From assembly GCA_034440615.1 (NCBI GenBank), contig JAOTOM010004300.1, positions 124,001-188,000 on the forward strand: a stretch of DNA of 64,000 nt, in the 5' to 3' direction. The notes under the pieces are model-generated. The model made no database searches, had not been told where the DNA came from, and worked only from the letters and a program-made list of their open reading frames with translations. Shown here piece after piece: positions 1-64,000 of this stretch. Both the position numbers and the translations under genes were made by a program. This DNA comes from Ashinkailepas kermadecensis. Its lineage: Eukaryota > Arthropoda > Thecostraca > Neolepadidae. Within the stretch, counting starts at the first letter, position 1, and the number at the start of each line of letters is the position of its first letter.

Positions 1-17
1 CAGGATTGGCGTCTTGT

Positions 18-70
18 GGGCGCTAAATGACCTCGTAGTCGGCGCGCCCTTAAGCCCAAATAATCAATCA
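18..70 (+). mobile_element. Hairpin mini-retroposon, copy 1
   Basis: This is a 53-bp unit. A GGGCGC / GCGCCC stem encloses a 20-base loop, followed by TTAAGCCCAAATAATCAATCA-type tail sequence. A perfect 14-bp target duplication, GATTGGCGTCTTGT, flanks it at 4-17 and 71-84. The unit is identical over all 53 bases to the copy at 6525-6577. Confidence 0.88.
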
Positions 71-84
71 GATTGGCGTCTTGT

Positions 85-1849
85 TTTTGTGTGTGCGCAC
101 TTGTGTGTACACCGTTTTGACCTGTGATAGTAAGTAGCGTGTGCTTTCTTCTAGGGTGTGGCCAGCTAAAAATACGTGTATCCCGCCATCAGATACCAGC
201 AGCCACGTGTGTATTACAATATCCCATGCAATCACCACCTCAATGCCCTACCTCAGCTCTCATAGCGACTTACTGACGCTCATCATCTAGCCGTCATCAT
301 ATTTACCAAGTATCATGTATGCTAAGTTGCCAATTTTCTTATCATAGTTGTTCACATTGTGACTGCTCATTTGTACACCTCTTGGGCACATTCTTTGCGG
401 TTGCCCCAGGTCATTTTATTTTGTGGGGAGGAAAATGATGCAATGCTATCATTACAAGCACCAATCTAGAAAAAACTCACCTTTAGTATTGTGTATGCTG
501 CCTCTTTATGTGTGCTATGTATGGAATGTTAGCATTTGCATTACTGGTAATGTACTTAGTTTCAGAGGTTGCTGATATTTTAGTCATATACATGTGACCA
601 AAGCTGGAGTAGTTATGGATGAATAGATATGCTACAATCCAAGGGATAACATTGTTTGGATGGGTGTATTTTTCTTGGGGGCGATGGTGGTCGCGTAGGG
701 GTAGAGTAGTGGACTTACTGGGATTAGTATTCTGTTCATTTGTTCATTGGGGTGATATTGCCATTCAGTCAATGCAAGTTAGCCATTCATCTTGTGAAGG
801 ATGTGGCGGGGGACGGGTAGTGACAGCCGTACGGTAGAGCAGTGAACACATTGCGAGCATGACGTCACTCGGGCTGGGTCGGAGTCGGAGCTGTGAGTCT
901 CCTTGCTGCGTGTCCATCAACAACTCCACAGCAGCGCAGCCGGCTAACTCACTTGCAGGAGCCGCCGATCACTCAGCTGTGCTAGCTGCCGGCCGCACCG
1001 CGTATTTGTGAGTCACAGACGCCAGCGGCCATGGCAGCGCACGCAGTGCGTGGTTGCCATGGCGATGCTGCCGCTGATGTTGGCTATATGTGGCGCTGCG
1101 GTGCTGGCGTGTTATCTACGTAGTTGTCCGAGAGGGCCTCTCACTGCATCTGGACTATGTTGCACCGTTGAGTCGGCGAATGTTTTGTCGAACGCGCTCA
1201 TTTAGCGGCGTCGTGTTTCCAGTCGCCTGAGATGACTCGCAGCACATAGACTAACCGTAACTTGGTGGAGCTTGAATGGTGAGGGTCTTCTCGGTCTGTC
1301 CAGGAGCGGCTGCAATTCGCTCGGGATGTTGGAAGTCCACTGCCGTATAAAGTCCCAAGAGACGTTGCCCATTGTGCAGTAATGATGCCACTAGTCTGAG
1401 TATCCAATGAAGCACTTGTGTTGGCAGTAATGTGTGGCGATGGCGCTCCCGACACCCTGGGCGGCAGCGGCCTGTCGACACATGTGCTGTGTGCCGCTCT
1501 GGCCATCAGTGCCGGCGCGGCACGGCCTATGGACAGGGGGCAGGGCGGGGATTCGAGGGGGTGAAGAGAGCTCGGCGGCCAGACCGGCTCGGAGTGGCAC
1601 TCGTGCCACGCGGTGTCGCCCCAGCCGGCGCCGGCCGCCGGCGCCACTCTCAGCACGACCACGGACAGTCGGTGTGCATGTGTCGATGTCAAAGCCCACG
1701 GCCGTTCGGCGCTGAGTAGGGTGTGGTTGGGCTTGAGTGGCTGGGCGGATGGCGTGTGGGGCGTGTCGGGTCGGGTGGTGGTGCTGTGAGCCGGTGGTGT
1801 CACGCACACTCTCGGCCGGCCTGACCGTCGGCGTTGACCCGCGTTGCAG
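85..1849. other. Upstream or first-intron sequence of LUC7L, no gene recognised
   Basis: No convincing coding exon is visible. The stretch turns G+C-rich from about 840 (840-1050 and 1430-1850). Long open frames at 1198-1809 on the minus strand reflect that composition. The LUC7 N-terminal block (about 20 residues, normally ending RDG) was looked for and not found. Confidence 0.5.
860..867. promoter_or_regulatory. CRE/ATF-type palindrome TGACGTCA
   Basis: A perfect TGACGTCA palindrome sits at the edge of a G+C-rich stretch. Such sites often occur in housekeeping promoters, but no transcription start can be assigned here and the match may be chance. Confidence 0.25.
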
Positions 1850-1941
1850 GGGAGTCGAAGCTCAGCGTCAGGTTCACCGATCCCAAGGTCTGCAAGAGCT
1901 TCCTTCTGGCTTGTTGTCCCAACGAGATCCTGGCGTCCACG
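1850..1941 (+). CDS. LUC7L: LUC7L exon: start of first zinc-finger region
   Basis: The acceptor is TTGCAG at 1844-1849 and the donor GTCAGT at 1942. The first two bases complete a codon from the missing upstream exon. Thirty codons then read ESKLSVRFTDPKVCKSFLLA onward to ILAST, which includes the first cysteines of the zinc finger. The exon ends in phase 0. Confidence 0.92.
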
Positions 1942-2066
1942 GTCAGTAGTAACGCACGGCTCAATGAGTGAGAGTGAGTGAGTGAGTGAGTGAGTGAGTG
2001 AGTGAGTGAGTGAGTGAGTGTGTGAGTGTGTGAGTGAGTGAGTGAGTGAGTGAGTGAGTGAGTGAG

Positions 2067-2106
<40 letters not shown>

Positions 2107-4540
2107 TCAGTACGGGAGTCAGAGAGTGAGTGATGGCTTACTCGTTCACAGGAATCGGGTGATCAAATAGGCTAGTGTCAGTGTAAACTTTGGCTGCGCA
2201 TATGCATAGATGCGGTGCTCTATGTGACAGCTGCTCCCTAAGAGCACCCACGTCTGCGGATGCTGAAAAAGGTGCGGACGTGGATTCGAGCTGCCCACTG
2301 GAAGTAGCGATGCGGGTGCGGTGTTGGTTCTCAAGGGTTTCAGAAAATATTCCCCAATAGGTGCACAATACCGGCAACACCAATGCACACGTGTCTGCTG
2401 CTGATAACCCCTGCGATGGTTATGTCCTATTCCTTTTGAATATGTGCAAGGTAAACGTGTCCAAATCTGGATAACGATATTCTCGTATCAAGCCTGCACA
2501 TTCCGTATCACTCATACTATCTTCTCCGTAGTATGGCTATGGCTTCAATTTGGGATCTCGTTTCGTCACGTCACCTTTACAGCCACGAACTCAGTGTACC
2601 TGAGGGGCCGCGGTAGCTCAGTCGGTAGGCTGTTGGACTCATGACCGTAAGATCGGTGGTTCGAATCTCGCAACCGGCGGGTTTACCGAGTCCACCCATG
2701 ACCAATCGGCATGAGAGCTCGACGACGCTATATGACCTAACAGTTGAATATGTCATAAAAGAACCCAATGTTGAGTTAATCAATGTACCCGATGTAGAGT
2801 TACACAAAGCACAAACAAACTGAGCCTATTTCATTGGCTGGAGAGGGACGACGTTTGTCGATGTTGGTGCGAATTGCGATGGTGTAAAATTTTAACAAAC
2901 ATGTGGCATGTTACAGCGGATGGATCTAGGCCATTGTGCCAAAGTTCACGACCTGGCTCTAAGGGCTGACTACGAGGCTGCCGTCAGGGATAAGGACTAC
3001 TTCTACGACATTGACGTGAGTACATTCACATCGAGAGACCCCGGGCGTTCAGTTTCGCTAGGTCGTTATTCTGCGTGTTGGAGACAAATTTTAATTGTTT
3101 TCGGCATCTTGTGTCTGAGTATTAAGTGGTTGAAAAGGGAAAAGGAACACCATTTATTTTAGGTAAAATATTTACCATCAACACCAAATCAAGATGTCTA
3201 TTAACCCTTGCCGGGACAGGGTGTCTCGAGAGCCCCATCGCGTTTTTTTTTTGGGGGGGGGGGTAAAGCGGCCGTATGAGTAGGCACAAAGACAACACTT
3301 TCAGTATCTTCCTATGCATCTGTTTTACATTTCCCATTCAAATTTAGGCCAAGGTCATTCAGGGTCATTAACCTGGGACAGGTAAAATAGAGTAATGCTT
3401 CAAAATCTTCAAGGTGCCGCCATTCGGGGTAGTTGCATCATGTCAACACTAAACTCGGATCATGCTGTTCTTTCCTCAAAGACGAACAACTCTACTCTCT
3501 TGGAATTTAATTCACGTCAAGGTTGCTGACCTGAGGTCAGGTCAATTTCCGCATTTGTTTTGCTGTATTAAGAATGGAAAATTGGATCTAGGGTTAGTTA
3601 TCATGCCGAAGATGATGCAGAGCATATAATGAGTATTCTGGTTTAAAATGTGTTGAATGTCCATTGCATAAGGTTATATGAAGTGCCATGTATAGACTAC
3701 ACCATGTCATCTTTTATAGAATGTTGCTGTTCCTCGTGAAATCATATCTGAATTCGGTTTCAATGTCGCCTAAGGCGTACGATGTAACATTGGATGGCCA
3801 ACCAAGACCTGAAATGACCTGACCTTGGTTGGAAAAGCGGATTTTTCTGAAATGTTCCTGCATTTTTATCACCAAGAACATTATCCTTCCCAGAAAATTG
3901 TCCTAATTTTTATCATGTGGCGGTTGAATCATGCTGTTTGACAATGACAATGCTCTGTGAAAAGCATTCAATATTCACTGGGAAGTGCAAGCTGAGATTC
4001 TGATGTCACAGGTTTGAATAAAAATATTATCTTTGTATTCGATTACCCTACAATTTTCCTCTTCACGACTAGGACTACAAAGCACGAATCAACCCTACCT
4101 TACCTCGTGTGATCTGACATTATTTGGCATGATTTGACTTATCTTTGGAATGACTTTTCAAGCAGGGCACACTTCGGAGGCCGAATTGATCGTTTCATAA
4201 ATATATATATATTGTTCTAGCGTGACCTAGGGTCAGATCACGAAGTGAGAAGCTGGACAGATTACATGGGCGCCAAATGATCCTGTAGTCGGCGCGCCCT
4301 TAAACCCAAATAATCAATCAATCAATCTGGACAGCTTACAAAATATTTCGGTATCATATCAGTTCTTTTTGGCAACAACATTTGTATATTTCAAAGATCG
4401 TGTGGTATTCAAGGTTGAACTGACTTGACTTAACCATATGGCATAACCTGGCGTGGCCTTAGGATTCTTGGATGCCAATCATACACAAATAGCTTGCTTG
4501 AATGATCCTGTTGGAAGAACCTTAGACAAATGTAAAGTAA

Positions 4541-4572
<32 letters not shown>

Positions 4573-7500
4573 TCATATTTTCCAGGTAATTATCAAAGGT
4601 TAAGCATATCATCGGCTTGGCCTATTATGACCTTTAGCGACCTTAGCATGGCCGAATATGGAGAAAGAAGGTGTGATATGAGCTATATTAACTTGCCTAT
4701 ATGCCTTGGCTATGTTGACTTGCCAATGACCCCCCCCCCCCCCGACGAGGAACCACCTTTCCGTGGGGGGGGGGAATTGCGTGCCCCAATGATCCGGCTC
4801 CCATCTTACCGGTGAGGGGACAGACTAAGAGTGCCTCACTCGTTCTTCAATCCATACGCTCTCATTCCCATGCCCACCTCATATCAACATCCATGTCCTT
4901 CACCTGGCCCTCCACCACCGACTTTCCATGTCGTGAGCAGGTAAGACAACTTCCCCGGTTCTGCCCACCAGCTCAGTTTTATCCGGGTAGTCGCGCCCGC
5001 TCGCCCCCCCCTCCGGGGTTGACGGAGTCCTGGAGGCTGAGTTCCCCCGTCGTACGGTGCTAGTTCTGACGGGGGAGCAACACGCCTCTTTGGTCCCGAT
5101 ATCCCGGAGGGGCGGGCGGGTCCGCAGGGCCCCATACGGGCCAAGCGACTTGTCGCCTCGGGTCGGAGGTCCGGGCCAGAGCCTGCTGGCCTGACCGGCA
5201 GGGGTCAAGAGGTGGGCGTCGCTGGATCCCGGTCGGTGTGGTGAGTCTCTCTCTCTCCCGGCCGGGTGATGACGTCGCCTGCCCCGTATAGCTCCTCGGG
5301 CGCCTGGCGTCCTCCCGTCTGCGGGACTCGGGTGTCCCCCCAGTTGGGCCCCGACGTGGTGGGGCGCCTCGAGGAGCGGAAAAAACACACACTGCATGGC
5401 TTCTCCAACAAACAAAAACACTCCTGGTCCCTCTCATAGAGGCCAGACAAATCTTTACCCACGCGGAGATCGGAACTTCTCCATGGAATGTACTCCCGGC
5501 CCTCGTGTACTGGTTTTCAGAGGAAAGAATAAGTGCCTCGCGTCCCTGTCCCCCTTCCAGAAGAGGGACGGTTGCGACAGATTTGGCGAAATTGTGAGGT
5601 GCCGGAAGCTGAATGACGGAGCTCTGGAAGTAGAATTTGCGGAATGCTTGTCAGGCTGGAAAGGTACTTACGTTGTCAGAGTTTGTGTACTATATGCGGA
5701 AGAACGGCACAAAGGAAAACATAATCATCGAAATCACTGTAGAACCACACAAGACATATATATACATCGCGACATATACATCGCGGGAGGATTATCAATT
5801 GTTTTGACCTGAAGGATGTATCTGAAGATGAAATCGTCGATGGGCTTTCAACTTTCGGAGTTATTGGCGCAAGGAAAATGAAAGCAAAAGAGGGACAGCT
5901 TATTCCGACGAACAATGTTATCCTAATATTTAACAGAACCGACATACCTCCCGAGATAATGGGCGCAAAATGACCAATGCAGTCGACGCGCCCTAAAGCA
6001 CAAATCCACCACCACAAGTGGCTATGTGGGGTCAAGGTGCGAGAATTCCTTCCAAGTCCCATGCGCTGTTACAGGTGTCAGAGATTTTGACACACAACAC
6101 AGTACTGTCATAACCGCCCGGTGTGTAGCAGGTGTGCCTCGCGTGAACACTGCTGAGAAGTGTACCGCTCAGAACCCGTTTTGTGTCAACTGCGGTGAAG
6201 GGCAGGAGCCTCACACCTCGCATGATCGTGCGTGCCCCTTACATCAAGGAAAGGGAGATCATCTCAATAAAGCATACGAGCAAGATAACGTTTAGAGAGG
6301 CCAGGGACCTCTACGAAAAGTCCCACCCCAGAAGATCATACGCTTCAATAACCAAAACTAGTTTTAAAACGCCACAACACGTACAGCCAGACATGGCCTC
6401 CGAACTGATAGTACAACCGACTGCCCGTCTTCGAGCTTTCGGAGTACCTCTGACGTCGCCTACAAGGAAAGGGCGGGAAGCCCAAAAAGACGTCGAAGCG
6501 ACCGAAGTCCTACCCACCACGTATGGGCGCTAAATGACCTCGTAGTCGGCGCGCCCTTAAGCCCAAATAATCAATCAACCCACCACGTATAGATGCCCTG
6601 ACGAGCAACCAGAGATCTCCTCCCGATCAGGACTTGAAGGGGAGGAATGGATTCAGGTTAACCGGTCCAAGAGGCCTGTTCGGTCTTCCCCACCCAAGTC
6701 CATCCTCTCCCCATCTACCACGTTACCTACTTTGAAATCCCCGCCTTAAGTAGACGTCGTTGGTCACAATGTCAGCAGGCTATATGACCTGTGCAGTCGA
6801 TGCGCCCCTAAACCACACACACACAATTTCAGCAGCATCTGCGCCATTGCCGTTTACAGCTGTACAACCAGTAGGACGCCTCGATGATTGAATTACAAAG
6901 ATGCTCAATAAGTTGTTTCTTTCCAGATTTTTCAGAGCTTTTAAATGTTCCTCAGCCTTCAGTTCTCTTTGGTATGCTTCACACCAAATGCAATAATGGT
7001 ATTCCGGCTTTGAAGCAAATTGTGTGCGTCGATTCCTAGCGCATGTGTTAAGGTGATTCAACGAAAAGTCCAATCTCATCGCCTCCCAGAGAAATTGAAA
7101 CCACCCGCGATGCCCATATTCACCGCCGCAAATACTGTTGAGCATTTCGCTGGATTAAAGCGTCAAAGCCAGAAAGCCTGACACCATGTATAATGATGTA
7201 TCTGGAACATTAGGTATAACGGCGGGCTTCTGACGCAGTCGTTAGCATGTCCAAGGGGTTGTGATCAGGCCGCTCACGCTGGTATTTCTATGCCAGTGGA
7301 AAAGAGATTCACTTGGCTTACAGTCCTTCGCTCGCCGTACGTTCATTATTATTTAATGTTTATTGGAAGGGTGGGGTTAAAGAAAAATACAGGAAGCACT
7401 CGTTTGCCAACACTGGTCAGATTTCATGTCGAAGCGCAATTAAACTCAGTCTAATGATGTCATGCCACTGCGACGTGTATAACCAGCACCGAATTGCTGT

Positions 7501-8590
7501 GTTATGGGAAGGTATGCTGCTCTGGTTTCATTGTGGTGCACGCCTTATTAAAATTGGTGCGACTGTTGGTGAATTGCAGATCAGCGTGCATCACCGTGTC
7601 ACCATTCGTCATCACTGTCTGCATGACACCTACACAATATTAGAAGAAACCACGACTCTGCACTTCCATTTGCTTTTTGTATGCTGGTCTCATTACATCG
7701 TGGTGGGACGGTGTGTTATGATGACATCAGGCGCAAAAGGTGCACTGATATATTAGCCTCCATACTTGGCCATTGTGCACTGTTTGCACTAAACTAACGG
7801 CGCGCTTTAACAAAACTCCCCACATTGCCTGCAATACTTCTGCAATTAATATGTGTATTTGTCATGTGATGCCTAGTTCGGACCTTGGACTACTTGCACC
7901 AGCATTACCTTGATTGGTGGCAGACGCATTGTTAGCGTGGCACGAGCCACCACCATTAAATGTCCCGGGCCCGTCTCGCTCCTGATGCCTCCAGCCTAAG
8001 CTCATCTGTGGCCCAGATGCTGTGTCCAGGTAAACATTAGTATCACCGCGTGGTCGGCGTGGCCTCACTGTGGTGTCCTCAAGGAAATTCACATTTTATG
8101 GGCAGTGTGCTGTTTCGGCATGCCACGAACGAAGTTTTAGCTTCGTCCATGAGCTTCCATGAGATCTGACTGCCTTCTGACGCACTTATTACCACGCACC
8201 GTCACCATTCTCATCAGTTTCCTGTATATTTTCCTTTGTAATCGACATGTCAATAACTGCTATGTTAAATTCCACCATATTTGTGTGTCCGTGACATCGT
8301 TCAGTGTGTTGATGTCATCACGTGGCTTCACGTCTTCGACTGACTGACCACGACGCCGTGACCTGGTGTGACCTGGCGTGACCGAAAAGTCCGGACGTCG
8401 ACAGGCGATGGAGCATCTCAACAGCTTCATTCTCGACTGCGACCGTAAGACGGAGCTGGCCAAGCGGCGCCTGTCCGACACACAGGAGGAGTTGTCGTCA
8501 GAGGTGGCGGCCAAAGCCAACAAGGTAACGCCGGTCCCCGCCACCACATACCCTGCCCTGAGCCTGCCTCCTGTCCCGAGTCTGCCTCCT

Positions 8591-8663
<73 letters not shown>

Positions 8664-11600
8664 GTCTCTGTCTCTGTCTCTGTCTCTGTCTCTGTCTCTG
8701 TCTCTGTCTCTGTCTCTGTCTCTGTCTCTGTCTCTGTCTCTGTCTCTGTCTCTGTCTCTGTCTCTGTCTCTGTCTCTGTCTCTGTCTCTGTCTCTGTCTC
8801 TGTCTCTGTCTCTGTCTCTGTCTCTGTCTCTGTCTCTGTCTCTGTCTCTGTCTCTGTCTCTGTCTCTGTCTCTGTCTCTGTCTCTGTCTCTGTCTCTGTC
8901 TCTGTCTCTGTCTCTGTGGTTGTCGGTTCCAGCTGTCCAAGCGGTGCCTGTGCCTGTGCCACATAGCCACGTATATCCATTGCGATTGTGGCCGAGCCTG
9001 CAGCAGCTGACGGTCCGACTGTCGGCCAGGTGCACGAGCTGGCGGAGCAGATCGGCAAGAAGCTGGCGCGGGCCGAGGAGCTGGGCGCCGACGGCTTGGT
9101 GGAGGAGAGCATGAAACTCATGGAGGAGGTCAGAATGAAAAGCTCAGTGGGCGCGGGTGTGCGACACAAGGGCCGGCTGGCCTGCTCATGTGCTTGTCTA
9201 CGTTTGCTAGCCGGACTTACGGGTTCGTGTAGGAAGGCGCTACTATGGAATGCCCAGTGCTTGTAACTAGATGTACGCACCCATACGATAGCTTTTTGCG
9301 TGCCGTGGTAATGGAAGGGGATGTGAAGTTTAAGCGTTATGCATTATATGGACGGGACGACCGAGATGATTATCCTGATGACTATCCATCAGGGGATACG
9401 GACTGCTGAGACTGGTCCATAGCAGCCACATGTACAATGGGTATAAGTCAGTATCCATGCCCGTGGACGATATTGCCAGGCATTGGTAACAATGACATAC
9501 AAATTATTGATGTGTTAATTCTGGTTTGTTTTCAAGGACTCTTGTCCGATTTATGCAACATATTAATGGTTAAGGGTTTTTAATTTTGCATTCTGTCACG
9601 CTTCTAGTTGACCACCAATGGGCAGTCGATGGTGATCTTCGAATGCACTGCAGTGTGTGCTATTTTTCCGGCATGGATGGACACTGGCTCCACTGTTGAC
9701 TCCCAGCCTGTTCGCACCTGGTTGGATCGTCCATCTTTTAACATCAGACCGTGGGACGTTTACCACTAATTTACGCATCAGATATCACACATGCATTCAT
9801 CATACGTCTGTCACGCGTGGCCAGCTCGGGCCGCACTGGTCGGCCGCAGGCGGGCGGGTGAGGGTATGCAGCTGTAGTGGTACACAGCTGCACAGCCCCA
9901 CCGCACTGGTCGGCTGCAGGCGGGCGGGTGAGGGTATGCAGCTGTAGTGGTACACAGCTGCACAGCCCCACCGCACTGGTCGGCTGCAGGCGGGCGGGTG
10001 AGGGTATGCAGCTGTAGTGGATACACAGCTGCACAGCCCCACCGCACTGGTCGGCTGCAGGCGGGCGGGTGAGGGTATGCAGCTGTAGTGGTACACAGCT
10101 GCACAGCCCCACCGCACTGGTCGGCCGCAGGCGGGCGGGTGAGGGTATGCAGCTGTAGTGGTACACAGCTGCACAGCCCCACCGCACTGGTCGGCCGCAG
10201 GCGGGCGGGTGAGGGTATGCAGCTGTAGTTAGTGGATACACAGCTGCACAGCCCCACCGCACTGGTCGGCTGCAGGCGGGCGGGTGAGGGTATGCAGCTG
10301 TAGTGGATACACAGCTGCACAGTCCCACCGCACTGGTCGGCCGCAGGCGGGCGGGTGAGGGTATGCAGCTGTAGTGGATACACAGCTGCACAGTCCCACC
10401 GCACTGGTCGGCCGCAGGCGGGCGGGTGAGGGTATGCAGCTGTAGTGGATACACAGCTGCACAGCCCCACCGCACTGGTCGGCCACAGGCGGGCGGGTGA
10501 GGGTATGCAGCTGTAGTGGATACACAGCTGCACAGTCCCACCACAGCTGCACAGTCCCACCGCGTCCACGGCCAACGTGCCGCGCTCATCCGACTGTGTG
10601 GCGACAGGTGGAGGACATCCGTAAGCAGAAGGCGATGGCCGAGCAGGAGTACCGCAACTCCATGCCGGCTAGCAGCTACCAGCAGCAGAAACTGCGCGTC
10701 TGCGAGGTGTGCTCCGCCTACCTTGGCATCCACGACAACGACCGGCGGCTGGCGGACCATTTTGGCGGTAAACTGCACCTGGGCTTCATCAAGATCAGAG
10801 AGAACCTGGCGGAGCTCAAGGTGAGCGGTCTGGAAGCTGCGTGCGCGCTATGGCTAGGAGATGGCCGTATAGATATAGATAGGCCGCCGCAATAGATAGA
10901 GGGAAATAGGATGCATTCGCTGTCTACAATGGGGCGAAATCTGGGAAAAAAATCCCCATGCTGGTACGTTTTTATTTGGGAAGTTATCGGAGCCTTTTTG
11001 GTGTGGAATGATCTGAGATAATATCTTCTCTTCGGGGATCAGTGGGGCATAGGAAATTCTTACCTCGTCGACGGTGATAAGTGGAGATGAGAGAAAGGGA
11101 CATTAAAAGTGGACATCAAATCTCAACATAAGAGAAAGCCTCAACATAAGAGAAGAGGTGGCAGGGGAAGCCGTTGAACCATGTGTGGGACTTTGAGCAT
11201 AACATTGTCAAGCTGAGCTGGATATTTTTCAGGCAACCTCCAGCTGGATAAAGGATGAGATGGAAGGATGTGAAGACGAAAGCAGTGTGATATATGGTGC
11301 GTTTCACGACAGATCGACCAAGGGGTTGGTTGGTTGGTTATTGGTTTTTACGACACGTCGACCGTTGAGTCATATAGCGTCGCCAATCTCTCACGCCGAT
11401 TGGTCGCGGGCGAAGAGCAGCGACAGGTGAGACTCGAACCCACAATCTTTCGATTGTGAGACGAGCATCTTACCCCTAGACCACTCGTCCCCAGATCGAC
11501 CAAGGGGACGAGTGGTCTAGGGGTAAGATGCTCGTCTCACAATCGATAGGTTGTGGGTTCGAGTCTCACCTGTCGCTACTCTTCGCCCGCGACCAATCGG

Positions 11601-14600
11601 CGTGAGAGATTGGCGACGATACATGACTCAACGGTCGACGTGTCGTAAAACCAATAACCAACCAACAGATCGACCAATGCACTTCACCCCATAATTTTTT
11701 ATTAAGACCAAAATTTGCTCGCAGGGTTGTCTTTGGCTCTGAACACGGCTGTGCAAACTTCAGCCCGATTCGGCCAAAGGTTTTTAGCTATAGCCTCCGG
11801 CATTATTTTTAGGTGAAATATCATGGGTCGGTTTGACGATGGATATCTCATGAATATGAAGAGGAAATGGTGGCAAATTATACATATTTCAGAAGAAAAA
11901 TGATCAACTGAAACATTCCCGAAATATAATATCAGTATTTCCTACATTTGACCTCGTGACATCGAGACCTCTCGTGACCCCTAGCCCATCGAAATTGACA
12001 AATTTAACGGCTGAAATCAAAATGGGCATGATTTCACTGACCAAAAAGAAATGTGTTCGTCTTATAAATATCCGTTATGGCCGTCCGCTCTTCATGACTT
12101 TTTGTGATTTTGCGTTTTTCGGGCAGGACGGATTTCGTGTAGGCTCTTTTCCATTGGAAAGCTACATGGAGTAGAACAATGACGTATGACATATGATTGG
12201 ATAGGACATATGATTGGACGACATATGATTGGAAAACGTTTTCTAAGAAAAAACATTCTACCTTTTTAACCCTCCCCGTCTTTCCGGTCATATCCTCACA
12301 CCCCGTCTCGGTGGGGGTGATACACCCCCTCCCCCTCTAATCTCCAAACTAAACGTCGCACGAAAACGAAAGAGGTGTCATCGGAAAGCGCACAACGAGT
12401 AGGGCCAGACGCCACCCCCAAAATCTTATCCCCAAAAGTGACGTTACTAGGGGGACTAGATTTGCACGACTTACATCGTGTTTTTGGCTTTGGGGAGTTT
12501 ATCGTTGGAGATATTTGAGGAAAAAATATTTGGAATCAGAAAAGGAAGGCGAAGTCGACCAATTTTTCGACCGAAATCGACCGAAATTTGTTCCCCACCC
12601 AAATTGTTTTTTTCCCGAAAATTTTGCGTTTTCATTTTTCTTTAATTATTATTTTGATAATGGGTCATACGTACATCGACCCATTTACATGCAGTTGTCT
12701 CGTCGACTGACCTTCGTGCATATGCCATTGTTTGATTGACGATGATATGGGCGCTGCATGATCGACGCAGTCGGTTGGTTATTGGGTTTTACGACACCTC
12801 GACCGTTGAGTCATGTAGCGTCGCCAATCTCTCACGCCGATTGGCCGCGGGAGAAGAGTAGCGACAGGTGAGACTCGAACCCAGATGTGCCCATAAACTC
12901 CAATAACCAACCTATCGGCAATCGGTGACCTTGAACTTTGTGAAGTTTATGAGGGCGAACTTGCATTAATATGTTTGAAGTATTTTTAACCATGGAATAC
13001 GCGGACCTACGGGAACATTTTTAAACTTCCTGTGTGATCGTACCTTTCGTGTCCGTGTCGGAAACCATGTGTCTCCACGTTTTGTGCAGGAGAACGGTGT
13101 CCCACAGGGGAGCGTACTTGGCGTTGCGTTGTTTGCAATTTTGATCAATGACATTGAAAACGGCCTCTCACCAAGTATAGGTAGGTCACTCTTCGTTGAT
13201 GACTTGGCTATTTGGTCCTGTGCGACGCGATTACCATCCATGGCAAGACAGCTACAGATGGCCATAGCCTGTCTTGAAAAATGGACGATCGTGAACGGTG
13301 TCCGATTTTCTACCTCAAAGACCGTCCACTTCTGCCGACGACCACTGTCTGGAGATGGTAGTTCGGTTATATGGACAGCAGATACCTGTGCGTCCGTCGG
13401 CCCGCTTTCTCGGCGTCATTTTCGACAACCGGCTATCATACAGCGACCATGTCAATACTCTGCGAGATAAGTGCTTGCGTGCAATGAATATAATGAAGTG
13501 TGTCTCACGAACTGACTACGGAGCTGATAGAGCAACTCTTTTAATGTTCTATCGATCTCTTATCCGCTCGAAGCTCGATTACGCGTCATTCATATATGAC
13601 GGTGCAAGTGGCTCAGTGAAGCGGAAACTTGACACAGTGCACCACACAGCACTGCGGATCGCCATAGGGGCATTTCGGACGTCGCCAGCTGCGAGTATTT
13701 TAGCAGAGGCCCATGAGCCATCGTTGGCAAGCAGACGCGAGAAGCTGGGCCTCCGGTATGCAATACAGCTAAGGCAGCTTCCAGAACATCCCACTTACAA
13801 ATCCGTTTTTCTCACCATTTGTTGTCGATTATCCACGGGCAAAGAGGTCAAAGACTGAGACCATTTTGCGTCAGAATCCGCTCACCACTTCATGAGGCTG
13901 AAATCCCACTGAGAGGTGTGGCGACGATGAAATACATGCAAACTCCACCATGGGAACTCGCCTTACCCGAAATTGATTTATCCCTCGCTACTGCCCAGAA
14001 AGGACATACTGTCCCAGAGCTCTTCAGAGCAGAAGCACTGGAGCTACTATAATTTTATCGCTGCTACTCTCGAACGTACACTGACGGATCCAAGACAGCC
14101 CATGGAACTGGTTGCGCATTTGTATGTCGGACAGCAACAAGATTTTTTACTTTACCACCACACGCGTCTGTGTACACTTCGGAGTTGGTTGCAATTATCA
14201 AAGCACTATGTTTGATTGAGGTTGGAGATGAAACCCTACATCTTATTTTAACAGACTAGTTGAGTAGCCTTCGGGCCCATCAGTCTTTTCAACCATCAAA
14301 CCATTTCGCTCAAGAAATCCTGGCACGACTGACAGCATTGGGTAGAGCGGGTAAGAGGATTATCCTCTGCTGTATACCGAGCCATACCGGCATCACGAGA
14401 AATGAGCTGGCTGACGCTGCTGCCAAGCGTGCCGCGCAGTCACATAGGATTCGAGATCTGCCCCTCCCAGCCAGAGATTACTACGCAAATGTAAATGCTT
14501 GCCTCCAAGGAAAGTGGCAATAAAGCTGGAATTCCCAAATTTTAAACAAACTCCGGACCATCAAACCAGTTCTGGCACCGTGTACATCATCGCTAAGAAA

Positions 14601-16539
14601 ATGTAGGAGAGAAGAGGTGATTCTGGCACGCTTGAGAATAGGGCACGTATGCAACGCACGGTTACCTTTTGAGAAGGGAGGCGAAGCCACGCTGTTCCCG
14701 ATGTGGCTCACCGATGACGGTTCGACATATACTGTTTTCATGCCCCAACTTCACGGTAGAACGAAGACGTCACTTCGGTTCCAATTGCCACGAATGATCG
14801 TACTGTGACGTTTTAGGTGACAATTCGGAGATCATCCAGACAGGACAAATATACCGATATATATCGACCGCTCAGTTCGACGTAAACTATCTCTTCCGAA
14901 AATAGACTCCTGCCGCCTAGTGTAATGTGAGAGAAGAAAAACCAGTTATGGTCGCTACGTAACCAGTAGCAGTTGATGCGGCCCTAAGCCCAAACAATCA
15001 ATCATTTTGTTAAGCAAACGTTTTTGTATCACCCTTCTTCATCTCATTGTTCAATCCCCCATAGTTTTTTTTTCAGTGGGAGACAACTTACTCGAAATCC
15101 GTCCGTTCAGAAAATCGGAAAATAATAGAAACCATGGAGAACGGATGCGTATATGCGATATTTAGAAGCAAACACTTTTCTTATTTTTTTCATAAGGCAG
15201 ACAAATCATGCCCGTTTGCATTTCTGCCATCAAATTTATCAATTTGAATGGGCTAGAAGTCACAGAAGGTCACGAGGTCAAACGTGAGAAATGTTGATAT
15301 TTTATCACGGATGTGTTTCTTTCATCATTTTCTTCTCAAAGATGCATAATATGTCACACGTCCTCCTCATTATCGATGAATTATCTATCTCCAAAAATAC
15401 CCTTGTTGTGTGACCTCTAAATACTGCCATAGGCTATAACTCCGAAACCGTTGGTCGGATCGAGCTAAAGCTTCTTCAGGCGTGCTCAGAGCACAAGACT
15501 ACCTTGTACACCAATTTTGGTTCAAATACAAATTTAGTGGGTGTAAAATTTGAATTTTTGTCGATCTGTCGTGGAACGCACCATATGCATTTGAGTGTGG
15601 TGAGGGCTCCGAGCTAAGTGTGAACGGACTAATTGAGATGCTATTATGACACCGACTGGACTCTTATGTTCGTACACTGACCGGTCTGTTGTGGCCGCAC
15701 ACTGACCGGTCTGTTGTGGCCGCACACTGACCGGCATGTCTGACTGTTGCAGAAGTCTGTGGAGGAGCGGCGTGAGCAGCGCCGCAAGGTGCGCGAGGCC
15801 GAGATGAACGAGCGGCGGCGCGGAGGCTCCCGGGAACGCGAGCGGAGCCGATCGCGTGAGCGGCGGCGGCGCAGTCGGAGCCGGGATCGCGGCGGCGAGC
15901 GGAGCCGCGGCCGCAGGTCTCGCAGTCGCAGTCGTGACCGCCAGCGCAGGTCAGTGCCCTGCTCATGGGAAGTCGGTGCTCTGCTGGGGTGGGTCTCCTC
16001 TGATGGGCAGGGAAGGCGGACGGCAATGGTGTACGCAAATGATCAAAGACTGGTCGAAGCTCTCTAAAACCCAAATAACAAACAGCGGACGGCGATGAGA
16101 CTGGAATAGTCGTTTTTTGTTGTGTCCATACATACTGTTAGGAAGTGGAAATTTAAGTTCGCGTGCACAATGCACGAATGTATGTATTAAGAGCAAGAGG
16201 GTTGGGAGAGGTGCATGATAGTTCATAGAATCCAGTGATTGATCCACTGACAACGGCACGTCTCAGTCGCGACGTCCACTGACGCGCCGACCGGCACTGC
16301 AGGCACAGAGACCGGTCCGGAGATCGGCGGCGGGATCGGTCACGTGATCGGCGCCGACACGAGCGGCGCGACAGCCGGGACCGTGACCGCGACCGCGACT
16401 CGCGCGAGCGGCGACCCGACGACGACAGGTGAGTGGGCAGCTATGATCGGCCGGCCAGGCGCGTTGTCCGGCGTGGTGTACCGCCGCTGCACCCCGCACC
16501 CGTGCGTGGGTGGACATGGCTGTTCTGGTGACTGATTCT

Positions 16540-16610
<71 letters not shown>

Positions 16611-16904
16611 TGTGTGTGTGTATTACGTTTCTCGAGTGAGGCGTCGTTCGACGTCGAAACAATTTGCCTTTTTTTGTAGGAATTTCCAGGTTGAGTTATA
16701 GGATGAGAAGGTGCCTTTGATTGGTATGTGGAGACGCCTGCCAAACGGGGCGAGCTGTGTGCTCTGCTGACGTTTGTCGTGCCCCAGAACACCACCAGAT
16801 GGTGCGAGACGACGTGTGATGCATCGTTTCTCCACAGACGCTCGGCCAGCGAGGCGACCAACGGTCGCGGCGATTCCAACAGCCGAGACGGCGGAGACCA
16901 CTAG
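1850..16904 (+). CDS. LUC7L: LUC7-like splicing factor gene, eight visible coding exons (N-terminal exon missing)
   Basis: LUC7-family proteins are nuclear U1 snRNP-associated factors that help select 5' splice sites. Eight exons join in frame with AG/GT borders: 1850-1941, 2917-3015, 8405-8524, 9030-9128, 10608-10820, 15753-15949, 16303-16428 and 16838-16904, giving about 336 residues before the TAG stop. In order they show a first Cys/His zinc-finger region (CKSFLLACC then GHCAKVH), a family signature HDLALRADYE, a coiled-coil helix of about 80 residues, a second zinc finger (CEVCSAYLG then HFGGKLH), and an RS/RD-rich tail. The expected N-terminal exon (about 20 residues, start Met) was not found and probably lies upstream. 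Adding it gives about 357 residues, normal for the family. Exons are G+C-rich, intact and free of stops, unlike the surrounding mobile DNA. Introns are 975, 5389, 505, 1479, 4932, 353 and 409 bases. I did not find a convincing polyadenylation signal. Assignment to LUC7L/LUC7L2 rather than LUC7L3 rests on the SMPASSYQQQKLRVCEVC block. Confidence 0.94.
1967..2107. repeat. (TGAG)n then (TGCG)n microsatellite
   Basis: About 140 bases of tetranucleotide repeat lie 25 bases after a LUC7L donor. The first part is GTGA and the last part GTGC, with two GTGT interruptions between. Confidence 0.97.
2604..2782 (+). mobile_element. tRNA-derived SINE, family B (Met-like head)
   Basis: The head GGTAGCTCAGTCGGTAGGC (A box) and GGTTCGAATC (B box) resembles a tRNA with a CAT anticodon loop (CTCATGA). 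The acceptor ends do not pair, so it is not a functional tRNA. The body (GACCAATCGGCATGAGAG, then GACGACGCTATATGACC) resembles the body of SINE family A, which has a different head. Imperfect 10-bp target duplications lie at 2594-2603 and 2783-2792. Confidence 0.75.
2917..3015 (+). CDS. LUC7L: LUC7L exon: rest of first zinc finger
   Basis: The acceptor is TTACAG at 2911-2916 and the donor GTGAGT at 3016. Exactly 33 codons run from RMDLGHCAKVHDLALRADYE to DKDYFYDID. RMDLG(E/H)C.K.HDLALRADYE is the most conserved LUC7 block and supplies the remaining Cys and His zinc ligands. Phase 0 on both sides. Confidence 0.95.
3190..3760. repeat. Diverged dispersed repeat (pair of 36425-36960)
   Basis: This stretch of the large second visible intron shares a series of blocks in the same order with 36425-36960: a TAACCnTYGCCRGG start, ATGAGTAGRC, AGGTCAAGRTCAT-like and TTGCTGACCTRAGG-like segments. 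It is probably an old non-coding transposon. Bases 3760-5000 hold no recognisable gene. Confidence 0.45.
4267..4326 (+). mobile_element. Hairpin mini-retroposon, copy 2
   Basis: GGGCGC at 4268 and GCGCCC form the stem. The tail is an extended (AATC)n run. The target duplication is CTGGACAGATTACA at 4253-4266 and CTGGACAGCTTACA at 4327-4340, with one mismatch. Confidence 0.85.
4548..4572. repeat. (TA)n microsatellite
   Basis: A short TA run that interrupts non-coding intron sequence. Confidence 0.9.
5960..6011 (+). mobile_element. Hairpin mini-retroposon, copy 3
   Basis: GGGCGC, loop with ATGACCAATGCAGTCGAC, GCGCCC, then CTAAAGCACAAATCCACCACCACA as a divergent tail. It splits the LINE ORF1 between PPEI and SGYVGVKVREF. 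No clear target duplication was found. Confidence 0.75.
6525..6577 (+). mobile_element. Hairpin mini-retroposon, copy 4
   Basis: A 53-bp unit identical to copy 1. The perfect 13-bp target duplication ACCCACCACGTAT lies at 6512-6524 and 6578-6590, inside the LINE ORF1 remnant. Confidence 0.92.
6779..6821 (+). mobile_element. Hairpin mini-retroposon, copy 5 (5'-truncated, CA tail)
   Basis: It starts at GCTATATGACC, so it lacks the GGGC half of the stem, and ends in (CA)n. The target duplication is CACAATGTCAGCAG at 6765-6778 and CACAATTTCAGCAG at 6822-6835. Confidence 0.8.
6891..8404. other. Intron sequence, no gene recognised
   Basis: The open frames at 6780-7145 (minus) and 7313-7756 (plus) have no recognisable domain and are most likely chance. 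No splice-supported exon was seen before 8405. Confidence 0.5.
8405..8524 (+). CDS. LUC7L: LUC7L exon: coiled-coil, first part
   Basis: The acceptor CGACAG ends at 8404 and the donor is GTAACG at 8525. Forty codons begin AMEHLNSFILDCDRKTELAK and end EVAAKANK, the amphipathic helix that follows the first zinc finger. A 320-bp CT/CTCTGT microsatellite begins only about 70 bases after the donor. Confidence 0.94.
8595..8918. repeat. (CT)n followed by (CTCTGT)n microsatellite
   Basis: About 62 bases of pure CT are followed by about 260 bases of perfect TCTCTG hexamers (roughly 43 copies). The strand is entirely pyrimidine except one G per six. Open frames read through it in several phases (CLCLCL, DRDRDR, ETETET), which is a property of the repeat. 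It lies in the 505-base intron between LUC7L exons at 8405 and 9030. Confidence 0.99.
9030..9128 (+). CDS. LUC7L: LUC7L exon: coiled-coil, second part
   Basis: The acceptor is GGCCAG ending at 9029 and the donor GTCAGA at 9129, weaker than the other donors. Thirty-three codons read VHELAEQIGKKLARAEELGA through ESMKLMEE. The continuation VEDIRKQKA in the next exon matches family spacing, which supports this donor. Confidence 0.92.
9826..10545. repeat. 70-71-bp minisatellite, about ten copies
   Basis: The unit includes GCAGGCGGGCGGGTGAGGGT, then CAGCTGTAGTG, a short variable GTA/GATA step and ACACAGCTGCACAG. CAGCTGT and ACAGCTG inside each unit are inverted, so each unit can form a small hairpin. 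It fills most of the intron before the zinc-finger exon at 10608. Confidence 0.97.
10608..10820 (+). CDS. LUC7L: LUC7L exon: second zinc finger
   Basis: The acceptor GCGACAG ends at 10607 and the donor is GTGAGC at 10821. Seventy-one codons include EYRNSMPASSYQQQKLRVCE, then CSAYLG, DNDRRLADHF and GGKLHLGF, the near-invariant C2H2-type second zinc finger of LUC7 proteins. A 70-bp minisatellite ends about 60 bases upstream of the acceptor. Confidence 0.97.
11322..11492 (-). mobile_element. tRNA-derived SINE, family A, minus copy of an inverted pair
   Basis: Read on the minus strand: GGGGACGAGTGGTCTAGGGG head with A and B boxes (GGTTCGAGTCT), a GACCAATCGGCGTGAGAG body, the hairpin-type 3' domain and an AACCAACCAA tail. 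AGATCGACCAA lies on both sides (11311-11321 and 11493-11503). Confidence 0.92.
11504..11666 (+). mobile_element. tRNA-derived SINE, family A, plus copy of an inverted pair
   Basis: A full-length 163-bp copy, head to head with the minus copy. It shares the middle AGATCGACCAA (11493-11503) and has a third copy of that duplication at 11667-11677. The loop CTCACAA gives a CAC anticodon, but the arms pair poorly, so it is a SINE head and not a tRNA gene. Confidence 0.93.
12747..12912 (+). mobile_element. Hairpin mini-retroposon, copy 6, split by a SINE
   Basis: The 5' half GGGCGCTGCATGATCGACGC (12749-12768) and the 3' half GATGTGCCCATAAACTCC with an AATAACCAACC tail (12884-12912) are two parts of one element. 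A minus-strand family A SINE lies between them. Confidence 0.75.
12773..12882 (-). mobile_element. tRNA-derived SINE, family A, 5'-truncated, nested in mini-retroposon 6
   Basis: On the minus strand it has the B box (GGGTTCGAGTC), body, hairpin domain and AATAACCAACC tail. It lacks the A-box half of the tRNA head. Confidence 0.85.
12955..15004 (+). pseudogene. LINE ORF2 3' half: reverse transcriptase and RNase H, broken
   Basis: A 5'-truncated non-LTR retrotransposon. The reverse transcriptase shows FLCDRTFRVRVG, NGVPQGSVLG and the catalytic FVDDLAIW at about 13190-13215, then an SARFLGVIFD palm/thumb segment in another frame. The RNase H domain (about 14075-14450) has YTDGSKT, a TSELVAIIKAL glutamate, LILTD and IPSHTGITRNELADAAAK, so the D-E-D-D residues are visible. 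At least three frameshifts and stops (including TAG just after LILTD and a TAA near 14521) break it. RNase H after the reverse transcriptase points to the I-like group. About 130 bases of 3' UTR lead into the hairpin and (AATC)n tail at 14950-15004. It sits inside the fold-back transposon and the LUC7L intron. Confidence 0.85.
14950..15004 (+). mobile_element. 3' hairpin and tail of the LINE remnant
   Basis: GGTCGC at 14950 can pair with GCGGCC at 14978 (one G-U pair) around a 22-base loop. CTAAGCCCAAACAATCAATC then ends the element. It is aligned base for base with the hairpin mini-retroposons, but here it is the natural 3' end of a LINE. Confidence 0.75.
15005..15584 (-). mobile_element. 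Right inverted arm of the fold-back DNA transposon
   Basis: About 580 bases, the diverged reverse complement of 11294-12250. They end with TCTGTCGTGGAACGCACCAT. The arm starts directly after the LINE tail, so the LINE inserted into this transposon. Confidence 0.75.
15753..15949 (+). CDS. LUC7L: LUC7L exon: start of RS-rich tail
   Basis: The acceptor is GTTGCAG ending at 15752 and the donor GTCAGT at 15950. The exon begins KSVEERREQRRKVREAEMNE and becomes an Arg/Ser/Glu/Asp-rich low-complexity tail (RERERSRSRERRRRSRSRDR type), the usual LUC7 nuclear and splicing-interaction domain. It ends two bases into an Arg codon. Confidence 0.93.
16025..16084 (+). mobile_element. Hairpin mini-retroposon, copy 7, diverged
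   Basis: A degenerate copy: ACGCAAATGATCAAAGACTG, then GTCGAAG and CTAAAACCCAAATAACAAAC. GCGGACGGC lies at 16016-16024 and 16085-16093. It is in the short intron after the first RS exon. Confidence 0.6.
16303..16428 (+). CDS. LUC7L: LUC7L exon: RD/RS-rich tail
   Basis: The acceptor is ACTGCAG ending at 16302 and the donor GTGAGT at 16429. In the phase left by the previous exon it reads RHRDRSGDRRRDRSRDRRRH onward to RERRPDDD, continuing the RD/RS tail. Other frames lose this composition. Confidence 0.88.
16541..16601. repeat. (TA)n microsatellite
   Basis: About 60 bases of uninterrupted TA in the last intron of LUC7L. Confidence 0.98.
16636..16662 (+). ncRNA. Weak hammerhead-ribozyme-like motif
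   Basis: GTGAGG, a CGTCG / CGACG stem-loop and CGAAAC resemble the CUGANGA-stem-GAAA core found in Penelope-like elements. The first core box is degenerate. It stands 35 bases after a (TA)n run, as do the other such motifs in this window. Confidence 0.3.
16838..16904 (+). CDS. LUC7L: LUC7L terminal coding exon with TAG stop
   Basis: The acceptor is TCCACAG ending at 16837. In phase it reads RRSASEATNGRGDSNSRDGG then DH and TAG at 16902-16904. The frame match across three exons supports this end. A 39-bp minisatellite begins about 50 bases after the stop and would lie in the 3' UTR or just beyond. Confidence 0.8.
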
Positions 16905-16954
16905 GCAACAACCGCCAGCCCGTGTCACCGCATCAGATGATGAGGCTGGACCCG

Positions 16955-17605
16955 GCTCCGGTCCAACGTCAGCCGGTGACTGGGCTGGACCCAGTCCGGT
17001 CCCACGTCAGTCGGTGACTGGGCTGGAACCGGCTCCGGTCCAACGTCAGTCGGTGACTGGGATGGAACCGGCTCCGGTCCAACGTCAGTCGGTGACTGGG
17101 CTGGAACCGGCTCCGGTCCGTAGTCGGTGACTGGGCTGGAACCGGCTCCGGTCCCGTCGTCGGTGACTGGGCTGGAACCGGCTCCGGTCCCACGTCAGTC
17201 GGTGACTGGGCTGGACCCAGCTCCGGTCCCACGTGTCGGTGACTGGGCTGGAACCGGCCCGGTCCCACGTCGTCGGTGACTGGGCTGGAACCGGCTCCGG
17301 TCCCACGTCAGTCGGCGACTGGGCTGGAACCGGCTCCGGTCCCACGTCAGTCGGTGACTGGGCTGGAACCGGCTCCGGTCCCACGTCAGTCGGTGACTGG
17401 GCTGGAACCGGCTCCGGTCCCACGTCAGTCGGTGACTGGACTGGAACCGGCTCCGGTCCCACGTCAGTCGGTGACTGGGCTGGAACCGGCTCCGGTCCCA
17501 CGTCAGTCGGTGACTGGGCTGGAACCGGCTCCGGTCCCACGTCAGTCGGTGACTGGGCTGGAACCGGCTCCGGTCCCACGTCAGTCGGTGACTGGACTCA
17601 GCTGG
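16955..17605. repeat. 39-bp minisatellite, about 16 copies
   Basis: The unit contains GTCAGTCGGTGACTGGGCTG, GAACCGGCTCCGGTCCCAC. As 39 is divisible by three, every frame repeats a 13-residue motif (GDWAGTGSGPTSV in one) and stays open. No start, splice or conservation supports coding. It begins about 50 bases after the LUC7L stop. Confidence 0.97.
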
Positions 17606-18478
17606 TCCACGTCTCCGTGCTCCAGCTCCGTTGGACCGTGTTGGTAGCGTACGGTAGCTTTTGTTGGTACGCTCTGACGACGAGGTGACCGCGCCGTCAG
17701 CTGGCGGTGATGACGCCCCCCCGCATGGCGCAGTTGGTTCGCTCCGACGTTGCCGTGCCCGCCCGTGAGCAGTGGCACTTCATCATTTAAACCTCATGCG
17801 AAGGTAGTCTCTTAGACGCGATGCTTGTGTTTAGGGTGGTCCGTCTTCATTGTCGTGCTAGTTGAGCCTCCTGGTTTTGTCTGATCCGAACGGAGGTTTC
17901 TCTCGAGGTCCACAATATAGCTACATGGCACATCCAATTCTGGCAATCATCGACGCAAGACTGGCGCTGATGCTGGAGCAGATATACGAAAGTAGCCCAT
18001 CACCGACCGAATGCTACAGCGTATTAGTCGCAAACGTGAAAGGTCCATGAACGGGCTTATAGGTGCCCAAGGCAGCCGTAGACGCATACTGCGGGGCATT
18101 CCCATCGGTATCACGAGTGTTGTATAACAAGAAATACGCGTGCGAAACCCAAACCTTTGAAATTGAAGAGGTCTTACCAACATTTGAGGTGCTGTGTATT
18201 TGGTTGTTCTCTATTCGCCCTGTTATTTGGTAAAACTCGTGTTCGTCGTATAAAGAGCTCTAAGGAGCGTAGGATGGGGGAGGTGATTGCAGAAACCGGC
18301 TCAGCAAAAATATGTTACCCCATTCATGTATTCTATTTCCCGATCGGGTTTTTTCAGTCTCCCAGGTTAGCTGTTTTATTTCGTAGAACTGGTGGCCTTT
18401 TCGTGCTGGTCCGCAAATAGTCCACGACTATGAGCATCATGTGTAAGCTGTGTTCGGGGGATGAAACATGGTTGTTCA
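17606..18478. other. Intergenic or 3' UTR sequence, nothing recognised
   Basis: No domain, splice-supported exon or repeat is visible. The LUC7L transcript end may lie here or within the minisatellite. Confidence 0.4.
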
Positions 18479-18536
18479 TTATGGGCGCTGTATAACCAAT
18501 GCAGTTGATGCGCCCTAAAACCCTAATAACCAACCA
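18479..18536 (+). mobile_element. Hairpin mini-retroposon, copy 8
   Basis: ATGGGCGCTGTATAACCAAT, then GCAGTTGATGCGCCC and an AAAACCCTAATAACCAACCA tail. A perfect 13-bp duplication ACATGGTTGTTCA lies at 18466-18478 and 18537-18549. Confidence 0.92.
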
Positions 18537-18649
18537 ACATGGTTGTTCAGTGTTACGTCTTAGGGATCAGTTACTATTGATTGTTAGTGGATTCAAACCC
18601 CCTGTGTTTGCATTTTTGCCGGCGCATGGATATGCCCCCATCAAATTGT

Positions 18650-18935
18650 TGTGGTAATATGTTATTATTCCTATCCAAGTACCATGTGGCTGTTTCTATC
18701 AAGGTACCTTGGTACTGTTCCTGGAGCTGTGACAGATGTAGTCGATGCGCCCCTAAGCTCAAATAAGCGACCAACCAACCATGATACTCTTCCCATCCGA
18801 GGTTCATGTCGATGTTCTTACCTGTGTACCATGCTACTATCCCTATCAAAGCACCTGATGGCACTGCTCCCATCCAAGTGCCATGCCAATGTTCCTACCC
18901 GAACGCCATAGTATTGTTCCTGTCGGAGCAAGCCA
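18650..18935. repeat. Degenerate tandem repeat of about 28-30 bp
   Basis: Units of the form TGTTCCTATCCAAGTACCAT recur about eight times with heavy divergence. A hairpin mini-retroposon is inserted among them. Confidence 0.65.
18730..18778 (+). mobile_element. Hairpin mini-retroposon, copy 9, 5'-damaged
   Basis: GTAGTCGATGCGCCCCTAAG, then CTCAAATAAGCGACCAACCAACC. Possible 12-bp duplications (TGGTACTGTTCC / TGATACTCTTCC) are confounded by the host tandem repeat. Confidence 0.65.
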
Positions 18936-19990
18936 ATTACATTTTAGCTGTCATGTTAGCAAAAAGGCTGCCTGGGATATTCGGGGGTGCGATTAGTTTT
19001 TAGATGTATTTTTCAATGCAACGCTGCAACGCCATAGGCGCTGGGTATAATGCTGAATTTTAGCATGTTTGAGGGATGCGCTCATTGCCCATCGACGCTA
19101 CCCTTGCATATTGGCGTGTTTTAGAACTATGTTGCCGCGATTATGTACTTTGGTTGAAGCATCCTGAACTCAAGTAACAAACAAACAACAAGCGGTTTAA
19201 TTATATCACGCGTGCTTGTATAATTTACACCTTGCCTCTATTCAACACGCGTTCCTCAACATGTACGAAATGTGACCTCCACACGACCGAAATCAGTATA
19301 AGCCTGCACGGTAAGTCCAAGTTTATGTCGTATAGCTCTTCACAAACTGCTAGTAACAATGCAACAAATTTAGTTCAAGACCAATCACCCCGAAATTTGG
19401 CCGAATGTGCCCAAGCAGATTTACAAAGATCGCTGTCATGTGGCAATGCAATTATGCGAAGATTTAAGATCAGCGAACGTGCCGGAGATCACATGCTTAG
19501 ATCAGTGGTGTTTAGCCTTTCCGGGTCACCCCCTTTCACATGTGAATCATATTTGAATTCCTCCTCTCTAGCAAAACTATTGTGTGTATTTTTATGCACG
19601 CATCCATTCATCCCGCCATACACATGGCTGAACTCATGCTTTAGTTGATCACAATTGCTCCTTTGGGAGCAAATTGCCAGAAACGCCACTTTCCGTCGCG
19701 TGAAGCTGCTCATACCGAATGTAGCGTAAAGCGCGATGAACGGCCCAGTTCGTCGCCCCCCTTTACCAGTATAAGGTAACGCTGAGTATATAGGGGCACT
19801 GAACGCGAGAAGCCAAGAAGCGAGCCATGGGACTCCCGTGGTGCCGGCACAGGAAGTATGTGATAACTGTACCGGCGTTCTCTGCCGCGATCGGTGGGGA
19901 TCGTTGGCGACGTTGTCGCAGTCACCGTTTGTATTAAAACCCACAGCGCCATCCATAGCGCCATTGAGTGACACCGCAAAACTCACAGCG
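18936..19990. other. No gene recognised
   Basis: Open frames at 19232-19648 (plus) and 19489-19986 (minus) overlap on opposite strands and show no known motif. Confidence 0.4.
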
Positions 19991-20170
19991 CGTGGCGGGG
20001 ATGGCCAAGTGGTTAAGGTATTGAGCTCTGGGTACCAAAGGTCTCGGGTTCAGCACTCGCACCACTCGGGACATTTCCCGATCCCGCGGCCCACCGGCGA
20101 AACAGTGGGCGGCACCATTAGCCGTGATCGGCATATAGTGCGTCGAGAGCCACCCAATAAACAAACAAAC
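19991..20170 (+). mobile_element. tRNA-derived SINE, family C
   Basis: The head ATGGCCAAGTGGTTAAGG is an A box of tRNA-Ser/Leu type and GGGTTCAGCACTC a weak B box. An unrelated body with GGGCGGCACCATTAGCCG ends in CCCAATAAACAAACAAACAA. Duplications AAACTCACAGCG and AAACTCACATCG flank it (19979-19990, 20171-20182). Confidence 0.8.
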
Positions 20171-20182
20171 AAACTCACATCG

Positions 20183-20356
20183 TAACCTGGGGGACGAGTA
20201 GTCTATGGGCAAATTGCCCGTCTCACAATCGAAAGATTGTGGGTTCGAGTCTCGCCTGTCGCTACTCTTCGCCCGCGGCCAATCGGCGTGAGAGATTGGC
20301 GACGCTACATGACTCCACGATCGATGTGTCGCAAAGACCAATAACCAGCCAATCGA
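20183..20356 (+). mobile_element. tRNA-derived SINE, family A
   Basis: Head GGGGACGAGTAGTCTATGGG, B box GGTTCGAGTCT, the shared body and an ATAACCAGCCAA tail. It inserted next to the family C copy. TCACATCG lies at 20175-20182 and 20357-20364. Confidence 0.88.
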
Positions 20357-20364
20357 TCACATCG

Positions 20365-23300
20365 CCACCTATACCGTCACTGAATGGAGCAGGAAATGCT
20401 ACAGAAAACCACTCGCAGCGCCGCCTATGCCGTCATTGAGTGACCTAGAATAGGAAGTGCCACCGCAAAACACAGTCTGACCAGTCAGGCGAGTACGTCA
20501 GGGAAATTTAAGGCGAAGGCCGTTGGCAGTGTAATGTAAGGAGTGGATTTAATTGTGGCCAGCGAGAGAAGACTTGAAACGCGGTAACAAAAGATATTAA
20601 GTACAGACATCTGAATGCTGTTCTTGAGAGATAAGGTCCACGCATGGGATGAGTACTCTACAGCCAAATGCAGTCGACACGCCGTCAGAGCGGAACAGCC
20701 GGCTGGGCTGCGGTGCGCAGTTGGGTGGTGGCTGGGAGTGAGAGCTGCCTGCGCCGCCCACATGGCATGCATGCACGTGCCGTCAGCGTAGTCGGTTCGC
20801 CTCTTCGCGCGTCAGTCTGCCGCGGCGTACTTTCGCCGTCGGCGGCGAGAAAAAGCTGCCGGCCAGCATCCGCAGCCTTTCTCATCTGGGTCGCGTGGTC
20901 ACCGTCGTGGCACACGTGTTCCTGGCGCCACCTTTTTGCTGACGGCCCGCCGTCGGCGTTCCACCGCGGTGGAAAGTGACGCGCCGACGGGATGTGGAAT
21001 AACATCGCCGGCACATTTATCTCCGGACGGGTACTAGTTTCGGTGGCGATGGCCGAAGAGGTGTGGAATAACATCGCCGACAGCTTTGTCTCTAGATATG
21101 TACGGGTTTGGGCGTGGAATCGAGTCGCAGATGTCTAGGATGTGATATAAAACGTGGCCCGATTACACAAAATGGCTCAACCGAATGTCCATGCATCCAA
21201 ATAGTCGCCGAATGATGCGCATACTGTGTTCCGTTCTGTGTTGTGGCTCTAACTCGATCCAGCGATGCAAGCCATGCGAACAGCCTAGTGGCTGGTGACG
21301 GTCCGTGTGCTGGTGACTAGCCGTCAGTCGCCTTCCAGCTGATGCTGGGGTGGTGTTGCGGCCGCTGATGAAGAATCCATCAGTTATCTCCAACTGCCGA
21401 TGTCGCTTGCAAGGCGCCAGGGAACCGAGTCATTCACAGAGCCTACATCAAACTCTGGGGTGTTAGCTTTTGATTGTTTGCCAGTTCATATGTTCTCGGC
21501 GGTGAGCTTGTTAAAATAATAGATTGATAAATCTATACTTGACCACGTCAGACGGTGACAAACTCCATCACACCAAAGATGGTGAGACGATTTTAATCTG
21601 GCCACATCTGGATGAGAGTGGGTCTTATCAGAACAAAGCTGCTCGGGATGGCAATCATTTGCAAGGATCGGAATATTTTCAGGGGAAGTGAATCACCAAA
21701 TCACACAATGATCGCCATGCTCTCCACGAATTGGTCTCCTGATGGAAAAGTTGAATTGAGTTTGCCAGGCACAATATTTTCGTCGGAATACCGCCCCCAC
21801 TACTCGCAGTTACGTCACTACCATTCGCGAGGGGCGCCCATGTAAGGCACTAGGGCTGTGCCTCGCCTCAGTAGAGCTGGGAAGTATTTTTGTATGCTAT
21901 TTTCGTACAAATGATGCTTTCATCCACTGGAAAATAAATAGCAAAGTTGAAAAATCTGGAAACAAATATGCATTGGTGACTCGTAATTATAGTGAAAATT
22001 GAAGTTCACATTTACATCTTGGCTTCAAAACAGCTCTATCGCAGGTCGACAAAGGCATGCCTCAGGCAGCTATCGCCATATATTGCGCTTTCGTTTCATA
22101 ACAAGCGCAGGGTATGCGGCCTTTTTGGAATGGAATCCATTCTACTCGGAGATCGCTCTGCGAGGGACAGTTTTGAGGTACATCGGGCCATGTTTTGCAC
22201 ACAAATGTTCCCATTGATTTGTTAAAATAAGGGAATGTGCGGAATTGTGGGGCAGGAGAAAGTTATCTACCCACCCACTTAGGTAGGTACGATAAGTGGC
22301 AAATGCTAGAACCGAAAGCCCAACGAGGAAGTGACCAGTGGGCTCTTAATGGGCTTTGATGTGATGCTTAGTCAGCTCTGTAAATTCCATGCATTCACTA
22401 GTGTTTCGAGAACTGGCATATCAGTCCAGCCAATAAAGAAAAAACAGCCTGATTGGGAGCAAACTTGTTCTTCAATCTCAAATTATGCAAAACCTAGGTG
22501 CATTTTATGAAAGTGTTGCTCTGAGCTCATGCTTAGGTACCTAGTTAGGCACCTACTAAGCTTTCTAAATCCAAGGAATTTGAAAATTTGTGAGAATTAT
22601 TTTTTACTTGGCTGTACCAAACGACTCAAAACCAACTTTTGGAGTCTGCACAATGCATGCAATTTGGGTAAATGTATAGAAGAAGCCCCTTGGCACTTTT
22701 GGTTTAAAAGATGTGTTTTTCCAGTGTCTTGATGTAGGTTGAAAGAATTTTATATTCATATTTTTGAGAAATTAAAACTTTTTTGATATAAGCACTTCAA
22801 GTTGTACTTGTATCTGAATAAGCAGTCATTTGATGCAGAAAAGAAGGCATTATTGTGCTTTAAGGTGGTAACAAGACAAGTTTTTACACACATTTTCCTC
22901 CATACAGCAAGCAAATGGGTTAGGTTTGGTTAGGTTAGGTTAGTTGAGGTTTTAAGTTGAATTTTTTTTCTTCAAAAGTAGCTGATGTTAGGTTAGGTTA
23001 GGATGGGCTATGTTTTTTAAATATCAAGTCTTCAGAAAATAAATTGCTTTAAATTTTGGGGATTTTTTCTTCTGATTTTTTCTCCAAAGTGAGGTTAGTC
23101 CAGGTTAGATTACATTATGTTGCATTTTTATTTCAATTTTTGAAGCATTTCATTTTATGCTGTTACCTAACTCAAAGCCCCCTTTTGTGGTGATATTTTG
23201 CTCACAACCTGAAAAGCAAGCATTCGCACAGAAAATGAGTGGTCCCATCACCTTAGTCACAGTCATATACATTGCATTGGAATGATAAATTCCAAGAATT

Positions 23301-23546
23301 CATAAAACATCCTAAACCACAAATTTACCAAAAAGAACATAAAAATCAATCAAATAACATTTCAAACAACCACAGAAAAAAATTGTGATAATGCAGATGT
23401 AGGCCATACCACCTCACTTCAACAAAATATGGGAAGTATATAGAAAAGGTGTTTTGTGTGGGGCAGCATATATTGAAGAATTATGTAATATTACCATAAA
23501 AACATAACATAACCTAACCTGATCTAACCTAACATAATCTACTGAT
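20365..23546. other. No gene recognised; TTAGG-like runs near the end
   Basis: 20.66-21.1 kb is G+C-rich with a short direct repeat (GTGGAATAACATCGCCG at about 20994 and 21062). From about 22850 the DNA is A+T-rich with GGTTAGGTTTGGTTAGGTTA-type runs, a repeat that recurs at 26.77, 27.33, 52.6 and 54.0 kb. I see no coding signal. Confidence 0.5.
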
Positions 23547-25714
23547 CAGGGGTGTCGATTTTTTAAAAACATTGGGGGGGCCGAAGTGCCAACGCACTAG
23601 ACCCCCCCTCCCAAAAAAAAAAAACTCATCGGATTTAGCCCACTATATTTTCGGATCTCAGAAATTCTGATTTTTTATTCGACGATGTGTATGTTTATGT
23701 TTATTCAGCATCCTCACCAACGGAGAAAATCGTCCAATAACTGGTCAAGTCACATAATTAAAAGAACAGTGCTCAGTACACGTCAACATAACAACTCTGA
23801 GTAAAAGCATGCGACTGCAGTGCCATATAGTGGGCTCGGATCTATCGTCACCGTCACCGTCACCGCTACCCTCCTCCTCACTCCACACACCAACAAACAC
23901 TTAAATAAAAATACTTCAGCGATCAGATGCAGGCTAAAACACACCGGCATTGATGGAGCATCAGAGCACAGCAGACCTGAACAGTGATGACAATGGGTGA
24001 AAGTATTTCCTTGGTGCCTAACATTAGGAGGGGAATTTACCCTTTAGTACGCCACTGCGGCTGCTCAACGTGTTTTTTTCCGCAGATTGCACGATCGAGA
24101 GTACAAAGGCCCTTCGGATAATTTTCTTTCGGGACCCATTCTGAATTTTCCGGTGCTCTGGTCGATTCGATGGATTCTTCTTGTGGTTTTTGTGGTGAAG
24201 TCTATTTCTATAAGCCCCCTGCAGGCTATTTTGGACCCCGGTACGATTCTTCGGGCTCTCGGTGCGTTTTTTTCCGGTGCCCCAACAGGTTTCTTTTCCG
24301 ACGTCCGACGGCTTCTTATTCTGTGGATCCTTGACGCAATTTTTGCGTACGCAAGGTGACATTCCGGGTATATATTGGTCCTTGGGAAGCCAGCTGCAAC
24401 TTGTGGGGCTCCGGCACGACGTTTTGGCCACAGTGAGATTTTCAAGAGAAGAGGCGTGAAATTTGTTTGGTCTAAGTATTTTAACTTTGCCTGCTTCTAT
24501 CATGAAACATTTGTCATTTTCCAATACATCAGAAATCATCATAATACCTTCTTGTCCACAAACCGGTGTATGCATTTCTATAAATTTATCATATTTATTA
24601 ACACAAATGATGTAGATCTGATTTGCAAATTTATAACACAGAAAATGTCATCAGTTCCATTCCTGAAAATATATTACTTTCAACATGTTATTGTTCTTTT
24701 ACATTTCAACATGTTAAGTTGGATTACATTTTTTATTGTAAAAAAATACATCGCTTGAAATTTTTACAGCTTGATGTTTTGGTTTTGTTTTTCTCCAACG
24801 GGAGGTTAGGCTAGGTTAGGTTAGGTTATGTTGCATTTATTTTTTTTTAAAAAATATCTTACCCTATGTCACCTAATTCAAAGCCTTTTTTGGTGTTATT
24901 TTGCTCACAACCTGACATTTGTATGGAATTTGTATGGAATCCATTTGTATGGAAAATGATTGGTGCCATCATCTAAGTAACATTTCTTTCATCAGTCACA
25001 CATTCATAAGCATTGCATTCAAATGATACATTCCACGAATTCATAAAACACCTTAAAACACAAATTTACCAAAAATGAACAGTAACATCGTGTGCATCAC
25101 CTTCCGAAACATTGCATTAAAAAAAATCAAGAAATCAGAAATTACCTTAAGCTGCAAATTTACCAAAAGTTTTGCCAACCCCTGGACGGAAATGCAACAC
25201 TAGGTGCCCCAATCCTGGGCAGAAAAAGCACTAAGAGCAGTGGAATGAAAATATTGATAAAAGTAAACTAAAAACAGCTCTTCTTGAAGACAAACGTGGT
25301 AGTTATGTGAGATTAACATGGAAACCCTGAGTACAAATCAGAAAAAGACATGGACTGGACTTGCTTAAGCTTACCTGCAAACTTCTTCAACTACTGTTCC
25401 TTTGGGAATTAAATATCACCAAGCTATTTATTCACTATTTAAAATCACATCAATTTGCAGATACATCAGAATGTGCGAAGTACAAAAAACGAATCAGTAC
25501 GACGTGACATGAGATTGGCCTCCGGATTAAACACTGCGTGCAATTGCACCATAAATGTCTCACCTCCGTCACATTTGTCGAGCGCAACTTCAAATTTAGA
25601 CTTTAGGCGCTGGAATTTCTGTAACTGGAATTATTTCTTTGGATGTTACGATTTTGGATGTTCTGAGGAACGCCCATCACGATTTGTAACATTTAATGCG
25701 CGCTAGTGTCTATC

Positions 25715-26545
25715 AAGTCTCTCCAGACACATTTGGTGATGGGTTTTGACCTTATATAACTTACAAGCAGGTGTTTGTCACTTCTGCAGCCGCCACAGGC
25801 CCATTTTTCTGAGCTGTGACGTCACGAGTGCGATTGCCAGGCTGCGCCGAATTTCTCCGCCGAATTTGGAATATGCCCGATTTCTGCTCGGGTGCGTCGG
25901 TAAATAAGCTTCGGCAAAGCGACAATAAACTATGTACCGCGTTGCCAAGGATTAAGATTGCAGTTAGCATGTTCAATATGTTTGATGGCACGCAGTAATG
26001 TTCCTACCTAATTTACAAATGCAAAATAATGCGGCTGATAAAGCAGGGTTCTTGGACAGATTCGAACCCACCAACTCTGGATCTCGAGTTTGAGTTCATA
26101 CCTTTGCGCCACACGGCTGGGCGTAACTGCCCCGAAGTTTGGAATGCGGGTTGGGCAGTGTGCGAGAAAAAAATACTTTGACGCAATATACCGCGATAGT
26201 TTCGATTGCTAAAGCAAAATTGGTAGATAGATTGGTGACAGAAAGCGAAGCGATCCTTTTTCGGTGCCAGAATCATGCGAAATGACGCAATATAATCCGA
26301 TATATGGTTTTTCAGAAATCGCAGCAGCTCTCTGCACGGCATAGGAATCGGGCTATATCGAACTGGTTACGTCACTCAATCAATCATCAATCAATCAGTC
26401 CGAAGCGTTCAATGTAATTCACAAACTAAGTTTTGTTAGTAGCATGGTGTTTTTTTTTCTTTAGCTTTCTTCTCAGCATAAAAATAGCATAGGCTATTGG
26501 GGGCGGGGACAAATCAACATTGGTGGGGCCATGGACCTAAAAAAG
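25715..26545. mobile_element. 831-bp segment absent from the paralogous block
   Basis: In the right block the flanks TCTATC and GATACAAATCGAC are directly joined (about 52905-52925). Here 831 bases separate them. The right part matches the 49922/51196/51720 terminal family. No clean duplication is visible, so this may be recombination rather than insertion. Confidence 0.55.
26040..26115 (-). mobile_element. tRNA-like SINE head, family D
   Basis: On the minus strand GTGTGGCGCAAAGGTATG (A-box-like) and GGTGGGTTCGAATCTGTCC (B box) are spaced as in a tRNA. The arms do not pair fully. Body and tail are unclear. Confidence 0.5.
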
Positions 26546-27363
26546 GATACAAATCGACGCCCCTGCTTTGGAGAAAAAAATTAGAAACAAAAATTAAGCA
26601 ATATATATTCGTAAAATTTTATAAATTGAACAACCAAACCCAACCTAACTGAACCTAATGTCAGCTGCTTTTGAAGGAAAATTTCGAGTTTATTTTATTT
26701 TAGAAAATTTTTTGAATTTTATATTCCAAGTTAAACAACTAAACTAGCCTAACCTAGCCAAACCAGTATTATTGTGCTTTAAGGTGGTAACAAGACAAGT
26801 TTTTACACACATTTGCCTCCATATAGCAAACAAATGGGTTAGGTTTGGTTAAGTTAGGTTAGTTTAGGCTTTTCAAATTGGAAAACTTTTTAAAAATCTC
26901 CAAAAAAGTTTCCCCACAAATTGCGAATTATTTGGTAACTTTGCAGTTTAAGGTGCTCTTTTTTAAACAATTTTTCTGCAGAATACCAGGTATATGAAGG
27001 TGGCTAAGATGATTGGACCCACTTATTTTCTGTGCAAATGCTTACTTTTCAAGTTGTGAGCAAAATAATGCCAAAAAGGGCTTTGAGTTCGGTAACATGG
27101 CATAAACATGAATGTTTTTTTTTTTAAATGCAACACAACCTAACCTAACCTGGCCTAAGTTATCTTTTGAGAACAAAATTTTTTTTTTTTTTAATGTCAA
27201 TTAATTTATTTTCTGAAAATTATGAACCTTAAAAAATAAACCTAACCGAGCCTAACCTAACCTAAGCTGCTGTTGAAAAAAAAAAAAAATTGTGAACATG
27301 TTTGTAAATTTTTGGGGAAACTTTTGGGGATTATTGTGCTTTAAGGTGGGAACAAGAAAAGTT

Positions 27364-27427
27364 GTATGGGCGCTGTATGACCAACGCAGTCAATGCTGCC
27401 GTAAATCCAAATAAACAACCAACCAAC
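27364..27427 (+). mobile_element. Hairpin mini-retroposon, copy 10, with paralogous empty site
   Basis: ATGGGCGCTGTATGACCAAC, then GCAGTCAATGC and a CCAAATAAACAACCAACC tail. CAAGAAAAGTT lies at 27353-27363 and 27428-27438. The paralogous sequence at about 26765-26815 is uninterrupted (GGTAACAAGACAAGTTTTTA). Confidence 0.92.
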
Positions 27428-28380
27428 CAAGAAAAGTTTTTACACACGTTTGTCACCATAAAGCAAACAAATGGGTTAGGTTTGGTTAGGGTAGGTTGGT
27501 TTAGGTTTTTTTAGTTGGAAAATTCGTCAAATTGTTTTCTTCAAATTAAAATAAAATGAATTTTCACCGAAAATAAGTGGTCCCATCATCTTAGGTCACT
27601 GTCATGAACATGGTATTCTGAAGAAAAATTCAAACAACGAAAAAATCATCTGAAACTGCAAATTTACCAATAATTTTTTATTCAACAGCAACTTATGATA
27701 GGTTAGGTTTGGCTGTGTTCGGTTCTTTAAACTTTGAAAATTGAAAACTGCTTTAACTGTCTCATGCGCAGTGAAATTTAAACACGCGTGATGCTACCAA
27801 TTTCTGCAATGTAAGATAAAAATAACTATGACGTCACCAAAGCTTGAAGGCGAGCTTTGGTGTACCTACTAATGTAATAGTGGGTGGCACGAATGCGCGC
27901 TGCCAGATACTGGTCCTGTGGCCTTGGGTATTGTATGACTTTATAGGGTTTGTTTATGAAGTGATGTGTGGCCATAGCTTAATACCTATTATTTTTCATG
28001 AATATCAATTATAATGAGCTGTCTATACGGCTTCTTGCTGACTTTTCTCTCATATTTTCATAGGCTGGCAGATTGGCTCACACTTTGATTTTGTTGCTTC
28101 AGTTTGAGTTTGAGATTGGCTTGCCCAATAATTGGGCATGTAGGTAGGTACCTACCTTGGTAAATATCAAGCTGATGGTGTGATGGGTAGGTTGCTAAAT
28201 ATAATTATAGTTTGTATATCCACGATCTCAATGATAACCATTATGTGCATGCAAGTTTGACAATGACTGGATGTTGAGAATGGAATTAATCATGTTGAAA
28301 CTCCATATTGATATGCATGTGGTTTTGCCAATGGTGGTGTGTACAAACATCAGTATGACCATGCAATTGTTGTTTAGTTG

Positions 28381-28430
28381 CCAGGGGCCATCGTCACTCC
28401 TGACGATGGCCCCTGGCCGAAACGTTGAGC
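28381..28430 (+). ncRNA. Hammerhead-ribozyme-like motif in a perfect palindrome
   Basis: CTGACGA at 28400-28406, a TGGCC-CCT-GGCC stem-loop, and GAAAC at 28419-28423 fit the CUGANGA / stem II / GAAA core of short hammerheads known from Penelope-like elements. The 16-base arm CCAGGGGCCATCGTCA (28381) is a perfect inverse of TGACGATGGCCCCTGG (28401). (TA)n follows at about 28500. Confidence 0.5.
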
Positions 28431-28439
28431 AATAAAGTA

Positions 28440-28985
28440 CAACCCTTATCGTTACTTTTGATGTCAACTCAGCACCTCCTGGTATATTGAAGGTCGTGTA
28501 TATATATATATTTTATTACACACAATGTCTAAAACCCAGGAGCATCTAAGAGCCATTCTTCGTTATATTAAACAAGTCCAGTGCATGCATTCTTGTTTCT
28601 GATTTGCTCTCAGGGGCTACTATATCAGTTTTAAAAAATGAAGTTTTTGTTTGGCAAAAACTGATTGGATTTTCCTTAAATACCTATTATTTTTTGGTGT
28701 GTCATGCTTGTGTAGAATGGACAGAAGTAGTCATGCCTATATTAGGAAGAATTGTTGACGGTCCATACAAAATATATTTTTGTGTGTGTGTGAAGAAGTA
28801 GTCATGTAAAGACTCATTTAACGTAAAATACCCTGCTTAATGTTTGCTTCAGTTTACCAAAGTACATGCGCAACTTAGCATGACTATATCAATTGTAGTT
28901 TTTCAAACAATTGTGATCAGAAACGTTTTATCTTAGCCAGCATTATTCCTGGATCTGCCCCTGGATCTGTGGAATCCACATTCTG

Positions 28986-29023
<38 letters not shown>

Positions 29024-30589
29024 GTATATGTATATATAAATACACTTCATCAAGAAAGGATCGGGGAGGCCAGCGCTATTTTGGGAAGCCCAGGCAGGGG
29101 CAGATACAGGGGGATCTAGAGGCATGTATCCCTCATGGAAAGTGGTGCCCCTCCGGCCGGAAAAAGGCTCCCCTCCGGGGAGGCTCAAGTGCATCCTTAC
29201 CTCAAAACCTTCAGCCAGAGGCACCCCCTGAGAGCTGTGAATTTTCGGAACCAAAGAAATAAAATGGGGATAATCCGAGGACATTCTGTTCTGGGGAGGG
29301 GGAGGGTAGTACAGCCGCGATTTTTTTCCTCACCTCATTTGGGTGCCTCGGACCGCCCCTGCTATTCGCAGAAGCATGACGTCACTGGCGGATAGCAAGA
29401 GCACTTCAATAAATCATCCGTTTCATGACGTCGCTTCCAAGCGAACCCGGAATTGTTAAATTACGTCCTTGCTTCATCATCACGTATGCCTGCAATGGAT
29501 CCAGCAACAACCCTCCCACTCTCCCACTCCCCAATGTTTTTTAAGAACGATTCTCCGTCAGGTTTCCGTCAGTTCCAGACGAAATTGATCCGCATGCGTG
29601 CAAGGAAGAATTTCATGGGGGGATGTTGCTGACCTTCATGAGGATGAGTAGTCATTCATCTAAGTGAGTGGTTTAAGTCAGTAAGCAAGGCTCTGGGTGT
29701 TCTGATAACGACCGTCTACATCAGGTTCCAGCGAGGTTGTGACCGGTCGAAACTGGCCTGACCTGACCCGACTACCAGCTACTCTGACAGGACCTGTTAC
29801 CTCGGCCGACCTGACCTGCTTGTCGGTTTGATACGCCTGACATAGTTGTCGACTTGTTTGACCCGCCTCGCCGCCTCTGGTGCGGTGCCGTATCTGCTGT
29901 CTGCTGTCTGCTGCTATGCCGACACCTGGCTCAGGTATTTTGGTTCGTGCTCGACCACCGGGCGGAAATTAAAGACAAACCATGCAATGTTGATCTCAGA
30001 GGAAATACATTGGTGCCGTCGGGAGAAAACCGAAGAAACAGGGGTAAGATTCGAAATAAAGTGGGTGCAGGGGTCGCCTTGGAATGTACAACGGCAACCT
30101 ATAACAGATTCGAGACACTCCGAGGGTCGTCTTCGTGCGGACGGGGAAACGCAATCTGGGGCGGACGGGAAGACCGTAATCTCGCCGGATGGGAAAAAAT
30201 GGGTAATCTCGAAGGAAGGAGGGAGGGGTGGGTAATCTCGAGGGACAGGTAGATTGCGGCAATTACTGGCGACCGAGATGAGCAGGATAATACACTAACG
30301 GCGAATATGTGTATGCGGGTGAGGGGCGTTTGATCGGAATTGGGAATGGTTACTTTACGGCAAATCAAAGCGAATGATGTCTCCCTGGAGCTCCTCTCAG
30401 GAGCATCGCTGGTTTTCGAAGGAGAATACAAAACAGTAGGCGGAGGAGCATCATTAGTTGTCGAAGGAGTGCACGAAACCACAGCAGGTGGCGCAGTCAG
30501 ACATGAAGGGAATTGAGGACTTTGCACGGGTATTCGCAATGTTTCTTCGAGTGGAGAATGGGAAATGCTTCACTCGCCGACTGTATTTG
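28440..30589. other. No gene recognised; possible short transposon and (TA)n
   Basis: (TA)n with TATG variants lies at 28988-29036. CAGGGGCAGATACAGGGGG at 29095 and GGACCGCCCCTG ending at 29361 could bound a 267-bp non-autonomous transposon. No target duplication was found. Confidence 0.4.
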
Positions 30590-30597
30590 ACGGTGAC

Positions 30598-33500
30598 CAG
30601 TGGCGTCGCCACGAAATTCTTCCGGGTGGGGGGGGGGGGGGGGCAATGTTGGAAGGGGGCCTCCTGCTCCTCGAAAGGGGGCCTCCTATTGTTTTTAGGC
30701 TCTTGGTATGGTTCAAGAATTGGAAACATGATTTCATATTGATGTCTTGTTTGTTCTTGGCATGGTGCATCATTTACGCAAAACGCAATAGCAATAATCT
30801 CCTTTTTTCGCTGAGAACTGAGCCATGCCAGGGTATAAATAAGTAAATGTGGATAAATACCTAAGTGTCAAAACAAACCAATGTCTTAATGCTTTCTCGA
30901 CCGCAAGAATCTTCCCGCTGGCCTCTAGATTCCAGTGAGCTGGCGGGGCTGGTGCTGAAAATATCTTAAAGATATCTCCCATTGATCAACCCACTTTATG
31001 TCCACCAAGTCTAACTGAATATAGCTAGATTCATCACTACTGTTAGTCATTCCCACCAGCTTGATGCCATGAGTAAGCTTAAACGATCATTTCTCAGTCC
31101 GAGGACAACAATTTCGCGAAAGTGACAACCAGAAGTGGATTAAATTGGTTTTATTATCGCCATCTTCGGGATTTATTTCCTTTTATAACATTTGGTGCTG
31201 GCTGCAAGACACCTGGTACACAAGTTAAAATACTATATCCTCAGCGAACAAATTTACGGCAAGAACAAGCATTGAACAACAGTCCATAAATAACAATGCA
31301 ACAATGGCAATGCATAAATAATGCAAAACCTTCAAATTCCACGCCGTCACGCCCATGGTTTTCGCTGTGCTGCACCGTTTTGTAAGTGACGTCGTTGAGA
31401 AGGTATTGAAGCTGGTAAGCTCTAGTCATGTAGGCTGTAATCACAGAAGACAAGTTTGTAGGAAGAAAATGCATTTAAAAACGTCATTCCTCCCAATTTG
31501 TATGGGGCATCGGTGTTTTGTATGCTTGTGAGGGAGAATTTGCCCCCTCAATGTTGGCTTTGCCCCATGTTTCTGAAAATTATTGGGAGACCAGTAGCGT
31601 ACCTATATTTGCGTCAAGGGGGAGGGGGAGACGTATTTGGAGGAGGTCCACCTACCCCATTAAAAAAGTCCTCTGATTTCGACCACTATTTTGTCAAAGG
31701 AGACCTTTTTAAATAAAATAATTAGTGATCAGCTGAATTGTCCTATGTAGGGGCCTAATCTACCACTATCGTTTCTGATTCGTCGGATTTTAACCCTAAC
31801 TCCCCCACCCTGTTAGAATGTTTTCTTTTCGTATCCTTTGATAAGTCACCTCACACTACTGAAATTACACCGGTACAAATCACTTTAAAATGTAAAATTT
31901 CCCATTTTCAGACATTCCAGTTCATAGCGCCCGGTCGTCACGACGCCAACGTTCGTGCACATGCACACCCATCTTGCGCATTCGGCGCATTCGCCACACT
32001 TCGTGCGATGCTACGATTTCTGCTAGGCGTCCTACGTTTTGCCAATTGCTGCCACATGATAGACTTACGCGATATTTGACGTGATGGAATGCTTCGTATG
32101 GACGTTCGCTGCGAAAATTCGATTAATGAAATTCGCTCATAAGTTCCCTACTTCCAACATTTTATGGTGGTTAGGAAATGCGGATACCCGCTGAGCTTTG
32201 ATGCACCTTATATCTTTGCTTAAATATGCTCCCAGATTGGCTACCGAGCCGAGGCCCTGCCTCAGTGTTTTTTTTGGACCCGTTTCGTCTTTCTTCATCT
32301 ACGGATGTATCTTAGGGCTTCAATCCATTTTTGTTAGGAGCCCAACACATTTTCGAAACCCCTGCTCGTTTTAAGGTTTTGTTGCTTTTTTGTGCACCGA
32401 TGATTTTTTTTAAGGTGTCTGGGCGCTTTCAAAGATCCCGATGTGTTTATTTAGTGCTCGGTCTTCTTGTTCGTTTTGGGATCATGCTGCTCTTTGCGGC
32501 CCCAGCCTCTTTTTCAGGCCCTTGTGGGGTCACATGGCCCCTGTGTGCCTTGAGAGCTTCTGGTGTATTTTTTAGAGCTCCCGGTATGTTTATTTAAGGC
32601 TGCAACGCATGTTTTAAGGCCCTGTCGCTTTTTGCGAGACTGTGGGCTTTGGAGGGCCAGTTGCACTTTCGGCCCCCGTTGTGCTCTTAGGGTCCCGCTG
32701 TGTTTATTTTGGGGCTTCTGACGCACATTTGTGGGGCCCCAGTACAATTTTGGGGCTTCGGTGCGATTTGTCTGGGTCCCAGCGCGACTTATCGCTCCCA
32801 GACGCGTGGTTCCGGGGACCCAACGCCAGTTTCCTGGGCTCAACGCGATTTTGTGGATCTCTTCTGAATTTTCTTTAAAGTCCGAATCCCGGCCTGATTT
32901 TTAGAGCCCCTGGCGCCATGCTTTTGTATCTCATCTCGATTTTTTTTCTAGCTCCGGTGTTTTTCTGGGCCGTACGCGATTTGTGAAGGCATCTGATGAT
33001 ATGTGTGGTGCTCCAGAGCCATTTTCCGGACCCGGACAGTTATTTTTTGGAATCCCTCCTTATTTTGGAAGGCTCCGGTTTGATTTTTTTTTGGGGGATA
33101 CCGATGCAATTTTTGAGGTCACACTGTGCTTATGTGGGGCCCTAGAGGCCAATTTTTGGGAGCCCCTACGTTAATGTTTGATGCCCAGACCAAATTTTTG
33201 GCACTACCGAAAACCCAAATCACACACACACTTCGGACTACCGATGGGAATTGCGGGTCCCGAACGCGATATTTGGGGAACCGGTTCGAGTTTGCGGGGC
33301 GCGTTGTACTTAGCTGTGACCCCAACGCGATCTTGGCGGTTCCTGTTGGAGATTTTCTAGCCTCGGAGCGAGTTTTCTGGGCCTGCCGTATTTATCGGGT
33401 CAGCCCCCTGTGCGAATTCTGGTGGACCGACACGAATTTGTGTGGCCCCAGCGCGACTTTTTGGGGCCCCGGCACGATTCTTGGGAGCGTATCCCTCTTT

Positions 33501-36063
33501 GGAGTGAGGGGACATTTGTCCCTTTGATATGCCACTGCGCCCACCAAAGGAGTTTTTTTTTCAGCCGATGGCACCTTTCGGAGTGTAAAAACCTTCCGGG
33601 TACTTTTTTCCGGACCTGTTCTTAATTTGCCGGTGCTGGGGTCGATTCGATCGAGTCTCGGTGTGAACTTTTTGGACATCGAGTTCTATCCTTTAAAGGT
33701 CCTTATGTTATATTTTTGGGTCCCGGTACGATTCTTCGGTTTCCCAGTGTGATTTTTATCGATGCCCCGACACGTTTTTTTCCGGTGCCCAACGGGTTTT
33801 TGGGGGACTGACCCGATTTTTGAGGCCGTAGAGTGACATTCCGGTTGAGAATTGATTTGTTAGGGCAGCTGCAACTTTTGGGGCCTGGCGCGACCTTTCG
33901 GGCCCCCAGTGTGATTTTCAAGGGCTGCGACGCGACTTCTTTAGTCCAATGTAATCTTTTGTGTCCCGACGTCATTTGCTTGGATCCCTAGCGCGAGTTT
34001 TAGCGACCTCGACACTTTTAGAGCGTCCAACACGTTTTGGAAGCTTTTGGCGTCATTGTTGAGGCCCCAGAGTGATTATCCATGTCCGGATTGTTTTTCG
34101 TCGCCCCGGCTTCATTTGTGTCCCAATGAGACTGTTAGGGAACGGTACAACCTGTCGTGCCCCTAGCGTGATTTTCATGGTCCGGGCGTGACTTTTTGGT
34201 ACCCCCAGGCTCAGCGTGATTTTCAGGGCCCCGGCCGGCTCTTTTTGGGACCATGTCGTGATTTTCAAGTACCCGGCACGACTCCTACAATTTCCTAGGG
34301 GCTTCTTGCAAATTATAGGCCTCCTCTCGCGTCTTAGTGGTCTCGTCCCATTTCCTGGAGCCTCTTTACCGGTTTTGGATGTCTTCTCGTGTCCTATACC
34401 CTCCTCCATATTCAATGGCCCTCTCTCCCGTCTTGAAGGGCCTCCTCCTACATCATGGGGCCCCTTTAACATGGCATGGGGCTTCCTCTCATGTTCCAGG
34501 GGCATTCTCTGCCAAATTAGGGGCCTCCTGCCACGCCTTGTGGGCCTCCTCCCTTGTCCTGGCAAAGCCTACCCGTCTTGAGGGCATCTTCAATTTTGGA
34601 AATCTCACCTCCTTCCATACCACTCCCATCTTAAGGGCCTGCTCTCATTTCCTGGGAACTGCTTCCGGTCTTCGGGGCCTCATTCGGCCCTGGATACCTC
34701 CTGTTCCGTCTTAAGGGACTCCTCTCGAGTCCGGCAGGGGCCTCCTTTTCTCTTCTAGAGACCTTCTTTTTCAAATTAGGGGCCTCCTCTCACGTCTTGG
34801 GAGCCTCCTGCTCTGCGTTTTGATTCGATCTTTGCCCATTTTAAGGGTGGCCTCGTATCTCCTGGTGGACTCTTCTTCTCTCCCAGGTGACTCTTCTTCC
34901 AAATTACAAGCAACCTTTCCTATCTCAGTTCCCTTGTCATTTTCTGGGGACCTTTTTACCCGTCTTGGAACCTTCTTTCTCGCCTGGGAGCCATCCCTCT
35001 TATCTAATGGCCTTTCTCTCCTAGTTTAGGAGCCTCTTCGTTCATCATGGGGTCTCATTTCCAATCTTGTGTCGTCCTCTTCCGAATTACGCTTCGAATG
35101 CCACGTTTCTGGATCATCCTTTTCTATCTTGGTGGAACCTTATCCGTTTTGGGGCCTGTTTTTGCGTCTCCGAAACCTCATTTCATATCCACTGGCTTTC
35201 TCTTCCGTCTTAGGGCCTCCTCTCATTTTCTGGGGCCTCCTTTCCCGTATTGGGGCCTCCTTTGCAATCCTGGTGGCCTCCTTTCCAATCCTGTGGGCCT
35301 CCTTTGCAATCCTGGTGGCCTCCTTTGCAATCCTGGGGGCCTCCTTTATAATCCTGGTGGCCTCCTTTGCAATCCGGGGGCCTCCTTTGCAATCCTGGGG
35401 CCTCCTTTGTAATCATGTGGGCCTCCTTTGCAATTATGGGGGCCTCCTTTGCAATCCGAGGGCCTCCTTTGCCATCCTGGGGGCCTCCTTTGCAATCATG
35501 GGGGCCTCCTTTGCCATCCTGGGGGCCTCCTTTGCAATCCTGGGGGCCTTCTTTGCAATCCGGGGGCCTCCTTTGCTATCCTGGGGCCTTCTTTGCAATC
35601 CTGGGGGCCTGGGGGCCTGCGGAGACCTTCTTACCCATCTTGGGGTTCCCTCTTGCGTCCGGATAAATATCTCCTATCATTCCTTATTTTATATTGTAGG
35701 GGCCTCCTCTTCCATCTTGGGGGGCCTCGTTTTCCAAATTAAGAATATCCTGCCACCCATCGGAAGCCTTCTTGCCTAACCTGGGAGGCTTCCTGCCCGT
35801 CTCGGTGGCATCCTTTTCGTCCTGGGGCCTCCTCCCAATCTCTGTCCTACGTCTCTTTTTAGGACCTGATTAGTTTTCGCGGGAGCCTCGTTTCCAGTCT
35901 TGGGGCCTCCTTGACAGCATGATTTTCTGTCTCGTCGGCCTCCTTGGTCACCTTTTCCTGTGCATTTCCGGATAGGGGCATCCTCAAATTTCAGGGGGGG
36001 CCCTCCAGTCTCACGGCAGGAGGGGCGACTGCCCCCTCTGCCCCCCCGGTGGCGACGCCCCTG
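30598..36063. mobile_element. hAT-like DNA transposon, 5466 bp, 8-bp target duplication
   Basis: The ends are CAGTGGCGTCGCCAC at 30598 and GTGGCGACGCCCCTG ending at 36063, inverted with one mismatch. A perfect 8-bp duplication ACGGTGAC flanks them (30590-30597, 36064-36071). CAGNGG ends with 8-bp duplications are typical of the hAT superfamily. G runs follow the left end. I see no transposase, so it is non-autonomous. Much of 32.3-36.0 kb is a degenerate array: about 30-base units around GGGGCCCCGGCRCGATTTT up to about 34.2 kb, then GGGCCTCCT units. The stretch 33490-33960 is homologous to 24030-24450. Confidence 0.85.
35217..35625. repeat. 21-bp tandem repeat inside the hAT-like element
   Basis: About twenty units of GGCCTCCTTTGCAATCCTGG plus one base, with point variants. 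The length is a multiple of three, so frames stay open (ASFAILV-type heptads). Confidence 0.95.
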
Positions 36064-36424
36064 ACGGTGACTGCAGGCAAGGAGAACACCAAGCGGAGAG
36101 AGGGCGTTGCGCCAATGGCCAGCGACGAGGCCGGGAGAAATCTGACTGAGAAAGGACAGCTGTGCACGAGCAGAGCGAGATGAAAGAGAAAACAGCCACG
36201 CCACGTGCCCACTCAACGCATGCGACGCGTACATGTCGAAGTCACTGTGAATGCCATGTGTCTCATGCACACTACACGTGAAAAGCAAAAGGATTGACCA
36301 CATTTGGGCAGCAGGAGTGTGGACACGTGCGTGCTCGATACTGCTGTGTGTCGAAGTGTGGTTTCCAATGTTTTTCCGAGTAAGGTTATCAATGAAGCTA
36401 GTGTGGGCGAGACAGCATAACTTT

Positions 36425-36960
36425 AACCGTCGCCAGGCCGGGGGGCTCCCGATACCCCTCGTTTTTGTTTAACAATATAATGGTCGAATGAGTAGACGCA
36501 GATACACGAACTTCCAGTACCGTCTACTACACCGGTTTTGCATGTCTCATGCAAATCTTAGGTCAAGATCATCAAGGGTTGTGGACGGGCTAACGAGAAC
36601 GGCTCCGAAATCTTCGAAGTGACGCCACATGAAGTAGTTGCAACATATGAGCACCAAATTCAGAACATGCTATTCCACATCGAAACGAATAATTCCCAAA
36701 TCTCGAAATTTGCTTTAAGGGCATAGATTACTGACCTAAGGTTGCGTGAAGTTCCGATTTTGTAACGTATTGAGTGGGGAAATTGAATTCGGGGTAAAAG
36801 AGCATGTTACATGGGTTTTGGTTTTAGGATATCCAAGGCCAATGACAATAGGCGAGGTAAAATATTTGTATTTTCGACATACTGACATCTTGCACAAAAT
36901 ATTTCTGTTCCTCGTGAAGTCATACTTGATTTCATGGTATTAATATAGGTACATACCATG
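36425..36960. repeat. Diverged dispersed repeat (pair of 3190-3760)
   Basis: It matches 3190-3760 in scattered blocks in the same orientation. No coding signal is present. Bases 36961-38914 also hold no recognised gene. An orphan transposon-like end, TTTCGTGGCGACGCCACT, lies at 38118-38135. Confidence 0.45.
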
Positions 36961-38920
36961 CATTCAGGGCTCGTAAATTTTCCTCGGCTTCAATCACATC
37001 ATCTTGCTCAGAGAGTTAATGCCACTGTACTGTCGCACACATGTTACTGCATGCAGGCGTACGGGAATGTCGGCGAATGTCTTACAGATAGATTACAGAA
37101 ATGTGAATATATTCAGTCAGATTGACCCTCGCCCGCACACAGGGGTGGACGTTGGCATGTGTCCCTCCCCACTCGACGGATTTTCAGCCCAAGACGTCCT
37201 TTTCAGCATGCCCCAGTGCACATACCCTTCCCTCCTCACAACGACCTTTTCCCGCTAAAGGTGCCCCTTCGGCAAAATGAGCCCCCCTCCCACGAGCATT
37301 CCTGGATCCGCCCTGCCCATGCGGCGGGCTGATGCAACTCCTCTCCCGAAGGTTTTTCTTACGACTACGGAAAAAACGACGGGCAATAGCTGGTTAGTCA
37401 TGCTTTACCAACACGATGTATAAAACATTTGAAGAGATATGTCAGCTTAATGACCTGTGACGTCACAAGAGGGGATATGTCAGGCACTCCTTCGCTTAAG
37501 CCGATAATTGTGTGCGATTAACCTCGCGTATGTCCCAAAAAATGGCCAATGTGGGGCGTGCAAAAACGTATATATAAAAGGACTGTGGAAAGTTCAGCTC
37601 ATCTGACCTGTTTAAGAGGTCGTTGATATTTCGGAGGTCGTTGGAGACCACCGGCCACGGGTTTGATTTCTGAAAATTGTTGGGAGGGGGCGGGGGTGAA
37701 ATATATCAAAGCAATGGGCAGGCCCAAATGGATTGGCGGGGGTCACACTCCATTTGGTCTCGTGTTAAAAGTTGAAATTATTAGGGGGGCAAACCCAACA
37801 TTGACGGAGCACTTGCCCCCTCAAAAGTATATAAAACCAAACCCCTGCCACTGACCCAACCTGGTGTGAATGACTTTTTCGGCTTATCAGCTATTCTGAG
37901 TCAACTTGACGGCTGGCACTGAATTTGGCGTCCTTCCATACAGGGATTTTTTTTCGGGCACTATTTCTGGAAGTTCTAAAACGGGATTACATTTCAACCT
38001 GAACTGACCCTTCACTTATGGTCAAACTTTAATCCATAAACGACATAGGAGAGAAACAAAACTAGAAAGCCCCTAAAGTCACGGAGGCTCCTGTAATCAT
38101 TGCCCCTCCGAGAAGTATTTCGTGGCGACGCCACTCTCTCGGCAACGTCGCGTGGTGTGACTATGGCTGACATTGGTTATCAAATAATGCGCCTGATATA
38201 CGATGAAGACAAATATCGTCCGTGTTTATGTGCTCGGTAAGGTGTTCCAGGTTCTCGCCCACATGCCACACATCATGCACCGGGAAACATTTGAGCCATC
38301 CGAATCATTTTTACAAAGCGATACCATTGTCCCGGTGCAAGGTAGTTGATAACCAAATTATGTGCATATTTCAATCCAAAGCAGCGGGATCGTGTGGACT
38401 GTTAACAAGTAATGCTCGGTGTCTGCCTCATTATAATTTCCATCATAATTGCCTATTTTACATGTATTTAACCTATATATATATAAATTAGTATGAGCTG
38501 TGTCCTTCTACATGTGACTAACGGCTATAAGAGAACATTAGCTGATAAGCTTATAACTAAAACTTGCTGAACAACCTGGAGGTAAAGGTTTTTACAAGTT
38601 TAACAGGTCGCTGCTAGAGGATGAGGGATACATGATACAAGTTAGCAAAGTAATTAAGGGTACAGTTCAAAGATATACCGTACCAGTTTACAACGCTTCG
38701 TTTATAGATGAACATCCTCAAGATGTAACAAAGTAGTATTGTAGCTTGAAGACGAATCTTAAATCCAATCCGAAATTCGTACTGATAAGCTAATTCATGA
38801 TACGCACTGACTGATACACTCCATCTGCGTACCTACTGTCGGCCGTAACTCCCGAGCCCCGAGCGCAGGTGCCGTGACGTCCCGGACACGTGACCTGGCA
38901 CGTGAGCACGTGGGTGGGCA

Positions 38921-41900
38921 CTAGGGTGTCTCTAAAATATCAATTCCCCCCTGTTACTTTTGCAAGTTAACCAGGGCTGTGTAATTGACTAAAGAAACAC
39001 ATGCCGAAGAAATCAGATTTTTATCCTCACTACAGCCGAGGCGCCGCAAGGTTTTGTAAATCAAGAAAAGTGATAAAATTGCCAATGACGAGGCTGAGTC
39101 TGATTTTAAAATAAACAATGAATGCCTATAAAAAATGTTAATTTGGTTAATTATTGACCCTGTGCTTCCTTTCTTTACAGGAGTGAGCAGCATGGAGAAG
39201 ATGAGGGGGCGGCCTAAAGGAAAGGGGCGCACACAGGCAGATATCCTGATGGCAGACCAGGACTCCCCTGTGACAGGCAGGCGCCGCCCGGCTGCACCTC
39301 CCTCTACCTGGACCCCGAGGGATAACCAGACAGCTGGTGTCACTCCCAGGGTGAAGGACCCCACGGCTACCTCCAGCAGGCCTTCCTTCTACCTGGTGGG
39401 TAAATGCCCGACGAGCCTCAGCAACTCCAAGTTGCCGAATACCAGTCATGTGCTCGGCCGATTTCTCTCCCATTCGGAGAACACCAGCGTTCTGGAGGCT
39501 GCGAAACTCACTGCACTGGAGGTTAAGGCTGTGTGGCAGCATCAATTCGGGCCGCAGCTGATCATGGGGAAGGAGATTGGTGTGGAAGCGGAAAACGAGG
39601 AAGTAAAACTGATCAAATCTGATCGCCACATTGCTGAGCAGGTGGCAAATCTGTCCAAGAAGTGGCGGAGTTTGGAGCAGGACAGCAGGAGGCCTGACAG
39701 GTCTTCCCGGTCAACTTTCCAGGGGAAGCAGGATCAGTTCATTGCTGACCTGGAACTGCCCTTCAGTGTGGCCAAGGCTGATGCTAGGAAGATCATCCAG
39801 CACTCGGGTATCAAGGACTGGGAGGAGGAGTGGCAGTACCTGCAGAACCAGCTGAGCAGGGAACAGGTGGGCTGCCTCGGGTCCTGGGACTTCCGCCAGA
39901 AGAAGAGGGACGACAGGAAGCTGAAGGATGTAGAGAGGGGTAAAGCCAGCGTGAGCGCATCCAAGAGCAAGGAAGCTTGTGCAGAGCTTATGAGGCCAAA
40001 GCGGCAGTATGAGAGAGGGTCAGCGAGGGATGAAGTAGAGATGACAGATGATGAAGACGAAGATGAGGATTATGTTGCCAAAGAAACAAAGAAAAAAGAA
40101 AATTGATATCATGAGCAAGATTTCTGTGACAGCCGATGCTCGAAACCTTTCCCTTTCTGACCGCACAGTTATGGCGGCGGCCGTGGTCAATGCCTTGCCA
40201 GACATTAACATAGATGACACAAACATTAACCGTTCCACTGCCTGGAGGATGGGGAAGAAGATGAGGTTAGAGAAGGCAGAAGAGATCAAGGAGCAGTTCC
40301 AGTGCCCTGAAAAGGTGGTGGTACACTGGGATGGGAAGACCCTGGATCTGAAGGGGAGGATAGTGTCAAAGAGGGTGTGTGTCTACCTGTCTGGGGTCGA
40401 TGCTGAGAAGAGCAGGAAACTCCTCGGTATCCCTGACTGTCCCTCGGGGAAGGGCGTGGACGAATTTGAAGTGGTGCGAGAGCACCTAGTTACTTGGGAG
40501 ATTCAGAAGCAAATCGTTGGCATGGTTTTTGATACAACCAACTCAAACAGCGGCAAGTTTGCAGGGGCCTGCAGGTACCTGGAGATCTGGGTCGACTCTC
40601 CCATCCTCTGGCTGGCCTGCCGGCGCCACGTGGCCGAGCTGCACGTTGGCGCTGCGATGAAGGAGATCACTGGTGTCACCAAGGAGCCAGGAGTCGGTCT
40701 GTTTAGGCGGCTAAGGGATCATTGGTACGACCTAGACATCAACATGGAGGATCTAGTGACGTTTGACCACACCTCGCTGGCGCCAGAGCTGTAGGAAGAA
40801 GCAGAGAACCTGCTGCAGTGGGCACAGGAGCAGCTGGCCAAGGGTACTTTCCCCAGAGACGATTACCGCGAATTCATGGAACTAGTGGTCATTACCCTCG
40901 GTGGGAAGGTCGAGGGTTTCACTTTCAAGCTGCCGGGACCTGACCACCACGCCCGGTGGATGAGGAAGTGCATTTATTTCCTGAATATTAGGCTGCTGAG
41001 GAAGGTGTTTGTCCTGACAAAGGAGGAGCAGGGACAGACCAACAACGTGGTAGAGTTCGTGCTGCTCATGCATGCCAAGTACTGGTTCACCACCCCCCTC
41101 GCCTCGTCTGCTGCTAGGCAGGATCTGGAGTTGATGTCTATCGTCAACAAGTACAGGCTGGTGAACCCGAGGCTGGCCTCTGCAGTCCTCAAGTCCTGCA
41201 ATAGGCATCTGTGGTACATCACCCCGCAGCTGATAGTGCTCTCCCTGACTGACACGGGGCTGGAGGACGACACCAAGGAGCAGATGGCCAGGCAGCTGCA
41301 CAGCATGGAGAGGAAGGAAATCAGGACCGGCAAGCCGGCCTTTCCTGTGCTGCCCGACGGCCCCACTGTGGCCAGGCGGGAGATGGCCTCCCTGATCACC
41401 TCCGACTCCTGGCTCGTGTTCAACATTCTGCAGCTGAATGGCCCCCAGGACTGGCTGCTGGCCCCCGCCACGTCCTTGGTCCTTCTCCCCAGAGCACAAG
41501 GTGCTGGAGGAGTTCACCCGGAACCTGCTCGTAGTGAACGATCTGGCGGAGCGAGGGATCCACTTGGCCAATGACTACATCAACCGCGTCCAGTCCGAAG
41601 AGCAGAGGGCCGCTCTCTTCCAGGTTGTGGAGGACTTCAGGAGCAGCGTGAAGGGCACCACCAAGGCCAGCCTGCGGCTGTGCTAGATCGAGTCCCACGT
41701 GGGAGACACGAAGGAGACTCAGTGACTGGACATGGGGCTGTGGTAGATCTAGAAGTGCCTGTTAACATCGTATGATATTGTTGCAATATATCCACATCCA
41801 ATGAAATATCTGTGTTTACTGCCAAATGGCGGCGCTGTGGTAAATATATGCGCATATAGCACTATAGCAGTGAGGTCTTTCACCCTGGGAGTGACACCAG

Positions 41901-42334
41901 CTGTGAGGTTATCCTTCTGGGTCAAGGTAGGGGAGGTGCAGCCGGGCGGCACCTGCCTGTCACAGGGTAGTCCTGGTCTGCCGTCAGGATATCTGCCTGT
42001 GTGCGCCCCTTTACTTTAGGCCGCCCCTCGTCTTCTCCCTGCCGCTCCCCCTGTAAAGAAAGGAAATACCGGGTCTATATCAGGGAAAAACTATTATTCA
42101 ACATAACTCAAATTAGCATTGTTTATAGGCCTGTATTGTTTATTTTAAAATCAGACTCAGCCTCGTCATTGGCAATTTTATGACTTTTGTTGATTTACAA
42201 AACCTTGCGGCGCCTCGGCTGTAGTGAGGATAAAAATCCGATTTCTTCGGCATGTGCTTCTTTAGTCGACTACACAGCCCTGGTTAGCTTGCAAAAGTAA
42301 TAGGGAGGAAATTCATATTTTAGAGACACCCTAG
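38921..42334 (+). mobile_element. DNA transposon, 3414 bp, with about 450-bp terminal inverted repeats
   Basis: The left arm 38921-39362 starts CTAGGGTGTCTCTAAAATAT. The right arm 41873-42334 is its reverse complement, ending TTAGAGACACCCTAG. Both continue through blocks such as GCCAATGACGAGGCTGAGTC. TGGGCA follows and precedes the ends (38915-38920, 42335-42340), a possible 6-bp target duplication. The arms include the 5' coding part of the transposase. Confidence 0.87.
39192..41686 (+). pseudogene. DDE/RNase H-like transposase, broken
   Basis: The reading starts MEKMRGRPKGKGRTQADILM directly after a TTTCTTTACAG acceptor-like site and runs to 40106, ending in an acidic and Lys-rich linker. 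One extra A in an A run shifts the frame there. It continues as KIDIMSKISVTADARNLSLS to an in-frame TAG at 40792, resumes to about 41470, and shifts again before FSPEHKVLEEF and its end at 41686. Motifs VVHWDGKTL (about 40320), MVFDTTNSNSGKFAGAC (about 40525) and WLACRRHVAELH (about 40615) place Asp, Asp and C..H where hAT-like transposases have them. Similar FDTT.SN.G...GAC proteins are widespread in invertebrate genomes, but superfamily assignment is uncertain. With one stop and two shifts this copy is inactive. Confidence 0.8.
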
Positions 42335-42976
42335 TGGGCACGGCAGCTTCCTCGTGTCCGTTGGACTGTCTTCGTGGCCCTACACGTCAAGGACAAGGGC
42401 GCGCTTATCGAAAAACCCACTCAGATAACACGTATCGTGTTTGTGTCAGATTGAATCTGAAGGTGTAACCGAGTCGTTTGCAAATGAAACATTTAGATGG
42501 CGGTCGGAAGAAATTTATCTTACGTCCAGAAACCGAACATGCACCGATTCATATATCCTTGCATGCACAGCTCGCTCAGTGCCTCCTGGGCGTTCTCCAA
42601 TGCCTGGAGGCTCCTCACATTGGTGGACTCGGGAGTGGCGTGAATTGCCAGGTCGGCGATTGGTGCAGAGGTGTACTGTGTCCCTGATATCCCTAATGGT
42701 CGTCGCATAGGCCAGACTAAGCTGATGGCCTTTGTTTAGGTCACACCGGACGATGCCACATCCACACATTTTGAATATGCAGCAATGGTGTCACATTTCG
42801 ACAGGTTGTAACAATGATGCTTAGTGAAAATCAGCAAAATTATAGGTTAATTATTTCGTGATGTTTCTAGGTTTTAACCAGACATTGACTGTGGTCTTGG
42901 TTATGAGCTCTTGATTCGACAGGAAAGGCAAGGGTGGCACCTAACGTCTTCTTATCTACCTTCGGCCATGTCTTAC

Positions 42977-43065
42977 TGCGACCATATCTTACTCCGACCA
43001 TATCTTACTACGACCATATCTTTCTACGACCATATCTTACTACGACCATATCTTATTACGAACAG
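42977..43065. repeat. 16-bp tandem repeat, about 5.5 copies
   Basis: Units of CGACCATATCTTACTA with few variants. Confidence 0.9.
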
Positions 43066-43504
43066 ATTGCACACCAGCCGTACCGAAAATGAAATAACAA
43101 GTACCGCATAGTCGCTCAGTAAGGGCAGAGCTGAAGGTAGGTGTCATTCCCCACTCCAGGGCTGGCGTTTAGCCGGAGGTTCAGCGTAGCCTGGCAGACC
43201 GTACAAGACCTGACTGCCGATACCACCACCTACTGAGTGTCTTTCCTCAGCTCGACGTTTCCAGCCGAGGCGCCGGCGACCGGAAGGCGTCCTCCGCCGT
43301 CAGCTGATCACCCGCGACGGTGCTGAGCCACGGCAGCTGACAGCTATTGGCATGGTGCCAAAGATGCTCCAGTGGAGGGCTGACAATGTGCCGCCGCCTC
43401 CGCCTTGCTTCCGGCAATACAACGGCCACGGTGCGGTCAGGTCGCGTGCGGCTGAAGAAAAAGTTCCCAAAATGCATGAGCCAGCTGAGCTGATATGCAA
43501 CTGC

Positions 43505-43680
43505 AGCCACTGGTTGGAGCCTTCCACCACTTTTGATGAACCCTCTGCAGCCACTGGTTGGAGCCTTCTACCACTTGTAATGAACTCTCTGCAGCCACTG
43601 GTTGGAGCCTTCCACCACTTCTGATGAACTCTCTGCAGCCACTGGTTGGAGCCTTCCACCACTTGTGACGAACTCTCGAC
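43505..43680. repeat. 44-bp tandem repeat, four copies
   Basis: Units contain GCAGCCACTGGTTGGAGCCT, TCCACCACTT and GATGAACTCTCT. Confidence 0.93.
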
Positions 43681-44915
43681 CCTCCAATGTTCTGTTGGGA
43701 TTGCCCGATTTCCTCAAGTGGGCATGCGAGAGGGAGGTGTGCCGGTATGCGGCAACTCACAGGCTGCCACATGCAACAGCACGGCAGCACCTACGCCGCA
43801 CCACCACCACTGACACTCACACAGCCACAACTGCACCTCCCCACACCGCACCTACCGCCGGGCGAAGCTACGCAGGGACGCTCTCCACACCTAAGCCCAC
43901 ACCCCCTCCAACACCAGCTCCCATCCGCCCTACCATCCCACCAGCAGCCGGCTCCCGGAGCCCGGCACACCCTCCTCAACGTTCCGCCGACCCTCGCTTC
44001 AACCGCCCCACCGATCCCCGACTTCCCCGGCCCACCGCCCCTCTACCTCACCGATCACCACTCCTTCCCACGCCACCCCACCCCGGACCTGGCCTCCCAC
44101 ATCCACTCCACTTCAGACCTGGCCCTTATCCACATCCCCTTCACCCTCGACGACCCGGCCTCCTCCTCCTCCCACACCCTTTCCACCGCGGGCCCGGCTT
44201 CCCACGTCCACCCCACCGAGGACTGGGCCTCCTTCCCTTCCCACCCAATCTCAGACCCGGCCCATGCCCACCACCATCCCACCTCAGGCACGGCCTCCCA
44301 TATCCACCCCGCATGATCCCTCCTCCAACACTCATCAGATCCAGACCCGGTCTCCATCCCATCCCCCACCGGTACCTACCCATCCCCCACGGGACCTGGC
44401 CGTACCCATTCGCGTCACCGCCACCAACCGGCCAGGGCCCACCTCGCCACCCTGAAGCCTTCCCTCCACTGCCTCCTCCAGGGCTTCGGCCCCTACCACA
44501 CTCATCCGGCCGGCCAAAACCAAGGCCTAGAACCAAGGCCACCACAATATCCACCCAGACCACCCGCAAGTCCACGGCCACCATCTCCTGCCAAACCGAA
44601 CCCCCACCACCTCCTGCACACCCACCCAAACCCACTCCAAAACCTCATCTGAGGCCAGCACTCAGACTGAACCTACCACTCTTGCCAAGCCCGTCGAACC
44701 CACAACTCCAGACCAACGAACCCCGCCCGAACACACCGCGCCTCCCAAGCGCAAATCCCGCCGCCACTCCGCCCAATCACCTCCCTGGATCCATGCGACC
44801 AGGTCCAGGCTACCACCCCTGCCTGGATCACCTCCCAACCCTCTCTCCGTTCACCGGTTCAACCTTTCTGCCCAACTCGACACCGACACCACCCCGGAAC
44901 ACCAACAGCCACTAA
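43602..44915 (+). CDS. Proline/histidine-rich open frame, possible LINE ORF1
   Basis: A 437-residue open frame starts within the 44-bp repeat, so the true start is unclear (DFLKWACEREVCRYAATHRL at about 43710 may be nearer). It is dominated by Pro, His, Arg and Thr. From about 44040 to 44480 it is made of degenerate 11-13-residue units of the type GPGLPHPLHFRP. No zinc knuckle is visible. It stands about 15 bases before the endonuclease motif of the LINE ORF2 remnant on the same strand, which is where ORF1 of that element should be. The frame may also stay open through composition alone. Confidence 0.45.
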   Translation: MEPSTTSDELSAATGWSLPPLVTNSRPSNVLLGLPDFLKWACEREVCRYAATHRLPHATARQHLRRTTTTDTHTATTAPPHTAPTAGRSYAGTLSTPKPTPPPTPAPIRPTIPPAAGSRSPAHPPQRSADPRFNRPTDPRLPRPTAPLPHRSPLLPTPPHPGPGLPHPLHFRPGPYPHPLHPRRPGLLLLPHPFHRGPGFPRPPHRGLGLLPFPPNLRPGPCPPPSHLRHGLPYPPRMIPPPTLIRSRPGLHPIPHRYLPIPHGTWPYPFASPPPTGQGPPRHPEAFPPLPPPGLRPLPHSSGRPKPRPRTKATTISTQTTRKSTATISCQTEPPPPPAHPPKPTPKPHLRPALRLNLPLLPSPSNPQLQTNEPRPNTPRLPSANPAATPPNHLPGSMRPGPGYHPCLDHLPTLSPFTGSTFLPNSTPTPPRNTNSH

Positions 44916-44929
44916 ACGCGTTCGGCAAT

Positions 44930-47900
44930 GGGACTTTTTCTGCAGTGGAACACCGATGGCCTTCCAGCCTCCAGGCAAGTTCATATAATTCAAATTTTAA
45001 TTCTTGCAACAGAAACCATTACTAGCTGCGCTCCAAGAAACTCACTTTCGAGATTCTGACTCCACTTGGAACAAAATCCCAGGTTACACATGGCACGTCG
45101 ACAACGTAAACGGCCCACATAGGAAATGGGGCGCAGCCATACTCATAGCAACTAGCATACCCCATCGTCGAGTAACGTTAAATACTCCCCTGAATTGCGT
45201 AGCAGTCAGCCTCAAAATTGCCCATTGCCAAACCACAGTCACCCACTACAACCCGACCTTAGGAGGATCGGACAGTTGCATTGAATTTACGTGCTGCTCC
45301 CAACGACTTAGCTCACTATTTGACTGGTCAGCTTCAGACGTTCCCGGGCTGAGCGACCACTACCCAATCACAATTAGGCTCAGCACGGACGCTGTCCACC
45401 ACATTAAGCTAGTTAGACCATCTTGGAACTTGAAAAGAGCGGACTGGGCTAAATTCGAGGATCAGGTGGACCTCAACCTAGCAACTTCAGAGACCAGTAA
45501 ATTGGAGACAATCCTAAGGGCCTAAGTGCTCAGCAGCACGAGACTCAGTCCCAAAAAGTATCAAAGCTAGGAAAAAGGCATCTACGCCATGGTGGACACC
45601 AGACTGTCAAAGGGCAATCGCAGCACGGCGCCGTGCCCGCAAACAATTCAAAAGATGCGTGTGCAAAGCACACCTATCAGCATACAGACAATCTCAAAAA
45701 CACTGCCGGTACACAATTCGAACAGCACGCCAAAACTGTTGGCAGTCCTTTGCCTCTCAAGTCAATAGGTTCACCCCTACCGGCAGAATTTAGGACCTGA
45801 TGAAGCGCTTCAACCTGAAACGCTCACCACCAGGCCCCTTCCCCCAGCTGACGGTGAGAGATAACTGATCCACCAGTCGTAGACCACTTTAAACTACACG
45901 ACGCCAGCGTATCTGGCAACAGCAACTACGACACCACTATAGTAAGCGCTCTAGACGCCCTTGCCTTCAAAGCAAATTTTAGCTCTAGCAATAAAGAAAT
46001 CTACAATCAGTCGTTTAGTATGCACGAATTACACTTTGCCCTCAGCAAGTGTGGAAACACGTCGGATGGGCCGGACGACATCCATTACCAGTTTCTGAAA
46101 CGTCTTAGCAAAGATTCCCTAACGTACCTACTAGCGGCCATAAATGAACTGTACCAAAGCGACACCTTTCCCGAATCCTGGCGGGAGAGCGTAGTCATTC
46201 CATTGCCAAAGCCGCACAAGGAGCACTCCACCCCAAAAGGTTATAGACCCATCTCACTTACTAGCTGTGCTAGCACCAGTGGTCTAGGGGTAAGATGCTC
46301 GTCTCACAATCGAAAGGTTGTGGGTTCGAGTCTCACCTGTCGCTACTCTTCGCCCGCGACCAATCGGCGTGAGAGATTGGCGACGCTACGTGACTCAACG
46401 GTCGACGTGTCGTAAAGCCAATAACCAACCAAGCAAGTTGGTCGAGCGCATGGTCAACACACAATTGGAGAAATTTCTGGAACACAACGACCTGCTCGAC
46501 GAATTTCAGTGCGGCTTCCAGCGTCAAAAATGAACTACAGACCATCTCATTGGATTAGTGCATGACATCAAAAGTGGTCTACGCATCAAACGCACAACAA
46601 TAGCTGCCTACTTAGACCTCACTGCCGCATTCGACCGAGTACACAAGTCCGCACTGACACACAAACTCAACAAGATAGGCCTACGCGGACACATGGCACA
46701 CTTCATTCTCAACTTCCTCAGAGACAGGACCCTTAAGGTCCGATGCGGCAGTGTCACATCAAACACCACAACTCAGGAGCAGGGCCTGGCGCAGGGGAGC
46801 GTGCTCTCACAGAGCCTCTTCATCATCATGATCAACGACATACTTGCTGACCACATGGACACTTCACTTCAATACTCTCTTTTCGCGGACGACATAGCCA
46901 TTTGGACAACATCACAATGCTTCCTTAAAGCTGAAAAAAGGCATTCAAGCAGGACTACACCACATTGCAAAGTGGTGCAAAACCTGGGGCTTCACCATGT
47001 CTGCAGAAAAATCGGCCACCGTCACATATAGTCGTCTCCGCCCCACACCCAAAACTCTACTTAAAATCGATGGCAAAGCCATCGAACAGGTGAAAAGCTT
47101 CAAGTTCTTAGGATTGCATTTAGACGAAAAACCCAATTTCAACACCCACACCATGTCCATCTCAAAGCGATGCGCGAAGCGCGTCAATATACTTCGTGCA
47201 CTTGCAGGCACAGACTGCGGCGGAGACAGGAAAACACTACTACGACTCTACACATCAATCATACGACCCATCCTAGAATACAACAGCATCATTTTTGCAA
47301 CCATTTCAGAAAGTCAGAGCCGAAAGTTAGAAATCATCCAAAACAGCTGCATTAGAGCAGCCACAGGTGCCCTCAGCACCACACCGATAGCCAGTCTTCC
47401 AGTGGACTCGAACACGCCCCCACTCCACTTCAGGAAGACACAACAGCTGTGCCTCTACCACATCAAAATCAAATCCATTAAGTATCATCCGGCACAGCGC
47501 TGCTTTACGCCTGACAGATACGACAAGAACCGATTTCGGCGCAAACATCCAGAGCCTGTGATGGCTCTCTCAGATCTTAACTTCGCAATGTCATCCACTG
47601 CAGCTCGACCGCCCACTAGGCCATTCTGGACTTTCAGTCAACCAAAGGTCGAGTACTTGCTCTCGGAGAAGAAATCCACTATCACATTGGCGGAAATTCT
47701 TGGCATCTTCCACAAATTCGCTGATGACAACAATCGCAAATCACTCGTACTCACGGATGGGTCGAAACACGAGGCTAGGGTAGGCATTGGCATCACTGGA
47801 CCATGTCTCAGACTTTCCAAGCGTCTACCGGATAACTTCTCCATCTACTCCGCTGAAGCAATGGCCATTCTTACCGCTATCTCCATTCTCATGAGGCGTA

Positions 47901-48588
47901 AAGGTAGAAACGTAGTAATTTGCTCAGACTCCAAATCCGTCCTCCAGTCAATTAGCAACACCCACGACTGTCCACATCACGTCATTGATAGAATCCAACA
48001 AATCGTGGCCCATAACGCAAACACGAACTTTTCCTTCCTCTGGATTCCGGGCCACGCCAACATCCCAGGTAACGAAGAAGCAGATCGGCTCGCAAAGCAA
48101 GCCTTAGCACTGAACACTTACCCTAGCGTGGAATATTCGGTAGACGATTGCAAAGCACTCCTACAACGCCACATTCGCCAACATCCACGGAACACATGGA
48201 CACAACACAACTCAACACAACACAAATCCAACCACACCCACGCAACAAACCAACGATAGGCACACGGAACACATCAAATCAATCTCACCGACAAAAAGAG
48301 GTCATCCTCAATAGACTTAGAACTGGTTGCACAAAACTAACACAGCCTCAATTAGAGGGTGACCAATACACAGCACCTCACTGCGACACCTACAACACCA
48401 CGTTAAGCATATGCCACATCCTGCTAGACTGCAGTAGCTTTAGCTCTCAAAGACAACCACTAAAGGCATTCTGCCAAAGAGTAGGTATCACCCTATCGCT
48501 TCCATCGCTTCTCGGTGACAAACACCGAGAACTCCTTCAATTGCTATTTGAATATCTGTATGCCACAAAACTAGTAGGAGTACTGTAG
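44930..48588 (+). pseudogene. LINE ORF2: endonuclease, reverse transcriptase, RNase H, broken
   Basis: The endonuclease begins FLQWNTDGLPASRQ. After a frameshift it has AALQETHFRDSD and ends GLSDHYPI. The middle part with the GDFN motif is missing. A linker with STPWWTPDCQRAIAARRRAR follows (about 45590). The reverse transcriptase runs from about 46020 (SDGPDDIHYQFLKRL, GYRPISLTSC), is interrupted by a SINE at 46276-46431 and a TGA at 46530, and shows AAYLDLTAAFDRVHK, GLAQGSVLS and FADDIAIW (about 46880). A further frameshift precedes SFKFLGLHLDEK. RNase H has LTDGSKHEA (about 47755), YSAEAMAI, ICSDSKSV and IPGHANIPGNEEADRLAKQA, so all four acidic residues remain. A CHILLDC motif ends the protein. 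The order suggests the I-like group. It differs clearly from the remnant at 12955. Confidence 0.88.
46276..46431 (+). mobile_element. tRNA-derived SINE, family A, inside the LINE reverse transcriptase
   Basis: It lacks only the first few head bases and starts CCAGTGGTCTAGGGGTAAG. AGCA at 46272-46275 and 46432-46435 is a short duplication. Removing it restores SLTSCASKLVERM, so it inserted after the LINE. Confidence 0.92.
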
Positions 48589-48654
48589 GCACCACACCAC
48601 CAACAATCACATCAACTCGCAATGCATGACCACGAAACACTCGTAGGAAGCACG

Positions 48655-48930
48655 TAAATAGCTATCCCCGCATGGCGTCGGACGTACATGAGCCGATTTG
48701 TTTCCCAATTAGAAATAAATGGCTACCTAGCGGTGCCATCGGAAGTAGATGAGCCGACTTGCTTTAGGAAAACATAAAAACCACAAATAAAAATAAAAAT
48801 TAGCATAACGTAAAACGACTACCCAGAGGAGCCATCGGACGTAGATGAGGCGATTTGCCTTGCAACTCATAACGTAAACAGCTACCCAGAGGTACAGCGG
48901 ACGTAGAAAAACCGAATTGCAGAACACCGT
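48655..48930. repeat. Tandem repeats in the LINE 3' UTR, four units of about 60-90 bp
   Basis: Each unit has GTAAAnRGCTACCCAGAGG, GCCATCGGACGTAGATGAG and CCGATTTGC. They begin about 65 bases after the ORF2 stop. Confidence 0.85.
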
Positions 48931-49204
48931 GCTAACCCAACTGACAGCCCTGCATGGCATGCTTAGACTAACCCTCTACTAACAACTAACACGCGGCGGC
49001 CGGCGTGATAGGCGGTGTGGACAATTACCTCCTTGCTCGCACGGTGTAAATTACCTCCTTCTCTTCCTCCTTGATCCCTCGGTGCTCTTCGATAAGAGTA
49101 GGCTAAAGCCGGCACCCTGGCAAAATCAACTTCTCGACACTCTCAAAACACCCCACCCCACCCAAACTACAAATTATTTTGTGGAGGAGTAAGGTAAAAT
49201 TAAA

Positions 49205-49430
49205 ACCATTTAGACATCAGGGAAATGTCCCCAACCCAGCCCCCGCCTTCAGCACCTAAAATAGCACACACACTATAACGTAAAATTCCCTTAACTTAAA
49301 TGTTCACTTGCCTGCACCTTGATCGCAAACACTCGCTTTTATAGATAGACATGTAACGTACTCGCTTTAAAGGCGGCGCAAATGACCTTTATGGGCCGAC
49401 ACGCCTAAAAAAATCCCCCCCCCGGGCTCC
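49205..49430. repeat. Inverted repeat, left arm (with 50985-51190)
   Basis: About 225 bases including CAAACACTCGCTTTTATAG and GTAACGTACTCGCTT are found reversed at 50985-51190 with moderate divergence. Bases 48960-49200 and 49430-49860 hold no recognised gene. Confidence 0.85.
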
Positions 49431-49856
49431 TCCAACAATTGCATGACTTTTGTGGGACCATAGCGTGGGCAAGCCCCTCCAATGCGTTTTGAGTTAAACA
49501 GTTTTAGTATTGCTGGATGCTTCCAATAATGTCATTGAATCTCCGCCCATGAATGTAACTGCTCAGCCTCTGGAAGAGGCGGTATTCACGAGATGATACC
49601 TAGTGCAGCGGCGCATTAAAACACAGGCAAGGCGGAGAGAGAAACCAAAGTAAAAGCTTGAGCAGGTAACTGTAATTTTCCTTCCTTTTTCCACCTCGAT
49701 AAAACTAGCATAATGACCAGTGAAGTGGACGAAAAATCGTCTCCACGCCTGAATTTTTTAACACGCTATACTGGTACGTTCCCCTACTGCTGACTGCTTG
49801 CAGTCTCCATGAAACTTCATGCAAAGATTAAAGGAATATATAATAGTAAAGGTAAA

Positions 49857-49861
<5 letters not shown>

Positions 49862-49901
<40 letters not shown>

Positions 49902-49921
49902 AAAAAAAAAAAAAAAAAAAA
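49862..49921. repeat. Poly-A run of about 60 bases
   Basis: Nearly pure A with one T. It directly precedes the CAGGGGCGTCGATTT terminus at 49922. Confidence 0.97.
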
Positions 49922-50600
49922 CAGGGGCGTCGATTTGTACTCCTTGTTGTAGTCTGTACTTGCACAGGGGCCATTTGGCCCCCCCCCCAATGCTGATCTT
50001 GGCCCCCCAATGTTGATTTGGGCCCCCAATAACCCATGCTATTTTTATGCTGATAAAAAGCTAAAGGAAAAAAAAGAAGAAAAACACTGTGTTAGGTACA
50101 TAGAAAACTTAGTTGATGTTAACCAGCACATTTTGTACTGAAAAAGAACAGATTTGGATTAGATAGTGGACTGAGTATCCAACTTTTGCTACACAATTCA
50201 AAATTATGTGCAAAAAAAAACAAAATAGCTAGATTTCCCTCCACTGTGGAAGGAAAACTTACAGCATACAATGTTAAGATTCGATGATGATGCATTTTAA
50301 ACCAGATTGTCTTTTTTTTAAATGTTAAGCCACAAAACAACAATTGGATTGTCATACTGATGTTTGTACACGCCACCAATGGCAAAACCACATGCATATG
50401 AGCTTAAACAGGAAAAAATCCATTCTTAATTTCCAGTCATTGTCAAACTTGCATTGTCCAGTGAACAACAATGACAATCATTGAGATTGTGGATATGCAA
50501 ACTATAATTATCTTCAGCAGCCCACCTATCACACCATCAGCTTGATATTTACCTAGGTACCTACCTACATGCCCAATGACAATGCATGCATTAAATATTG
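49922..50600. mobile_element. Transposon terminal region, CAGGGGCGTCGATTT family, copy 1
   Basis: It starts CAGGGGCGTCGATTTGTA, then G- and C-runs with CCAATGTTGATYTGGGCCC, ATGCTATTTTTATGCTGAT and a shared unique stretch. It is the inner end of the right inverted block. Confidence 0.75.
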
Positions 50601-50984
50601 ATATGGGGAAAAACGAGAGCCATGTGTGGGCAAATCTGCCAGCTTATGATACCATGACAGAGAAAAGTCAGCAAGAAGCTGCATGGCCACTGCATTATAA
50701 TTGGTATTCCTAAAAGAATAAAAAAAGAAAGCTGTGGCTCACATGACTTTTAAGCAAACCTTACAGTCATACAAGACCAATGCTATACAAGAAATAGCCT
50801 TGACAAGACCAATGTCTCGTACGCCGCAAAAACACCATTATTAAACGCCGCAAAAATACCATTATTTTAAAAGGTACACCAAAGTTCGCATTCAAATCTT
50901 GATGACGTCACAGGTTTTTATTCGTATATTGCAGAAATTGGAAGCATCAGGCAAGTTTCAATTTCACTGCACATGGGTGGGGGA

Positions 50985-51190
50985 GTGATTTTTTTAGGCG
51001 TACCGGACCACAGAGGTCATTTGCGCCACCTTTGAAGCGAGTACGTTACATGTCTGACTATAAAAGCGGGTGTTTGCGATCAAGGTGCAGGCATGTGGAC
51101 GTTTACGTAAAGGGAATTTTACGTTATAGTTTGTGTGATATTTTAGGCGCTGAAGGCGGGGCTAGGATGGGGACATCCCCCTAATGTCTA
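50985..51190. repeat. Inverted repeat, right arm (with 49205-49430)
   Basis: Reverse complement of 49205-49430. It ends GGACATCCCCCTAATGTCTA next to the CAGGGGCGTCGATTT terminus at 51196. Confidence 0.85.
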
Positions 51191-51195
51191 GATGG

Positions 51196-51630
51196 CAGGG
51201 GCGTCGATTTGTATCCTTTTGTGGGGGCCAGGGCCCCACCAATGTTGATCTTGCCCCCCCCCCAATGTTGATTTGGGCCTCCCCAATAACATATGCTATT
51301 TTTATGCTGATAAAAAAGTTGAAGGAAAAAAGAAGGAAAACACCATGCTAGGTACATAGAAAATGTAGTTGATGTTAACCAGCACATTTTGTAATGAAAA
51401 AAAACAGATTTGGGTTAGATAGTGGACTGACTCTCCACCTTTTGCTACAAAATTCAAAATGGTGTGCACAAAAACCAATTGTCATTGTCAAACTTGCATA
51501 CAATCCAGTCCCGTGAACAACAATCAGTTATCATTGAGAGTGTGGATATACAAACTATAATTAACCTCAACAGCCCACTCATCACACTATCAGCTTGATA
51601 TTTACCTGGTACCTAGGCACCTAGGTACAT
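51196..51630. mobile_element. Transposon terminal region, CAGGGGCGTCGATTT family, copy 2
   Basis: Direct repeat of 49922-50600 with deletions. It ends near ACCTAGGTACATG. Confidence 0.8.
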
Positions 51631-51631
51631 G

Positions 51632-51718
51632 CTACAGAAAGACTTAGAAGAGCTTGTGAAGTGGTCCAAAAATGGCAGATGAAATTAAATTTTGATAAGT
51701 GCAAAATCATGCATGTAT
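51632..51718 (+). pseudogene. Scrap of a reverse transcriptase
   Basis: Eighty-seven bases read LQKDLEELVKWSK and, after one frameshift, WQMKFNFDKCKIMHV. That is the conserved segment just after the catalytic motif of many non-LTR reverse transcriptases. It lies between two copies of the CAGGGGCGTCGATTT family. Confidence 0.65.
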
Positions 51719-51719
51719 G

Positions 51720-52037
51720 CAGGGGCGTCGATTTGTATCCTTTTGTGGGGGCTATGGCCCCACCAATGTTGATCTTGCCCCCCCAATGTTGATTTGGGCC
51801 CCCCCAATAACCTATGCTATTTTATGCTGATAAGAAAGCTAAAGGGAAAAAATGAAAAACCCCATGCTAAGTAGAAACATTGATGTTAACCAGCACATTT
51901 TGTACTGAATAAAAACATATTTGGATTAGATAGTGGACTGACTCTCCACCTTTTGCTGAAAAATGTAAAATTGTGTGCAAAAACAAACAAAATAGCTGGA
52001 ATTCCCTCCACTGTGGAAGTACAGCTTACATCTTTCT
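51720..52037. mobile_element. Transposon terminal region, CAGGGGCGTCGATTT family, copy 3
   Basis: Third direct copy. It is cut off at 52037 by a hairpin mini-retroposon and TTAGG-rich repeat DNA. Confidence 0.8.
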
Positions 52038-52040
52038 GGG

Positions 52041-52101
52041 TTGGTTGGTTGGTTATTTGGGTTTACGGCCGCATTGACTGCGTTGGTCATACAGCGCCCA
52101 T
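52041..52101 (-). mobile_element. Hairpin mini-retroposon, copy 11
   Basis: On the minus strand: ATGGGCGCTGTATGACCAAC, then GCAGTCAATGCGGCCG and a CCCAAATAACCAACCAACC tail. Its 5' flank (TACAACTTTTCTTGTTCCCA) is the reverse of the flank of copy 10, so both descend from one insertion. The 3' flank differs. Confidence 0.85.
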
Positions 52102-54767
52102 ACAACTTTTCTTGTTCCCACCTTAAAGCACAATAATACCCAAAAGTTTCCGAAAAAATTTACAACCATGTTCACAAAAAAATATTATTTTTATTCAAAA
52201 TCAGCTTAGGTTAGGTTAGGCTCGGTTAGGTTTCTTTTTTAAGGTTGAGAATTTTCAGAAAATAAATTAAGTGACATTTTAATTTAGTTTAATTTTTTGT
52301 TCTCAAAAGATAGGTCAGGGGGCTTTTGTTGCATTAAAAAAAAACATTTATGTTTATGCTATGTTACCGAACTCAAAGCCCTTTTGGCATTATTTTGCTC
52401 ACAACCTGAAAAGTAAGCACAGAAAATAAGTGGGTCCAATCATCTTAGTCACCTTCATAAACATGGTATTCTGCATATTTTTTTTTGTTTTAAAGGAAGA
52501 AAAGAACACCTTAGACCGCAAGGTTACCAAATAATTTGCAATTTTTGGGGGAAACTTTTTTGGAATTTTTTTAAAAAAGTTTTCCAACTTGAAAAACCTA
52601 AACTAACCTAACTTAACCAAACCTAACCCATTTGCTTGCTATATGGAGGCAAATGTGTGTACAAACTTGTCTTGTTACCACCTTAAAGCACAATAATACC
52701 GATTTGGCTAGGTTAGGCTAGTTTAGTTGTTTACCTTGGAAAAATTGTTCAATCATTTTAAAAAATAAAATAAAATCGGAAATTTTCCTTCAAAAGCAGC
52801 TGACATTAGGTTCGGGTAAGTTGGGTTCGGTTGTTCAATTTATAAAATTTTCAGAATATATATTGCTTAATATTTGTTTCTATTTTTTTCTCCAAAGCAG
52901 GGGTGTCGATTTGTATCGATAGACACTAGCGCGTATTAAATGTCACAAATCGTGATGGGCGTTCCTCAGAACATCCAAAATCGTAACATCCAAAGAAAAA
53001 ATTCCAGTTACAGAAATTCCAGCGCCTAAAGTCTAAATTTGAGGTTACAGTGACAAATGTGACGGAGGTAAGACATTTGTGGTGCAATTGCGCGCAGTGT
53101 TTAATCCGGAGGCCAATCTCATGTGACGTCGTACTGATTCGTTTTTTGTACTTCGCACATTCTGATGTATCTGCGGATTGGTGTGATTTTAAATAGTGAA
53201 TTTTTAAATAGCTTGCTGATATTTAATTCCCAAAGGAACAGTAGTTGAAGAAGTTGGCAGGTAAGCTTGAAAAAGTCCAGTCCATGCTTTTTTCTGATTT
53301 GTGCTCAGGGTTTCCATGTTAATATCACATAACTACCACGTTTGTCTTCAAGAAAAGCTGTTTTTAGTTTACTTTTATTAATATTTTCATTCCACTGCTC
53401 TTAGTGCCCTTTCTGCCCAGGATTGGGGCACCTAGTGTTGCATTTCCGTCCAGGGGTTGGCACACCTTTTGGTAAATTTACAGCTTAAGGTAATTTCTGA
53501 TTAATTTTTTTTCCATGCAATGTTTAGGAATGTGATGAACATGATGTTACTGCTCATTTTGGTAAATTTGTGTTTTAAGGTGTTTTATGAATTCGTGGAA
53601 TGTATCATTTCAATGCAATGTTTATGAATGTGACTCAGATGATGGGACCACTCATTTTCTATACAAATGCCTACATTTCAGGCTGTGAGCAAAATAACAC
53701 CAACAAAAAGCTTTGAATTGGGTGACATAGGGTAAAGTTTTTTTTTAAAATAAAAAATGCAACATAACCTAACCTAACCTAGCTTAACCTCCCCTTGGAG
53801 AAAAACAAAACCAAAACATCAAGTTGTAAAAATTTCAAGCAATGTATTTTTTTACAATTAAAAAATGTAACCCAACTTAACTTAATCTAACATAAGCTGC
53901 TTTTAAAGAAAAAAGATGTATTTCTTTCAAATTTTGGAACAATTTTTGCAAAAAATGTCGAACTTAAACACTTAAACTAATCTAACATCACCAAACATAG
54001 CCCATTTGTTTGCTTTATGGAGGCAAATGTGTAATAACTTGCCTAGTTACCACCTTAAAGCACAATAATTCTGGTTAGATTAGGTTGGGTTAGGTTTTTT
54101 CATTTGCAAAATTTCAAGAAAATAAATTGCTATATATTTTTCCAATCTTGTTTTTGTAGTTGTTTTCTCCAAGGTCAGGTTAGGCTAGGTTACGTTAGGT
54201 TATGTTGAATTTGTAATGTATTTCTTTTAATTGCTATGTTACTAACTCCAAGCCCATTTTTAATGTTATTTTGCTCACAACCTGCTCACAACCACAAGCA
54301 TTTGCACAGAAACTGAGTAGTGCCATCAGCTTAGTGACATTCATAAACATTGCATTGGAAATTTAAATAAAAAAATATTAATAAAACACATAAAAGCACA
54401 AATTTAATGTCCTTTCTTCTGCAAATGCATGCCTTTCAATTGGGAGTAAAAAATAACACCAAAAAAAGGGTGTGGAGTAAGGAAATATAGCATGCAAATA
54501 ATGTTCAAGATGTATGATAACCTTACCTAACATAGTTCAACTTCCCATACAAGAAATTAATTGTTTTTAATTTACATTTTCGAGGCATTTTCTCAAATAT
54601 TTTCAACTTAAAAAACCTAACCTAAGCTAGCCTGAACCGTTTATTATTTTTTTTTGTAGAAAAATAATTAACAAAAATTATTTACCAACAAATGATTCTT
54701 TTTATAACTTACAACAAAAGCCTAACCTAACCTGACAAACCTAACCCCTTTGTATGCTTCATGGAGG

Positions 54768-54929
54768 TTGGTTGGTTATTGGTTTTACGACACGTCGACC
54801 GTTGAGTCATGTAGCGTCGCCAATCTCTCACGCCGATTGGTCGCGGGCGAAGAGTAGCGACAGGTGAGACTCGAACCCACAACCTTTCGATTGTGAGACG
54901 AGCATCTTACCCCTAGACCACTCGTCCCC
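54768..54929 (-). mobile_element. tRNA-derived SINE, family A, full length
   Basis: A complete 162-bp copy on the minus strand with a perfect 11-bp duplication CTTCATGGAGG (54757-54767, 54930-54940). Confidence 0.95.
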
Positions 54930-56117
54930 CTTCATGGAGGTAAAATGTGTGTAAAACTTGTCTTGTGGTTACCTTAAACTGTGATAATACCTGGCTTTTT
55001 GGGTAATTTTTCAGCTCATGGTACTCTCTGACTTCTTTGATTTTTTTTTTTAATGCAGTGTTTGTTAATGTGCTGAACATGATGTAACCGCTCATTTCCT
55101 CTGCAGATGCACACTTTTCAATTGTGAGGAAAAATAACATGGAAAAGGGGGCTTGGATTTGAGTAATATAGGATGAAAAATAATGTTCAGATAAAAAAAC
55201 ATGTAACATAACCTAACCTAACCTAGCCTAGACTTCCATGCAAGAAATGATTATTTTTATGCCCAATTCCCCCCCCCCAAAAAAAAAAATTTGTTCTCAA
55301 ACATTTTCAACTTAAAAAGTCTAACATAACCTAATCTAGCTTGAACCGTTTTTGAAGACTTTTTTATTTACTAACTTACAACAAAAGCCTAGCCTAACGC
55401 AACTAGGCAAAACCTAGCTCCTTTGAATGATTCGTGGAGGTAAAATGGGTGTAAAACCTGTCTTGTGGTTACCTTAGACTGCAATAATATCTCTTTTTGT
55501 GCTACCTGGTGCACGTGATGAACCTCCATCTGCATGCTGCATGAGAGCATTGCACTTATTGCTTCACAAAGAACAATAACATGTTGAAAGTACTATATTT
55601 TCAGGAATGGAATCCTGTGCTGATAACATTTTCTGAGTTATAAATTTGCAGATCAGATCTACATCATTTGTGTTAATAAATATGAGAAATTCATAGAAAT
55701 GCATACACCGGTTTGTGGACAAGAAGTTATTCTGATGATTTCTGATGTATTGGAAAATGACAAATTTTCATGATGGAAGCAGGCAAAGTTAAAGTACTTA
55801 TATCTCAATAAGTGGTCAGTTCACTAACAAGACAGCAAATTCACTCAAATAGCACTCAAAATGCCAGGCGGCCCACTCTTTTTGCAAGTTTAAAATCGAT
55901 GACAGTGCTTTCTTGAATCATGTTTAAAGCACATGAAGGAAATGTATTGCTGACACTTGTTAGGAACTGATGTGTGTAACGTTAATTAACATTTCTAATG
56001 TCCTGATGTTTGTACACAAAATATAGCTCACTATTCTAAATAGCATGGGAAGTATGATGCCATATATCATGGCTAATTTATGGTCAAACTGTTATGCAGC
56101 AGATTCCCTGCATTGTT

Positions 56118-56164
56118 ACTTAGTTATTTGGGCTTTAGGGCACAGACCATGTTGATCACATAGC
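56118..56164 (-). mobile_element. Hairpin mini-retroposon, copy 12
   Basis: On the minus strand: GAGCTATGTGATCAACATGG, then TCTGTGCCCTAAAGCCCAAA and TAACTAAGTAA. A perfect 13-bp duplication TCCCTGCATTGTT lies at 56105-56117 and 56165-56177. Confidence 0.88.
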
Positions 56165-56710
56165 TCCCTGCATTGTTGTTAACTGATATATCAGTATGTT
56201 TGCAAATTCACTTATGAGTGAATCCATACCATTCTCACTGGGGTATAAAAGCTACATTATAACATTGCTTCTACAATGCATATAACAGAAACCCATCTCG
56301 ATTGTCCTACTTACTCAGGACACCATAGAAGTCAATGAAGCCAATGAAAACCATAGAAGTCAATGAAAATGTTACTTCATCCCCTGTATTGTTAATGGAA
56401 ACAAGTCTCTTGAACCATATGTTATGTCCTTCACAGTGTTGCTCCATCCACCTCCAACTCCAACCCTGACCAAACTTCAGGAACTCATCCATCTCCAAAG
56501 CAGTCTGTTGAAGAAGGTATGTATTGCAGCATAACTACTGTGACCGGAATTCCATGGTATCCATGTTGCCTTACAATCCATCCTTGCTGATCCATGTAGC
56601 AGATGTTTGACTTTCCTCAAACTGTCTGGATAACTGGGGAGTTGAAATCACATGTGAGTGATGAAACAGATGAACTATTCCTGGATTCTTATGTTGCATC
56701 ATTGCATGGC

Positions 56711-57740
56711 ACAGTGACATACCGAATGGGGAGGGGAATTGTGGGCAGTTGCCTCACCCCTCCCCCTCCTGATAGGTTGTGGGGCCCCCAAGAATCCGCC
56801 GAGCTTAGGAAAAAAATGCGTTATGCTCCCTAAAAATTTCACTCGGTCCACCAAAAATCGCACCGGGGCTCAGAAAAATCACTTTGGGGGCCCCAAACGT
56901 AGCGCAGGGGCCCCGATAATGACGCTGGGGCCTCAAAAGTTTGCACCTGGGCCCCTGAAAATCACGTTGGGGCCGCAAACAAGTCGTGCCGGGATTCAAG
57001 AAAATCACGACGGGGGCCACAAACGGTCGGGCCGGGGCCTCCTGAAAATCACGCCGAGACTGGGGTACTAAGAATTATCACCCGGGCCCCTGAAAATCAC
57101 GCCAGAGGCCTGACAGGTCCCACCGGGGCTCTAAAAGTCTCGTTGAGATCACCCAACAAATGAAGCCGGGTAAATGAAAAATAGTCCGGACACGGAAAAT
57201 CAATCTGGGATCTCAACAATAGCTCCAAAAGCCCACAAAACTTGTTGGGCCCCCACAAACGTGTCGTAGCCACCGCAAGGGATCCCAACAAGTGACGACG
57301 GGGCCCCCAAAAATCGCACTTAGACAAAAAAAATTCACGCCGCTTCTCTTGAAAATCTCACTGGGGCCAAAACGTCGTGCCGGAGCCCCACAAGTTGCAG
57401 CTGGCTTCCCAAGTACCAATATATACCCGGAATGTCACCTTGCGGACGGAAAAATTGCGTCAAAGATCCACAAAATAAGAAGTCGTCGGACGCCGGAAAA
57501 GAAACCTGTTTGGGCACCGGAAAAAACGCACCGAGAGCCAGAAGAATCGTACCGGGTTCTAAAAATAGCCTGCAGGGGGGCTTATAAAAATAGACTTCAC
57601 CACAAAAACCACAAGGAGACTCCATCGAATCGACCAGAGCACCGGAAAATTAAGAATGGGTCCCGAAAGAAAATTATCCGAAGGGCCTTTCTACTCTCGA
57701 TCGTGCAATCTGCGGAAAAAAACACGTTGAGCAGCCGCAG
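56711..57740. repeat. Degenerate GGGGCCCC-AAAATC array with transposon-like ends
   Basis: CAGTGACATACCGAATGGGG at 56711 and CAGTGGCGTACTAAAGGG at 57738 are transposon-type termini. Between them about 30-base units around GGGGCCCCNAAAATCACG recur. On this strand they read as degenerate PLKITLGPQ-type peptides with no start or family. Confidence 0.65.
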
Positions 57741-57935
57741 TGGCGTACTAAAGGGAAAAATTCCCCTCCCTAACGTTAGGCACCAAGGAAATACTTTCAC
57801 CCATCGTCATCACCGTTCAGGTCTGCTGTGCTCTGATGCTTCATCAATGCGGGTGTGTTTTAGCCTGCATCTGATCGCTGAAGTATTTTTATTTAAGCCG
57901 GTGTGTGTTTGTTGGTGTGTGGAGTGAGGAGGAGG

Positions 57936-57972
57936 GTAACAGTGACGGTGACGGTGACGGTGACGGTGACGA
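57936..57972. repeat. (GTGACG)n microsatellite
   Basis: Six hexamers. The reverse complement is shorter at about 23848-23872 in the left block. Confidence 0.95.
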
Positions 57973-58033
57973 TAGATCCGAGCCCACTATATGGCACTGC
58001 AGTCGCATGCTATTACTCAGAGTTGTTATGTTG

Positions 58034-58146
58034 GTGAGTTCGAGTCTCACCTGTCGCTACTCTTCGCCCGCGACCAATCGGCGTGAGAGATTGGCGACGC
58101 TATATGACACAACGGTCGACGTGTCGTAGAACCAATAACCAACCAA
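58034..58146 (+). mobile_element. tRNA-derived SINE, family A, 5'-truncated, with paralogous empty site
   Basis: It starts at the B box (GTGAGTTCGAGTCTCACC). A perfect 13-bp duplication AGTTGTTATGTTG lies at 58021-58033 and 58147-58159. The left block at about 23786-23801 has the site uninterrupted. Confidence 0.95.
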
Positions 58147-58398
58147 AAGTTGTTATGTTGACATGTACTGAACACTGCTCTTTTAATTATGTGACTTCAC
58201 CAGTTATTGGACGATTTTCCCCGTTGGTGAGGATGCTTAATAAACATAAACATACACATCGTCGAATAAAAAATCAGAATTTCTGAGATCTGAAAATATA
58301 GTGGGCTAAATCCGATGAGTTTTTTTGGGGGGGGGGGGGGGGGTGCTGGGGGCGCCCCCCCCCCCCCCCCCAATGTTTTTAAAAAATCGACACCCCTG

Positions 58399-59220
58399 AT
58401 CTTGCAGATAACTAGCTGGATGTGGACTTTCCGTGAACTTCTATAGAAGTTCAGCAAAATAGTGATAAAATGTATTAACTCAAGAATAAAATCCACTCAA
58501 CTTTGAATTCGACCGTGCATCCAGTCGGCGAAATACAATGAGCCGCCAACGACAATCTTCTAAAGCTCGAGGATCGTACGCTTCAGTTTACCCTGTCGCC
58601 GGCACCCGTGTGCCCAACAATGGCGCTGTTCGGACCGGCCCAGTTTCCAGCAGTCTGCGCGACCGCACCCTGCGTGGCCGCTCCTATTTCCTCGCCTGCC
58701 ACCGCCCCGACCGACCCACATTTCGGCCCGTCCTCCTTCCGCCTGCACGGCCAAATAGCAGGGGTGCCGAAGAGAGATCCCGGACGCTGCGCCGAAGCCG
58801 TGACGCAGCGTCCCCTGGGTGCGGGTTAGCAGGGCCGCCAGCATCCTGGTGAGGAGACCTTGTTCCGCCCGGTAGCAGCCGCCGGCAGGGGCGCACGTCG
58901 GCGCCAGAGACGGACTGTCGCCGACTGACGCGCCACTGCCGCGTCCGCCACACACGTCCGGCGTTCGGTGTGTTCAGGTCAGTCACGCGCCGCCGCAGAG
59001 GTCAGAGGTCGGTCGACGGGCGCGGCTGGGGTCGGTGGACGGCCGCCTCTGTGTCGGCGCTCCTGGCGGCGCCCGTGAAGCGGCCGCCGCCGCCTCTGTC
59101 CCACTGGCCCACTGAACTGTCGGGCTGGCCGACTCGGTAATGGAACACTGACGCCGCGGCGCGACGGCCCATGTCGCCGCGGCGCGCCGTGTGTGACATA
59201 ACGTCACGGCCCCGTCGGGG
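58399..59220. other. G+C-rich stretch, no gene recognised
   Basis: 58.5-59.2 kb is G+C- and CpG-rich with overlapping open frames on both strands but no known domain or clear exon. It could be a promoter region or an old repeat. Confidence 0.35.
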
Positions 59221-59221
59221 T

Positions 59222-59890
59222 CAGTTCCCTTCGGTCATCACCGTGACGCTGGCCGGTCCCTGCCATTATGTGGTCCGTACAGGATTGTTAGGGGTCAGTT
59301 CCCTTCGGTCATCACTCGGCCGCCGGCCGGTCCCCCCCCCATTATGTGGTCCGTGCAGGATTGTCAGGGGTCAGTTCCTTTCGGTCATCACTCGGGCGCT
59401 GGCCGGTCCCCCCCCCCATTATGTGGTCCGTACAGGATTGTCAGGGGTCAGTTCCCTTCGGTCATCACTCGGCCGCCGGCCGGTCCCTGCCATTATGTGG
59501 TCCGAACAGGATTGTCAGGGATCAGTTCCCTTCGGTCATCACTCGGCCGCCGGCCGGTCCCTCCCCATTATGTGGTCCGTACAGGATTGTTAGGGGTCAG
59601 GCCCCCCCCCCCCCCGGTCATCACCCAGCCGCGGACAGGTCTGCAGGATTGTGGGGTCGGCCTTCGGTATCACTCGGACGCCGGCTCCTCCCCATTATGT
59701 GGTCCGTACAGGATTGTCAGGGGTCAGGCCCGCCCCCGGTCATCCAGGGACAGGGCCCATTATTGGTTCGTGCAGGTTGTCAGGGTCAGGCCCTTCGGTA
59801 ACGCCGGCCGGTACCACCCCATTATGTGGTCCGTGCAGGATTGTCAGGGGTCAGGCCCCTTCGGTCATCACCCGGTGGCGGGCCGGTCCC
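59222..59890. repeat. 76-bp minisatellite, about nine copies
   Basis: Units contain GGGGTCAGTTCCCTTCGGTC, ATCACTCGGCCGCCGGCCGG, a C run and CATTATGTGGTCCGTACAGG. Spacing is 76-77 bases at the left, with shorter units to the right. Confidence 0.95.
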
Positions 59891-60508
59891 TCCCAGTATG
59901 TGATTCACACGGAGCCGGAGGACATATGTGCGGATCGTCAGTGTTTGCTAAGCGAATACTGGGACAAATCTGGCGTGCCTGAAACATTGAGGTTCATGCG
60001 TGAAAGGGCTATGTGTTGGGCTAGTTTTGGGAAATCTGCTCATTAGCATGAGCACGCTCGGGGGTAAGTTATTGCTCGCACCGAAACATTTTCTATGCAA
60101 TATCAGCATATCAGCATCATTTCCTGCAATATCAGCATCATTTCCTGCATTATTCTCATATGGCAGGGCTTCTTGAGCTATGAAAATGGAAGTTTTCAGT
60201 GCTATTTAGACAGCATAGTCCGAATAATTACTTCGCTGAGAGTGTGGTGCTGCGCATGAGAGTTAAATATAAGTGTGTGGCAGACTTGTGCTCGACTTTA
60301 ATTTTTTGAGTCGACTCACATCTGACTCATAGATCTTGAGATCCGATTCGACTCATCATTCAGAGCAGGTTCAAATTATTTGATTCGACTCAATTCAGAC
60401 TCAGAGCTCACAGCATGATTCGACTCGCGACTCAAACAGACTGACAGAAATTTGAATCGATTCAGATCAGACTCATGAGCCATGTGATTCAGTGTGCACT
60501 GCCCACAC

Positions 60509-60648
<140 letters not shown>

Positions 60649-60654
60649 TATTTA

Positions 60655-61028
60655 ATTAGACACCTGAAAATTTGCTCTGACTTCAAAATGTCTGTTGAAT
60701 AAATTATTTTTTATATATATATTTTCAACTCACTTATTAGGCATATAATGTGAGGGTGAAAACAAAGTGTTGATAAGCAAAAATAAAGTACTTTCACAGA
60801 TGTCTTGATGTCAAAGCATCATATATATATACATATAATGTGATGTGAAAACAAAGTTATAGCAAAAATAATTCATTTGACAGACGTTTCGATGTCAACG
60901 CATCTTCATCTGTGTCTAATTAAATAAGGGAACTAGTATTTATTTAGACACCAACGAAGATGCTTTAACATCCAAACATCTGTTGAATATATTATTTGTT
61001 CTATAATTTTGTTTTCACCTCACATTAT
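60655..61028. repeat. Four alternating copies of a hammerhead-like unit
   Basis: Units in orders plus, minus, minus, plus contain AATTAGACACCTGAA-type starts, a GATG-loop-CATC stem, CGAAACGTCTG and GTTTTCACCTCACATTA. The clearest is on the minus strand at 60881-60916. CUGANGA is degenerate in each copy. Such units are known from ends of Penelope-like elements. Confidence 0.5.
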
Positions 61029-61056
61029 TTATCATTCGTCATGAACTGTAATGGTT

Positions 61057-61057
<1 letters not shown>

Positions 61058-61134
<77 letters not shown>
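61058..61134. repeat. (TA)n microsatellite
   Basis: About 76 bases of TA after the last hammerhead-like unit. Confidence 0.98.
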
Positions 61135-61140
<6 letters not shown>

Positions 61141-61842
61141 TAAATGCATGTGCATGTGCATGAAGTAATTGACTAAAAAAAAACATTAATGAGATGAATG
61201 GTTGCCAATTCATATGCAAAGCAATGAGTGCATAGTACTTCAATCCACATCAGCATGATGCACAACCTGAATCATATATACCTGACACACATCGCCAAAC
61301 CTCAACATAGCACCCATGTGATGCGTCACCATCGGTAGTAGGGCTGCAGGAAAAATAAGCAGCATTTTACTATTTTTGTACAAACATCATGATGGACCAC
61401 TTAGGCTTAAGCATCATAGCATGTTAATGATATTGATAACTACTAGTTATTGTCCTTGTTTTTTGGTAAATAACTTCAGTACCCCTCATTCTTTACTCAC
61501 TGGCAGCTGACAAGTTGACAATTGTAGTGCTAAGCATGCATAATTATGCTGTGTTTTTACTCCCTACTTTGTGTCATGGCATATTATTAACAAAGATACA
61601 TGCTTTATATCATTTGTTCATAGCTTGCATTTGAGTCATAAGACTCAAATGACTCATTGTGATTTGAATGATTGACTCATGATTTGACTCATTTTTTTAA
61701 AATAGAAAGATGTGATTCAACTCACGACTCAAGATATATTTTGGGGAAAAGAATCGATTCAACTCGCGACTCATCCAAAAACGATTGATTCATGAATCGA
61801 TTCTCGATTAAACTCGAGTCGAGCACAAGTCTAGTGTGTGGC

Positions 61843-62850
61843 GATAATTACGGTATCCGGGATAAGCATTGTGGTTTTATCGAAATGTGGTTTTATGCGC
61901 TACTTGTGTCGCATTTTCCTGAAATTACACAAGCGTCTGGTGTGTTATGCGCCATGTACATAATGTGTGACCTAAGGGCCTTTTCTTGCAGTTGAGCTCA
62001 TCATTTGCAGTGAAACAGTTCGTTCAACACCATAATATGGTTTCCATGGAACGTTCTCATCAGACGACTTGTGACTTGAAATAATGCTACCATCTGATGC
62101 TTGGTGCTTTTTTTTGTCGAAACTGACAGAGTACTAATACCAGGAAATATTCCCGGTTAATAGTGTCATAGCCGAAGCCAACAGAGCAGCTCGCAGCCAT
62201 GTGGCCGGCTTTCATGACCACGATTTTTGCTATGTTCAATCGCAGGCAATCGGGCAAAGTCAAGCTATGGAATGTGACGTGCTTGAAATATTTAATTTCC
62301 TTTGTTTTTGTGTTGTAAAATTTGCACTTAATGAGCGGAATGTTAAGGAAGTTCTTGATAGAACAATCAACAGAAGTTCTTCAGAAGAAGATTACTGCTA
62401 AGGACAGTAAAAACTGTTACCACTCACTGGTGTTACCATGTTGCAAGCATTGATTTACTACTGAAGTTTTTATGGTGCCAGAACATTGATGACACAACAC
62501 ACAACGATGCATAATGATTCCAGATATCCTTAAGATCAGCATGACGTTTGCAGTGCAAGGGGTCAAGTTGACACCCTTGAAGCTATTCTTAAGTAATTGC
62601 TTAGGCGTTCAAGATATCGCTTTGAAATTTGGCATACCTTCTGACAAATGGTGAGCATACATTGTGTCAAACATTGAGCTAATTACGTAACGGAGCTGGC
62701 AGGCAAAATGAGGCCACGACCTCGTCTCAGTAAGGTTTTTATATTTGCATGGCAACGGTTAACATGTGTAAACCGCACAAGATGCAGTCAAAAGCTAACC
62801 ATGATTGCATACAAAAATATACTGCGACTTCGGCTGGCTGAATAGAATCG
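61843..62850. other. No gene recognised
   Basis: Only short open frames (such as 62201-62401) with no known motif. Confidence 0.45.
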
Positions 62851-62854
62851 GCGT

Positions 62855-63372
62855 CCCCACCCACCTATCGGTGCCCCTACCCACTCATCGACGTCCCCAC
62901 CCACCTATCGGCGTCCCCACCCACCTATCGGCGTCCCCACCCACCAATCGGCGTCCCCACCCATCTATCGGCGTCCCACCCACCTATCGGCGTCCCCACC
63001 CACCTATCGGCGTCCTCACCCACCTATCGGCGCCCCCACCCACATATCGGCGCCCCCACCCACCTATCGGCGCCCCCACCCACCTATCGGCGTCCCCACC
63101 TACCTATCGGCGTCCCCACCTACCTATCGGCGTCCCCACCCACCCATCGGCGCCCCCACCCACCTTTCGGCGCCCCCACCCACCTATCGGCGTCCCCATC
63201 CATCTATCGGCGCCCCCACCCACCTATCGGCGTCCCCACCCACCTATCGGCGTCCCCACCCACCTATCGGCGCCCCCACCCACCTATCGGCGCCCCCACC
63301 CACCTATCGGCGTCCCCACCCACCTATCGGCGCCCCCACCCACCTATCGGCACCCCCACCCACCTATCGGCA
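62855..63372. repeat. 20-bp minisatellite, about 26 copies
   Basis: Unit TATCGGCGTCCCCACCCACC, with C/T variation in GCGCCCCC versus GCGTCCCC. As 20 is not divisible by three, an open frame cycles through all phases and yields a 20-residue Pro-rich repeat. No spacers are present, so it is not CRISPR-like. Confidence 0.98.
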
Positions 63373-64000
63373 AGGCTGGCGAAATAACAACATCTCTCCA
63401 ACACCTAGGCATAGAGAACGAGCAATCTGATAGATAAGGTTTATGTCACTACCTTCACGACACGATCGTGTGTAGCAGGCCTTGCACGCAGTTACTAGTA
63501 CGCATTATATTATAATATATTACATTGCAGTATTTGTTTCAGAAGAAATAAAAATGTTGATTTGCATGTTTATGGACTAGAGGCGCAGCCAAGGGTGGTC
63601 CGTCTCCCACTAGCAACCGCAAATACACTAGATAAAACGAGACATTTTTAGATATTCACAACGCTAAGCCGTAAATTTTCGGCGCGTGAAGCCCGCGGAA
63701 AGCTTTCTATTCCTTTTAGGTTTTTCCGTCGGTCCCCTTATGAAAATCCTTGCTTCGCCACTGTCCTGGACAACATATTACTATGAAGTATAAAACTTTA
63801 AGCGGTGGAAACTTGGTGTTGGGACTTGGGGATATGTAACTGATTTTTTTTTAAATCTGGTTTGATTTAGTGTATTTTCGTTTGCTAAGTGGATAAATGT
63901 GTGCAAAATTTGACATACGCAGGACAAATAGTGGAAAAATAGTAGACGTTGGACAAGCGCAAGACGTGCGCGCATTTTCTTTCTCCTGCGATGCTTGCGC
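63373..64000. other. No gene recognised; possible 180-bp transposon
   Basis: CTAGAGGCGCAGCCAAGG at about 63578 and CCTTGCTTCGCCACTG ending at about 63760 are imperfectly inverted and could bound a short non-autonomous element. No firm duplication. Confidence 0.35.

Follow-up and report, generated by a model that had tools for sequence, protein, structure and literature searches.

Abundant 50-bp hairpin insertions in Ashinkailepas kermadecensis and their probable origin from the 3' ends of several LINE families

Hairpin copies in the window and in the genome

The window analysed here, 64,000 nucleotides of one A. kermadecensis contig, contains copies of a short unit made of one hairpin and a tail, together with a LINE remnant and several tRNA-derived SINEs (table 1). 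The first-pass annotation had listed at least twelve insertions of this unit, two of them identical over 53 bp and at least seven with target duplications. The hairpin motif is indeed present at all twelve places, the copies at 18 and 6525 agree in all of 53 bases, and eight of the twelve (18, 4267, 6525, 6779, 16025, 18479, 27364 and 56118) have duplications that score at least 9 in an ungapped search, a score reached by 1.0–1.8% of the pairs in a shuffled-pair null; the same search found no duplication of this score for the copies at 5960, 12747, 18730 and 52041. The twelve are probably not all separate insertions, since the copies at 27364 and 52041 have a left flank in common and thus probably represent a single insertion carried within a larger repeat. 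A further hairpin in the window, at 14949, lies beyond the twelve and is a LINE 3' end.

Table 1. Hairpin copies, LINE remnant and SINEs of the window (5' ends are counted from the first stem base)
Feature	Position	Strand	Target duplication, 5' end and other remarks
Solo hairpin, LINE-L011 type	18..70	+	14-bp duplications 4-17 and 71-84; 5' end 0 (stem base)
Solo hairpin	4267..4326	+	14-bp duplication, 1 mismatch; 5' end -1
Hairpin copy, LINE-L006 type	5960..6013	+	Duplication searched, none found
Solo hairpin identical to 18-70	6525..6577	+	13-bp duplications 6512-6524 and 6578-6590
Solo hairpin, LINE-L016 type, first four stem bases missing (+4)	6779..6821	+	Duplication CACAATGTCAGCAG/CACAATTTCAGCAG
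tRNA-derived SINE, related 3' hairpin	11328..11492	-	
tRNA-derived SINE, related 3' hairpin	11503..11666	+	
5' half of hairpin copy split by minus-strand tRNA-SINE	12747..12773	+	
3' half of SINE-split hairpin copy (partner of 12747..12773)	12884..12912	+	
LINE remnant with own terminal hairpin at 14949-15004	12979..15004	+	RVT_1 5.5e-11; similar to RNase H-bearing relatives; no duplication found
Solo hairpin, diverged	16025..16085	+	Duplication GCGGACGGCAATG/GCGGACGGCGATG
Solo hairpin with LINE-type leader TTAT	18479..18535	+	Perfect 14-bp duplication; 5' end -4
Diverged hairpin copy (named place 18730)	18727..18780	+	Degenerate duplication only, score 7
Solo hairpin	27364..27427	+	Perfect 11-bp duplication; 5' end -4; left flank common with 52041
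tRNA-derived SINE within another LINE	46275..46432	+	
Hairpin copy in repeat related to 27364 site	52041..52103	-	No duplication found
tRNA-derived SINE, related 3' hairpin	54767..54933	-	
Solo hairpin (named place 56118)	56113..56168	-	13-bp duplication overlaps stem start; 5' end 0 to +4
5'-truncated SINE, start near SINE position 55, not at hairpin	58016..58146	+	13-bp duplication

A first hairpin profile, built from ten of the twelve window copies, recovers eleven of the twelve at 33.8–56.8 bits; the copy at 12747, being split by a minus-strand tRNA-SINE, is scored as two weak halves (15.9 and 12.7 bits). A second profile was built from 41 sequences and reaches a maximum of 5.2 bits on the reversed sample sequence, which served as control. 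The random sample consists of 20 stretches of 10 kb, picked by contig number without prior sight of their content (200 kb; 264 kb with the window), and it contains 19 hairpin-type copies, LINE-attached ones included. For a genome of 908 Mb this extrapolates to about 86,000 hairpin-type copies (52,000–135,000, a range that assumes independence, yet six of the 19 lie in one stretch). The perfect-stem pattern GGGCGCN{15,30}GCGCCC occurs at 17,881 places genome-wide (698 in the reversed control), and one 33-base hairpin class alone at 4,153 (control 0).

The 33 hairpin-type hits in window and sample together represent 32 copies, of which 19 have a duplication score of at least 9, four continue into a LINE (window 14949, L016:9704, L018:6905 and L018:4361, where L-numbers label loci outside the window in the same genome) and nine more were assigned to neither class. 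Most hairpin copies whose ends can be judged stand alone without a LINE body; among the classifiable LINE-type copies in window and sample, 18 of 22 are solo, with ten unclassified copies excluded.

The hairpin and its LINE and SINE relatives

A typical LINE 3' end in this genome reads 5'-UUAU-GGGCGC...GCGCCC-(Y)UAA-3', followed by CCCAAATAA and a 4-base repeat. The hairpin folds into a 6-bp outer stem and an inner helix with a bulge. The 3' hairpin of the tRNA-headed SINE (CGACGC...GTGTCG) is related to that of the LINEs with compensating changes; the two stems differ on both sides at pairs 1-37 (GC/CG), 3-35 (GC/AU) and also 12-28, and in an RNAalifold analysis nine pairs are kept and three are changed on both sides. 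A conserved terminal stem-loop is therefore common to LINE and SINE, as in stringent-type tails. In the alignment 86.6% of the cells are paired, versus 84.0% after shuffling and 32–44% when the structure is slid along the sequence, and the covariation score lies above all 500 shuffles and every slide. The counts of covarying pairs and of pair types are no higher than in the shuffles (reached by 215 and 341 of 500, respectively), and both-sided changes are more numerous in the -3 slide, at 7 pairs and 16 cells, than in the structure itself, at 4 pairs and 13 cells, though only 31.8% of the cells pair in that slide. Predicted folds of two LINE-type RNAs pair the UUA at -4 to -2 with the UAA on the 3' side of the stem, which would make -4 the base of the hairpin; LINE-attached copies have TTAT at -4 to -1 in 8 of 13 cases, and A at -2 and T at -1 in all 13. 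The SINE hairpin is predicted to be the weaker one (-12.7 kcal/mol versus -14.8 and -16.2 for two LINE-type hairpins).

Coding remnants lie upstream of the hairpin in L010 and at window 14949, and in L011, L012 and L016. Pfam identifies a reverse transcriptase at 12979-13467 of the window and an RNase H in L012, and the remaining coding remnants are similar by tblastn. The window LINE remnant and L010 are 84% identical over about 1,490 bp, and L006 and L012 agree at 83%. Two more groups are recognized by their shared leaders, L045/L049/L050 (170–180 bases at 82–86%) and L037/L046 (38 bases at 95%); coding sequence was looked for in these five loci and none was seen. Among the 120 matches listed, the closest named relatives of the LINE protein belong to two barnacles, Amphibalanus amphitrite and Pollicipes pollicipes, at 51% identity. 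Because coding remnants or shared leaders of several LINE families run into the same hairpin, the sequence comparisons indicate that the 50-bp unit is probably the 3'-terminal hairpin of these families and not one discrete retroposon.

The solo copies can be compared directly with these ends: five LINE-type 3' ends serve as reference, and 17 of 37 solo or unclassified copies match one of them at 91–100%. Thus, the copies at 18 and 6525 match L011 at 0.98 and that at 4267 does so at 0.91, 5960 matches L006 at 0.91, 6779 matches L016 at 0.93, L034:1826 matches L046/L037 at 0.96, and eleven copies match L045/L049/L050 at 0.91–1.0. The earlier proposal of a discrete element of its own is not supported, as the same hairpin ends several LINE families and different solos match different ones. 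A true micro-SINE, in which a single lineage of an RNA of about 55 nt has its own source loci and is amplified independently of LINE RNA, would accommodate the large copy number, the identical copies at 18 and 6525 and the fixed 5' end, and for the other 20 of the 37 copies none of the LINE-type 3' ends fetched is close (best match only 74–89%). It is nonetheless improbable in view of the matches of the 17 to several separate LINE-type ends; furthermore, Rfam reports no tRNA or other head for the hairpin units at the gathering threshold (they consist of hairpin and tail only), and they have no space for an internal promoter. An origin from LINE tails, recurrent in several lineages, is highly probable, if slightly less so on account of the L045/L049/L050 family, in which no coding sequence was seen, and of a SINE-type hairpin at L009:2240-2292 (outside the sample) which has no SINE body and for which no duplication was found.

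Target duplications and 5' ends

Among the copies scoring at least 9, the length of the duplication varies from 10 to 17, one over-extended match aside. This variation, where a fixed length would be expected, is one reason why a MITE-type DNA transposon with the hairpin as its terminal inverted repeat is extremely improbable, even though it too would have an inverted repeat and duplications; the tail of CCCAAATAA and a 4-base repeat on one side only, and the occurrence of the same sequence at LINE 3' ends, also speak against it. For copies 18730 and L018:6905, scores of 10 (at -181) and 12 (at -212) proved to be tail-to-tail matches between 4-base repeats and were not counted.

In the 264 kb, 18 of the 19 duplication-supported copies have their 5' end between -4 and +5 of the first stem base, a 10-base bin among 58 scanned positions (p 1.8e-14 for 18 of 18 with the ambiguous L019 omitted). 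That one miss, L019:176, has its best score at -11 and an alternative near +4. A larger set of 32 chosen solos (18 from the sample, six from the first loci and eight from the 29-base 3' set described below; copies lacking a duplication were dropped, and those of L008 and L009 reach no more than 7 and 8) has seven ends at -4, one at -3, eight at -2, seven at -1 (including L033, which the program gave at +4 and which was re-read by eye), two at 0, six at +1 to +5 and one at +9. The predicted hairpin base at -4 is thus among the commonest ends. The bases that extend beyond the stem in the solos are for the most part those of the LINE leader TTAT and so are largely templated. The ends had been said to fall on one common base; they are fixed near the stem base, clustering at -4 to +5 about its first G, and do not coincide on a single position.

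The 29-base 3' set leaves the 5' end free. It comprises 176 copies (control 0), and every seventh of 100 listed was taken, giving 15 that were fetched. Eight of these begin at -4 to +9 (L043 was placed after narrowing the search window and has a duplication score of 10). Intermediate truncations are present at -17 (L041, score 8) and -49 (L037, score 12), three copies (L045, L049 and L050) keep the shared leader for 170–180 bases, L046 has 38 or more leader bases and its start was not placed, and the start of the remaining copy, L038, was not placed either; in this one young subfamily, then, 3 to 6 of 15 copies carry a LINE-type leader. In the L011 family, whose 26-base 3' part occurs at 738 places (control 0), the nine bases that adjoin the hairpin in the LINE, AATAGTTAT, precede 50 of 288 exact hairpins genome-wide.

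Ordinary 5'-truncated LINE copies, with the 53-bp class as the short end of an even distribution, would fit the existence of LINE-attached and intermediate copies. Besides the sample ends above, the counts of eight versus two in bins of 14 and 196 bases (p 1.6e-8) are far from even, and we regard this explanation as very improbable. The ends are not spread along the LINE: there is a peak at the stem with few intermediates. The first-pass annotation was right in this respect, with the reservation that ends at -17 and -49 and the copies with a LINE-type leader do occur, and its sharp class of about 50 bp with target duplications is not an even tail of LINE truncation. The class is abundant, sharply defined and most probably LINE-made, and is better described as a variant of LINE truncation than as a new element family. 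That the 50-bp units are hairpin-only LINE insertions is the best explanation we have, and one we hold with moderate confidence.

Possible origins of the sharp 5' end

The duplications and the tail argue for insertion by target-primed reverse transcription, and the pile-up of ends at the stem base suggests that LINE copying fails, or its template is trimmed, at a specific step. If the template is trimmed, LINE RNA would be degraded from its 5' end by an exonuclease up to the terminal hairpin, which the LINE protein, by a putative binding, would hold closed; the protein would then take the leftover hairpin and tail, an RNA of about 55–80 nt, as template and copy it into an ordinary staggered target by target-primed reverse transcription. 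In an engineered R2-based system, template instability accompanies more 5'-truncated insertions (available text of PMC11331408), in line with trimming. R2 is site-specific, unlike the hairpin units, and the data in that text come from engineered templates, with no natural hairpin-only class described in it. That a trimmed template accounts for the sharp 5' end we put forward tentatively, as slightly less probable than its contrary.

The main alternative is abortive target-primed reverse transcription, in which the enzyme copies the tail and hairpin of an intact LINE RNA and drops off 0–4 nt later, its only specific contact having been lost once the hairpin is unwound. It predicts the same 5' ends. 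Moreover, the one to four extra bases mostly match TTAT, so that under this alternative the template reached at least that far, and ends inside the stem suit a stopping polymerase better than a stopping exonuclease; six of the 32 ends at +1 to +5 and one at +9 thus count against a clean exonuclease stop. Incomplete reverse transcription is also the usual account of LINE truncation, according to the accessible part of PMC2881922. On the other hand, the SINE with its related hairpin rarely if ever stops there: solo SINE-type hairpins number 0 of 10 in the sample, where all ten have a SINE body, and among the 11 SINE rows whose duplications score at least 9, ten start at SINE positions 2–6 and one at 55. 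Random drop-off, in addition, should leave many copies of 60–400 bp, whereas of the 19 sample ends just one, the ambiguous L019 (-11), could be of this kind, and in the 29-base 3' set two of 15 are, plus perhaps L046. It is because of the rarity of a sharp stop in the SINE and the scarcity of intermediates that we prefer trimming, with drop-off just past the hairpin a close second that we consider possible but rather doubtful. The intermediates at -17 and -49 and the bodiless SINE-type hairpin in L009 count against trimming, and the SINE may use another LINE and folds more weakly, so it is not a clean control.

Genome-wide counts for the SINE are in keeping with the sample. Its exact hairpin with ten leader bases (19 more upstream bases) is found at 5,034 places and its 30-base 3' part at 8,828, two sets that are not nested; given a divergence of a few per cent, these numbers would fit nearly all SINE hairpins keeping their body. 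The four tRNA heads recognized by Rfam at the gathering threshold all lie within SINEs. The hairpin units resemble tRNA-derived SINEs, those of this genome included, in the related 3' hairpin, the duplications and the 4-base repeat tail, and differ from them in having no Pol III head and several origins.

The arrangement recalls eel UnaL2 and zebrafish ZfL2, stringent-type LINE/SINE pairs that share a 3' stem-loop (as presented in the accessible text of PMC4176376). Here too a terminal hairpin and a short-repeat tail are common to LINEs and a tRNA-SINE, and by analogy recognition of the hairpin by the LINE protein is likely; unlike those pairs as described there, the hairpin alone, with no body or head, has been inserted in very large numbers. 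Like 5'-truncated LINE copies in general, the units have target duplications, an intact 3' end and a missing 5' part. Truncated members are given as 100–1,000 bp in the available portion of PMC3747384; the present units differ in their size of about 53 bp, in the sharp 5' end at the hairpin base and in matching several LINE-type 3' ends. A literature search, made largely outside the subscription journals, found no description of hairpin-only LINE insertions in the texts that it reached. Units of 50 bp probably fall below the size usually reported by repeat annotation, and for the barnacle Pollicipes the authors themselves note the lack of a comprehensive repeat library (accessible text of PMC8917513).

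The loss of the 5' part in most LINE copies is an old question. By extrapolation, tens of thousands of natural insertions in this genome end at a single structural feature, which is mostly not the case for a SINE whose hairpin is related, and template decay and polymerase drop-off thereby become separable hypotheses. More speculatively still than trimming itself, the LINE terminal hairpin may persist as a stable RNA of about 55–80 nt, bound by the LINE protein after 5' trimming or cleavage where the stem begins, that is retrotransposed in its own right more often than the LINE in several lineages. If a stable hairpin RNA of this kind is the substrate, no class of retroposon would be smaller than these units, and they would preserve in the genome a record of how LINE RNA decays.

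Several small contigs contain paired hairpins 1,025–1,058 bp apart. Each hairpin of a pair carries its own target duplication, and the pairs are two solo insertions within one larger amplified repeat; these loci are therefore not independent copies.

Clustered and repeated insertions

Copies of the hairpin without a LINE body (solo hairpins) are strongly clustered locally in L018, another locus of this genome, where four lie within about 2.2 kb (positions 5022-7220); one of them sits in an old LINE remnant, whose own terminal hairpin is at 6905. A large repeat present in several small contigs (loci L002/L003, L007 and L014/L015) holds a pair of solo hairpins at a spacing of 1,025-1,058 bp, and a separate target duplication flanks each of the two. 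Within the 327 bases of L047 (1-327), hairpin insertions follow one after another, with tail and target sequence in duplicate; this arrangement would reflect either a single site hit more than once or a duplication of the local sequence.

Ends within the stem and a second half-hairpin

A second group of hairpin copies has 5' ends inside the stem, at +4/+5 from its first base, and starts with GCTATATG or CTGCATG (see table); such ends are not what a clean halt at the base of the hairpin would give. L038 146-240 contains a hairpin and then, spaced 34 bp from it, another 3' half-hairpin with a tail, the pattern expected had the enzyme returned to the template it had just copied.

Copies with 5' ends inside the stem, and the second LINE of the window
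Feature	Locus	Position	Strand	Pfam matches
5' end at +4/+5	window	6779		
5' end at +4/+5	window	56168	-	
5' end at +4/+5	L018	7177		
5' end at +4/+5	L034	9348	-	
5' end at +4/+5	L044	183		
LINE different from the hairpin-bearing LINE	window	44531-48588		RT, RNase H

SINEs and the second LINE

A tRNA-SINE (46275-46432) is nested within the second LINE of the window (44531-48588); the hairpin profile found no match in window 46432-51000. At L009 2240-2292 a SINE-type hairpin and tail lack the upstream SINE body, and no target duplication was found around them; the site holds either a SINE hairpin inserted alone or an old copy that has eroded. Two SINEs at window 11328-11666 lie head-to-head, about 10 bases apart.
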